In this document: positions 1-64,000 of the stretch, one piece after another
How positions within the stretch are numbered: the first letter of the stretch is position 1
How the letters are laid out: every line of letters begins with the position of its first letter
From: Buxus sempervirens
Lineage: Eukaryota > Streptophyta > Magnoliopsida > Buxales > Buxaceae
Direction of reading: 5' to 3'
DNA length: 64,000 bases
Assembly (NCBI GenBank): GCA_947561395.2
Contig: OX387187.1
Span: 27,199,829-27,263,828, forward strand
Made by a program: the position numbers and the translations under genes
The notes under the pieces: model-generated
The model's database searches: none
The model's input: the letters and a program-made list of their open reading frames with translations, nothing else
What the model was told of the DNA's origin: nothing

Positions 1-99
1 TAACAATAGTCTAGACACTCCTTATATAGATTAGGAGAAGGTAGAATCCGAATAGGAAACAAATCAGAAAAGATCGGAATCTAAAACTGAAGTTTTGTT

Positions 100-430
100 A
101 ATGAACGTTCGAACGTTCAGCGAACGCGGCTCGAACGTTCAAGGCAAAAACTCACTTTTCCTCTTCTCGTTCGAACGGTCAGAGAACGTGAGGCAAACGC
201 TGCTCTCGGGTTTCTCTGTGGAACTCCATCAGTCGAACGGTCAGCAAACGTTCAGCGAACGCTGCTCTCTGGTTTCTTTGTGGAACTCCATCGATCGAAC
301 GGTCAGCAAACGTTCAGCGAACGCTGCTCTCTGGTTTCTCTGTGTTACCAACGGTCGAACGTTCAGAGAACGTTGGTCGAACGCTAGTCTCTATTTTCTC
401 TGTGTAGCATGATCGTTCGAACGGCCAACG
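100..430. repeat. 62-bp tandem minisatellite rich in GAACGTTC
   Basis: About four to five degenerate copies of a 62-bp unit. Anchor copies of CGAACGGTC begin at 172, 234 and 296, with a diverged copy near 356. Each unit carries several GAACGTTC/CGTTCGAACG palindromic words and a stretch reading GCTCTCTGGTTTCTCTGTGG. The downstream phrase about 450-480 (cataacttcttcaatttgacc) resembles wording common in plant LTR sequence, so positions 1-599 may be a retrotransposon remnant. The 105-codon open frame across the array is a by-product of the repeat and is not called as a gene. Confidence 0.75.
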
Positions 431-599
431 AACATTGATCAAACGTTGGGCATAACTTCTTCAATTTGACCCCGATGTTGATGCCGTTTGAACCATGTCT
501 TCTTGGACTCAAACTAAACATTCTAAACACACTTAAAACACTTTCTCTTTGACACTGAATAAAGCCAAACTAAAATGTTAAACCTAACAATATTTGTAG

Positions 600-1155
600 G
601 AAGCCAAAGGGCTTGATGCTGGGCCACGGCTAGTGCAGAAGTTGATTGGCTTTGGAGATCGTAGGACATCCAAGATTGTGGCTAAAATTGCTGATGAGGA
701 AGTTGCTCATGTGGCTGTTTCTGGTTCACATCAGTCTGTCAGAAAATAGGTTGTCTGCCTTGCAAGTTGCAACACATTTAAAGGTAAGTGGTCCTGTCTA
801 CTTGAGTTGTTTGTGCAAAAGTTAGTTCACATTTGATAATGTGGGTATAGAAGTATATTTTTCATTGAACATGCCTGGAATTTCCTGTAGACTTGTTAAA
901 AGAATATGAAGTAGAATTGAAGGGCCCCTTCAACTATTCTGCTCGAGATGAAGCTGGAATAACACGTGAACGAAACTAAAAAAATATATATTCCTAATTT
1001 ATCTTCAGTTTTTTTTTTAACTCAGCTAACATTACTCATTCTTGGGTTTCCAAATCATATATTGCTGACCAGGTATGACAGTTCCATTACAAATAAACAG
1101 GATAAGAATGAGAAGCTTTCTATCCATTACAAATATATCCATCGTCCGCCAGGTA
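600..1155 (+). pseudogene. Decayed fragment of a DUF455 (HI_0077-like, ferritin-like fold) gene
   Basis: Three pieces in order match plant DUF455 proteins. The first, 600-783, reads EAKGLDAGPRLVQKLIGFGD and then IVAKIADEEVAHVAV, with an in-frame TAG at 747-749 before a resumed CNTFK. The second, 891-979, reads DLLKEYEVELKGPFNYSARD and then stops at 977-979. The third, about 1070-1155, reads YDSSITNKQDKNEKLS. Splice sites between the first two pieces are still recognisable (GTAAGT at 784, TGTAG before 891, phase 1). The family has a ferritin-like fold and unknown plant function. The copy lacks its N-terminal half and has at least two stops, so it cannot be functional. It is followed directly by a fragment of an unrelated kinase gene in the same orientation, which suggests capture by a transposon rather than simple decay in place. 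Confidence 0.8.
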
Positions 1156-1258
1156 CATAGTTTCTTCCTTATCAGCCATTAACTTGTCATAGTCACCGAC
1201 TCACCATAATGCAGGACTTCATGGTTTAGATTTAACTTTCTAAAACTAACCACTGCAG

Positions 1259-1426
1259 AATCTGAGGCCAGAGATACCCAGATGTTACCCAAGCTCACTA
1301 GCAAATGTAATGAAGCGATGCTGGTATGCTAATCCTGACAAGCGACCAGAGATGGATGAAGTGGTTTCAATGTTGGAGGCAATTGACACCTCAAAAGGTG
1401 GTGGTGACCATTGGATACGAGTTTAA
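1259..1426 (+). pseudogene. 3'-terminal exon fragment of a Raf-like (HT1-type) protein kinase
   Basis: The frame from 1259 reads NLRPEIPRCYPSSLANVMKR, then CWYANPDKRPEMDEVV and SMLEAIDTSKGGG, ending at TAA 1424-1426. This is kinase subdomain XI, with the invariant Arg in DKRPEM, and the characteristic C-terminus of plant Raf-like MAPKKK kinases of the HT1/ATN1 type. A splice acceptor (CACTGCAG) sits immediately before 1259, as expected for the last exon. No ATP-binding or catalytic loop is present upstream, so this is an isolated exon without function. Its family is recognised with good confidence; the exact parent is not. Confidence 0.8.
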
Positions 1427-2012
1427 GGTGATTGGTGCCAATTCAAGGTTTTATGTTGGTATGACATGTGCATTGATACTTATTAATATCAATGCACATC
1501 AAATGATTGATGTTGTTATAATATGTATGAACATATATGTGTTATATATTTGGGTGAAATTCATCATTTACTACACATGCAGATAAATGTAGATGCAGCA
1601 AGAAGAAATTAGGTAATATTGTTCCCTTGTTTCTGAGTTTGCTTGTGCAACTAGTTGAAATAACACATTTTATCGTTGTTGCTTAAGTTTTGCCTATATT
1701 GATGGATGGGGATCTACTAATAGTCCTATATATTTGAAATTGGTGCATGTGGGTATCCGAGTATTCAGGGTTGTTTCTGCTTCGGCAGGTCTCGAGGACC
1801 TTGAAAGATTTTATTCCATAGACAAGGAAAGAATGACATTGATATGTGAGATAAAGCTCATGGAATATTCGCTGGGGAGCGATCTGCAATATCTCTGTTA
1901 GATGATGTAAAGCTTTTCTTTCCATTTTCAATTGTGTTTTAAAACCGCCGGTAAAAACCTGTTTTTTTTTCAGTGGTAATGGATATTTACATGTATGTGT
2001 CCCTGTGCATGT
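1427..2012. other. Unassigned spacer
   Basis: No coding exon, RNA gene or repeat structure is recognised here. The short open frames have no visible family motif. Confidence 0.5.
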
Positions 2013-2021
2013 GTGTTATGT

Positions 2022-3171
2022 GGGCCTACATCGTCTACCGTGTTAGTATGCAGCGGAAGCAGTTGCTCCTATTGTATGAAGCCACGTGCAATGCATAACG
2101 ATGATGGCCAGAGGCGTTAAAAAACCTCAGATTCCAGTGGAGTAAAAAAACAAAAGAAATATTTCTTTCCCTCGGATCAACAGCATCTCTTTGGATTGAC
2201 GACGGAGAGGAAGACGAGAACTTCCGGATATGAAAATTTCAACACCATTGTCTCCATCAGCAATGAGCTTCTTATGCCGAACATTGCAGTTGGTTCTCTG
2301 CAACGTATGGGTTTGGAATCTATCCAATGTGCAAAATAGGAGGCGATGATCTCCTCCCCAAATACAAGCATCATTCACAGGTTTTTTTAATAGCATCACA
2401 TAAAACAAAATAGAGATAAAAGGACCAATGGTTTTCTTATTGAAGCACGATTAGGGATTGATTGAGATGAGGTAGATTTTTCTAGTTTTCAACCGAACCC
2501 TTCTACATTCTTCTTATCTGAGTTCCGAAATAGATAATTTTACAAGAAAAGAATAAAATCAAAATTACTTAAAACAAAATAGCTTGCTGATAATTAAACA
2601 ATCCTCTACATGATATGATACTGAATAACTAAAGAAACCAAATATCTCAATCAATCCCTAATTATTATTATTTTTTTAAAGCCAACACTCTTAAGCCCTA
2701 ACTAGATCTCTTGCAACTCTATCTATCTATCTAGTCGATGCCGGAAAAGGTGTAGTCACGTCATCACATACATTGTAGCGCTGGCAAAGAGGATCACGAT
2801 GACCTAAACGAGCATATCAGAAGCATTCTCTCTGTTCCGAGTCAGATCTCTGCAACATTTGACAAGAGAGACATGAGAAACTTATTGCAACGTGAACCAG
2901 TTAAATCACTGTGAGAGATACTGTCGCTAATCCAGTGCAAAAGATGTCGTCGATCCAAGGGAAAGAAGTTTCGATTTTGTTCCTTTTTTTCTTCTGCTCA
3001 TTGAGATTTGACGGAGATGAAAACCTTTTTTTTTTTGGTAAAAGACTGACGGAGATGAAAAATCGGAGGCATTAAACGCCTCCGACTGTTTTCATTATGC
3101 GCTCCACGTGGCTTAATACAATAGGAGCGGTATCTTCCGCTGCATTCTAACGCTGTAGACGATGTCAGTCC
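2022..3171. mobile_element. Non-autonomous Mutator-like element with ~95-bp terminal inverted repeats
   Basis: The left arm (2022-2121) and the right arm (3072-3171) are long inverted repeats of each other. Both contain ACATCGTCTAC, ATGCAGCGGAAG, GCTCCTATTGTAT, AAGCCACGTG and GGCGTTTAA in the same order when one is reverse-complemented. The outer ends read GGGCCTACATCG and, on the reverse strand, GGACTGACATCG. They are flanked by 9-bp words GTGTTATGT (2013-2021) and GTGTTGCGT (3172-3180), matching at 7 of 9. Long TIRs and a 9-bp target duplication fit the MULE superfamily. The ~950-bp interior encodes no transposase. The interior at about 2180-2400 may contain captured DNA, but no gene is recognised. 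Confidence 0.7.
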
Positions 3172-3487
3172 GTGTTGCGTGCCCTGTGCACGTGCATTTT
3201 TGTTGCCCTGTTCACGTGCATTTGTGTTGCTTTCCAGCAATTATTTTAGGTTTGTAGATTTTTTTTTTGGTGAGTAGGTTTCTGGACACAATTGATTGTC
3301 TACGTTTCTGGGACAATCAATTGCTTTCTAGACAGGCCATTATTTATTATAAAAAATAATATAAAGTGTTATCCCTGTTGAAAACAAGGGCGGCTCCTTT
3401 TCCAAGTGTATGGTCTGAAATGTCTATTTAATAGAATCAAAACACACTCCAATGTTCATATATTCACAAGCTCAACATACTTCATTA
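3172..3487 (+). promoter_or_regulatory. Upstream region of the P450 gene
   Basis: The 316 bases between the MULE and the P450 start codon are AT-rich. They contain TATA-like words at about 3345-3365 (ttataaaaaataatataaag) and at about 3424-3432 (tatttaata), either of which could serve the gene. The MULE end lies only about 315 bp from the start codon, so the element probably supplies or replaced the distal promoter. Confidence 0.35.
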
Positions 3488-5371
3488 ATGGCTGTCATCA
3501 CTTTTCCTTCCTTGCTTTATTTTCTTCTTTTACTTCTTCCTGTTCTCACTCTACTCATTCTCAACCACTGCACCAGAAAACTCAAGCAATCAAAGCTTCC
3601 TCCTGGCCCTCGTAAGCTACCCATAATAGGTAACCTGCATCAACTTGGTAAAATCCCTCACTACTCATTATTTCAACTTTCTAAGAAATATGGCCCTATC
3701 ATGTTGTTGCACCTTGGGCGTGTACCCACCCTTGTAGTTTCTTCTGCTGAGATAGCAAAACAAGTCTTGAAAACACAAGATCGTGATTGCTGTAGTAGGC
3801 CTCTCCATTTTGGGTCTAGAAGGCTTTCTTATAATTTCTTAGATATTGCTTTCTCACCATATAGTCACAACTGGAGGGAGTTGAGAAAGCTTTGTATTCT
3901 TGAGCTATTTAGCACCAAAAGGGTGCAGTCATTTAGACTGTTGAGGGAAAAAGAGGTTGCTTCCTTCATAAAATCCATCTCTCAAGCTTCATCATCAAGT
4001 GTAATCAACCTCAGAGAGCGGTTGTCCTCTCTATTAGAAGGCATAGTCTGTAAAATTGCTTTTGGTAACAGTTTTCAAGGAAGAGAACTTGATATTAGCA
4101 GATTCCTAGAAGTAAAAACTGAAGCATTGGCCATTTTGGGTGGTTCCTCTGCATCTGACCTTTTTGGGCCAATTGGGTTGATCTGGGACACATTCAGTGG
4201 CTATCATGCAAGGATTGAGAAGATTTTCCATGAATTGGATGATTTCTACCAACAGGTTATTGATGACCACCTTGATCCAAACAGGCTGCAACCTGAAACT
4301 GAAGACATCATAGACGTCATGCTTAGATTGCAGAAAGATGAATCAAATGTAATTCATATCACAAAGGAGCATATCAAGGCGATGATCATGGTATATCTCT
4401 ATATTTTCTTTTCCTTTGCTTTCGTTGATCACTTCAAATTCTCAACCTCATAAAAAAGCGATTTTTTTCTTTTTTTTGGGGCTTCTGAAATAAAAAAAAA
4501 AGGTACATTTAAAAGGTAAAATAAATATTTGGTTCGTAACCTATGAAGTAATTTTTTGCTGCTTAATTGATGCAAGGAAAAAAAAAAGAAAGGGGGCCAT
4601 TTTTTAGCTTTTAAAGAAAGGAACTAATCAGTGATACTCAATGGAAGTGGGACTACTTAATTCTAAAAGTGAAAGGATTAGTTTTCCATTCGAATATATC
4701 ATTTTATAATCTTAAACAATGAAAGTTGATAACTATTTATGTTTGCAATTGCAATATAGAACATCTTTCTTGGTGGAAGTACAAGTCCTGTTGTGACAAT
4801 AGAGTGGGCAATGGTGGAGCTTATTAAAAACCCAAGAGTGATGAAGATAGCACAAGAGGAAATTCGAAGTTACATTGGAAGGAAAGGGATGGTAAATGAA
4901 AGTGATCTTGTTCAGCTTCAATACCTTCAAATGGTGCTAAAAGAGACTCTAAGATTGCATGCTCCAGGAACACTTTTAATCCCACGTGAAACGGTACGTC
5001 ACTGCAAGATCAATGGATATGACATCTACCCCAAAACAAGACTATATGTGAATGTATGGTCTCTAGCGAGAGATCCCAATTATTGGGACAACCCAAATGA
5101 ATTCAGACCAGAGAGGTTTGAAAACAAGTCTATTGATTTCAAAGGTCAAGATTTTGAGTTCTTACCATTTGGAGCTGGTAGAAGGGCTTGCCCTGCAATA
5201 TATATGGGGACGGTAATAATGGAGCTTACATTGGCAAATCTTCTATGTGGCTTTGATTGGGAGTTGCCCTACGGGATGGCAAAAGAAGATATCAACATGG
5301 ATGATGTAGTTTGTGGTGTTTCAGTTCAAAAGAAAACAGCGCTCGAGCTTGTGCCCATACATTATTTCTAA
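3488..5371 (+). CDS. Cytochrome P450, CYP71 clan (A-type, CYP71/CYP83-like), two exons
   Basis: Exon 1 is 3488-4390 (301 codons) and exon 2 is 4760-5371 (203 codons plus stop). They are joined by one phase-0 GT-AG intron at the position usual for A-type P450s, giving 504 residues, a normal length. The start at 3488 is chosen because it gives an N-terminal membrane anchor (residues about 5-25) followed by a basic stretch and the PPGP hinge (38-41). Also visible are HNWRELRKL of helix C, KETLR (ExxR, E363/R366), FRPERF (PERF, 418-421) and the heme loop FGAGRRACPAI with Cys445. The protein should be an ER-anchored, NADPH-P450-reductase-dependent monooxygenase of specialised metabolism; the substrate cannot be told. 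Oddities: the I-helix reads FLGGSTSPVV where the family has AGTDTS, so the conserved acid is a threonine, and the residue after Cys-Pro is Ala rather than the usual Gly. The gene is otherwise uninterrupted. Confidence 0.93.
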
Positions 5372-7124
5372 CAATGTAAACAAAGGAGCCTAATGTTATT
5401 ATAGGCAATGAACTCGTATCTAATTAACTTTCATAGTTGTTTTATGTTGATCGGTATGTTGAAATTATAAGTTTCCCAACCATGTATAAATGCAGTTTGG
5501 TATTTGGATAAAAAGGATAAAAGGGAATATAAGCCACTACTCCTTGGGCTTCCTATAGCTCTCCTGATTTCCAGTTCTTACAAACTTAACTCCCTCCCTC
5601 CCTCCCTCTCTCCCTCCCTCTCTCAAGCTATCTTTGATTGGTGTAAAGCTCACATATCCAATAGGCTTAATTATTAGCCAAATTAAAGCAAAATATGACC
5701 ATCCAAGGATGCCATTGGTCTGACCCGAATACAAGAATATGCTTTGCCACATCAAAGGCAAAACCGAATTGATGCAAGCAACGCTGTCAGCCACTGTGGC
5801 AAAGTTTACTGATTCTCCTCAAATCCAATCAAACATCTTCTTCAGTCTAAATGAAGAAAGAAAGGAGGGAATTTGGTCATTGTTACAATTTTGATGAAAA
5901 GTTCATGCCAAGACAAAGTGGACAACTCAAATTATTTCTTAGATGGTATGGCATGAAGAAGGGTGACACAATAAAGGATGACCCACAAAATAGGTGGAGA
6001 ATTGCAAAAAGATAAGTAGTAAAACATTGAAGCACAACCAATCCTACGGGCAAGCAATCATAAGCACAAGCAATATATCGTTACACACATACATCTCCGG
6101 AGTAAGACTTAAGCAATTACTTCAGATATTACCAGGCTCGTGAACAGAGTCAGCATTGTTTTCTGATGGGTTTGATCATTCCATGACTAAGGAGAATTCA
6201 AATAGAAACTGAAAATGAAGTAAAATTTTTCAGACAGCTCATCCTGTTTCAGTGCAGTCCATACCAGCCAGAGAACTTCAGAATCCAGTGAGTTATAGCC
6301 TGCCCACGTTCAGTGCACTTTGTGAAGATGAGGACGTAATTAGAAGTTTTGAATGATTGCAATTTGACTTTAGTGCAATAAGGGGCAGATGAATTCTGTA
6401 ATTTTTATCGATGACTTCTGTAATTTTTATCATTCATAGATCACCATAACACTTGAAGCAGCTGATGGGGCATTAAAAACAGAGCACCATGTCTAAATTC
6501 TATAACATAGTTTTAGCCTTAAACAATATCACGAATTATATGAAAAAAATTATAGAGCAAGAGCTAAGCAAAGAGATCCATGTTTGCAGCAAAAAATATT
6601 CCAGAAATTTCTATAGAAATAAGAAAATAGCCAGAGAAACAACACAATTTATATGTTGTACTAATCTTAAGAAACCTCTTTATTGCAATCGTTCCATCAC
6701 CTGGAGATGGCAAAGACGACAATAATCTCTAAAGGTGGCAAAAACGACCACAATGTCACAACATTGAACCTCTAATGGTACACCAGTCATTCCACAACCT
6801 AGAATAGGGTTTTTCAAACTCGAAGGCAATGTTTCAACACCAACATTTTCTACTCTCCAACTGGGAGAAATGGTGAATCAAAAAGAGAACAATAGAAATC
6901 CTTTACCGTCACCGGAGAAGACACCCGATGCTGACGAGGAAGATGATCGTAGTTTGGGTTGACGGCAGCATGATGACAGCGAAGAGGATGATTCCAGTTG
7001 CAGAACAAGAAGGTCCAAAAAGAAGACCACTTTAGAAGCAACAAAGCAATTTTAAGAAAGGCAATGAAATTGACTTTCTGCCTCAAGATAATTGCTTCGC
7101 ATGAACCATTACCAGATAATATCT
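5372..7124. other. Non-coding spacer with a CT-rich microsatellite
   Basis: No convincing gene is seen. A pyrimidine tract of CCCT/CTCT units occupies about 5590-5625, just downstream of the P450. The remainder is AT-rich with only short frames lacking any recognisable domain. Confidence 0.5.
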
Positions 7125-7268
7125 TTGCTTTAAAAAACAAAAGAAAGTACTTACAAAAGGATTACCAAATGGAGGCCCAGTTAACGAACCTGAATTGGAA
7201 CCCACGTTATCAATGGAGCTCCTGCACATTCAGGAGGGACAGATCTATGAAGCATTAAAATATTAAAA
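7125..7268 (+). repeat. Left half of a dispersed repeat split by a Helitron
   Basis: This stretch matches 44520-44697 closely (acaaaagaaagtacttacaa, ggattaccaaatgg, gaattggaaccca, tatgaagcattaaaatatta). The match stops at 7268 and resumes at 11808, so the two parts were once contiguous. Confidence 0.85.
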
Positions 7269-7893
7269 CCTATATATTAAGCAATGGAGGGTGGCGCTGG
7301 ACGTGTCACCCCGGGTTGCCTCGGAGGCTTGGGACAGGCTCGCATGCTTTGGCGTACCCGAACCACCCTTTCCGAACCTCTCTTACGCAACCATTCGTTC
7401 TGACCGCCTCGGGCAGCTTCGACATCCGAGCCACTAACCCTTTCGTCTTTCCCACGTCACCCCGCCACCCCCGTAATCTGAGCAGGCTCCAGAAAGCTGT
7501 TCTTCGATTTTTCCATGAAAATGCTCCAGAACGCTCCCGAACCCTGCTTTCCGGCGATCGAGATCTGCGGTGTTTCGGTTTCTCCGGCAGAACTTCGTTA
7601 ATCAAGAACCCTGACCTTTTGTCTACAAGTTCTCCAAAATTGCCCTATCTCTTCTGAGAGAGCTTTTATCTGTCGAGAGATAGACCTTTTTTTCCCGTTG
7701 CTTCTCTTTGGGCTACTCTCAGCAGCATCCCCAATTCTTAGAAGGTAAATCAAAACAACCGATTCAACGACGAGAAGGTCAAATTACGACTAGGTCTTCG
7801 TTTATTTTTTGGTTTCTTTATGATCCCATTTTACTAGCTTTTTAGGGTTTTGGATTTTGCTTTGTTCTAAGTACCGATTTCAAATGCGATAGG

Positions 7894-8035
7894 CCTGTTA
7901 AAGTTGAGAGAGAAGAGGAGCCTCAGAAACACCTCCGCCACTTCTTCGATGAATGGCCGCCAAAGAACAGAGATTCTTGGCTCGATCTTGAGGAGGACCG
8001 ATCAAGCAATGCTTCTTTTTCTACAACCCAGAAAG
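7894..8035 (+). pseudogene. Growth-regulating factor (GRF) exon fragment captured by the Helitron
   Basis: The frame reads PVKVEREEEPQKHLRHFFDE and continues WPPKNRDSWLDLEEDRSSNA, then SFSTTQ. This is the characteristic segment of plant GRF transcription factors that lies C-terminal to the WRC domain. A splice acceptor (GATAG) precedes it and a GT donor follows at 8036, so a genomic exon was captured, not a cDNA. Neither the QLQ nor the WRC domain is found nearby, so no transcription factor can be made. The frame itself carries no stop, which points to a fairly recent capture. Confidence 0.82.
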
Positions 8036-10449
8036 GTAATTTTCGCCTTTCTTCTGATTCTTCATCAGGGGTTTGGTTACTTTCTGTGCATTAATTATTG
8101 ATTATTGACTTTCTCTTCGATTTCATCTTCTTATGTAGATTGTTGAGTCCTTCATTCTGGGTTTGGTTTCTTAAGCAATGGCCCCAAGATTACTGTCAAG
8201 CTAGACTCATTGCTCCCTCATTGTTCTTTCCTCTTCCTTCTTTTGTAGGTGTATTTGAATGTGTGTGCACAGGAGGATTCAATTGTTTTTTCGATTGCTC
8301 TCTTACGTTTCTTTTCCCTGTTCTAATGGTGATGCATTTGGATGCGTATGCTCAAGAAGATTCTTCTGTGTATTGGTTTTATATGCCTTCTTCCTCTATC
8401 AACGTATTTGAATGACTCCCCTGAAACTCTTTGTGAAGAGGCAAATTTTTTTTCCTCCATTTACTGCCAACATCTTGAAACCTTTTGGCATCTTCCATTG
8501 TAATGGAAATACTGGGTCCCATTCCTAACCTTCGTAATGGTAATTTATCAATGAGAGGGTGGATGAAATTAGTATGGACATATCCTCATACATAAGTAGA
8601 GTAAACTCGGAACCTTGATTTCTTCTTATTTCTTTTTGATAATTATACCTACAAGACTGTACATTTGCCTTTTCTTTCTATATTTTGTGTAATTTTGTAA
8701 AGTAGTTGTTTTCTTACCTAATACCGGAGCAGTTAACTGATGATACTTCTTACCTTCTGTTAAAGTTCCTGTGTTCATGTGCCTTCTGTTAAAGTTTGTC
8801 TTAGGTTGCAGGATTTTGTGTTTCATAATTTATTTATTTTTTAGTGTCCCTTTTCCAATGAATGGCCTATTACTAACTCCTCCGGCGACACCTCTTGAAA
8901 TTTTCTTTCCGTTTTTCTAAACTAAACTGATACTAATCGATACACAATATGCAGGGCAATTGTCTAGATTTGCAAATGAGGTTGCCAGAGAAGAGAAGGC
9001 CCGTGTATTCCCAACCTGCTTTGACTCTTGCCGAAGCATTCAAGAGGTCTTTGAGGGGTTCAATCCTTTCGACCAAAGGGGACGACGTTTCATTCTCCAC
9101 AATAACCAATGGTGACCACTAATACAAGCAGAGTTAGTTTTCAAATTCCACCTCCAAAAATACTGTACCAGGTACTAAATCAGGGTTTTTAATTTATCTG
9201 CTCTATCTATTTCGCTCAAGTTATTTGTTGCTGTTGTGACTACGACAGACAGCTGGAATTGACAACCTCCTGTGTATCCGTCTACTGGCATGTCAAAACA
9301 GATTATGGTAATTTATTGTTTCTCTTTTTTGAGTTTGATACTCTAGAACCATAGATTTATCACAGAACACCCACTAGGGGATCCCATTTTTATTATCGTC
9401 TAATCTGTCTAAATGTGGTTGTTTTTCCTGTTTATTTCTTTGACGAATGGTTTTTGCTTTCTTGCTTTGTGTCAGCCTTTATTGTTCTTTGATGTTGTCT
9501 GGTGAATTTCTATTCATATGGAGGGATGTTGCGGAATCTGATTTCTGAGAAGTTAAGGATGGATGTAAGGGTTTGTTCTAGGAAGGAAGTTTTGGCAACT
9601 GTCATGCTTGGAGAAAGCTCTCTGTTGTCTCCATCTATCCAGACAGAGAGGTCCTGTTTACTTTTCCACTTTCATTTTTAATGCATTTTTCAAAAATGCC
9701 ATTTATGAATCCTTTACCAGAGACTACACCATTTATGAATCTTTTAGTAGAGACTCCAGGTTGGGTTTTACTATTAACGATAAAAAGATGGTTTTTTTTT
9801 TTTTTTTTTATTTTTTATTATTTGTACAAGGACTTTAGGGCACGGGTTTCCAAGTCTTTATTGTTTTTTTTCCCTCTAATTCTCAGAGTTAATGAAAGGA
9901 TAACATCATGCCCAATTAGGCAGCTTTTAAAGCTAAACCACATGAACTTTGGTGGCCTATAAGGTACTTCCAAAAGTTACAACAAAAAGACTAGGAGAAG
10001 CCCATAACTAAAGGTTTAATGCATCTAGATTATGAAATTATTTTGTAACTCTATCGATTCCATACGAACATCATTTTTTTAAATTATTTTATTCTTATGA
10101 TATTCTGATTTTGAATTTTTTTTAAAATTATTACTTGCATCTAGATTATGAAATTCTTTTGCAATTGAATAATATTGATTGTGATTGAATATGTGAAACT
10201 ATATACCTGCAAATTCCTCTAAAAATTCTCTTAATTTTGAGATTCTATACTTTTGAAAGTAATATATCTAAAAGACAATTTTATTAGATTAATTCACTTA
10301 TTTGTTGGTTGCATTCTTCTTCTGAATGGTTCACTTGGCATTATTGGTGTAATCTGCCTTTTTTTTTTTCATTACATGTGTCTTCACGTCGAGCTTTATT
10401 TATTTATTGAAAAGCATTGTTTGAAGACCATGTGGGTGTAGACTTTGAT

Positions 10450-11521
10450 GATTTCTAACCAACTATTGAACTATTTTGTAATATGTTATATTTTTTTTAT
10501 TTGCATAGATGCACATATTTCAATATAAGTACTCTCATTAGGTGGACGTCTTTCACTGCATAGATAGACATGTTGATTTGCATTGTCAGAAAATGGATAG
10601 ACATATTGCAGGCTGATACAAACCCATTTCAAACTCAGAAAATTATGTAAGTTGACATGGGCTCAGCAATTTTGGGTTCAGTTTGGGCGTGCTGAGTTCA
10701 AACCAACTAATTTTCGACTTGATCAAACTTGAACTGATAAAAGTTGGCACAACTCACAAAATTTACAGCTAGAGTTTTTGTTGTGATGGTAAACACCTTG
10801 AACTGTCATTGTGAAACATGGTTTTCAGTTTGAGTGGAGCCACCTTCTGCCCAAATGCCCAAGATTAGTTTGTTGCCAATCCACCCCACGATACTATCCA
10901 TTAGAATTAATTTGTAGTCCATTAGTCTAGGATTAGCTGTAACTCAATAAAGTATGCTAACATGGCTTTCACTTATAAGTCAGAAGCATAAGATGGAAAT
11001 TAGGAAAAGTGAAAGAGTTTTCATATTGGAGGATTTAAATTGCATAGAGACCAAGAAAAAACTGAATATAACGGATCAAATACGATTTGGATATACGTAG
11101 ACTCAGTGATGTCACTGATGTTGACTTTCTTATTATTTTTAATTTTGAGTTTGCCGCTTCCTAACTAGCTATTCATCTATTTTTTAATATGTTATATTTT
11201 TTTCTTGGCAATGCACACAGCTAAAACTTTTTAACCCAAAAAAAAAAAAAATTTAATAAAAGTAGTACTCTCATTAGCTGGACATCTTTCACTGCATAGA
11301 GTGCCTTATTGATTTGCATTGTTAGATGGATCAAACTACTGCCACTCCTATGACAGTAGTCACATATCTTTTGGTTTAACATCATTCTTATTCTATTTCA
11401 TTTTTGTTCCAGGACTTGCACAACTGTTTCATGGAGCTTGCAATGTATCTTAACATCATTCTTATTCTATTTCATTTTTGTTCTAGGACTTGCACAACTG
11501 TTTCATGCAACTTGCAATGTT
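10450..11521 (+). repeat. Internal duplications in the Helitron
   Basis: A block at about 10450-10600 (aatatgttatatttttttt, tactctcattaggtggacgt, tttcactgcatag) recurs at about 11155-11330 with moderate divergence. A second unit of 74 bp is tandemly repeated at 11374-11447 and 11448-11521, containing ttctatttcatttttgttc and ggacttgcacaactgtttca. Such duplications are common inside non-autonomous Helitrons. Confidence 0.7.
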
Positions 11522-11807
11522 TTTATAAGAAGGGAATGCTTAGATCTAGACCCACTCACAGTTTTGAAGTTTATTGTACATATTACTAATGGACGTATTT
11601 ATATACTTATTTTCACGTTTATGTAACTAGATGAGGTCTGTCATGCCATCTTTATTTTAAAGTTCTTATGAGACCATATCTGTCATTTAGATAATTTATT
11701 CCATTATATAATTTGAAATAAACACAGGAAAACATAACAAAGAATAAGGAGCTCCAGCTTTTTAATTTTAGAAATAATGCCCGTGCATCGCAGGGGCAGC
11801 CCGCTAG

Positions 11808-11996
11808 TTTAATTTAATAAATTACAAGTGAGAAATGAAGATTTGTTGTGGGGTACTTTGTTGACCATTTGAATGAGGAGGGGCAATATGGAGATTTCAA
11901 AGGGGGAAACAAATACATTTTAATTAAAAACATATAATAGAATAAAAAGTTCAGGAGGGGCAATTGTCCCCCCGACCATAATATAGTTCTGCCCCT
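11808..11996 (+). repeat. Right half of the dispersed repeat split by the Helitron
   Basis: From 11808 (tttaatttaataaattacaa) the sequence matches 44698-44840 through gatttgttgtggggta, tgttgaccatttga and ttttaattaaaaacatataa. Beyond 11936 it continues with ggaggggcaattgtcccccc and gttctgcccctatgg, wording seen at the edge of a common plant interspersed repeat, whereas the 44.8-kb copy diverges at that point. Confidence 0.8.
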
Positions 11997-13150
11997 ATGG
12001 ACATCAATTCCCTATGCTTATAAACTCTTTTCTGTAGAACGATTCAATTCTCATTTACGATTGGGGTTGCATAGTGAAAAGCCCCGGCCTGGAGAGCGAG
12101 GGATTTGGCACTTTTGATCTCACAATCAAAACAGGTTCCATATTGAAGCTTTTACGAATGTGAATTTGGGGATTCATGAGCTTCTAGACGCCTTTTTCTT
12201 ACTTTAAATATCATCCTCAAATTCATAAATCAATTAGTATTCATTCCCAAGCATCCGCATGTTACTACACATTCAAACCCAGTCGAAACCACGCACTCAA
12301 ACATTCTTGATCGCCAATATCAACGTGCAAATCCTATTAAAATTACTAAAAAATGTGACATGCCATATATTGTACTCACAGCTATAGTGATACTAAGAAT
12401 TTTATGATAAGAGTGTCATTAGATACTGTTTGGAAACACTTTCTAAATATTGCTTTCTCATTTTTGAATATAAAAAATCGAAATTGTCATTGGCAAGGAT
12501 AGTTTTCAGATTGATTTTTTTTTTTAAAATGGATATATCATGTAGTTTTTAATGCCAAAAGTATAAATGTAACGAATGTGACAAATGAAAGGAGGTTCTA
12601 GATTCACCTTGGAGAATTGTTGGTATAATGCAAGAGATTGAAGAATTGGGGACACTTTTCAGCAAAGAAATTATTAGAAGAATTAATCTACCATGACGAA
12701 AACCGTGCAGCAAACAAGCTTGAAAATTTTGCACTGGATCATTACCTATGCATGTGGAGAATTAATCTTCCTATAGAATTTAATTCTATTCTCCGTGATG
12801 ACTTGTCGGGTCGAGCATCGAGTCAGTATGTAATGAATGGTTTACCAGTTTGAATAAAATTTGTCCGCTTTTTCTAGCAAAATGGTAATGCTCATGTGAT
12901 GAATGCGTCTGGGATCACTCATGCCTATGGGTAAGTGCTTCTAGGTAACTTATCTAAGATGCTGCAGGTTCTCATTCCCGACGAAGATTAGACATTGCTT
13001 TCCAGCGAAGATTAGATGTTGCCGGTCTGATTGTCTTCAAGTTCTCTTATCCACATTCCCTTTGAACTTGTCAATGGATTCTTTCTTTGTCTTGGCTTTC
13101 ACATTATCGATGGTGCCGAACGCCATAAGCACCAGGTTGTCAATGTGCAC
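11997..13150. other. Unassigned spacer
   Basis: No gene is recognised. A 71-codon open frame at 12638-12853 has no family motif I can name and is not called. The rest is AT-rich non-coding sequence. Confidence 0.4.
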
Positions 13151-13159
13151 AAGCTATAT

Positions 13160-13925
13160 GGCATAACCTGTGACCATTTTAGTTTTTTCAGCTAGTAAAG
13201 GAGGAGGCTTTAGCATGCGTTTGGCGAGTCCCATCTGACGGTCTTCGTTATCCAATAACCCGAGTTCACCTCTTGGTAACAGAGCAAATAGGGTTTCAAG
13301 TGGTAGAAAACGAGCTTCCAGTAGTGGAAGGTATTGCTCCACTTCCAAAGACAACATGGAAGAGGTGACTTCAGAATTCGTCACCTACGCGGTTCAAATC
13401 CCTCCGACACCGGATCACCAGCTCATGTCTGTCTCCCAGAACAGTCTCTCTGAGAATGTCAGGTTTCCTGGAAAACCTGAGAGGAGCTTCATTTCGGGGA
13501 CCATCTTCACCGGAGGATACAATTCTGTCACACATGGCCATGTCATAGATTGTTCTCCAGATCGTCCCGAGACTGTAAAATCAATGAGAATGATTTGTGG
13601 AATGAGGGGGTGCGATGGGAAAGCTCTCCAAGGCGATTCAAAGGTTCCATGTTAATGTGGCTGCAGGATTTGCCAAGAATGTTACTCTGAGTGCATCGAA
13701 AGCGGAGGGGGGCAGTGTCCTGGCTGCAAGGAACCGTATAGGGATGTGAGTGACGATGATGAATCTAGGTCAGAAGCAGAAGACCAGGTTCTTTTCCGTT
13801 ACCTTCAATGGCAAAACTCAGACCAAATAAAGGGCTTTCCCTTGTTAGATCGTTCAAAGCTCACAATCATCCTCCCGAGTTTGATCACAATCGTTGGCTC
13901 TATGGGAATGCAGTCTGACCTGAAG
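13160..13925 (+). pseudogene. Cellulose synthase-like D (CSLD5-type) N-terminal exon fragment
   Basis: In order, the sequence reads SKGGGFSMRLASP, stop TGA 13236-13238, SLSNNPSSPLGNRAN, SSGRYCSTSKDN, EVTSEFVTYAVQIPPTPDHQ, SFISGTIFTGGYNSVTHGHV, and then the RING-like zinc finger. In the finger, after a TAA at 13653-13655, come CGCRICQECYSECIES and GGGQCPGCKEPYRDVSDDDE. Near 13787 the frame shifts and continues as LSLVRSFKAHNHPPEFDHNR, then YGNAV. This is the cytosolic N-terminal region of a CSLD glycan synthase involved in wall synthesis at cytokinesis and tip growth. The GT2 catalytic domain and transmembrane helices are absent. Two stops, one frameshift and an internal deletion make it a relic. 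Confidence 0.85.
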
Positions 13926-16200
13926 AAAGCTCGATTCCAATTCGATTGGGAAACAGAGTTTGGAGAAGCTGCTAGGAGTGGCTTCTCCTTACGGGTAATT
14001 TCCTCTACTCCTTACGGGCAAGGACTCACCCGTTTAGCATTACCAAACGCTTTTTTAACTTAAATTAAGTCTTTTTAATAAGCAATAAGTTAAATTAAGT
14101 GCTTAGTTAAGCAGCCCCAAACACGGCCTTAATCTGTAATTGAATAAAATTCTTAGGAAGATCCTCCCTCCCTCCCTGCTCACGATCAATATTTGGGAAA
14201 ACGTTGGACGAACATGAACTAATGTCGTCTTTCGGAAATCTTTCAGCATCAAAGGTCTATGCTCAATCACAGAAGGTTTTCTCGGTTTGGGTTGAGTGTC
14301 TAGACCAGATGAATTTAAGGAAGCCATGACATCGAGGAATATAAGTTGAAGTACTCTCTGACGAAACAAGAAAAGCAAACGGAAGCTACAGTAGACCTTG
14401 TTTTGAACCTAAGTGAGATCTAAGTGATTAACAAGAAGAACCAGAGGAAATTAATCGCAATAAATTTTATAAAGAAATGCTATAGTTTATTTGGTATTTC
14501 GAGGATTTTGAAGATAAAATGATAAGTTGTTGTGAAAGAAAGAGCAGAAAACCTCCGTTGGATGAAAATTGGACTCAGGACACACTCCACAGTTAGCATG
14601 GAATACCGTTCAGCATCTTTACAATGATCATAGATGACAAGATTCCTTGACCCAAGCGAAATCCTCATTCTGCAAATCCAAGGGATGCCAAGCTTCGTAT
14701 TTGTCCCACCAATTTTTGGTGGTCGTTGACACACAAGCCATTCCACCAAAAAAAGTTGACACACAAGCCAAGTATGGGTCCTCCCCTTGACAACCATCGG
14801 AATTGAATTTCTTCTATTAGGAAATACAAGGAATAAAAGCATGTCCCATGTTTGTCAAAATGCCTCAAACAGAAATTTGTTACTTTTTTAATTTTTTTTT
14901 CCTTGTGTGCTGCCTATTAAGTGCTTAAACATAGGTGTTAACCAAACACCAATTTTTTTAAATAATTAATTTCTTACAACTATGGATAAGAACTTAAATA
15001 AAACAATTTATCTTTTAAGTGCTTATCCATAAGCACTAGCAATCCCAAACGCCACCTAAACATGCCCAGCTGAAAAAAAGACCTAACTAATCTGTGTGTG
15101 TATCTATATATATATAATAATGTGTATAACCTATACATTACAAACAAAAAGCATAACTTCCAAAGTTAATGGAACTGAGAGCTTGAATCCACAGAGTCGA
15201 AAAATGGACACCCAAATAAGCTACGAAAATTCACTGGAGAAGAATAGGTAGTCGAGATCCTCACTAACAGCTCAACAAAGAACACAAGTAGCCGATGCTA
15301 GTATGGGCTTACTAACTCCAGGAAGAATGAAGAAGCTAAGCCAATATTTGGGGAACTAAATAAGCATAGCAAGATAAGACAATCAATGCACAGGGCACAT
15401 CAATAAAGGCAAAACGTATTGATTGTGATCATTCAATTCATTCAGGAGACTTGTAAGCCCAGATATAATTCTGCAACAACTCGTTTTCTGGAACAAAACC
15501 TATGATCGATCTTTTGCAAAAAGACTTCTTCTCTTGTATGAAATGTTACATACGGTAATTACAGAGAAAAGTCATTCATTTTACACATTGAACAAAATCC
15601 AACGAGGGATCAATTCCTCAAAAGTAGAGTTGCCCTAGCCATATGAATTAACCCCAAATGATTTTTGTTCAAGAAGTAGCACTATTGTTTCTGTGTCCTC
15701 TCATTCCAGCCAGAATTGGAGGAAGATGAGTATGCAGCAGTCTCTCCCTTGCTTGCTGTCGATAAATTGGAGCCTACAGTGTCCTTGTTTTCATCTAGTT
15801 TCTATTAGAACTGTCGCTAATCACTCACAAAATCAGCCTTCTTCACTGTTGTCATTGAGCAATTTCAGGAAACCAAATCAGCCTCCTTAACTATAGCAGT
15901 TGACAAATCTGAAAGCAGTAGAAGTTATCTTTGGAATATCTAACTAAATGTACAACTCATAGAGTTACTGTAGCTTAATTAGCACATTCTTAGGATTAAT
16001 TTAAGCTACAATCCCTGTATATATACCTGTCCAATCAATTAGATTCAAAGTGTGAGTTTATCCTCAAACCTCTATAGTTTCTATCGGGGTAGAAGCTGCA
16101 ACCGGGTTTGCGCTGCACTTCTTTTGTAGCCCAAAATTGAGTTTGGTTGAACTCGGGCTCATGTTTTAGAACCCTTAAAGCTTGAAAAACCCGAAGTTGA
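13926..16200. other. Unassigned spacer
   Basis: No gene is recognised. At about 15716-15780 a short frame reads LEEDEYAAVSPLLAVDKLEP but could not be assigned. Two AT-rich stretches (about 14040-14110 and 14880-15060) share wording such as taagtgctta and ccaaac, and may be small MITE remnants. Confidence 0.35.
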
Positions 16201-16214
16201 AGTTGAATTTATAT

Positions 16215-16228
16215 TCACACACACACAC

Positions 16229-16290
<62 letters not shown>
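16215..16290. repeat. Compound (CA)n-(TA)n microsatellite
   Basis: About seven CA units (16216-16229) are followed by about thirty uninterrupted AT/TA units to 16290. The apparent open frame over it (alternating Ile-Tyr) is a by-product of the repeat. Confidence 0.95.
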
Positions 16291-16291
<1 letters not shown>

Positions 16292-16717
16292 TAATGAATG
16301 TGTGTTTATATTTAGCATTTTTTTTATCCTTTTATATTGTCTTTGTAGTTATGCGATCAATTATAAAACATAAATTTATTAACACGTAATAACACACGTG
16401 CAAATCAATGATAAAATATACAATTTATACACACATATACGCTATAATGCATGTGATATTTGGGCACAAATATTCTACAACAAGGATTATTCAACTACAA
16501 ATACAACGGTCCTTTGATTAGATTATTATATTTTGAAAATAATATTTTAAGAAATAAATTAATGAAGTTTTTTCCAAATTTAAGGGACCAATTAAGAAGC
16601 TGTTGTATGTTAATATACGTTTTCAATTATAGTGATATTCTAACATTTGCATTAATTCATGACAAAAAAATAAAAGAAGTATTTAAAAATTTATATTTTG
16701 TTTGGGCCAATCTGAAC

Positions 16718-17894
16718 CTAGCCGGCCGACGTGAGGGGCGATTTGAGGCGATTTCGTTTGGGGTCCCGAGGACACTTGGGTCAGATAATCTTCGATTTGC
16801 TGCTGGTTTTTTATGGTTGGTTTCCTTCTCGCCCCCTTCAAACCACTCTTATTAGTGGTTTTTGTTGGTGGTTTTAGGTCTTTCTTCCAGTCTTCTTGCT
16901 GCTGCTCTTACTTGGTTTGGCGATTTGGTGAGTTCTCTTTGTTCTCTGTTGGCTTCTTGCTCTCTGGTCTTCGTCGTTTTGGCCTTTTCGTTGCCTCTTC
17001 ACTTCATGTGTGGTTTCTCCTGGTGCCATCTTCTGTTCCCCTACCGTCTCCTCTCTTTGTGTTAAGTTACTGCAGGCTCAAGGGGTGTTTCTTTGCTTCC
17101 ATTTGGGTTGGGCTCTTGTATCTCTTCCCTGGGTTTTTGGGCTATAGAACAGAAGAAAAACGTTAGAAGCATCTGCGACAGGTTCTTTTGTTTGGCGGCA
17201 TTTCTCGTTGTCTGGGTAGCTGTTAATCAAGTTGTGTGGTAGTCAGTTTGTTCCCTTCGCATATGGCTACGGAATCGAAGGATGAAACAGAGGACCCTGA
17301 TGGGGTCGAAGACGATGAGGGGTTGCATAGTTTTAAGCTTGGATGGTTCTTCAGGACCTAGAGTTTCGATGCCTTGGTTGCAGCAACTCCTTGCCCGTGT
17401 AATTAGTTTTTCGGTGTCTTGTTTTGTTTTCTTCTTTAGCGTAATCAAGTTTATTGTGTTGTCTTTAGTCTGGTTTTGTGGTGTTAGGTGCTGGAAGGCT
17501 TCGACCCCCATAGTCCAGGTGCAGTTCTGGGTTCGGACGTGTCTCGGTTTACCGAGCACTCCTTTTCTGGCTTTCTCGTCTCTGTTGAAGCCGTTTCTCC
17601 CTTTATTGGGAATTTCAATCCGTGTTCCGACGGACCCTTCGTCCGACCTTACCCCTGTTTTTCAGGCGGTTTCATGTTGCTTCGGCGCAAGGTCGAACAC
17701 TTTCACTCAGAACTGTTACCAGATTGTTGGGGTTTATGTTTCCCCCGTCTCCTGGCTTCTTTTGCTCCCAGGCTTTTATGAGTGTTTTATCTGTGTTTTC
17801 TACCTTGTAGCCACAGCTCTTGTAACACTGTGTTCATCTAATGAAGAAAGGGCTTAGCTCGGCTTTCCATCAAAAAAAAAGAAGCTAGCCGGCC
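16718..17894 (+). mobile_element. Poly-A retroposon (LINE-like or truncated LINE) with 10-bp target duplication
   Basis: A 1.15-kb insert (16728-17884) is bounded by direct repeats CTAGCCGGCC at 16718-16727 and 17885-17894. It ends in an A9 tail (17872-17880) preceded by tttccatc, the usual wording at plant LINE tails. No reverse transcriptase or endonuclease motif is visible in any frame. It is therefore either the 3' untranslated part of a 5'-truncated LINE or a non-autonomous retroposon. The 191-codon frame across it has no recognisable domain. Confidence 0.75.
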
Positions 17895-17977
17895 AAACTC
17901 AAATAATAACATTTGCATTGGGTAAGTTTGGCTTAGGGCGGGCCAATGATAAGTTTGAGCTAATGGGCGGGCCAACA

Positions 17978-20124
17978 ATACATGTGAGCCTTAGTGTATC
18001 CGGTACCATGCACCGGATACCTTAAGGCCCTTTATTATCCGGTCTGATATACCGGATACCTTAAGTTTGCTCAAAATTAGGGTTTTCCGAGAGCTTTTCA
18101 CTTTTACCATCATGTCCCTCATTAAATGAGGGGAAATCGCGGAAATGACCTTAGGGTTAAGGTTGGAGGGGTTCTAGACATTAAGTTGTGTCTACCAATG
18201 ACCTTAGCCTTTGCCTATAAATAGGAGCCTCCTCCTTGAGCAAATGGCACACAACTCTTGTTTTGAATTCTCGCAAAGAAGAACTCCAAGAGAAGAAGAA
18301 AACCGCTGTGGAATCGCCTCCAGAACTCAGGTAAGCCTCAACTTTTCTTTTTATTTTCTGTCTTTACATTCCTAGATCTAGATCTCTTCTTCTACCTTTC
18401 TGTAGTGTAAAGCCTTGTTTGTATGTGTGGAAATCCTTCCCCGGCTCAAAGTATCTCAAGACTCCCCTAGCCGTAAAACGTGAAGGCGGATCTAGGAGAA
18501 ACGAGACTGGGGATTGACCCTAGTGCTAGAACCAATGTAGCATAAGGCCTTTTTGATTGATTGAAAACCGTTCCATAATCAAAGTACCCTTGATTATTTC
18601 GAAGATCCGTGTTTAACGGGGAGAGAGAACAGAGGGAAACGGTAATGGAACGGAACCCTAGGCTGTCTTAGAACCCTATTTGGATGAATATGTATGCATG
18701 CTATTGATCTTGTTTGGTTTTTTTACACTTGCACATACATATCACTATTTTGGCGGGATAGGCTCGTATTTGGGGTTTATTGCATTTATTGTGATAAATC
18801 TCAAATAAATTGCCTCAATCAATTCTGGAATGTCTTTTGGATGATTTTAAGGTATTTGTGTTCATCTTGCACGAATCACACATTTTTATCAATTTTCGGA
18901 TTTGGTTTTTCTTCAAAAGTGGCTTAACTTGACAGCACCTGTACCCTTACTTCGGACGTCCATAACTTCATCATCCGGATGAATTTTAGGGTGATTCTAG
19001 AACCATGGGAAAGGTGAGGCTGTCTAGTTTATATCCACCAAATTTCATGAATTTCTATCTAGCGGATGTTTGACACCTCTCTGTCGAAGTTGAGTGGACA
19101 GTTCAGGTTCAAGTACAGAACTTGTCACTTCGACGGACCGCCATGTGTTCGTTTTAAGTCCGATTTGAGGGATTTTTATTTCTGAGTACTCCTTTATGAG
19201 TCTATTTTCAAATCCAGTTGGTTTCATAATTTTTGGATTCCATTAGAATTATTGGTAGCCGATTTACTCAGAACTGTTCATTTGTACTTTTCTGGGTAAA
19301 TCTGTGATCTTCGGGGCCTGTTCGGGAGACCACCCAAGGCACATCCGAAGGGATTTTTGTATGAGGCTAGTTTTTTTTTGAAAGATGGCCATACAAACTT
19401 CAATCACACCAAATTTCGTGGACTTTTATGTTGTGGATTTTTCTAGACAATTTTTCAAAGTTGCCCACTTACCACTTTTAAAAATCCCCAGCAGCAACTT
19501 CAAAGGAGCATAACTCCTAGATTTTTCATCGGAATGAAGTGAAATTTTGCATGAGACCCTTATTTACTATAATCTTTCAAATGGATTTGGTTTGATTTGA
19601 TTTAAAATTGTATTTGAATGATTTCAAGACAAATGGCATACTTTTTACCAAACTTCCCGGATTTGATTTAACTTGGTTTTGATCAACTTGTGCTTTGATT
19701 TCCACCTCTCTAATGTTCCAGAAATGATATTGACATAAGAGGAGAACCCAAAATTCATTTGGATTCTCATGTGAAGATATCATACATTTGACCTTTTTCA
19801 AGATTTCTCATGATTTTTAGCAAGCTTTCTTACTTTATTTTTGCATGAACATACACTTGGCAACCACTTCGTGTGGATGAATGGGGGTGCCTAACACCTT
19901 CCCCCGTTCATAATCTAATCCCCTTACCCATCTCTGGATTTGATTTTCAAGTAGGGTTATTTTTATCCTAGAATTTGTCTTTTGGCTATTTTTGCCTACT
20001 TTTGAATCTTTGGTGTCCATTCTCACCCCAAAATCATGAATGGTGGCAACTCTCCCATTTTTGCGTTGAGCCCGTGTGCTGACGGAGGGACGATCACTCC
20101 GGTGATTTTATCCCATGTCTCACA
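17978..20124 (+). repeat. 5' LTR of the Tat element (5'-truncated)
   Basis: It matches 41872-44017 almost base for base and ends at CTCACA (20124). It starts inside the second palindrome of the array, so the first two palindromes and the TGTAGACACC terminus present in the 3' copy are missing. It retains palindromes at 17996-18020 and 18035-18059, and a TATA box at 18215-18224. Confidence 0.93.
18215..18224 (+). promoter_or_regulatory. TATA box of the 5' LTR promoter
   Basis: CTATAAATAG lies in the middle of the LTR, about 155 bp downstream of the last palindrome. The same box is at 42109-42118 in the 3' LTR. It should start the genomic gag-pol transcript. Confidence 0.75.
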
Positions 20125-20126
20125 AC

Positions 20127-20144
20127 TGGCGACTCTGCTGGGGA
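20127..20144 (+). promoter_or_regulatory. Primer-binding site
   Basis: TGGCGACTCTGCTGGGGA begins two bases after the LTR end. Its TGGCGA start is complementary to a tRNA 3' end of type TCGCCA. PBSs of this wording are typical of Tat/Ogre elements, where the primer has been described as an arginine tRNA; the tRNA identity here is from memory. Confidence 0.85.
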
Positions 20145-21505
20145 CTTGTGGATTTAAGCCTATTTGTGTATATTCATGCGTTTTCTTTACTTTTGAATGC
20201 TTGCTATTTTGTTTACTTTATTGGTGTATATTGGTGTATTCTAAATCTGATTGGGATGCTTTTAAATTTACATTGATAAAGGCATGTGTGTATGCTTGGA
20301 TAAGCTTAGGATCATGTTTAGGGCCTTACCTTGTTGTGCATGCCTACTTGTTTTTTTTGCTTGCCTTGTGTTAGGAGGTTCTTAGTGCCATGATTTGAGC
20401 ATGAAAACATTGAGCAAAAATCTGTAAATACAGTAGCCATTAGGATGGTTTTCAAGCATGTTTTCCCTCATTAAAACACTTTTGTATCATGTCAAGTAGT
20501 TGCTAAATTTTTAGGCATTAATTTGGGGTATAAGGGAAGCACTTTTGAGCATGAAAATTCTGGAAATTTCAGTGTATATTTGGGGGATTTCAAGCATGTT
20601 TAACCTCATTGAAACACTTTTGAACCATGTCAAGTAGTGCTAAAATTTTAGGCTTCAATTTGGGTAGAAATGGTACACTTTGAGTATGAAAAAGAGCATG
20701 AAATCTGGAATTTTAGAAATGCTTTTGGGTTTCAAGCATGCTTACATGAGTTAATTGTTGTTTGTACAAATAACATGTTTTGTATAAAACTTTTTGGGCA
20801 TGTAATTTTTTTGTGCATATTTAGTGGTTTTGGTGCTTGCTTGCTTGTATTTAGCTTCATTATTTTTGTCATATGTACCTTGGCTTGAAATTGAATGCAT
20901 GGCTACGAAAAAGAGTGGCAAGGGGCTGGGACGTTGTGATTGTTACCACAATTTAAAATTGCACTTGAGCACTTGAAACAATTTGCACAGCCTACCCATT
21001 ACCTATTAGGAAGTTGAACCATGAATGTGTGTAGCTTGGCGCACCGAGGTCGTGACTTCGGAAAGCGAAAATGAAAACATTTACCTTAGAATTTGGGTCA
21101 ATGATGTGATGACAATGGGATTTGTGATTCGATTCCGGGCATCACTAGACTTGAGTTCTAAGTTGCCAATTAAGCCAAAACCCAAAAACCATACGCTTGA
21201 AGGTGGAGAAACACATTTTCGGCTAAAACCACACAATTGCGTTTGGGGAATTGGGTGTAAATGTGGGGAGGCCGTTTGCATGTTTTACAGGCCAAGGTAT
21301 AATGTGAATACCATATCGAATGAAGGTAATACAAGGTGGCAAGGTAAAGCCATGTTCTTTTCCTAAATTTGGGGAATTTTGCAAGTATGATGTCCAAGCC
21401 CAATTTGGGGCAAGTTTTGAAGGTCAAATTAAGGTGAACATCAATTGGGAATGAAAAAAAAAACTAATCGGGTGAAAAAATGAGTCAAAAAGGGCCATTT
21501 CGGCA
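20145..21505 (+). other. 5' untranslated leader with a partial duplication
   Basis: No long coding frame. A ~80-bp block at 20451-20530 (ttcaagcatgttttccctca, aacacttttgtatcatgtca) is repeated at about 20590-20667. The Ogre-type ORF1 expected here in some Tat elements is not found. Confidence 0.6.
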
Positions 21506-21647
21506 ATAACCGGTAACTCAGGCCGGTTAATAACAACTCTGTTCATATCCGGTATATATTTCCGGATACAAAGGCATATGCGTATATCCGGTTATGGTGA
21601 CCGGATACAATAAGGCATATTCTTATCCGGAATATTATACCCGATAC
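21506..21647. promoter_or_regulatory. Palindrome array in the leader (four 25-bp units, 39-bp period)
   Basis: Units occupy 21506-21530, 21545-21569, 21584-21608 and 21623-21647. Each has the form (A/G/T)TATCCGG(T/A), 7-base spacer, then the inverse half-site. The first is degenerate (ATAACCGGT...). The start-to-start spacing is exactly 39 bp three times over. The motif is the same as in the LTR and upstream of both antisense genes. Confidence 0.9.
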
Positions 21648-21960
21648 GTTCAAAAATGCACAAATTGGCTTCTCAGCCTAAATTTTCAGAATAAAATGCC
21701 TAAAACACTGTGGATAATCCTTAGGCACCCCGAAAAAGACATAAGAAATGTTCCCAAAATACAAAATCAAAGAAAAAAAAACAAAAAAAGAATAAAATAA
21801 AATATTCTTTCAGGATTTAACCTAAGTTTGAAAATCAAAGAGGAAACCAAGGTGTCATATTTTTTGACACCAACTCAACTCAAACATGTGTTAGTCAAAC
21901 TTTTGAACTTGAAAACTGAGAAAATTCAGCAAATTTGAAAAAAAATAAAAAATAAAAAAA

Positions 21961-23173
21961 ACCTTTGGTTGGTTATTTTTATCAATCAAATCAAAACATT
22001 TGTGGGATACTTGGAAGCCCTAGAATATTCCAAGACACCTTTGGTTGGTTATTTTTATCAATCAAATCAAAACATTTGTGGGATACTTGGAAGCCCTAGA
22101 ATATTCCAAGACACCTTTGGTTGGTTATTTTTATCAATCAAATCAAAACTTTTGTGGGACACTTGGAAGCCCTAGAATATTCCATGAAAACCTTGGTTGG
22201 TTATTTCTATCAATCAAATCAAAACTTTTGTGGGATACTCGGAAGCCCTAGAATATTCCAAGAAACCTTTGGTTGGTTATTTTTATCAATCAAATCAAAA
22301 CATTTGTGGGACACTCGGAAGCCCTAGAATATTCCAAGAAACCTTTGGTTGGTTATTTTTATCAATCAAATCAAAACATTTGTGGGACACTTGGAAGCCC
22401 TACAATATTCCAAGAAACCTTTGGTTGGTTATTTTTATCAATCAAATCAAAACATTTGTGGGACACTTGGAAGCCCTAGAATATTCCAAGAAACCTTTGG
22501 TTGGTTATTTTTATCAATCGAATCAAAACATTTGTGCGACACTTGGAAGCCCTAGAATATTCCAAGAAACCTTTGGTTGGTTATTTTTATCGATCAAATC
22601 AAAACATTTGTGGGACACTTGGAAGCCCTAGAATATTCCAAGAAACCTTTGGTTGGTTATTTTTATCAATCAAATCAAAACATGTGTGGGACGCTTGAAA
22701 GCCCTAGAATATTCCAAGGAACCTTTGGTTGGTTATTTTTATCAATCAAATCAAAAAAAAGTGGGACACTTGGAAGCCCTAGAATATTCCATGAAAACCT
22801 TGGTTGGTTATTTCTATCAATCAAACAAAAAAAAGTGAGACCTCTGGAAGCCCTAGAATATTCCATGAAAACCTTAGTTGGTTATTTTTATCAATCAAAT
22901 CAAAAAAAAAAAGTGGGACCTTTGGAAGCCCTAGAATATTCCATGAAAACCTTGGTTGGTTATTTTTATTAATCAAATCAAAACATTTGTGGGATACTTG
23001 GAAGCCCTAGAATATTCCAAGACACCTTTGGTTGGTTATTTTTATCAATCAAATCAAAAAAAAAAATTTGGGACCCTTGGAAGCCCTAGAATATTCCATG
23101 AAAACCTTGGTTGGTTATTTTTATCAATCAAATCAAAAAATTTTGGGACCCTTGGAGGCCCTAGAATATTCCA
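21961..23173 (+). repeat. 76-bp tandem satellite in the retrotransposon leader (about 16 copies)
   Basis: Sixteen units of about 76 bp, starting ttggttggttatttttatca, then aatcaaaacatttgtggg and ttggaagccctagaatattc. Unit starts fall at 21969, 22045, 22121 and so on in steps of 76. The first eleven copies are nearly uniform. The last five or so contain A-runs replacing catttgtg. Because 76 is not a multiple of three, every frame stays open across many units, which explains the many short frames here. It lies between the PBS and gag. Confidence 0.95.
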
Positions 23174-23316
23174 ACACAAAATCAAAACAACAAAAAAAAA
23201 ATTCCAACAAAAAAAAAAACAAAAACAAAAAAAAATAAAATAAAAATAAAAATAAATCTGGATTGGTGTTCACCTAACCTACTGGTTTACATGTATAGGG
23301 GTGTGACTCAAGTTAA

Positions 23317-24546
23317 ATGGAAGCTAACATGTTCTATTCATTTTTTCCTCAGGTACACTTACTTTCAACCCAGGTGCACTTATTTGCAGTCATTGCTCCC
23401 GTGACCAGATCCAAAGCAAGAGCCATGAATACTGAAGAAAACCAAGCCCAAGCTACTGTCCCCGCTCAGGACTTTACTCAGCTGCAGGAGCAAGTGGCCG
23501 GTCTGGCCAAAATGCTGGGAGACTTACTGGCGGCTCAGGCCCAAGCCCAAAATCAGGCGTCGACTTCTCATCCGGCACCGCCACCTCAGGCCTATATTCC
23601 GCCTCCGGCTCAGCCCATGCCTGAGCCCATTTCTGAACCAGTCCCTGAGCCCATTCTGATCAGGGAAAATACAGTGGAGTCTGAGAAAGAGCTGGAAAAA
23701 GAAAAGGCCCGAGATGAGATGGAAAAGAAAATGCTGCTCAGGATAGAGAGGATCCAGGCAGAGCTGAAGGAAGTAAAGGGGGGAGGCAGCCAGGCAGGCA
23801 CCACCTTCGAGGACCTGTGCATGTACCCGGACGTCTGTCTACCGGCTAAGTTCAGGTGCCCAGACTTCGATAAATTTGATGGCACGGGCTGCCCATTGAG
23901 CCATCTCAAATTATACTGCGGGGCCCTGTGCCAGTTTGGCCGGGACGATGGAATACTGATCCAGCTCTTCCAGAGGAGTCTGACCGGGTCAGCCCTTCGG
24001 TGGTTCGCTACAGTGGACCATGGAAGGATTAGAAGGTGGAAGGACTTGGCCGATGCTTTCTTGGACCAGTACAAGTTCAACTCGGAGATCGTGCCGGACC
24101 GGTACGACATGATGAGGATGACCAAGGGGAAAGATGAACCGGTACGGCAGTACGCCAAGAGATGGAGAGAGGCCGCCTCCCAGGTCAGGCCACCTATGCA
24201 AGAGCCGGAGATGATCTCCACATTTATGGGCACACTGGGGCAGCCCTTTTACAACCATCTGGTGGGTCAGATCACCACCAACTTTGCAGCCCTAGTGCAG
24301 GTGGCGGACCGGATAGAGGAAGGGGTCAGGTCAGGAAGGCTGATAGACTACTCTACTCTGACTGGGCAGTCTGATTCCTCTGCCTCCATGGCCCAGAAGA
24401 AAGGGGCCAGATTTAAAAAGACAGGGGCCCGAAAGGAAGGGGAGGTGAACCTAGTCCAGGCTCCTCCAGCCAAGAAGCCACTTCACGTCAACATCTCGGC
24501 ACCCCAATGGCCCAGCAGGCCCAGCAGTCGTACCAGGCCCCGCTGA
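23317..24546 (+). pseudogene. Retrotransposon Gag N-terminal part (broken)
   Basis: The reading frame starts in a P/E/K-rich N-terminus (PPPAQPMPEPISEPVPEP) and a charged helix (KELEKEKARDEMEKKMLLRI). The Retrotrans_gag core follows (PAKFRCPDFDKFDGTG, GSALRWFATVDHGRIRRWKD, QYAKRWREAASQVRPP). The natural start is probably the ATG near 23425 (MNTEENQAQATV) or earlier. The frame ends at 24546, while the rest of Gag continues in another frame from before 24507, so a frameshift lies in the overlap. Gag forms the virus-like particle that packages the RNA. Confidence 0.9.
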
Positions 24547-26789
24547 ATGTCAACTTCCCTCCCTCTGTGCCAGCTAACACAAGGAGGACTTTTTCTAAGG
24601 AGGAGCGGGATGCGTGGTTCGCAACAAGGAAGAACCGAGTCTTCACTCCTCTCCCAATATCGCTGTCCCAACTACTGCCAACCCTGCTAAAAGGGGAATA
24701 CTTGACTCTGAAGGAGCCTAACCCAAATGCTTCGAAGGGGAGAAATTTTGACACATCGGTCACCTGTGATTTCCACATGGGTGCACCGGGGCATTCTACT
24801 GATAACTGCTGGGTATTGAAGCATGCAGTCCAGGATTTGTTGGACCAGAAGGCCTTGGTGTTCAACACTCCTACACCGGCCCCGTCCGGGAATGATATTG
24901 GGCAGAACCCTCTGCCATACCACAATGGGGCAGGTCCATCCAACTCCATCACTGCCATATCCACCACGAGAAGCGCCTTTGACCCATCTCAGCTTATAGC
25001 ACCTGTGGGGACTACAGTCCAGGTCCGATTTTTCCCAGAAGAGGAAGAAGAGGAGATCAACATGGTCTCCCAAAAAAATAATAATCTTGCTGCTGAGGAC
25101 ATAAGTTCCTCTCTAAACCGGGTCTCTTCACTCATGGCCCAGATGAATACTGCAAGACCCCCATTGGTCTTCAATTGCAGTCCACCCACTTATTCCCCAT
25201 CCAAGCCGTCTAAGGCTCCACTGGTCATCAATCTTGACCCCACCACTGCTTCCATCACTTCTTCTGTCCCCACCAAATCCAAACTTCAACCCTTGGTTGT
25301 AAATGTGCAGCCAGCCCATACTATCCCTAAACCGGCCCATACATCCCGGTCCAAACTCCAGCCACTAGTGGTTAACATCCCTAAATTAGCCTATTCTGAG
25401 GCCGCTGTACCATGGAATTACAGCGAGGGAATCACGGCTACGGTTCCAGTGGTTAGGAACCCGAACCAGGAGGAGGTGAACCTCATGACGAGGTCGGGGA
25501 GATGCGCAGGGGGTGAAGAGAAGGAGAAAGAGACAGAAGTAGAGAAAGAAAAAAAAGAAAATGAAGAAAAAAGAAAACAAAAAGGAAAAAATAAAGTAGG
25601 AGAAGACACCCCCCAGGGTGCAGAAAATGAGGCAGCCGACCTCATAAAAATCATAAAGAAAAGTGAATTTAATCTTGTGGATCAGCTAAACAAGGTCCCG
25701 ACCCAGATTTCAATACTGGGCCTTTTGCTGAATTCTGAAAAGCATAGGGATGCATTGTTAAGGGTGCTACAGAGTGCACATGTATCCCAGACCATCGATC
25801 CAGACCAGCTTGGCAAAATGGTTGGTCAAATCTTGTCACGTAATGTGATAAGTTTCTCAGAGGGTGAGATCAGCCCAAGTAGGTGTTATCATGTTGACCC
25901 TTTGCACATCACTGTGCTTTGTAAGGGCTGCATGGTTGCACGGGTTTTAATTGACAACGGGTCGGCGTTAAACGTCTGCCCGTTAATCACTTTTACCAAG
26001 CTGGGTCTGGACCAGTCAAGGATCAAACAAAATGGGCGGATAGTTAGGGCTTTCGATAGCTCCAAGACCCACTCCCTAGGGGAGATTGAACTGCCGGTCA
26101 CAATTGGGCCGAATATCTTTAACATCACATTTGAAGTGATGGATATACCCGCAGCTTTCAATCTGCTCCTAGGAAGGCCGTGGATACACTCAGCTAGGGC
26201 AATACCATCCACGCTCCACCAAAGGGTGAAATATATAAGAGGGCAAAGGGTGATAACAGTCCTAGCCGAAAACTTGGTGCCGCCCATCGTGTCACCTGAT
26301 GTACCCTTGATCAATGTGGACCTAACTGTCGACAAGATTGCATTCCACTCATTTCAATTTGAGGCGGTCAATTACATACCTGGGGGGTGTGAGAAAAAGA
26401 AGGAAAAGGGGACCACTGCGGAAAAAATGGTCAAGAAAGTGATGGAGAAATACCACTTTCACCCAGGGAAAGGCCTGGGGATCAATCTGCAGGGGATGGT
26501 GGAGCCAATCACGGCTAAGAAACTGATCCCCAAGGTAGGGTTGGGCTTCAAGCCCAGAGGCTGGAGAAGAATGAAACAAGAAGAAGGGGAGAGCAGAAGC
26601 AAAGGAAAACTCCCGCATCTGAGGGTAAACTTTCCAAAACCCTCCTATATAATCCAAATTTCTCCTCCATTGGACCAGTCCAAGCCTCCATACAGAAACA
26701 TTAACCCATTCCAAAAGCCTTTTGTTTCGGCCCTACAACCCTATAACCCATATCCAATACTGGGAGCAGTGGATGGGCCTTTGCCATGA
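24507..26789 (+). pseudogene. Gag C-terminus, zinc-knuckle-like motif, aspartic protease and G-patch-like segment
   Basis: A 760-codon frame continues Gag after the frameshift. CDFHMGAPGHSTDNCWVLKH (about 24764-24823) is the zinc-binding motif usual for Tat Gag. A highly charged K/E-rich stretch follows at about 25500-25610. The protease region has LIDNGSALNVCP (about 25948-25983; DNGS is the Tat-type form of the DTG/DSG catalytic triad) and LLLGRPWIHSARAIPS. A glycine-rich segment HFHPGKGLGINLQG with VGLGFKPR resembles a G-patch. The frame itself is uninterrupted; its link to Gag upstream and Pol downstream is broken. Confidence 0.88.
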
Positions 26790-27070
26790 CTGAGGGCGAA
26801 AAGACAGGGGCAGACATGGAACTGCCATTCATTGATTGGGCCGCAATAAAGATTCCGGATGAGGTTATATCTGGACTGGGCCCCGTAGCAGAAAACGGCA
26901 GTACCCACCCGGTGATGATGGCATCGGATGCTGGGTTTGAAGAGCAGGCTTTCCCTATTTCCCCTGCTCCCCAAAATTTTGTACTGAACAATTGGGAGGA
27001 AACTCCCCTTACCTTTGAAGCAGCGTCTGTGTGGCAAACTGACGCGGCTTCCAAAAAAAAACTCCAATAG
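26786..27070 (+). pseudogene. Pol N-terminal linker frame
   Basis: An open frame overlaps the protease frame by four bases and runs to 27070 (MELPFIDWAAIKIPDEVI). It precedes a frame change near the A-run at about 27052-27060, after which the coding sequence continues in another frame. Ogre-type elements splice an intron between protease and RT, so part of this stretch could be intronic; I cannot decide. Confidence 0.5.
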
Positions 27071-30000
27071 TGGAATGCCATTTCCCTGAAGGTTCTAATG
27101 GGCCTTCGTCTTCGGGGGAATTATGTTTAGAAGGCCCACAAAAAACCCAAAAAGATTTTTCTATTTTTTCTAAAAAATTTAAATTTTTCAAAAAGGTCCA
27201 AACCACTTATGAACCATATAATCAGACCGAATTGGACCAGGTTGAATATGACTTCGACCTTGAGCTCGACTTTGACCTCATGGGGGTCGAAGAAGAGACC
27301 GAGGTCGAAGAAGAAGACGTTCCAAAAGAAATTGAATACCAATTGGAACGTCATGAAAAGGGGGTCCAACCTAATATTGAGGAGACCATATCCATAAACC
27401 TTGGGACCAAAGATGACCCAAAAATTGTGAAAATCGGGTCATGCTTGTCTGATGTGCAGAAAAATGAAATGTCACAGTTCTTGGCAGATTACAAGGATGT
27501 GTTTGCTTGGTCGTATCAGGACATGCCAGGGTTGGACACTGACATGGTGGTGCACAAGTTGCCAATTTTGCCAGGGGTTAAGTCGATTAAGCAGAAGCTG
27601 AGAAGATTGAAGCCTGAATGGACCTTGAAGGTCAAGGACGAAGTGGTCAAACAATTTCAAGCCGGATTTTTGGCAGTCTCTACGTACCCTGAGTGGCTCG
27701 CAAACATAGTGCCGGTACCAAAGAAGAACGGGAAGGTCTGAATGTGCGTGGATTATAGAGACTTAAACAGGGCAAGCCCAAAGGACGATTTTCCGTTCCA
27801 CACATCGACATTCTGGTCGATAATACTGCGGTACATAGCCTATTCTCTTTCATGGATGGTTTCTCGGGATATAATCAGATCAAGATGGCTAAAGAAGATC
27901 AAGAGAAAACAGCATTTATCACACCTTGGGGCACATTCCACTACACAGTCATGCCATTTGGGCTTAAAAACGCTGGGGCAACATACCAGCGGGCCATGAC
28001 TGCACTATTTCATGACATGATCCATAAGGAGATGGAGGTCTACGTGGATGATATGATTGCCAAATCATGCAAAGAGGAGGACCACTTGATCAATCTGAAG
28101 AAAGTGTTTGATCGGCTCAGGAAGTACAGTCTATGGCTTAACCCGGCTAAATGCGTCTTTGGGGCTACATCAGGGAAATTACTGGGGTTTATAGTGAGCC
28201 GAAGAGGAATTGAAATTGACCCGGCTAAAGCCAAGGCCATAATTGAAATGCCAGCACCCAGAACGGAGAAGGAGGTCAGGGGTTTTCTCGGAAGGATTCA
28301 GTACATAAGCCGGTTCATAGCACAGCTCACTGCTATCTGTGAACCAATTTTCAAACTTTTGAGGAAAGATAACCCTACGGTCTGGAATGAGGACTGCCAG
28401 CAGGCATTTGACACAATAAAGAGGTATTTGCTGAACCCACCTGTGCTAGTGCCACCAACTCCAGGAAGACCGCTGATCCTGTACTTTTCAGTGTTGGAAA
28501 CGTCGATGGGATGTGTCTTGGGGCAACATGATGAGATTGGTAGAAAAGAAAGGGCAATTTACTATCTGAGTAAAAAATTCACAGAATATGAAGCCAAATA
28601 CTCACCATTGGAGAAGACTTGCTGTGCTCTAGTGTGGGCCACTCAGAGGCTAAGGCATTATTTCCTTAGTCACTCCACACTATTGATATCCCGGATGGAC
28701 CCGCTGAAATATTTATTTGAGAAACCGGCACTGACTGGCAGGACGGCAAAGTGGCAACTGCTACTGTCCGAATTTGATCTCACATACATCACCCAGAAGG
28801 CGATCAAGGGTCAAGCCATAGCTGATCACCTGGCTGCACATCCTCTGCCAGAATATCAACCCTTGAAGACCAACTTCCCAGATGAGGCAATCCTGTACAC
28901 TGAAGAGGAGGACAGTGAGAGTTCTTGGCAGATGTTCTTCGATGGGGCCGCCAACATGAATGGGAACGGAATAGGGGCAGTCTTGGTTAAACCAGATGGT
29001 TCACACATCCCGATTGCAGTAAAGTTGAGATTCCAGTGCACCAATAACATAGCAGAATATGAGGCATGCATAATTGGATTGCAAGCAGCCATGGATCATG
29101 GAGTAGAGGAACTTGACGTATACGGGGATTCGAGTCTTATCATCTTCCAAACAACTGGTGAGTGGAAAACCAAGGATCACAAATTGATCCCCTATCACCA
29201 GTATTTGGAAGAAATAAGCACAAATTTCACTCGAATTTCCTTCAACTATATGCCAAGGGCCAAGAATCAGTTTGCGGATGCTCTAGCAACCTTGGCTTCA
29301 ATGGTCAGCATACCAGAAGGAGTAGACATCAGACCGCTGGAAATTGAGGTTAGAGATGAACCGGCTTACTGTCTCGTTCTAGAGGGAGCACCAGAAGAAG
29401 AAACACCATGGTTTCAAGATATCAAAAATTTCTTGAACAATCGGAGTTTGCCAGAAAATGCCACTGCTACGGAGAAGAGGACAATACAGAGATTGGCTGG
29501 TCAATTTCTGCTAAGTGGTGGACATGTGTACAAGAGGTCACATAACGACATTCTGCTAAGATGTGTTGCCAAGGCTGAATCGGAAAGGCTGATTGAGACT
29601 GTACATGGAGGAGTCTGTGGGCCCCATATGAGTGGGCACATGCTGGCTAAGAAGATCCTGAGGCTGGGATACTACTGGACAACCATGGAGCATGATTGCT
29701 GTATACATGTCAGGAGGTGCCACCAATGCCAGATATATGCAGATAACAAGCATGCACCCCCAGGTGAGCTGCACAACATGACATCACCCTGGCCCTTCTC
29801 TATGTGGGGCATAGATGTTATTGGCATGATCTCACCTAAGGCATCGAACGGACACAGATTCATCCTGGTGGCGATTGACTATTTCACTAAGTGGGTAGAA
29901 GCAGCTTCATATGCGAATATCACAAGCAACCATGTTATTAAATTTTTGAAGCACAATATCATTTGTCGCTATGGACTGCCAAGTGCCATAGTATCAGACA

Positions 30001-30656
30001 ATGCTTCAAATATTAAGAACAAGGACATGAAGAAAATGTGTGAGCAGTTTCAGATCACCCACCATAAGTCAGCTCCGTACAGGCCAAAGATGAATGGGGC
30101 AGTAGAAGCAGCCAACAAGAATATAAAGAAAATCATTCAGAAGATGGTAGTAAGTTACAAAGATTGGCATGAAATGCTGCCACTTGCTCTACATGCCTAT
30201 AGAACCTCGATCCGGACTTCAACTGGGGCAACCCCGTACTCCCTAGCCTATGGGATGGAAGCAGTCTTGCCCGTGGAAGTGGAGATCCCATCACTCCGAG
30301 TGCTCATGGAAGCAGAACTAGAAGAAGCCGAATGGGTCCAATCAAGACATGATCAACTTAACCTGATAGAAGAAAAACGGTTGAAAGCACTTTGCCATGG
30401 ACAGTTGTACCAGAAGAGAATGGCCCAGGCTTACAATAAGAAAGTGAGGCCCAGAACTTTCCAAGAAGGAAACTTAGTGCTAAAGAAAATTCTACCATTT
30501 TTGGAAGACCCTCGTGGTAAGTTCAAGCCCAATTGGGAAGGCCCATATGTCGTCAAGAAAGTCCTATCAGGGGGTGCACTCATCTTAGCAGAAATGGATG
30601 GGGCAGATTTTCCTGAGCCCATTAACTCTGATGCAGTAAAAAGGTATTTTCCTTGA
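27070..30656 (+). pseudogene. Pol: reverse transcriptase, double RNase H, integrase (broken)
   Basis: 27070-27741 holds the acidic linker and RT N-terminus (DVFAWSYQDMPGLD, PEWLANIVPVPKKNGKV) and ends at TGA 27739-27741. RT resumes directly (CVDYRDLNRASPKDDFPF), then shifts frame near 27800. The frame from 27852 runs unbroken to TGA at 30654. It contains the RT catalytic YVDDM (28041-28055), the RT-linked RNase H (TSMGCVLGQHDE, 28500 region), and a second RNase H with D-E-D-D residues in FFDGAANMNG, NIAEYEA, YGDSSL and FADALATL (28930-29300). It also contains an HHCC integrase finger (RRCHQCQ near 29720) and the integrase core, with Asp in GIDVIG, Asp in VSDNASN (29997) and Glu in AVEAAN (30105), spaced D-35-E. 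The C-terminal part resembles a GPY-type module. Catalytic residues are all present, but at least one stop and one frameshift prevent a full polyprotein. Confidence 0.92.
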
Positions 30657-31621
30657 GTGAATATTTCTAGGAAATGATCCGAGGCCATTTTTCTTTACTT
30701 CCTTCAAAATTTCAATCCCTAGTCTAGCCAAGTTGAGCCGGTTTGTTTCTTTGATAAACCCAAACCGGATTTACAGTCTTAAATTGGGGCAAAACAAATT
30801 GGGGCAAAACAAATTGGGGCAAAGCCAATTGGGGCAAAGTAAGGGAAGAAAAAGAAAAAAAAGGAAAAACAATGGAAATGGCAAATGAAAGCCAAGTGTG
30901 AAAAAAGATGCAAAAAAATGCAATTTGGGGAAAAAGGGTTAAATTCATCATGACTGTAAGTCCGGTTGACCTATTTCCACACTTGAAAATTTTTGGGCCT
31001 TTAATACCCTTTTTTTCATTAACTGAGCCTAGCCTTTATTTCGTCCTATTTTTAAGCCCTCGGTGATCTTAGCTTGTTCATTCAAATATTAGAGTAAGAT
31101 GGGTGATGACGGAATTCAGAAGCCGGCCCAAGTGAAAACCGTAACTGGCTCTAGGGGCAATATTGGCAAAAAGGCAAAAGGAAAAAAATAAGAAAAATGA
31201 AAGAAAATCAGAGGTTGAGTTGATCATGGAGATATGAGCTTGAAGCAAAGTTGGCATGAGTAGAATGGGGCAGTTTTGGCGTTTGGGAATGACTCTAAAG
31301 GTCCTAAGATGGACGGTTCTGATCCCTCAGTATTTTGTGGACTACCCTTTTCATTATTTAACCTGATTTTAATTTCTTTAATTATAGGTGATTAAGTGCA
31401 TGGACCAAATTTCAAAAATACAAAAAAAAATATAAAAAGGAAAATTATACTTTGGCCAGTGATGATAAATCAAATACTTTTCATAAAACCTTTGTTTTTA
31501 CAAGCGTCTGAGCATTCTGAGGCCAATAATATAAAAACGTTATTTTGAATTAAATCCTTTGTATTTCCACTATTGGAGTTCAATTTTGTACAAAGGTATG
31601 AAAAATGTGCAGGAAATAAAG
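30657..31621. other. Intergenic region of the element with a 15-bp tandem repeat
   Basis: Between the end of pol and the end of the antisense DUF7745 gene there is no coding frame. About four tandem copies of AAATTGGGGCAAAAC lie at about 30783-30840. The two genes converge here, so this is where sense and antisense transcripts would have to terminate or overlap. Confidence 0.6.
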
Positions 31622-33347
31622 CTAGTCTCCTAGCTGCTCCTCAAGTTCCCGAATCCGAGCTGCCTGAGCTGCAATGACTCCTGAAGCCCCCTCTGCAGCG
31701 GGATCACTCAGGAAGGAAATGACCTCATCTGAAAGGGCCTGCTTAATCCTCATACTCCTAAGGCTGGCCAAAGTAGCCTGGTACTTCTGCCGAATCATAC
31801 GGACCTCGAAGCAACGGGCCTGCCTCTGCTCCTCCAGCTTCTCTTCCACGGCAATACGGCGTGAGATCTGCTCCTCAAGCTGCCTCTCCAGATAAGCGCC
31901 TTGTATCCTGAGCTCTTGGGCCTCCCGCACCCATATCTGCTGAAGCCGCTTATGAGAAGCCCGCTCAAACTCTAGAATGTCCTCATAAGTAGGAACCAAG
32001 ACTACAGGAGGATCTTCGGGTACCGGGGCCTGAGTCTGTATCTGTTCCTTGATCCAGAAGAGATAATCCTTCACATGGGCTTCTGAAAAGACTGGACCAT
32101 GCATGAAGCGGACATAGGACCACTCCTTCATCAACCAGGCATTCAGCTTCATAGAAAGGGGCCCAAGACGATCCTCATATCCACATGGGATGATAATCCC
32201 CTGGGTCGCACGGAACTGATGAAGGACCTGCAGAGGAAGATAAAGCACTGCATGCCTCAGGCCAGCCAGAATCAGAAAGTTGCGGTCTCGGAAGCTAATC
32301 ACTGTCTCCGCATTAGGCTGATAAGTACCAGGCCATCTCACCTGGTCATCCTGAAGCGAGCCCAAGAAAGTGAACCAGCCCTGTTTGCCCCCTCGAATAT
32401 CGGGGCACCCCATGTTGCTCATTAAGAGAGGGACTTTTAGACTCGGGAAGAAGTGTCGATTGATCTCGTCAATCTGGCTCAAATGATCAAGTAGCCAAAG
32501 CTGCAAAGGAAGAGAGATATGTCAGCACATTGTAAGAAAAAAAAAAAAAAGAGCAAAAAGGGCAAAAAGAAAGCCAAAAAGCAAGAAAAAAAAATAAAAA
32601 AAAAAGAAATAAAAAAAAAGAAAAAAGAAATTTTTTTACCTGCAGGATCTGGGCACATGCTAGGAAGCGTTTTGACTTCCTGTTGTAGCAGTCAGTCAAA
32701 GCTTGATACATCCCAGCCAAAATCATAGGGGCCAACCTCTCCCGCTCCCTAACCTGGCATATCACGGAAATCAAGGCCAAGTCCACCTCATCATCATCCC
32801 GTGGGAAAAGCAACTGGTTGACCACTATCAGGGTCAACGCATTGAATCGGGCCTCCTTATCTTCCCCCCTCAAAAGCTTCTCAGTCAAAAAGGCCTTAGA
32901 TAGGGTCAAAAGGGTGTCAGAATCCCCCAAGTCCTTCTTCCCTATGCCCAAGAATGTAGAAGCTTCCTTTTTGTAACTGGGCCTAAGAGGTGGATTTACC
33001 ACCTTCTCATCAAACCTCAAGCCCAGGATGGTTTCCACCTCCTCAATGGTTGGGGTCATCTCATGGGTCCCAAAACGAAACAAGTTGAGATCAGGAACCC
33101 AATGACCAATCATGGCCTCTATAATCTCCCACCTGAAGGGAACCTTGGGAATAAGCAGGATGTGGCCTAGATTAGTAGTACCCCATCTCCTCTCCTCATC
33201 TAGGGTCATAGAGTTAACCCACCTTGTGTAAAAAGAATCCACAGGGTTGTACCTAGTGAGATTTGGGGGTTTTGATCTAAAAGGTTGTTTTGTAGGGGAG
33301 GCAGTGTGGACAGATAGTAATGGGGCAGAAAATGATCCGGATTCCAT
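31622..33347 (-). CDS. Antisense DUF7745-type protein gene of the Tat element (two exons)
   Basis: On the minus strand, exon 1 is 33347-32640 (236 codons) and exon 2 is 32500-31622 (292 codons plus stop), joined by a phase-0 intron (CTGCAG|GT ... TTTGCAG). The product is 528 residues with no internal stop. The ATG at 33347 (MESGSFSAP) is chosen as the first after the TATA box at 33456-33466. Exon 1 has the DUF7745 signature as I know it from plant retrotransposon-derived proteins: VDSFYTRWVNSMTL, RWGTTNLGHILLIPK, TPTIEEVETILGLRFDEK. The C-terminal third is a predicted coiled coil (AYLERQLEEQISRRIAVEEK). Function is unknown. The intact two-exon gene contrasts with the broken gag-pol. The palindrome array at 33477-33618 lies just upstream. 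Confidence 0.82.
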
Positions 33348-33455
33348 TGGATGTGATGGGAGCAAGCTAGAACTCAAGAGGAAGAAGAAAAAGGCGAAAA
33401 AGGGGGTTTCTAAACTCAAAAACTCGTAAAAAATGCTGAAATCCCCAGGCTGGTT

Positions 33456-33466
33456 GCATTTATAGC
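33456..33466 (-). promoter_or_regulatory. TATA box of the antisense DUF7745 gene
   Basis: Read on the minus strand, GCTATAAATGC lies 109 bp upstream of the ATG and only 10 bp from the palindrome array. This array-TATA-gene order supports an independent antisense promoter. Confidence 0.65.
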
Positions 33467-33476
33467 ATATTTTAAC

Positions 33477-33618
33477 GTATCCGGTAACTCAGACCGGATA
33501 CAAAAGGCTTTATCAATATCCGGATAAGTATACTGGATACGAAAGAGGCTACGAGTATCCGGTATGTTATACCGGATACAAGGACCAATCAATGTATCCG
33601 GTATGTCAGACCGGATAC
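33477..33618. promoter_or_regulatory. Palindrome array upstream of the DUF7745 gene (four 25-bp units, 39-bp period)
   Basis: Units occupy 33477-33501, 33516-33540, 33555-33579 and 33594-33618, again exactly 39 bp apart. Three of the four have half-sites GTATCCGGT and ACCGGATAC around spacers aactcag, atgttat and atgtcag. The second has ATATCCGGA/ACTGGATAC. Confidence 0.95.
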
Positions 33619-33819
33619 AAAGAAAAACAGCAAAAAAATGAGCTAAGGATGAAAAATCCGAATTTTTTACCTGTTTTACCTGTGTACAAGTCATAATTGC
33701 ATAAATTTAAAAACAAAAGATGTGCAAGACAGGAGAGAATGAATCAAAGTTTTTTTCATATATATATGCAAGTTTTTGTACAATGATAATAGAAAAGACA
33801 TAAAATTCCTAATCTACTG

Positions 33820-36598
33820 CTACTGTGCAGGATCATCCACACGGCCTCGGCCACGTCCACCTCTACGGCCCCTCCCTCGAAGCGCTCTGCCCCTAGAGTA
33901 GGCAAGAATACGCTCGGCTGCATGGCGAGGATGCTGACCCACCACCTGCTGGAGCTGATACTCCAGGCAATACTCCTCGGTGTCCGGGGGCAGAGCAGGA
34001 GTGGAATCGGGGGAGGAAGCCTCTGGCTCAACAGCAACCGGCCCAGCTAGGACCTCATCCATAGCAGGCCCTGCTCCCGCAGCTCCAGAAGGCCCGGCAG
34101 CAGAAGAAGGGCCAGGAGCAGAAACATCTGGATCAACAGGAAAAAAATCAGAAATGAAAGCATCAGAATAAACCAAAGAGGAAAAATTAAAGAAAGCATA
34201 CCAGGTATATCTACAGCAGGCACTAGGGGATCCAGATCCACTGGGTCAGCAGCAGGGACCTCCTCCGGGTCATGAACCATCACTGGAACAGCCAGGGCAT
34301 CCGTAGGAGCAACTGGGGCATCAGTAGGCGGAGCATCACCAGGATCAGCAGCTGGGACGTCCACAGGATCAGTAGCCCGAGCAGGAGATGGGTCAGGAAT
34401 GAAGAAATCATGCTCAAACAAGGCATCCTGATCATGGGCTGGGCCCTGCACGAGTCAAACAAGCATATCAGAATAGCAGAAACAGGAAAATGAAAGAAAT
34501 AAAAATATGAGAAGGCCAGATACCTGTCTAGCCTGAAGCTCAGCAACTAGGGACTCCAGCTCCCTGATCTGGGCATCCCGCTGGGCCATGACCGCATCGT
34601 GCTCAGCGATCATATCATCGATCGTAGCCCGCTGGCTCTCGAACCGGTCCCGAATGGAGTTCAGCTCGTGTACCTGCCAACAAGAACAGAAGCATGGTCA
34701 GAAATGCATAAGGAAGGAAAAGAGGATAAAAAGGGGAAGAGTAAAAGGCTTACCGTGTCCTCATGGATCCGGATACGGATCCCGCCAATCTCTGTCACCC
34801 CGGCACGAGTGGGTCGATCCATCAAGCATCCGATAGATACTCCCTGGAACCACTCGTCATAATCTCCGGCTACTGTGAGCCCCTCTGCATCCAGGAAATG
34901 ATCGAACTGATCCACGTCGAAGCCAGGAAGGAGAGTATCGGGACCCACAGCAGGAGGAGGGACGGGGATGCGAAGTGCGCCAGTGTGCTGGAAGTACAGG
35001 CGCTCTCCCAAGTACATCACCCTACCAAGCCTCCCAAGGAAGCACTGGTAGGGCTGACGTCGGAGATCTCTCTCAAAAGCATCCTGTACTGCCATCTCAC
35101 GGGCAACTCCGACATCCACGTCATCTGGACGGGATAGAATGAGCTGCAAAGAAGCAAAGTGGTCAGATACAGTCAAGAGACAGGAAAGGAAATAAAAGAA
35201 AAAAAATAGAGGACTTACATTAGATCGGCGGGCACGGTCTAAGTGCACCCGGGCAGTACGAGGCTGACTCCTATCAGCATCCCGGACCTGGGCCGACCAT
35301 CGCAAAGCCACTGGAAAATCTGTGACCTCAGGTACCGGGGAGGGGCGGAAGAAAGTCATGTAAGTGTACATGAACACCTAGCAAAAGAAAAACCAGTCAG
35401 GAAAAGATAAAGCCTAAAAAAAATTAAACCAGACACGGGAAGTTCAATACCTGTAAAATCTGCCAGAAGAACCGACTGCTGACGCCGTCGCCTCTCGGAG
35501 ATGCCAGACCTCGAACTGCCGGGCACAGCCCGGCCAAGATGGTTCCATAGATCAGCCGACCCCATGCTAGCTGGCGGGTCTGATGGAAATCTCTCAAGGC
35601 GTCCAAAAAGAGCGGACTGACACCGGTAGTATCCTCCGGGAAGAAGCAGCTCCCCAACATCAGCAGGAATACATGTCGGAAGATCGGCGCAAAGGCTGCA
35701 TCCTCCACAGAGACGGTCTCGTGCCTCCTCTCAAAATGACGAGCCAGACTCTCCCGCAGCCAGCTAATGGAGAGCCGGCCACTCCGCCCATCCCAGGCAA
35801 CAGGTGGCAAGGCCTGATATCCCAAGAGAAGGCCGATATCCTCCGCAGAAGGCCGCTCCAAGACAATGGTCCGCCCCGTCAGAGGAATGCCAGTAATCAT
35901 CACAAAATCGGAGGGGCGGATCCCCAGCTCCACGTCCGGCAGATGGAACGACTGAGTCTCTGGGAAATACCTCTCCATCATGGCAAATATAAGTGGACGA
36001 TCAACTCTGAAGGATGGGATGCTAAGAAAGTGGTCCAGATGACATCTCCCAAACTCCCGCCTGAGTGCCGGGGAAAGCGACTGAGCTAACTCACTGAATC
36101 TCCCCCAGCTACCTCGCAGATGAGAGGAATGATAAGGAAGCGGCACATCCGCCCTGATGCACATGGAAGGGTCGCTACCCAAGCCATGGAGGAGCTCTGT
36201 ATCATGCACAGAGGCCCTCAACTCCTCAGGAACTCATGCAAGGGCTACAGCAACCCCCTCCTGAGCCGTATCTCTGGCTCTGCCTCGGCCTCTACCACGG
36301 CCTCTCTCGCCCTCAAGGGCCTGATCCTGAACCCGGCCTCTGCCTCTGCCTCGACCCCGAGCCGGTGCAACCACGGGCTAAAATTCAAGAGAAAGGTGTG
36401 AAGGTTGTGTGGGAAAGGAGAATGGAAGAACGAAAGAAAGGAAAAATTTTGAAAACCTACCTCGGCAGAACTCTCCCTGGAGACATCTAATGGCTCAGAC
36501 AAGGTGGCGCTGGAGCTCGCCTCTGTCCGAGCCCGCGAGCTGGAAGGCTGATCAGCTGGGTCAGCCTCCTCTCTAACCCGAGAACGACTCCTAGCCAT
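33820..36598 (-). pseudogene. Antisense plant mobile domain (PMD) protein gene, seven exons, one internal stop
   Basis: Minus-strand exons are 36598-36461, 36377-35451, 35377-35219, 35143-34754, 34673-34524, 34445-34202 and 34127-33820, all with GT-AG introns and consistent phase, totalling 771 codons plus the final stop. Exon 2 starts with an RG-rich tract (RGRGRGRVQD). It then has the PMD (PF10536, aminotransferase-like plant mobile domain) pattern: RREFGRCHLDHFLSIPSF, RYFPETQSFHLPDVELGIRP, DFVMITGIPLTGR, WLRESLARHFERRHE, and HVFLLMLGSCFFPEDTTGV. Exon 5 is coiled-coil-like, exon 6 is an acidic P/A/D repeat, and exon 7 ends in another RG-rich tract (RALRGRGRRGGRGRGRVDD). The only lesion seen is a TGA at 36236-36234 between the RG tract and the PMD. 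PMD proteins include host MAIN/MAIL1, which act in transposon silencing, and many transposon-borne relatives. Calling it a pseudogene rests on that single codon. Confidence 0.85.
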
Positions 36599-36889
36599 CT
36601 ACAACAGGGAAGTATCCTATGAATTTCAGTACAAATTTATCTAAAATCCTACTTTGCTTTTAATCTGGATTTAGTTCAAATTTATCAGAAATTTCACCTT
36701 GCTTTAGGTTCCAACTCTAGTTCATCAGGAATCTTATTTTCAGGAATTGTGGTTCGGTTCAAAGTCTTTTAGAAAATATTTCTATGTTTTTCACAAGGCC
36801 TAATATCTGATAATTTATTACAGGATTGCTACAGTGGTGCAAAAGCAAATGGTCTGAGCTAAATCAAGGATCGGAATAAACTGAGGAGT
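36599..36889 (-). other. Intron remnant upstream of the PMD coding exons
   Basis: A splice acceptor (tgttgtag on the minus strand) ends immediately at the PMD ATG at 36598. This implies a non-coding first exon further upstream. The stretch up to the solo LTR is AT-rich and non-coding. Confidence 0.5.
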
Positions 36890-39800
36890 CCCAGTGTGCG
36901 TACGTCCCATTTCGGGCCACACGACGAGGTGCATACGAAGTGATGCACGTGCCTCGGAACTATTTTGGAGTCGCCACTGCCTGAGAAGTGCAGGCAGACA
37001 CAAGGGGTGCCTATACAGGTCTATTTTTACTAGTCTGCGGCTTTTTAGAGATTCGAGGTAAGTTCTCGGTTACGTCCAGGGAAGTCCGAAGACACCCTGG
37101 CCCGCCCCGTCGATTTGACAGGTCCCTCGGGTCTCCCTAGTTTTGAGTCAACTTAGTCTCACCTTGATTCTAGCCCAGCATGTATCAGATTAAGCCTGGT
37201 AGGGACCTTTGCAGGTGTAAGTCCCTTTTATTCATTTTTATCTTTTTATCCATTAAAGTGAAGTGGGTCGGAGGTGGGCCCCGTTGGAAGGCCCATTGGT
37301 TGCCAAGTTGGGCTTTAAATCAAGCCCATTTCCCATTAGGGTTATTGGGTAACCCTTATTGGATTTGGTTATTTGATTTTTGATGTAATTTTATTTACAA
37401 AAATTTAGTGGGTTAAAGTTTTTAGGGCCCAATGGGCTTGAACTTGGCCCACGGGCAATTAAGCAAATGGCCTCAGACCTGTTATCGAAACGGGCTTTAG
37501 TTTGGGCCGGACTGGATGTGGGATCCGTTGGAAGGCCCGCTGTGGTCTAAATGAAACTTGATGGGCTTCATTTGGAGGATCTCAAAACCAAAGAAGAGGA
37601 TAAGGTTAAGTGTTTATCTTCTCTTCTTTTTGAACCAAGTTTAGCAAAGAAACAAGGACCAAGTGTCCCTGTTTTGGTCTCTTTTAACTTAAAGCAATAA
37701 CATCCAACATATGCACAAGAGAACCACCAAAATGATTTAAAGAACCAATTTTAAAGAATCAACTTAACATTCAAAGTGCATGTGTGTGTATTTGTTGTGT
37801 GTATAAGCTAAAATAAACATTCATATGCCTGCAAAAACTTGACAATAGACTATACAAAATGTCCCCTAATCATGCTCTTACAAGATGAGTGTGTGCACAT
37901 GTACATGAAATATACAAGTAAAGATAATGAAGCTGAATCCATGCAAACAAAACAGTAGTAACCTAAATGAAATGAAATCATGATGAAAAGTATGCTAAAA
38001 CAATAGCAAAAGAAGATGGAAGCTATGCTCATATGTCCTAAAGCATGCTCATAATTAACATACACATATATGATCCATACTTATGCTTCATGTGTTCCTA
38101 AATGATGAGAAATGACATGCATGCTTATACGAACATGCTTTTGTACATGAGCAATAAGAAAAAGAAGAAAAGAAGAAAAAGGCATGCTACTTCTCCTCCC
38201 AGCAATAAAAAAACATTACAACTATAGAATATGGTAAAACATATTCCGAAGTGTACATCCATAAAAAAGAAACCTAAATCTAAACAAAAATATAGCATGC
38301 TATGTAATATATTTAATCAAACCTGAAGCTAGGATATAAAACCGAATAAATGAAAGGACAAGAGGGAAAGTTAAAGGGTACATAAGAGTCAAAATAAGAG
38401 GAACATGCTCCCCTTTTAATGAATAAGAAATATTAGCCCAAATAGAATTTGGTAGATCCTTAAACCCAAACTTGAAAGTCTCTCTCCCTCTCTTAAAATT
38501 AACCGGAGCTCTCCCTCTTACCTTTGGAGGTTGCTTGCATGTGAAGATGAGGGATTAATGAAGAAAAAAAAATGAGCTAACAAGCCAAAATAATAGAAAA
38601 TAACAAGTATATAGCATACAAAATATCAAAGAGCTCATATTTCATTGATCTTCAACTATGTTAAATAAAAGGTACAAGGGATCTCACCTTGGAGATTTAT
38701 GATCTCTGTTAATGTGTAGAACTCCTTATAGGACAAAAAAAAGCACTTCAAGGCTTTTTCTTCAAGCACCAAAGGGCACCAAACACTCTCCTTGAGTTGA
38801 GAATGAAGAGGGAAGAGAGTAGGAGGGCTTTGGGATGAATTTTGAAGAGTTTGGAGAGATTGAGTGATGAAGGAAAGTGTAGAAGATTGGGGGTCGTGTG
38901 GGAGCAAAATGGGAGAGGAAAGGAGGAAGTGAAAGAAGTGAGAGAGATCCCCCCCTCTGAAGAACAAATCGACCCCCTTTTTATAGGCAATTAACAAAAC
39001 TGACTAAACTTTAAATACTTGTTATCTTATAACTAATACTCAAAAATACTATGATTTCATGTTTATTTTTTAAAGAATGTCATCATGATTATTCTCTTGC
39101 ATTATGGATATCACAACTCATGGGACACGTATACCTCCATGTGCAAAATGCTCAATATTTTATTATTTCCTAATATCTTTTATTTTCTAATTATCTAAAT
39201 TACAAGATATTTTTAGATTTTCTTATTATTTTATTTAGATCTTTTTGGTTTTTGAGCACATGCATGCTTTGATTTTTTTATTTTCTTTTTTCTTTATTTT
39301 AAACCTCTTAATTAGGTGTTGTATGAAAATATTATTATTTTAATTGAAGATTCTTTTCTTTTTGCTGTTTTTGCCACATGTGCAGATTTTCTGAAACTTT
39401 GACTGCTCATATTTCTTTCATCTGGTATCCGATTTCAGCAAACTCAGTGGCGTTGGAATCAGCTCGAGATTCCCTATCCGCTAAGCTAAAGGTTGGCAGC
39501 AAACTCGAGCTTTTTAGCAGAAGTGCAGACTCGCGTCCCGGAGCCAGTTTTGCTCAAATCTCCTTATCCGGGACTCCGATTCCAGCAAACTCAGTTGCGT
39601 CGGAGTCGTGTCGATACGCCCTTTATGCTGATATCCAATTGAGCAGCTAATTCGGAGTTCTGCAGAAAGCCGATTTCTGCTATTTCCAGATTTGACCAGC
39701 CCATAACTTCTTCATCCGGACTCCGATTTGAGCAAACTCAGTGGCGTTAGAACCGTATCGGAATCCTCTTTCCAATGGTATGAAGTTTGGTAGTCAATTT

Positions 39801-39907
39801 GCACCTGATCAAAAAGTCAACTTTTTGAGCCCTTCAGGTTTGACTTTTTCAATTAGGGTTTTATTCTTTCATTTTTGGGGGTGCAAAAATGAGGTGCTGA
39901 CACCCAG
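36890..39907 (-). mobile_element. Solo LTR (3.0 kb) with CCCAG target duplication, nested in the Tat element
   Basis: The LTR runs 36895-39902, begins TGTGCG and ends GCTGACA on the plus strand, and is flanked by CCCAG at 36890-36894 and 39903-39907. Read on the minus strand it starts TGTCAGCACCTCATTTTTGC, a wording usual for large gypsy LTRs, and has a TATA-like box (cctataaaaag) at about 38977-38986. Its ends and much of its sequence match the second solo LTR at 56706-60330 (gcagacac..gggtgcct, gtccg..gacaccc, gcaaaaatgaggtgct). There is no internal region, so it is the product of LTR-LTR recombination. It sits in the inferred first intron of the antisense PMD gene. Confidence 0.88.
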
Positions 39908-40736
39908 AACCAACCACAGATTGGTCCTAGCAGTCAAAGCACCAAAATCAGTTCAATGAGGAACAGGTCGTATCATAGCATCTGGAAAAATTTCTCTTCT
40001 ACCAGTGAAAATCCTAAGTTATCAGATATGGTCAAATGTATCATTCTAAAAGGAGGGCTACTATTAGTCGGGCAATTCAGTCAAAAATTGCTATTGTCAG
40101 AAAATCCTTGGGTCTTGGCAAAGATACCAATTGCTCGATAACAGCAGGCAATCAACTCCAAAACACAAGTGGAAAACTTGCTTTGAAAATATCAAAGGGA
40201 TAAAGCCAAATGTGGTCTAGAGCAAGTCAGGGGTAGATCATGTCAGGTGGAGCATCACTTTAAGTTAGGAATTAGAGCATGGGTGAAAACAAACCATATC
40301 ATTCAGAGCATGTTAAAATCAGGAGATAAGCAATTCAGTCCATCACTGGCAAGCAATTCCAATCAGTACAAGTAAAAGTCAGGGCATCACAAGGAAAAAT
40401 TGAAGCATTGCAATTCGTACAAGGCAGTTGCAAGATTCGATGACCAACACCAAGCTCTAACTTAGCAAAAAAAAAAAAAAATTTAGGAATCCAGGCAATT
40501 GGCAGCAATTCAGAATTGGCAGAAATTCAAGCAATCGGCAATTTACCACAATCAAGAGAAATCCAAGGCATAGCTATTCGGAATCAAGGCTTGATAGCCA
40601 AGGCAATAACACAGCAAGCATTCGGCTTCTAACATTAAAGGAATCCATACAATAAGCATGCATGCTCGCCCAATGTTTACAATATTTGAAACAGCAAATT
40701 AAAAGGAGAAGAATGCATGCTAAGATGCTCACTGAC
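39908..40736 (-). other. Intron part of the antisense PMD transcript (inferred)
   Basis: No coding frame with a recognisable domain. On the minus strand it follows a splice donor at 40736-40735 and leads to the acceptor at 36600-36599, interrupted by the solo LTR. Confidence 0.4.
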
Positions 40737-41010
40737 CTGGTCGGATTGAGTCGGGTTGGAGAAGAACAGGCGAATGGACAAGAAAGCCAAAAGAAAATCG
40801 AGCTAGGGCTCGACTGCTGCTTTGAATGATCGAACAAGGAAGGTCGCCGGAGTTGCAGACTGTCGCCAGTAACAATGTGAGCCACTGGAGCTCAGGGAAT
40901 CGCCGGAGAAGAAGGGAGCAACCGTCGGGTGAAGAAGAAGAAGGAGATGGCCGGTCTGAGTAATCGGAGCAAGAAGAAAAAAAATGAAAAGTCGCGGTCG
41001 CGCGCGACTT
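40737..41010 (-). promoter_or_regulatory. Putative 5' untranslated first exon of the antisense PMD gene
   Basis: On the minus strand this GC-richer, C/T-rich stretch (ctccggcgattccctgagct, tcttctccaacccgactc) looks like a plant 5' UTR. It ends in a strong donor context, GACCAG|GTCAGTGAG, at 40737/40736. Spliced to the acceptor at 36599 it would deliver the ATG at 36598 as the first coding codon. The 5' limit is not fixed; the palindromes at 41024-41071 lie just upstream. A cDNA would decide this. Confidence 0.5.
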
Positions 41011-41023
41011 AAGTAAACCTGGA

Positions 41024-41071
41024 GGATCTGGATACTCAGGCCGGATACCCGCAGACCCTTGATTATCCGGA
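41024..41071. promoter_or_regulatory. Truncated palindrome array upstream of the PMD first exon
   Basis: One full unit (41024-41048, ggatctgga-tactcag-gccggatac) and the half-site of a second (41063-41071, ttatccgga) are again 39 bp apart. The array then gives way to an A/G-rich tract, suggesting that slippage or deletion removed the remaining units. Confidence 0.8.
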
Positions 41072-41075
41072 TATA

Positions 41076-41322
41076 CAAAGAAAAAAAAAAGGGGAAAAAA
41101 AGCAGAAAAAAAGAGAGAAAAGAATAGAAAAAAAGAGAAAAGAAAAGGAAATGAAAAAAAAGAAGAAGAAAAGGGAATTAAAAAGAAAAAAAAAGAGAAA
41201 AGAAAAGAAAAAAAAAGAAAAAAAAAAGAGAAGAAGAAAAAAAAAAGAGAAAAGAAAAGAAAAAAAAAAGAAAAAAAAAGAGAAGAAGAAAAAAAAAAGA
41301 GAAGGAAAAGGAAAGAGAAAAA
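41076..41322. repeat. Long polypurine (A/G) low-complexity tract
   Basis: About 245 bp almost entirely of A and G (runs such as aaaaaagagaaaagaaaag, agaagaagaaaaaaaaa). The open frames on both strands (poly-Lys/Glu and poly-Phe) are by-products of composition. Such tracts precede the 3' LTR in several large gypsy elements, but this one lies about 400 bp from it. Confidence 0.9.
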
Positions 41323-41344
41323 TTGTGCTACAACTTCTATTTTC

Positions 41345-41571
41345 TCGAAATCCTATTTTTGTCTTGAAGTCCACCTCACAGCCACGAGAGCTCTGTGGAA
41401 TTTGGGACAACTTTGGGAAATGTGCCTGGTCAAAAGGGTGATATCCACTCAATTTTCAACTTGGTTTGATTAAAAATCAGTTTTTCAAAAATCCTATTTT
41501 TGGGCTTAAAATCCACTTCATAGCCACGAGGGCTCAGTGGAATTTAAGAACTCTTGGAGAGATGCCCCCTT
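41345..41571 (+). repeat. Two-copy 146-bp direct repeat before the 3' LTR
   Basis: The block aaatcctatttttgtcttga ... agccacgagagctctgtgga at about 41348-41403 recurs at about 41490-41545 with few changes. No coding content. Confidence 0.75.
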
Positions 41572-41706
41572 AAAGTGAGGGCTTTTTGGCAAATCTCCAC
41601 CCAAAAATTGTTTTCTACAGAAATTGAATTGAACCGAGCAAATCATGCTCAAGGGAATGCAATTTGGGTTTGTCTACTCTTTGCAGCTCACTGCTTCACA
41701 GCTCCC

Positions 41707-41721
41707 GCAAAGAGGGGTAGT
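41707..41721 (+). promoter_or_regulatory. Polypurine tract preceding the 3' LTR
   Basis: GCAAAGAGGGGTAG ends at the start of TTGTAGACACCCC. A G-rich purine run immediately before a TG-starting LTR is where plus-strand synthesis is primed. It supports placing the true 3' LTR start at about 41722, about 150 bp before the point where the truncated 5' LTR begins to match. Confidence 0.65.
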
Positions 41722-44017
41722 TGTAGACACCCCAAATTGCACAAACAATCAACAAAAACCATTATCTCCTGGAAAGCAAGCACAGAATTTGAAGAAAATA
41801 AACTTTTACCTGTATCCGGATACTCAATCCGGATACAAGTACTCCTTCCTGTATCCGGATACTCATACCGGATACATGTGAGCCTTAGTGTATCCGGTAC
41901 CATGCACCGGATACCTTAAGGCCCTTTATTATCCGGTCTGATATACCGGATACCTTAAGTTTGCTCAAAATTAGGGTTTTCCGAGAGCTTTTCACTTTTA
42001 CCATCATGTCCCTCATTAAATGAGGGGAAATCGCGGAAATGACCTTAGGGTTAAGGTTGGAGGGGTTCTAGACATTAATTTGTGTCTACCAATGACCTTA
42101 GCCTTTGCCTATAAATAGGAGCCTCCTCCTTGAGCAAATGGCACACAACTCTTGTTTTGAATTCTCGCAAAGAAGAACTCTAAGAAAAGAAGAAAACCGC
42201 TGTGGAATCGCCTCCAGAACTCAGGTAAGCCTCAACTTTTCTTTTTATTTTCTGTCTTTACATTCCTAGATCTAGATCTCTTCTTATACCTTTCTGTAGT
42301 GTAAAGCCTTGTTTGTATGTGTGGAAATCCTTCCCCGGCTCAAAGTATCTCAAGACTCCCCTAGCCGTAAAACGTGAAGGCGGATCTAGGAGAAACGAGA
42401 CTGGGGATTGACCCTAGTGCTAGAACCCATGTAGCATAAGGCCTTTTTGATTGATTGAAAACCGTTCCATAATCAAAGTACCCTTGATTATTTCGAAGAT
42501 CCGTGTTTAACGGGGAGAGAGAACAGAGGGAAACGGTAATGGAACGGAACCCTAGGCTGTCTTAGAACCCTATTTGGATGAATATGTATGCATGCTATTG
42601 ATCTTGTTTGGTTTTTTTACACTTGCACATACATATCACTATTTTGGCGGGATAGGCTCGTATTTGGGGTTTATTGCATTTATTGTGATAAATCTCAAAT
42701 AAATGGCCTCAATCAATTCTGGAATGTCTTTTGGATGATTTTAAGGTATTTGTGTTCATCTTGCACGAATCACACATTTTTATCAATTTTCGGATTTGGT
42801 TTTTCTTCAAAAGTGGCTTAACTTGACAGCACCTGTACCCTTACTTTGGACGCCCATAACTTCATCATCCGGATGAATTTTGGGGTGATTCCAGAACCAT
42901 GGGAAAGGTGAGGCTGTCTAGTTTATATCCACCAAATTTCATGAATTTCTATCTAGCGGATGTTTGACACCTCTCTGTCGAAGTTGAGTGGACAGTTCAG
43001 GTTCAAGTACAGAACTTGTCACTTCGACGGACCGCCATGTGTTCGTTTTAAGTCCGATTCGAGGGATTTTTATTTCTGAGTACTTCTTTATGAGTCTATT
43101 TTCAAATCCAATTGGTTTCATAATTTTTGGATTCCATTCGAATTATTGGTAGCCGATTTACTCAGAACTGTTCATTTGTACTTTTCTGGGTAAATCTGTG
43201 ATCTTCGGGGCCTGTTCGGGAGACCACCCAAGGCACATCCGAAGGGATTTTTGTATGAGGCTAGTCTCTTTTGAAAGATGGCCATACAAACTTCAATCAC
43301 ACCAAATTTCGTGGACTTTTATGTAGTGGATTTTTCTAGACAATTTTCCAAATTTTCCCACTTACCACTTTTAAAAATCCCCAGCAGCAACTTCAAAGGA
43401 GCATAACTCCTAGATTTTTCATCGGAATGAAGTGAAATTTTGCATGAGACCCTTATTTACTATAATCTTTCAAATGGATTTGGTTTGATTTGATTTAAAA
43501 TTGTATGTGAATGATTTCAAGACAAATGGCATACTTTTTACCAAACTTCCCGGATTTGATTTAACTTGGTTTTGATCAACTTGTGCTTTGATTTCCACCT
43601 CTCTAATGTTCCAGAAATGATATTGACATAAGAGGAGAACCCAAAATTCATTTGGATTCTCATGTGAAGATATCATACATTTGACCTTTTTCAAGATTTC
43701 TCATGATTTTTAGCAAGCTTTCTTACTTTATTTTTGCATGAACATACACTTGGCAACCACTTCGTGTGGATGAATGGGGGTGCCTAACACCTTCCCCCGT
43801 TCATAATCTAATCCCCTTACCCATCTCTGGATTTGATTTTCAAGTAGGGTTATTTTTATCCTAGAATTTGTCTTTTGGCTATTTTTGCCTACTTTTGAAT
43901 CTTTGGTGTCCATTCTCACCCCAAAATCATGAATGGTGGCGACTCTCCCATTTTTGCGTTGAGCCCGTGTGCTGACGGAGGGATGATCACTCCGGTGATT
44001 TTATCCCATGTCTCACA
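41722..44017 (+). repeat. 3' LTR of the Tat element (full length, about 2.3 kb)
   Basis: It starts TGTAGACACCCC after the polypurine tract and ends CTCACA at 44017, the same end as the 5' LTR. It carries the complete four-unit palindrome array at 41812-41953 and the TATA box at 42109-42118. Matching to the 5' copy starts at 41872. Confidence 0.85.
41812..41953. promoter_or_regulatory. Palindrome array in the 3' LTR (four 25-bp units, 39-bp period)
   Basis: Units occupy 41812-41836, 41851-41875, 41890-41914 and 41929-41953. Spacers are tactcaa, tactcat, accatgc and ctgatat between conserved TATCCGG and CCGGATAC halves. The array lies about 155 bp upstream of the TATA box, in U3. Confidence 0.95.
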
Positions 44018-44519
44018 GTCATATAAGTCGGAACATAAAATTTTACAAGTCATTTGGTAAAGATATACTAGTCTCTTTATAGGCACATATTATATATACA
44101 TGTGATTTGATTGAATGGTACTGGTTATTTTATAACTGTACAAGTCAAGATACACTATTGTACAAGTCATTTTGTTGAGACCCTCTCTCTCCTCCTTTTC
44201 TTTCTTTACTATTTTTTGAAAAGAAATAAAGACAAAAAATAAGAAAGTTGGGGCAAAGGGCATTTTTGGAAATATACTTAATTCAATCAATTCCAAACGT
44301 AAGAAGGGCAATCTTGGAAACGTGTGTATTTAATTTTATTTTATTTAAATGAGAAAAGGGTATTCTTGGAAGAAAACGGTCTGTAATAGTGAAATGCCAT
44401 TGAATCTTAAATCTTTTGATAAAGGTGCTCTAAATCATATAAGTCCAAACTTTGGGAGCTGAATCTTAAATATTTTGATAAAGTATCACTAAAAATTAAT
44501 TTTCCCTAATATCTTCGCT
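44018..44519. other. Flanking DNA with a MITE-like remnant
   Basis: 44438-44506 (gataaagtatcactaaaaat, taattttccc) is the reverse complement of the outer arm of the MITE at 49793-50152, so an older copy of that family ends here. Its other arm is not seen. It may have been lost with the deletion at the left end of the Tat element. Confidence 0.5.
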
Positions 44520-44840
44520 TTCAAAAACAAAAGAAAGTACTTATAAAAGGATTACCAAATGGGGGCCTAGTTAACAAACTTGAATTGGAACCCAAATTCT
44601 CTCTTCACAGTATCTATGGAGCTCCTGGACATGACATGGGCGGAGCCAGGATTTTAACTGAGGAGGGGTAGACCTATGAAGCATTAAAATATTAAAATTT
44701 AATTTAAATAAATTACAAGAATATGTAATGAGAAATGGGGATTTGTTGTGGAGTTTGTTGACCATTTGAGTCAGGAGGGGCAAAATAGAGATTTTAGAGG
44801 GGGCAACAAATACTTTTTAATTAAAAACATATAATAGAAC
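44520..44840 (+). repeat. Uninterrupted copy of the dispersed repeat (empty site of the Helitron)
   Basis: It matches 7125-7268 and then, without a gap, 11808-11936. The junction lies between 44697 and 44698 (tattaaaa / tttaattt). It also contains ggcggagccaggatttta, wording typical of an old interspersed repeat. It gives direct internal evidence for the Helitron boundaries. Confidence 0.88.
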
Positions 44841-47570
44841 GTGTGTCGCACGTTAAGATTGATATAATTGTTTTTTATTTTTGAGTAACAGACTCTGGTT
44901 ATTAAATAAAATTGTTAAATTTTTTTTTACTAATTATCATGCTTATTCCCAAAAGATATATCATTTTTCTTAAAGTTCATCGGATTTATAATTCTATTTT
45001 ATAATTTTATCTTTTTAGTTAGCAAATTGAAATTATTATATTCAATTATTTTATTACAATTAATTTTTCAAATGTCAAAATAGTTTTGTATGTTATAGAA
45101 TTTAAATCTGTGCTACTATTAATTAACTACACCTAAAGTGTGTTTTATTTTTACATACCAAGATATCCTTTTCTATAATAATTGATTTCAAAAGTACAAG
45201 AGTTCTTGAAATAATAATAAAATTAATCAAATAGAATATAATTCAACTATTAGTCTATATTAATAATTATCAAAATACTTATTTCAATTAATTAATTATA
45301 TTAGTTATTGAAATAATTAATATATGTTAAAGTTATAATATTAATATATTAATATAATCATATAAATATAAAATTAATATAATTAATAGATTAAATATTT
45401 TGCTAATAATTATCAAAACAAACAACAAATATTTTTAATAATATATATTATTATAATTGAAATAATTAATAAATTAATAATAATATATTATTATACATTA
45501 ATAATTTAGTATATTAATTATTAAAATAATCAATGTATTTAACATGAGACTTAAGGCCATACAATATAATGCATGAAAAACAAAGCACTGATATTTATAA
45601 TAATTTAAAAGGATTATTATATTTAATATATTTTAATGAAGTCAATTTTATTTTAGAATTTTTTATAGGATTAATTTATTTATATTTGATTTTATTTGAT
45701 TGGATTCAAATTCTTTCTTAATTATCTTAAATGAGTTCTTATAATTTTAAAATAACAATTTTTTATAATTTAATACTATAAACTTTAATAATTATATTCT
45801 TATAAATTAGCTTAAAAATAGCATCAAAAAACACATAGTTTCACAATGCAATTTTTATTAAAAATAATTTTTTTAATAAAAAATTAAAAAATTATTTTTT
45901 TCATTCTAAAACAAGGTGAGCTAGATTGTTATGTTTAGTTGTCACACATTTTATATTTTTAATGTTACTAACTAATTATGAATGATCTTAACAAATTATT
46001 TACATAATTCAAACTTATAAATATATTGCTTAAAATAATTGTTATTCCTATAACCTTCACCACCACAATTCCTGCCAATTCCTATTCCTTTATAATATGC
46101 ATCTCATTAATGAAATAAGTAAATCTATTATCATCAATAAGTAAATAAAATTCCATAAAAGTTATATTCACTATCCCTAGATGTAACTCTAGTTTAATTT
46201 TGCTTTTTAATGAATTAGTCTAACTCTTATTTAATTTTATTTGATTCTTGTTTGCCTTTTGCGCAGTAATTAATTGAGATATTGGAGTAAACTAATATAT
46301 TTTACTTATAGGGTAATAGAAAAATTAACAATAATATTATTATGCATCTTAATTAATAGTTATCTATCTATTGAATGAGTTATGGGTTAAGATATAATCC
46401 TGAATTAACTTAATTAAAGTAATCCTAATTATAATCCATGTACCCATTGAATATACCATATACATTTATTCAATATGCACATACTTTGTACATAGTAGTT
46501 GTTAAGAAATAAAATACCAGTAGTATATTTGTTTTTTATGTTTCTTGTGTAAATTGATAATAAATTGCTCTCAAGTTGAAGTATTATGGTAATTGAAATA
46601 AATGGCTACTAATAATATTTAAATATTAGGAATTTAATTGACATTCAATTCTATTGGAATGCACACGCACACATATGAACACACGCACACATATATGTAT
46701 AAATTGTTTTACTAATTCATTTGTTTTACATTAAAATTCTTTTAATTTAATAATTTTTGTTAAAATATTTTTATTTTATTCAATTAGAATTCTTTTAGAC
46801 AAGTATAAGTACTTTTGAATTAAATTTTCTAGAATAATGTGCAAATATTCTAGAATAATGGATAAGTAGTTTAGGTTTTTAGACAAGTATAAGTAGTTTT
46901 TGAATTAAATATTCTAGAATAATGGATAAATATACTAAATCATTTTTACTGATAATTTAGGTTTTATTATTTAATTAAAGTCTTTTAGATAAGTATAATT
47001 AAGGTTTATATAATTTAGTAGGATTTTATTAATTAAATTTAATCCTAGATATTTATATAATCAAGGTTTATCTAATTTAGTAGAACTCTATTAGATTCAC
47101 GCAATAAAAAAAAATTGTTACTTTTGAAACTAAATAAAGATTTTATAGGAGGGTATTTTAGGTATGCGAAGATGAAAAACACTTAAGTTATTTCGTACTT
47201 ATATATATATATTATAAGTTATCATATTAGGATTCTAATATCGTAGTAATCATATTCCTATTCTTAGCAAGTCTAATTGCTCTTAATTATTAGATAGTTT
47301 TTTTTGTAACTTTTTTTGTTTTAATTTGATTAGTTTTTCATAATTACCTTTTGTTTTAATTAAGATTTTATTTTGATATTTATTTAGTTACGATAATCGT
47401 ATTTTTATTATTAAATAAAATTAGGTTATTTGATATTACTGCTAATTATTAAAACTAAAAAAATCTAGTAACAGATATTATCTACTAATTGATAAAACTG
47501 AAATTAAAGATTCTAGAAGATGATATTTTTGGTATGTGAAAATTAAAAACACTTAAAAGCTGCATATATC
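44841..47570. other. Extremely AT-rich non-coding region
   Basis: About 2.7 kb made almost wholly of A/T words (aattaatta, ataatatatta) with no frame of note. It starts with a small perfect hairpin AACGTG-TGTCG-CACGTT near 44838-44854. An 88-bp partial tandem duplication containing ttctagaataatggata occurs at about 46790-46950. No transposon ends were fixed. Confidence 0.6.
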
Positions 47571-49282
47571 TGATGTCACATAAACTAAATAAAGTTAAAC
47601 CTAGCTGAGATCGATGGATTACATGTGACAAGTTCCTTTCTTTTAACTATTCAAGATGTATGCTATCATTAGTTTGGGTTGTATGTAACAGATAACTTTG
47701 CCTTATCCACGGCCATTTTCCAGATGTAAAAGAAAGGGCACTATTTTATGGTAAAACCCCATATTCCAAATGTAAGATACAGAAATATATCTCGATCAAT
47801 AACAGGTTTGCCATTTGTGATTGTTCAGCTTATTGTTTTGGAAGACATGAAAGAATATATCACTTATGCTTCAAAAGAAAAAATTAGAGTACAAGACTGA
47901 AGAGAAATGTGATAAATCCTGTTTAGGCTTTCTTCTATGAAATCAAGTGCCAGTAATACTTCCAGGACAAAGTGATTTTGTTCTAAGCCAAGATACTTCT
48001 ACCAATATATGGACGAAAGCTCATCACTTGACAATGGCTGAATTTCATATGTAGAGGAAAACTGTTGTAACATTGTAGAAGGCTTGAGCTGTTCTAATTT
48101 ATAACATTGACTTCGATCCTTTCTTAATCAAAGACTAAGAATCCAGGCCTTTTGTTTCTTTTTCTTTCCATTATGTTAAAATATTGATTCAATCTTTGAT
48201 TATGTTAAGATTATTGACTAGTTATAGGAGTGTTAAAATTCACGTTAGTGATCATCTTATCTCTAATGAAAAAACTGAAGCAGGTAAGCTCAGACAGAGA
48301 TAAGGAGAGCTAGGAAATTTCTTCCCAAATCTCAAAGCAGTTTGCTTTTATCATCAAACAGAAGATAGTTTATGTTCTTAGAAATGGCTTTTTGGTTAAG
48401 CAGCAAGTCAGTTGTGTTTGAAACTTGACTGTAACGGAAATGGATCTGGGATTTTTATTGTCATAAAGTACTAGAGAAAAAACGATGATTAAGAAAATTA
48501 TAGCCGAAGAACTCTAAATAAGCTTAAAAGGTTATGGTAATAGAGGAGAACAGGTACTGAAGGAAGGGAAAAATGTCCTGAAAATAAGTTACTCAAAATG
48601 CCTTTGAGTTACTTTGACTGTAGCTCATACAGATTGAATTATACAAAATTTTCCTTCCATATAACTGCCAATTTGCCAAATGGCTAATACTGTAAAAAAC
48701 GACACTAAAAACCAAACATTTAAAGCACAATACAGATTCTTTCTCACTTTGCTACCTGATCATTGGTGGCAATGGATGGTTTACTTGGATACAGTTGATG
48801 AGTTACCTATCTTGAACTGGAATGGTGGAAGTTGTCAAGCAGCAACTTCTGTTCAATGAGGTTTCCACGACATGCAAAACAAGGCAGGGATACACCAAGC
48901 TTGAACTGGAGCCATAAGCTTCCCAACAAAAAGATCTCGTAATTTCTCCAGTGTATCATTGTAGTTGAATATTTCTAAATATAGTCTTTCACATGGGAAG
49001 TTGTCACAGGCAAATCTTATTGCATCCTCGGTAGCAGAAGTACCTTCGATGCCCACAAAGGAAACGGTTTCCACCTTAAAGGCCAAGGTCTGCACTTGGA
49101 TGCAAAATGTTCGAAACTTCCTTGACAATGAATGTTTCTTATTTTCTCTTGCTTGGAAAACCTTGAACATTTATTCCAAACACAGCCTTAAGGACTATAC
49201 TTGTGTATTAGATAATCATTAAAATGTAGGATTCAATTAAAATTCATAGATTTAGTCCTAAGCAAGTATTTGAATTCAAAAA
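47571..49282. other. Unassigned region with a possible fragment on the minus strand
   Basis: A 105-codon minus-strand frame at 49170-48853 (FACDNFPCERLYLEIF, LEKLRDLFVGKL) has protein-like composition, but I cannot assign a family and it lacks supporting exons. Nothing else is seen. Confidence 0.3.
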
Positions 49283-49299
49283 TCTATCCTACTACTTAT

Positions 49300-49780
49300 A
49301 AAAGTGGATTGGTTTTTCTTTGGTCGTCCCTAATTAGGGGAATTTTCTTTTAAAAAAAATCAATATAAAAGTGGATTGATTGCATTGATTGCAAACAAAA
49401 GGCAAGAAAACGTTCATTACTTTTTTTTAATATAAAAGTGGATTGGTTGCATTGATTGCAAAGAAAAGGCAACAAAACGTTCACAACTTTTTTTTAATAT
49501 AAAAGTGGATTGATTGCAAAGGCAACAAAACGTTCACTACTTATAAAAGTATTGATTGGAAACAAAAGGCAACAAAACGTTCTTTCATTAAACCTAAGAA
49601 TTTTTATAAAAAAAAAAATTCAATATAAAAGTGGATTGATCGTCCCAATTGTCCAAACAAAAGCATATATAAATCAATATAAAATCAACAAAACGTTCCT
49701 AATTAACAAAAATTAACAAAAATCAACAAAAAACCTTACAAAACGTTCTTTCATAAAAGCTTACACCTCCAATTGTCCAA
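49300..49780 (+). repeat. Degenerate minisatellite at the Helitron 5' end
   Basis: Four to five copies of a roughly 40-75 bp unit containing tataaaagtggattgattgc, attgattgcaaacaaaaggc and aacaaaacgttc, with variable A/T runs between. Subterminal tandem repeats of this sort are common in non-autonomous Helitrons. Confidence 0.75.
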
Positions 49781-49783
49781 CCA

Positions 49784-50161
49784 AAAAGCATAGGGAAAAT
49801 TGGTTTTTAGTGATACTTTATCAAAATAATTCAGATTTAGTTGGTCAAATCTTGGTAATTGACATTTAGTGATACTTTTTTAAAATAATTGAGAATCGGT
49901 GTCAATTTACTGTTCCTTATGGCTTTCTTCCAAAAATGCCCTCAAAAGACTTGAGAACCTCATTTATAACAAAATGAGTGAAAAGGTTTTTAAAGTCTTT
50001 TGAGGGCATTTTTGAAAGAAATTGTTAATGAATAGTAAATTTATACCGATTCTTAATTATTTTAAAAAAATATTACTAAAAATCAATTACCAAGATTTGG
50101 ACAACTGAATCTGAATTATTTTGACAAATTATCACTAAAAACCAATTTAGCCAAAAGCATA
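49784..50161. mobile_element. Foldback Mutator-type MITE with 9-bp target duplication
   Basis: The 360-bp element 49793-50152 is almost entirely an inverted repeat: arms of about 165 bp share attggtttttagtgata, caaaataattcaga, caaatcttggtaattga and aaaatgccctcaaaagac. The ends read GGGAAAATTGG and, on the reverse strand, GGCTAAATTGG. It is flanked by perfect 9-bp repeats AAAAGCATA (49784-49792, 50153-50161). It has no coding capacity. A transcript would fold into a long hairpin. Confidence 0.9.
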
Positions 50162-50214
50162 TAACTGATCGTCCCTAATTGGGGGAATTTAAAAAAAAAG
50201 GGTGGAAACAAAAC

Positions 50215-50524
50215 GTCATTCTTTCTTCTTTGTAAACGAACAGAACCCATTCTTCTTCTTCAATCGTCGCACAGATTATTACCCGTTTCGCAATGGTCGG
50301 ATGGAGAGCTGCTCACCTTCTTCCGTTATGTCTTCCTCCTTCTTCCGTTATCAACGAATCAATTGCAATTTACCATGTTCAAACTTCACCGGTTTACTTG
50401 TTCAGACATCACGGTGTGGTTTTTTCCCTATTCCATTCGATACCAACACTTTTCTTCAGTCGACTTGCTACATTTGTTCCCGTTCTTGGTTTGCGTTGTG
50501 CCAATTGAGGAGATCGACTTCCAG
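50215..50524 (+). other. Possible captured first exon
   Basis: The stretch looks like a plant 5' exon: C/T-rich, an ATG at 50293 with a 71-codon frame (MVGWRAAHLLPLCLPPSSVI), and a good donor (TTCCAG|GTAAGG) at 50524/50525. I do not recognise a family. It is probably transposon-captured DNA rather than a gene. Confidence 0.3.
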
Positions 50525-50901
50525 GTAAGGATTATTTTCCATTTCTTAGAATGTAGAAATGATATCATTTATTGAAACAGATTCCTCTATCTTCTCCTTC
50601 TCTTTTACCTGTGATAGTACTTCAAGTTGCTTGTAGATTTTCAAGGAGATGTTTGAATATTTTTTCCAAGGTTTGTGTTTCTCCATTGTGAGTTTTTGAT
50701 TTATTTCTATTCTGTTCTGTTTATAGTTTTCGGTTTAGGATTTGATACATATTTGTTGGGTTATGATCGATTCTGCTTCAACATTTTTGGGGAATTACGA
50801 GTGATGTCCATAGTTATTGGGATTGCTTTGATAATTCCAGTATTTCGTTTGTTTTCTCCTTCCTTGGTCCTTTGCATTTTCGGGTTTGAGTTTAAGTAAT
50901 T

Positions 50902-50906
<5 letters not shown>

Positions 50907-50943
<37 letters not shown>
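50907..50943. repeat. Poly-T homopolymer run
   Basis: About 37 consecutive T bases followed by gcagctg. It could be the polypyrimidine part of an acceptor, or the A-tail of a minus-strand retroposon. No target duplication was found to decide. Confidence 0.8.
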
Positions 50944-50945
<2 letters not shown>

Positions 50946-51140
50946 AGCTGTAAAATTTTGCCCAAAAAATTAATCGGTATGGTTAAATGTGATCAAATTT
51001 GGTTGATAGCTTTGTTTTCTACGCCTTTTCTTTTTAAGGGGCATGATTTGTTCTGTCGTTATTCTCACGGTTGAATTTTGCTAAATTTGGAGCTATAGAT
51101 TGATGAGAGATGTGGATTTTAAGGGTTAGAATTTCTTCAC

Positions 51141-53871
51141 TGCCTATTTTGGGAACCATAGAAAGTCAGAGAGATGATTTGGAGGGTCTTTGGCAGTTTG
51201 TATGAGAGTTTGTTGGATTTCTAGGGATGAAAAGACCGAAAAGTGATCTTGCTGGTGGGAGGTTAATTCAAAATGTCTCATTTCTGTTGAGGATTGCAGC
51301 ACCATACCTGTTTTTTATTTCTCTTAGGTTCCCTCAAGTTACATTTTGTTATATGGAATCTATAGGAAAACAATTTGAACAATCATAGTTCATTGATCAG
51401 TTTTTAAAATTGGAAGATCATTAAAGAGAGCCATTTCATACATATGTAGTATTTGCTCTTCCTGAAAATATTAATTCAGTGTAGATAGGCTCGTCAGAAC
51501 TCCAATTTTAGGCGACAATGATCCTGTGAATCCCTTGTATGACAAAGTTCTAAAGAAAAAAAAAACATTACTGTATTAAGGTTGTTACGTTACCCACTGT
51601 AAAGCAAATGGACAATAGTTACTTTATTTAATAAATCTAACTGCAACAGAAATCAGTCTTTAATTTCTGTATCATGTTTAAAATAACAGGAAAAGAGCAT
51701 CAGATAATAACTCACAGAGAAATAACATTATTGTTAGAGTCACAATCGACATTAGACCAAGTGCATGGATTAACAAGATTATTGTATTCCAATTTTACAG
51801 CTAGTTCGCAGAAGCATTCAATGAAATCCTCAATGCCCAAAGTGCATCTTCTGGGGAGAAACTTGAGATTATCTATCATCTCATAGAGTTGTGAAACGAA
51901 AAATAGTCAACCAACATTTGCAAAGAACCAAAAGGCAAAAAAAAAGTTCTTGCAAGAGAATAGATAAAATAAAATAAGCGTAAAAACATGTTCTTGGAAG
52001 AGAATACCAAATTTTATCTCATCAGATTTACCTGATGCCCAACACCATGTCTTTACCAAATTTCCAAGGGAGACATAAATGGGGAAGAAGGGGTAGGTGG
52101 GTGGGTGGGTTAGGGAGGAGGGGAGTGGTGGTTTGAAAACTCACTTTTGCGAGATAGAACATCAAATATCTTAATATTGTTCTTTCCCTTCATTATTCTT
52201 TTACATTTTGATTTTGAATTTTATGGACGAAAAATAATTACGTAAAGTACTGGAGTTTAAGTCTGCTGAAATATTATATATATGCTAAATTCTGATGCTG
52301 TCAATGGTTCTCCAACCTGCACAGTTTTTCTTTCCTTTTTTTTCCGGTTAATGGGGACATACATCATAAAACCATAACCATAGAGTCTAAGAGGATGTTT
52401 GGGCTGAGGTTTATTTTTAAACATGAATATAGTTGTATGGATGAAACTATTGGTCCTTTCAAGGGCATGCTTGGAAATAAGCATAGCAAATTCATTTTCG
52501 CTGATGCAACTTAGACTAATAACACTTGCCGGGGCATTGGGTGGGAGGTGGGATTGTTTTACCACTGTGATGATCTACATCTCACCTATGGATATTTCAA
52601 TCTTTTAATAATTCTTTATATCAACTAATAATGAATTAAGGGATTATTGGGCCTAAGGACTCAAGTGACAGATAGGTTGGATCACAACTTAAGCCCAAGT
52701 AGTCTACTGCTCAGTCCATTATGGAGCCTAGGGTATATTGCTATATACATTAAATGAAATAAACCTAACTATAACATAAGTCATGTTATTAATTTATCTT
52801 TTAATATTTTTAAATTGAGAGAGCTGGATGTGTGACATTGAAAGAAGAAAAGACTTACCAAAAATTTTTGGTAATCTTGCATTTGTATAGATCAACTGCA
52901 ACAGAGATCTTCTACGATAAAGGTAGGTGGATCTACATCATTGCCTATTTGCCTTCTGTTTGGCAACCTTAGATTGGATTTTCATGCTTCAACCGTATTT
53001 TCTATATCTTATTGGATGGAATACTACTATAAATGATCATTGTGCTTACATATGTTTTTCATGAAAGATATCATGTTGAAGCCATGTATGAACTGTGGAA
53101 TAGATTATAGATGCATGTTAAATAGCTTTAAATGTTTATAGTATTTTATAACCATATGATTATCACCATAGATCAAGTATATATTTTAATGAACATGTGA
53201 AAACATGAGGATATAATCTGGGCATTATATTTATATGTTCGAGTGTATTGATTGTATAAAATCATGTAGGATGTTATTTTGTACGTTTTAATGTTTATTA
53301 TGATGAATGGTTTACATACACATATAAGAATTACAAAGATAGAAAATTAAAAAATTGAAAAAAATAAAAAATAAAAAAGCAATGGGTTGCATATTTCACA
53401 ACATCGATTAATCAAGGAAGTCTCCTTGATTACTGTGGAAATTCTATAGTAAAAATGCACTTTTGGAAAATGAAATCGAGGGAGCCTCAAGTAATCAGCA
53501 AAATTAATCAAGGGAACCTAACTGCAAAAACCCATTCTCAAGTTCTGTAATTGAAGTTGATCAATTAATCAAATGAGTAATTGATGGAATGTTCGATTAA
53601 ATGATCCAAAAGAAAAAAAAAAGGATAGGTCTGCCTATTTTGGGAACTATAGAAAGTCATAGAGATGATTTGGAGGGTGTTTGGAAGTTAGTATGAGAGT
53701 TTGTTGGATTTCTAGGGATGAAAAGACCGAAAAGTGATCTTGCTGGTGGGAGGTTAATTCAAAATGTCTCATTTCTGTTGAGGATTGCAACACCATACCT
53801 GTTTTTTATTTCTCTTAGGTTCCCTCAAATTACATTTTGTTATGTGGAATCTATAGGAAAACAATTTGAAC
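51141..53871 (+). repeat. 240-bp direct duplication, copies 2.49 kb apart
   Basis: 51141-51380 and 53632-53871 are about 95% identical by eye (gagagtttgttggatttcta, gggatgaaaagaccgaaaag, gatcttgctggtgggaggtt, ctataggaaaacaatttgaa). The flanks on both sides are unrelated, so it is an isolated block. No coding function is seen. Between the copies, 51381-53631 is AT-rich with no gene recognised. Confidence 0.85.
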
Positions 53872-56700
53872 TTTCCATTGCAGTTTGTGTATATAGTTCA
53901 TAGCAAAATGTGGGATCATCAGAAAGTAATTTTCCCAAAAAGCCCCATTTTTCTACTTAAAGGCTCCCAATGTTTTCCTCTCAAAATGAAGGGAACACAA
54001 AGGAAGTACTCTTTTCTTTTTCTTTCGACAGTTTTCTACTTAACCAAAAATAGCCCCATTTCTTGGAGATTGCAACGAAGTTGAGAGGTGATGGTGATTT
54101 TGCTAGTTCTGATGGATTAAAAGACTGGCAATTATGATGATGCAGATTTAAGCAAACTCTTCTTTTAGTTCATTTTATAAGGACACATTCCAATGGAAAT
54201 TGGAAGATAACCAAAAAGGCTTTAATAGAGAAGATATTTTTGTCATTTTGGACTATATTTTATTGTCATCCAGCCCAATGTTGATGGGAGGGTACTATCT
54301 GCACACTTGTTCAAATGTGAAGGGCTGTGAGTGCCTTTTTTCAAATGTAAGTCGAAGTGCACCTTTCCCACCCAAAAAGAATAACACATCAGATGGAAAA
54401 GCACAAGTCATACCTTCTCATCCATCACCTTCCATGTTAGTATACCCCTAAAATAGTTTCTCTAATCAGACTATTATTGGCTAGCAAATGACGAAGCCCA
54501 AAAAAGGTTTAACTTTTGCTTCACTTTTTTTATTTTTTTGTTAGTCCTATTCTACCTCTTCTAGATCATCAGCAAAATAGACGTGGTTTGTTCAACAAGC
54601 TGTGCAATATTTATCTTCAGCACTTACTCCACATTCTTTACTCCCACACAAATAGGCAGACTCTAACCTTTGTTATTAAAGCTTGGGGAACGAACTCTTC
54701 ACTTTGTGGAAGGCTAAGGTTGGTAGGCATCAAGTTATACAATCATTTGTAAAACTTAATCCAATATGTATTAATGTCAAATCATAAATTTAAACCAGCA
54801 ATCTAACTTAAAATCATGATGATGCCGGCGTTTTAGGAGAGTGGTACAATTAAGGTATGGAACCCAAGTAGTTGTTAAATCAATATCTACTGAATCTAGC
54901 CAAGGAACTAAGGAGTTCTTCACTAAGATCAGTATGATATCAAATTTTATGCATCCAAACCTTGTTCTTGAGCCTTGTTCAGCCAATTGAGATCGGTAAT
55001 ATACTTAGATTTGACTCTTATATATATATCACACACTCTATCACTGCTCACAATGCCAAAGTATGACATTGATTCATCTTAAACAGTCAAGATTTATGTT
55101 TTCATGTTATTCTATTTTGTTATAATTGACGTGTTATTGTTTTGATTGCTACTTGGTCATCCACATCCTTTGGAATACATTTCTATTCTTTTCTGTTAGT
55201 TGCACTTTCAGTGGGTTATTCTATTTTGTAAATAGTTTTTGTTGTCATTAGATTTGTTTGTTTCAAGTAAACAGTAAACAACAATCTTTTTGAAGTAATC
55301 CCAGTGAACATTCTCAATAGTTGTTTTGAGAAATGCTTAATCAGTATTTTCTGCGTTGAAATTTTAGTTCTATAATAAAATTGCTATGACAAATGATAGT
55401 TGTTAGCTGAAAAAAAAAATCCATAATTGTGGCTCATGTATTCGCTTTTCTATGTAGATTACGAAATTTGGGATATGGCAGAACGAGAAAGTGGTGTGGA
55501 ACCTAAATTTAAAACATTATGCTTTCCTTCCACATGGTAGTTAATTGTATGAGTGTTCTACATTTTTCGACTCTCGTCATTTAGAGAGATAAATATAATA
55601 AGCCATTGTAAATTGGCATGCAAACTCCTCTTAGGTTTTGCCTACTGTTCTATAGAAATGACAATCTTTTTTTCTTCTTCTTCCTTTCTCTGCTTGTTTG
55701 TTTTCTGCAGAAGCTTATGATGCTCTTGATCCAAATGGAAATATCGCAGCCAAGTGGGATATTATGAGTTGGACTCCACATGATTATGTAGTAAGTATCA
55801 ATGGATCTATGTATTTATTTATGCTAGAGGACAGTGGGAAATCTAGATATATTTCCCTCTCTTGCTCTCTGTGATACATCTTTTGGTTGTGGCTTGTAGC
55901 TTTTATTTGAGCTGGTTCACAAGTACATCAAGTACTTGATCAATGTCACCAAGTACTACTTTGTATTCTCTCCTCATGAGCCAATTGGTTTGGATTAATC
56001 CTCTCAAGTTTACCTTTTTTATTATGAATTAAATTTTTTTCAAGAAATTTTGAATGTGTCTCAAATTTCTGAAGCCTACAAAGTGACCACACCTATACCT
56101 TTGACTGGGTGCTCAACATATTTCATTATCGGTGGAGGTTCTTGATGAAACCAATAAACTGCTTCAAGGCCTTATGGTATTTAATTTTTCACTTCCCCAT
56201 TTCTTTGGCCTAAACACTGAACTCAACCAGTGTAATTGGTTAATTGGTGCTCTAATAGACTGTGTGTACTATTCCATTACAAAACTCTGGTTTCACAAAA
56301 AAATTACTTGCTTGCGAGAAGATCATGGATATCATTATATCTCCAGCAATAACATCATTCTGCTTGGTTTCCTAGCCTTATTATGTGAAACAAAATTTTT
56401 TTGTTAATGCCATCTGATCTTTCTTCGCTTGAAGGCCTAAATTTTGTCATTTTTAATTGGACAGGATGTTATTACAATTTACAATTTCCAGCAATATCGT
56501 CATATTCAAGCGCCAAGGTGGACATTAGGATGGACATGGGCAAAGAAGGAAGTGATCTAGAGCATGATGGGAGGCCAAACCATAGAGCAAGGGGACTGTT
56601 CAAAATACAAAGGGAATGTCTCGCATTGCTGTAAAAAGGATCCAACAATAGTGGATTTATTGCCATGAACTCCTTACAATCAGCAGATTGTAAATTGTTG

Positions 56701-59700
56701 CAAAGTGTGCGCGCCTGAAAAACGGTCGCACTGGTAGAAAACGGGAAATCTTAGTCGCCACCCGCCTGATGGGGTGCAGGCGGACACCTGGGTGCCTAAG
56801 TTAGTCTAATTGGTTGGTTGGTCTGTGGCGTGAGATTCTAAGTAAGGTCTCATTTGTGGTTCGGGGAAGTCCATAGACACCCCGATCCACCCTGCCGGTT
56901 GACAGGTCCCAAAGAGCTTCCTAGGTTTGAGTCAGCTGTCTATTTTGGTTCTCACCCGGTTCCTAATCCAGCATGTCATTTTAGTTAGGTCTCGGTGGGA
57001 CCACCTGAGTGGTGTGGGTCCCTTTAGTTGATTTTATCTCGCTTAAATTAGGTGATCTGTGCCTGATGGTGTGGGCCCGTTGGAAGGTCCACGGTGTCCT
57101 TGGTGGGCTGGGGTAAGCCCAGGTACCTATGTGGGCCTCTGTCTAAGCCTAGGAGGCCCTGTAGGCTTTGGTGAAGTGAATTGATTCTACCTTAAAGTTT
57201 AATTTGAGCATTTATGTAATTTCCCTGTAACAAATGGATCTGCATTGATTTGCGGGCCCCTAGGTGGGCCCCCATGATGGTTGCCAAAACGTTTTCAAAT
57301 TATCTTATTTAAATTCACCAAAGGGTTGTGGACATTGGGGCTTGGGGCCTGTAGTCCAATCTTAGGCTCGCAAGCCCATGTTCCTGAAGTTTAGGGTTTT
57401 AAACCCTCACTTGGTTGGTTGGTGGGGCTTTGACGGGCCCGATAGGCCCTTGCCCTTGGTCTCGGCCAAACCACGCAATTTAAACATCATTCCACAAACA
57501 AAGTTAGGGTGGGCTGCATTAGGTTTGGCCCATCCGATTTGATTGGTTAATTTCACTTAATCTCGCTTATTTACATGCTTTCCGGTTCATCGGGCTTGGT
57601 GGGCCCCGTTGGAAGGCCCACAGGTATTCCGAGTTGGACATTGGTCCAAGTCCCAAGTTGGGTTTCCGGGTGGCCCGGAAACCCTATCGGTTCGCTTGGT
57701 TCACTTGTGAGGTTATTCAAATTAACAAAAACCAAAAGTCACACCCAACCATGCATTTTTAAGGGCTTTGCAATGGGGGTGGTTTTTGGGCTTCCTAGGA
57801 GGTTCTAGTGACCATGTGGGCCCCTGTGTGGGCCCACAGTAGTGCAAAGTGTGGGGGAATACCCCATTTTGGGTCTCTCTAGGGACCTTTGAACCATGGG
57901 TGAGGGGGAGAAGGCTACGGGCTTTGCCTTCTCCCATTTACATCCAAATCAGCAGTGAAACAGGGACTTGAGTGTCCCTGTTTTTTTTTGCATCTTCATT
58001 CCATAAATCCACAAGCAATCAAATACGGTAAAAGGGGGACAACCACATAGGTCTTGGTGGCATGACTTAAACCCTAATAAGTACTCACATAACATGTACA
58101 TATGAAGCGAAGTGGGTGCTCATGTAAACAAATTAAATAATAATGCAAGTAAAAAAAAAGTGACCTAGCATGCTTCTAATGGAGAAGTGTGCATGTATTC
58201 AAGAAATACAAATGTACATAGGCATGCTACACAAATTTATAAAGAGAAACCACGCTGCAGGTGAGCCAAACCAGCAGCTGTTTGGAGGGGATTAGCATGC
58301 TAAAAGGGGGCTAGAAATGGAGGGAAAGTGACCTAGCATGCCACTAAGTTGGGGATAGGTGTGTGCACTTGGTGTGCGTGCAAGTAATGGTCCTACCATG
58401 CAAACATATTTGAATAAAAGCATGCTGTAGGTGCCTTGGACAGCAGCTAGTAATGGTGATTGACCATGCCAAAAGGGTTGGAAACCATGGGGATTAGGGA
58501 GGGAGAAAGCCACCCCTCATTCGGGATACTAACATGCTGAACCTAGGGGGTTTTGGTGGGGTGAAGGAGCACTTTAATGGACCCAATACAGCAAGCTACG
58601 GGGGGGCATAACAGCGGCCAAATGGAGGGGCTTATCAATATACAATACCACAAACTAAAAGGGGCTAAGGAGGACTCAAAAACAATAGCATTCCGAAGGA
58701 GAAAGGGGAACACATTTATACATGTGAGTATGCATATTTCAAAATCAATAAATCCTACCCAAGAGAGAACCATTCATCATGAGAAAACACACAAAAATAG
58801 GAATGAAAACCACAAAGAAAGGGAGCAAAGGGATAGTGGGGCTTACGTAGGGGGTACATTGGATGAGATAGAAGAGGAACATACTCCTCCTTTTGATGAA
58901 AATAAAGCACAAATAAAAGAAATACAGTAGCCAAACAATAACCTATGAACCCTCTAAATCAGTCAAAAATGATCTCCTTCCTCTCTTTATACTACCGGAA
59001 GCTATTCCCCCCTTACCATGGGGTTATCTACAAATTTAGGCTAGCATGAACTCAAGACAAGGGGGTGAAACATACCATGATAAGAACAGCAAATGTATGA
59101 CACTAGAAAAGAAATAAAAAGTGCTCCAATCATGCTAATATTCAAGTATGTTAAATAAAAATATATAAGGGAACTCACCTTGAGTTTACAAAACCGTTTA
59201 GAGTATTCTTGACCTCCTCTTGTGCTGGAGCAGCACTTAAGCAGCACTTCCTCTTCTCCAAATGCACTCCAAAGATCTCTTTTAGTGTTTAGAAGGAAGA
59301 AATAAGTGTAGAGAAGTGATTAGAAGAGATTTGAGTAGGGTTTCAAGGCTTGAGATGGGGTTGGAGTGGGTTTTTGGATCATTTGGATAAGGTGGGGTTG
59401 CTGGAGAAAAGGGAGAGAGGTTGGAGTGTGAGAGATGGAGGGATGTGTGTCATGGAGAGAGGGGTTGGGAGATGAGGTTGTGTTGGAAGATGGAGGGTTG
59501 GGTTAATGGAGATGGTTAGTGGGGTTTTAGGAGATAGAGGGTTGACATGTGTGATGGAGAGAAGGGTTGGGAGATGAGGGGTTGTGTTGGGAGATGGAAG
59601 GTTGTCTTGGAAGATGGAAGGTTGGGTTAATGGAGATGGTTAGTGGGGTGTTGGGAGATGGAGGGTTGGGTTAATGGAGATGGTTGGGTTAATGGAGATG

Positions 59701-60335
59701 GTTAGTGGGGTGTTGGGAGATGGAGGGTTGAGTTAATGGAAATGGTTAGTGGGGTGTTGGAAGATAAAGAGGTGTGTTGGGAGATGGAGAGAGGGACATG
59801 TGGCAATTGGTTAGAGGGGTGTTGGGAGATGAAGAGGTGTGTTGGGAGATGGAGAGAGGGGCATGTGGCATCCAATGTGGAGCTCCCCTTGTGCACACGT
59901 GGCATCCAATGTGGAGCTCCCCTTGTGCACACGTGGCATCTCACGTGGCATTACTAAAATTCTAGTAATACCCTTAGCTTTGATTGTTCATATCTTCTTC
60001 ATCCAGACTCCGATTTGAGCAAACTCAATTGTGTTGGAATCATATCGAGATTCTCTATCCAATGGTATAGAGTAAGGTACTTGGCACGGAAATCAAGGAA
60101 AAGTCAACTCTCGGCTCTTCCTCAAGTTTGACCGCTCGCAGAACCTTCATCCGGACTCCGATTCCTGCCAACTCAGTTGCGTTGGAACCGTGTCGAGATT
60201 CTCTATCCAATGGTATAGCGCAAGGTAGCCAGATTTCATTTGATCGAAAAGTCAACTTTCGACCCTTCAGGGTTTGACTTTTTAGCAGGCATTTTTGGCT
60301 TTTTGGGAGCGCAAAAATGAGGTGCTTATACAAAG
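56701..60335 (-). mobile_element. Solo LTR (3.6 kb) with CAAAG target duplication
   Basis: The LTR runs 56706-60330, starts TGTGCGCGCC and ends GGTGCTTATA on the plus strand, and is flanked by CAAAG at 56701-56705 and 60331-60335. Removing it restores the continuity of the COBRA-like exon at the amino-acid level. It is related along most of its length to the solo LTR at 36895-39902, but about 600 bp longer, largely because of an internal G-rich minisatellite. The terminal CA expected on the plus-strand right end is TA here, a point change. No internal retrotransposon sequence remains. Confidence 0.9.
59450..59945 (+). repeat. G-rich minisatellite inside the solo LTR
   Basis: Irregular tandem units built from gttgggagatggagggttgg and gttaatggagatggttagtg fill about 59450-59850. 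Two copies of a 29-bp unit (cacacgtggcatccaatgtg, gagctccccttgtg) follow at about 59866-59940. The related LTR at 36895-39902 lacks this block. Confidence 0.85.
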
Positions 60336-60920
60336 GAGGAGTAATAAACTCATGGGTGTAGGATCCAGCGACTACATTAAGCTCATTCTAGGTTAGTGTG
60401 GGTGCAGCAGGAACCTCCAACAAGACTGTCAGAGTGCCAAAGAACTTCACACTGAAAGCACCGAGACCTGGATATACTTGTGGACCTGCAAAGTTTGTAA
60501 GACCAAGTAAATTTATAATATCTGATCAAAGGAGAGTGACTCAAGCTTTGAGTAAGTAAATTGCTCAAATGTTCTATAGCGGAATTTATATATTTCTTTT
60601 TGTCGGCTATAGGAGCAAAACATTTATGTGATGTGTACATTTTTAGGTTGATGCCATGGATATGTTGTAAATTTATGATTAACATGTAGCGTGTAAGAGC
60701 CAATTCATATAAGAAGCAGTTTTCTAATTATGTAAGTTCTATATAAACATGTCCGAGAATTGGGGCCATAAAAAATGTATTTTTTATTTATTTATGTGGG
60801 ATTTAATGCTAAATTGAATAAACTGTAATGGCAGCACACTTATGGCAAATCCATAACTTTTTTTTCCTTTTTACATTCTATTGCTCATTATTCATGCGCA
60901 ACGCACGTGATCATTACTAG

Positions 60921-61660
60921 TTTCTTAATAAAAACAATTGAAAACTTCCAAAATGAACGAATTCTGAGAATTTTGTGCTTGGTTTGAACATGGTGATGAT
61001 AAATCAAAAAAATATCGATTGATTATAATAGGGTTGGAAACATTGTCCATTCTCACATTTCAGAAACTGATTTTTCGAGAAAAACCACAACCTCCTGATT
61101 TAAAGCATAAAATTGGAGGATTTACTGAACTCTGTAGTCAATCCTAAAAATAAGCTGGTAAATCGATGAAACCGTTTTTGGTGTTTGACAAGAAGGCTTT
61201 TCATGGATGTAAAGTGGAATCAAATATATTGTTAAGACACTCTTGATACTATATATGCTAAACTATGATAAATAAAATAAAAAATAAAAACGAGACATAA
61301 CACCATTTCTGCAATCTCGTGGTTTTTTTTTTGGTTGGATGGACAATAATGGAGCAGAGGCATTTCTCACATAAAATATGATTTTTCACATACGGAACCA
61401 TGAGTGCACGACGGCATAGATTTTTCATTAAAAGAAAATACCCAACGCTTCAACAAGACCTACTAATCCCACAACAATGCTTGAAAACTACTTGGAATCC
61501 GACCGGTTTCTTCTGTCACCGATTGTATTACGTTTCGTGTAACAGATTTTGTGGACGCGACACGCGTCCTAATGGTTTAAAAATCGAAATAACGCTGACG
61601 GAAACGGCGAACGATGAAAACTAACGACGACGTTCCATCGTTAGCGTTGTTCGTCGACTT
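60921..61660. other. Unassigned spacer
   Basis: AT-rich sequence downstream of the Helitron end. Nothing recognised. Confidence 0.4.
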
Positions 61661-61679
61661 TTGTTTCATTCGATTAAAA

Positions 61680-63924
61680 AAATTGTGCCCAATTCAAAAA
61701 ATTTCAAAACCCCTCTTTCAATTTCAAAACCCCTCTCGTTTCTTCTTCCTCCTCAACCTAAACCCCTTCAACCGATCTTCTTCCCCTTTCGTTCCTCTTC
61801 CTCCTCCTCCTCAGCCTAAACCCCTTTCGTTCTTCTTAAGAAAGAACATTCGTAGCACCATTAGTGACAGAGAAAATCGGTTGCCATCTCCATTTCTTCT
61901 TGTACTCGGTCAAAATCTGCCACTTTTAGGTCTCTCAGTTTCTCTGCAAATCTATCATGGAATGCCTTCATTAATGGTAAAAAAAAAAAGCTTTGCGAAC
62001 ACCTCAGCTTTTTCTCTCTCCTTATCTCTTTTTCCTTTGCAATTTGGGTTCAGAGCAAGAATCCCTCTTTGCGTATATATGATTATGGGATTTTGAAATG
62101 TGGGATTCGACTCTTGCAGGGAGTTTACCAATGAGAGCAATCGAGAGGCCCATACACCGGCGTTCTGTTGTTTGCGAAGTGGCTCCAAATAAAAAGGCTG
62201 ATTCAGCTGCAAAGAGAGCTTGGCAAGATGAGAAAAGGAGCATCTACAACAAAGGCCGGAAATCTGAAGTTAGAACCCGCATGAAGAAGGTATCCCTCTT
62301 CTTTTTTTCCTTTCAATTTGGTGTTTGATTTGATGATTTCTCTCTTCCACATACCCCTTCGACTGATGTGAAATCAGTTCTGTTTTCCTCAATTATTTAT
62401 TGAACGTGGTATAGATTTTGTCAAGTTTCTGGGTTTCCTTTTCATTTTATGGTTTGCACGGTGGTGTTCACTAATATACGTATTAGTGCAGTTTTTTTGG
62501 CTTAGATTAGAAGTTTGCTTAAAGGTGCAAATAGATAACCAGAAGTTAGTAAATTGTTTCCAGTTATTTGATGCTATGCTTTCTTGAAATGGTTTATTAC
62601 TAACCGTTTAGATACTTCCCTTTTCATAATTGACTGAGAAGCTTGATGTGTGTGTATGTGTGAGAGAGAGAGAGAGAGAAAGAGAGAAAGAGAAAGACTG
62701 AATATTTGAGAATAGGATACTTATGAAATCAAAGATTGGAGCAGTTGACTGAGTTGTGAAGTTGTCTGATTACAGTTTTAAAGTAGCATTTGTGTCGATA
62801 ATGTGGGTTGGTTCATTGGAATGAAAAAGGGCAAGAAAGAATATCAAGTAAAAAATGCAAATAAATAGATTAACTTCATCAACAGAGGATTCCTCTTTTC
62901 TCTCCCATTGAGTTTTTGGGAGAAAAAAACTTATGGCTAAGAAGAAGTAGAAAACAGGGCATAAAATAAGTTCAGTGACAATTTTTTATGGTGGAATCCT
63001 TCTTTGTTCTTTCCCAGAACACGAGGCTTATCAAGTTGATGTGTAAGCTAGAGTTTTGGAAATTTAGAACAGAATTCTTGGTATAAATGAATAATAATAT
63101 GTGTATATAAATGTTTTGTGCATACCATTATAATTGAAAATTATTCAAACTGGGTCTGGAAACATTTAGCTGATGAAATTCCGTGGTGACACCTGAACTT
63201 GTAATTGTATTTAAAACCTATGACAAAGTAAATCTGTTGGTACTTAAAATCCTCTAAAAACAAATCATGCAAAGATAGTGTTCATTTGAAGAAACCTGGA
63301 TAAAATAAGGTGGTTGTGGCTTTATGAACATTAAGGTGGAAAGTGATTTGGAATATCGCTAGTTCTGGGCAACGATTCGTGCAGTTATTAGTTGTAGGAA
63401 CCTTGAATATGATTGAACATTATTTTGTTCAGTGAATTAAAATGGAGATTAAAATCATTGCAGATTGTTGTTTTTTTAGTATCGGTGCAATGGTTTTACA
63501 AAATATTTTGTTGATAATACAGTCTAGTCTCCCACGCAAGGATTGAGTATTAAAAATAAATGTGGTATATGTAAGTCATGATGGATGGGGCTTTACTCGC
63601 CTAATACCATGCCTGAGCCATAATGCAATTAGTTGCAAGATAATTAAAAGCAATTCAGGGGGGAAGTAAACAGTAGGGCAAAGGCCATTCAAACGTCAAT
63701 CTTCATCATTGCTGTGTTCTGGGGACCATCTTATTCTCAGCATTTGACTGAAAATGTTAATATGTAGGTTCTTATAGATCTGTCCAGAGTAGTCAGTGTA
63801 AGAAAGCAAAGTTGAAAAGTTATTCATAGCCTTTATTCTTCAATTAACATAATTCATATAATTCAGGTTGTGGAATCATTGGATCTCCTCAAGAAGAAAA
63901 GGGATACACAAGCTGAAGAAAATT
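61680..63924 (+). pseudogene. Plastid ribosomal protein bS20 (RPS20) locus, apparently truncated or chimeric
   Basis: 62120-62289 carries MRAIERPIHRRSVVCEVAPN, then KKADSAAKRAWQDEKRSIYN and KGRKSEVRTRMKKV, with an acceptor (CTTGCAG) before 62120 and a donor GT at 62290. The next exon starts at 63867 after TTCAG with VVESLDLLKKKRDTQAEE. This is the junction of transit peptide and mature bS20c, a small-subunit plastid ribosomal protein that binds 16S rRNA. The expected continuation (the second helix pair and C-terminus) is absent. From about 63925 the sequence turns into aatttcaaaaccc and tttcgttcttcctcctcctc, which resembles the leader at 61700-61860. A 61614-62096 frame upstream may include leader or transit-peptide exon sequence but is not clearly homologous. 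The copy is probably a fragment or a rearranged duplicate. Confidence 0.75.
62660..62697. repeat. (GT)n-(GA)n microsatellite in the bS20 intron
   Basis: tgtgtgtatgtgtgagagag followed by further GA units and gaaagagagaaagagaaag. Intron position only. Confidence 0.9.
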
Positions 63925-64000
63925 TCAAAACCCATCTTTTTCAAAACCCCTTTCGTTCTTCCTCCTCCTCAACATTCGTAAGACGAATGGCGATAGAGGA

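Follow-up and report, generated by a model that had tools for sequence, protein, structure and literature searches.

The locus raises the question of why a giant retrotransposon should carry one short palindrome, repeated in register, at several separate places along its length. We analysed a window of 64,000 nucleotides from Buxus sempervirens (the whole stretch of DNA under study) together with matching sequences elsewhere in the genome. By its domains and LTRs the element is a Ty3 LTR retrotransposon, probably of the Tat lineage (Ogre-like), with Retrotrans_gag, RVT_1, RNase H and rve in order (Table 1). One ORF holds both RT_RNaseH (235-339) and RVT_3 (394-512), and an additional RNase H lying between RT and integrase is described as a Tat feature (PMC9289625). 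The LTRs form a direct repeat at an offset of 23,894/23,893, with 23 mismatches at 2,146 aligned sites. Their boundaries are given by TGTAGACACCCC, found solely at 41722, and by GTCTCACA, which ends at 20124 and 44017; the copy L036 has the same LTR start as at 41722, plus a 5-bp flanking repeat.

Table 1 Features of the element (positions within the window)
Feature	Position	Strand	Basis
5' LTR, shortened, with the final two units of its array left (17996, 18035)	17978..20124	+	direct repeat of 41872-44017
Leader array, four units with a 39-bp period, the first of them degenerate (ATAACCGG...CCGGTTAA)	21506..21647	.	pattern matches
gag (Retrotrans_gag), G-patch ORF, RT-RNaseH-second RNase H-integrase ORFs	23317..30656	+ (sense)	ORFs, Pfam
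Further ORF of the antisense DUF7745/PMD gene	31622-32521		
Antisense DUF7745/PMD gene, exon 1, ATG 33347, exon 3' limit approximate	32640..33347	-	Pfam DUF7745 2.4e-18, PMD 2.8e-13
Probable antisense-gene TATA box TATAAATGC, 12 bp from array	33456..33464	-	
Array of the antisense promoter, four palindrome units with a 39-bp period	33477..33618	.	pattern matches
Second antisense gene, plant mobile domain (PMD), outer limits uncertain; ORFs 35424-36233 and an ATG-led ORF from 36598	33756..36598	-	Pfam PMD 2.7e-13, ORFs
Degenerate array near 3' LTR, one unit and one left arm	41024..41075	.	
3' LTR, TGTAGACACC...TCTCACA	41722..44017	+	
LTR array, four palindrome units with a 39-bp period, the first beginning 90 bp into the LTR	41812..41953	.	
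TATAAATAG, possible TATA box of the LTR, 156 bp beyond its array	42110..42118	+	

The palindrome unit and its places

A scan of the window for GTATCCGGT-N7-ACCGGATAC with at most 3 mismatches returned 13 matches (starting at 17996, 18035, 21545, 21584, 21623, 33477, 33516, 33555, 33594, 41812, 41851, 41890 and 41929), and 100 shuffles returned none. These are 13 of the 16 units claimed by the sequence-only reading; those at 21506 and 41024 are recognisable in degenerate form (13 and 14 of 18 arm bases), and the one at 41063 keeps its left arm alone in the window copy. The last is whole in the copy L040 (5071), where the counterpart of the 41024 array has a two-unit form at 5032/5071. The arrays are thus real, and they proved more widespread than first noted. 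The same reading had called the 39-bp period exact, which holds throughout the window and is nearly but not quite right beyond it, since 13 of the 136 distinct two-unit stretches in fetched sequence differ from 39 (123 have 39, 12 have 38 and one has 40).

Among the copies read, the array places agree, namely the LTR, the leader (matched in copy L041, 4213-4330), the antisense DUF7745/PMD-type promoter and a site near the 3' LTR; places taken from genome pattern matches are those of the first ones listed, mostly on contig 1. That the 41024 array lies upstream of the PMD first exon, as had been suggested, is plausible, the distance to the ATG-led PMD ORF being about 4.4 kb here and, judged from an alignment with the shorter copy L040, about 1 kb there.

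Across the 676-Mb genome the pattern has 5,920 exact matches and the reversed pattern 0. The gap within the palindrome is 7 in 5,920 of 5,937 sites when gaps of 2-16 are scanned, all other gaps together giving 17 sites. Between facing arms of neighbouring units a distance of 14 has 5,052 + 5,018 matches genome-wide, compared with 5,163 + 5,592 for any gap of 0-30, nested double matches counted in. The arrays have few units at fixed element positions, and are not satellite DNA in the sense of long arrays independent of element structure.

Half-site classes across DUF7745 families

A second symmetric class, the CCGAC variant GTATCCGAC-N7-GTCGGATAC, occurs in related LTRs, with 4,335 genome matches. 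Mixed units, in which an arm of one class is paired with an arm of the other (GTATCCGGT and CCGAC types), number 84 + 70, whereas about 5,080 would be expected from the 5,920, 4,335 and mixed counts if the arms varied independently. The LTR arrays L045 and L049-L051 contain CCGGC and CCGAC units mixed. Among antisense promoters, none of the CCGAC class was found in clean form; the one examined (L070) mixes CCGGC, CCGGT and CCGAT arms, and around the CCGAC-class element L057 there is a nested copia, the antisense gene being absent from the six longest ORFs scanned.

At other DUF7745 promoters the half-sites are CCGTA, AACCG, TAACCGAA or CCGCA, sharing the core CCG-N11-CGG, with steps of 27-28 or 38-39 bp. 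Genome matches (forward + reverse) amount to 11,213 + 11,242 for CCGTA, 2,932 + 2,916 for AACCG and 1,911 + 1,972 for CCGCA, and to 1,298 for the self-complementary TAACCGAA pattern; the reversed controls gave 0, except for one reverse count of 1 in the AACCG class. At least two CCG-N11-CGG are present in 13 of 20 other DUF7745 promoters (15 when two decayed ones are counted), a proportion that cannot be used as a genome estimate because the promoters were hand-picked from 118 matches. The first 12 were chosen to span classes and the remaining 8 came from a list of 20, the 12 left out being mostly longer-frame classes that resemble array-less ones. Five of the 20 examined (L058-L062) have no array. 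With n = 11, CCG-Nn-CGG occurs 42 times in the 20 promoter stretches, and with each other n (3-24) at most 7 times. Contrary to what had been envisaged, the architecture extends beyond this one family, the CCG-N11-CGG core recurring with different half-sites in further DUF7745 families.

The symmetry of the arms was compared with that obtained when right arms were permuted within arrays. At position 8 symmetry was found in 112 units, with 110.0 expected (p 0.28), so that agreement throughout the array accounts for it, as would be expected of a reader acting in trans. At position 9 within-unit symmetry exceeds the array expectation (93 vs 80.5, p 0.001), an excess that fixed protein specificity does not explain.

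This within-unit covariation at position 9 would suit hairpins in the genomic RNA that serve its packaging or export or control its translation. Each of the seven units tested can fold (classes A and A' at -12.7 kcal/mol, classes B, C and D at -4.2 to -10), and the arrays are internal to the element, whether within an LTR or between the two. We nevertheless consider hairpins improbable, given that the spacer is fixed at 7 (17 exceptions in 5,937) whereas loops tolerate length change, that position 8 is fixed array-wide and not per unit, and that a TATA box adjoins the antisense array. The 11-bp difference between the periods of about 28 and about 39, close to one helical turn of DNA, also speaks against a role in RNA. 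RNA-stem covariation in spacers and linkers was rejected, complementarity beyond composition reaching p < 0.05 in 2 of 29 pairs and showing a deficit in three (p > 0.99, below 1).

Alternatively, the arrays could serve as enhancers for a family of host transcription factors that recognise CCG/CGG half-sites, the element families having drifted to paralogues or flanking preferences; a factor of the LBD type was considered as one possibility. The promoter-proximal place and the constraint described below suit any activator, and the CCG core common to all classes could mean one host protein fold. This explanation is unlikely in our judgement, as one genome holds five or six symmetric classes, each with more than 1,000 matches, and four non-A classes stand at different DUF7745 promoters, a family-wise divergence for which a host factor gives no obvious reason. 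Compared with RNA hairpins, satellites or a single host factor, a family-specific protein is the better explanation of half-sites that diverge symmetrically at a locked spacing.

Constraint at the antisense promoter

Constraint was assessed at 30 antisense loci, the window's own included, which are the best protein matches among 147 scored from 5,856 candidates. All 30 have a four-unit array, and 2 have an internal stop in the gene. Bases other than the major one make up 32 of 1,920 in half-sites, 59 of 1,080 in spacers and 112 of 1,249 in linkers (Fisher, half-site vs spacer p 2e-8, half-site vs linker 1e-21), and 815 of 8,518 in the upstream flank vs 147 of 8,991 in the gene-side flank (5' UTR and exon start). 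Conservation of the half-sites equals that of the gene-side flank, whereas drift is seen in spacers and linkers, which bears out the earlier contrast between conserved half-sites and varying spacers. Half-site CpGs are decayed in 8 of 240 cases and upstream CpGs in 34 of 260; this was set aside as a methylation proxy and given no weight, because selection accounts equally well for the lower half-site decay.

In 26 of the 30 copies the antisense TATA box begins 13 bp beyond the nearest intact unit, the last of the array; in 2 the distance is 52 bp, and 2 have none. Among the class B and C promoters tested, a TATAWA lies within 120 bp of the array in 4 of 7, all of class B (0 of 3 in class C), and no TATA box was found within 400 bp of the leader array or the 41024 array. 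Promoter-adjoining, constrained and symmetric half-sites with a gap locked at 7 fit the cooperative dimeric factor that the sequence-only reading had proposed as the selecting agent.

A neutral tandem-repeat or palindrome-correction process could in principle make functionless arrays. Tandem repeats are reported as common in Retand elements (PMC11963269), and template switching at palindromes could keep the arms symmetric and fits the position-9 result. Such an origin is very improbable, however, in view of half-sites constrained relative to spacers, linkers and upstream flank, of similar places and identical core spacing despite unit sequences that, beyond the core, vary from family to family, and of arrays that are short in units, unlike long satellites.

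The antisense protein is itself conserved. Over the 30 loci dN/dS is 0.066, a value biased low because the loci were chosen as best protein matches. When a single gene from each of classes A, B and C is compared, exon 1 identity is 79-85%, with synonymous sites near saturation between families (pS 0.75-0.78, pN 0.09-0.15). Since these exons are so alike and the half-sites differ, specificity would lie in few residues, in another part of the protein or in another protein. No sequence relative of exon 1 was matched among solved structures. By a crude heptad score, the PMD-gene ORF was matched by 5 of 300 shuffles and the DUF7745-gene ORF by 152 of 300; the former score is unusual but the latter ordinary, and a coiled coil was dropped as support for a dimer.

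A candidate operator system

With moderate confidence, we propose that the arrays may be promoter-proximal operators of a family-specific dimeric protein. The likeliest candidate for this protein is the antisense product of the element itself, which would activate or un-silence its own promoters. One palindrome, with inverted half-sites and CCG cores 14 bp apart centre to centre, would be one dimer site, and several in-register sites would allow cooperative binding of neighbouring dimers. Core and spacing are kept in the families examined, and in each of them the bases flanking CCG are changed symmetrically in both arms, largely array-wide; with such family-specific changes, each family's factor would read mainly its own arrays. 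The likeliest factor would be the DUF7745/PMD-type product, whose own promoter has an array, giving an autoregulatory loop that would extend to the LTR promoter and the leader.

In maize, the En/Spm-encoded TnpA binds subterminal motif repeats near its own promoter and relieves methylation. En/Spm is a CACTA DNA transposon, whereas here an LTR element has separate antisense genes. In Arabidopsis, VANC is an element-encoded accessory protein that reads VANDAL motifs, with one-family specificity proposed (Hosaka et al. 2017, PMC5735166; PMC10398659). As described there, VANDAL elements have short tandem motifs in non-coding parts that have diverged between related families, and the element here likewise repeats a family-specific short motif in its non-coding parts. 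VANDAL is a Mutator-like DNA transposon, unlike the present Ty3 LTR retrotransposon, and its protein is VANC, whereas the antisense proteins here match DUF7745 and PMD. The VANC21 motif YAGTATTAY is not called a palindrome in PMC5735166, whereas the sites here are symmetric and spacing-locked. Given these differences, this is not a VANC system but may work like one; several symmetric half-site classes, mostly family-wise, in one genome agree with the VANC-like family-specific logic suggested earlier.

Among LTR elements, an antisense gene between pol and the 3' LTR is reported for Grande (gene23), RIRE2 and Retand (TRP28), the Grande gene having its own promoter and TRP28 being a predicted DNA binder (PMC7264820, PMC11963269). 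DUF7745/PMD is found here in place of TRP28, and the accessible text of both sources describes neither palindromic operator arrays nor family-specific half-sites. MAIN and MAIL1 also have a plant mobile domain, and a DOWN promoter motif is tied to their targets, linked without demonstrated direct binding in the text accessible (PMC7156037, PMC9899485). The DOWN motif at MORC1, CATGCAGTTT, is unlike the half-sites here, and this motif from Arabidopsis PMD mutants was rejected as a half-site.

Activation is proposed by analogy with VANC and TnpA, and sequence by itself cannot decide between activator and repressor. A repressor or insulator, element- or host-encoded, that balances sense and antisense transcription is the least probable explanation considered, and we give it little credence. 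An array beside the antisense gene's own TATA box suits negative autoregulation too, but families that amplified keep whole arrays in thousands of copies, and autorepression alone gives no reason for the LTR array.

More tentatively than the operator proposal itself, we suggest that the DUF7745/PMD retrotransposon superfamily may use a modular cis-trans code, in which an invariant CCG-N11-CGG and family-private flanks would be read by each family's own antisense product. If this is true, the plant mobile domain gains a direct DNA-binding role, and the divergence of VANC specificity has a counterpart in LTR retrotransposons. For the role of the antisense PMD/DUF7745 genes of retrotransposons, the arrays supply a concrete hypothesis and ready-made probes, and direct specificity swaps become possible with the several half-site classes that occur naturally in this genome, since most of them come with an antisense gene of their own. 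If the proposal is right, these retrotransposons would be split into self-reading families, as VANDAL elements are, which would help to explain the co-amplification of giant families.

Palindromic arrays of the window element and its relatives

The host element in the window is a Ty3 retrotransposon, Tat-like because of its double RNase H; its 5′ LTR is truncated, and both of its antisense genes are of DUF7745/PMD type. The sequence-only reading had counted 16 palindrome units here, each of two 9-base arms with a 7-bp spacer (class A), in 39-bp steps. At the claimed places in the window we found 13 units with at most 3 mismatches (0 in 100 shuffles); two further units were degenerate and the last was a half-unit. 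In the leader, the stretch between the palindrome array and gag (21959-23174) is filled by about 16 tandem copies of a 76-bp unit; this repeat is also present in L041, another locus of this genome. In the interval separating the PMD gene from the 3′ array, the window copy is about 3.4 kb longer than locus L040 (window 36870-40832, L040 4273-4843), and within this extra DNA 39371-39902 matches 3′ regions of other families. Upstream of the element, two ORFs (3419-5371) cover most of a cytochrome P450. Complex tandem arrays with periods of 18-148 occupy 59446-60268 of the window.

The exact class A palindrome with spacer 7 occurs 5,920 times genome-wide, with 5,937 for gaps of 2 to 16 all together, and facing arms of neighbouring units are exactly 14 bp apart in 5,052 + 5,018 genome matches. 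From the positions of the matches listed, we infer seven class A elements on contig 1, each with an LTR array, followed by an antisense array at roughly +15 to +16 kb and another LTR array at roughly +20 to +21 kb; for three of the seven, the matches listed also include a leader array near +3.7 kb. Four units stood beside the antisense gene in all 30 loci (the window's own included) gathered by protein search with the antisense exon, the motif playing no part in choosing them. At L037 (1-4106), an inserted LTR with its own array interrupts a related element's antisense gene; past the insertion the gene continues with a 5-bp overlap, which fits a target duplication.

Constraint, TATA boxes and arm symmetry

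Conservation of half-sites against drifting spacers, as the sequence-only reading had proposed, was borne out across the 30 antisense loci: 32 of 1,920 half-site cells (8 + 8 bases per unit) departed from the majority base, versus 59 of 1,080 spacer cells. Departures numbered 112/1,249 in linkers, 815/8,518 in the upstream flank and 147/8,991 in the gene-side flank (5′ UTR and exon start), so by their rate the half-sites behave like the gene side, despite a CpG in each. In the antisense promoter, the distance from the last intact unit to the start of the TATA box is 13 bp in 26 of 30 copies. In two it is 52 bp (13 + 39), the spacing that decay of the final unit would leave, and two copies lack the box. 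In the LTR, TATAAATAG lies 156 bp beyond the array, and no TATAWA was found within 400 bp of the leader array or the array at 41024.

LTRs of related families, about 72-93% identical to the window element where aligned, carry arrays with CCGGT, CCGGC or CCGAC half-sites. The CCGAC class, GTATCCGAC-N7-GTCGGATAC, occurs 4,335 times in the genome, and hybrid units with one arm each of class A and the CCGAC class 84 + 70 times. No clean CCGAC-class antisense promoter was found, the one such promoter examined (L070) having mixed arms. Arm symmetry was assessed in 37 distinct arrays (127 units); of the 30 antisense loci, which are nearly identical, 4 were kept and 26 dropped. Position 8 agreed between neighbouring units in 81/90 cases and within units in 112/127 (110.0 with arms permuted within arrays), so this base is set array-wide. 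Position 9 showed a further within-unit excess (93 vs 80.5, p 0.001) that calls for more than a protein. That the palindromes act as RNA hairpins is energetically possible, but hairpins would leave the fixed 7-bp spacer, the array-wide position 8 agreement and the TATA proximity unexplained, and spacer covariation is nearly absent (2/29 tests < 0.05, three clear deficits).

Half-site classes at other DUF7745 genes

A Pfam search for DUF7745 gave 118 scored matches of 5,751 candidates, and the upstream stretches of 20 hand-picked matches were read. At least two exact CCG-N11-CGG were present in 13 of the 20; L063 (one exact copy) and L080 (none) were read as decayed arrays, and the other five (L058-L062) had no array. 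The long-frame genes L058-L060 carry a 12-bp TCTTTCATCTGC-like tandem repeat, with no palindrome array, 150-800 bp upstream.

Window feature and half-site classes (promoters classed by reading)
Feature	Position or pattern	Length or step	Promoters
3′ LTR	41722-44017	2.3 kb	
Class B	CCGTA-N7-TACGG	27-28 bp	8
Class C	AACCG-N11-CGGTT	28-bp steps and a 41-bp step	5, including L063
Class D	TAACCGAA-N7-TTCGGTTA	38-39 bp	1
Class E	CCGCA-N7-TGCGG		1 (L080)

Genome-wide, forward and reverse counts were 11,213 + 11,242 for class B, 2,932 + 2,916 for class C and 1,911 + 1,972 for class E, which overlaps class C sites in part; class D gave 1,298. Reversed-pattern controls for B-E gave 0, apart from one reverse count of 1 for class C. 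The class A layout recurs in several class C position sets among the matches listed, for example on contig 1 (7812245, 7815960, 7826144, 7828398-7828515, 7833564), and the DUF7745 matches 10600809 and 14559809 start 307-309 bp from a class C array. Class C elements seem to have an extra array, roughly 13.4-13.9 kb away from the one in the LTR (for example at 7826144 and 14730883 on contig 1), with no counterpart noticed in class A. Some class B promoter arrays (L074, L077 and others) have one CCGTG...CACGG unit in place of CCGTA...TACGG, symmetric in several copies. Tested as for class A, TATAWA lay within 120 bp in 4/4 class B promoters and in 0/3 of class C.

All classes have 11 bp between the two CCG/CGG cores. 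In the searched B, C and E patterns the next core pair follows after another 11 bp (period 28), and in A and D after about 22 bp (period about 39). This 11-bp difference corresponds to roughly one turn of the helix, which would fit neighbouring dimers that meet on the same face of the DNA.

A putative reader of the arrays

Antisense accessory genes are already known in such elements (PMC7264820 and PMC11963269), and PMD is the commonest extra domain in a plant LTR retrotransposon survey (PMC9289625). Our literature search, conducted mostly outside subscription journals, found nothing on DUF7745, nothing joining plant mobile domain, retrotransposon and palindromes and, among the titles it covered, none on palindromic arrays of this kind. 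In a comparison of three genes, one from class A, one from B and one from C, exon 1 protein identity is 79-85%, with synonymous positions near saturation (pS 0.75-0.78; pN 0.09-0.15); since the protein is kept nonetheless, the gene is under strong purifying selection. No solved structural relative of the exon 1 protein was found.

The arrays may be operator sites for a family-specific dimeric protein. Binding of a host factor would account for their promoter position but leave the split into private half-sites unexplained. The reader would most likely be the antisense product itself, which would close a loop from the antisense promoter to the LTR promoter. By analogy, its effect would be activation or anti-silencing, not repression, TnpA being the second analogue behind this direction. 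The first is VANC (PMC5735166).
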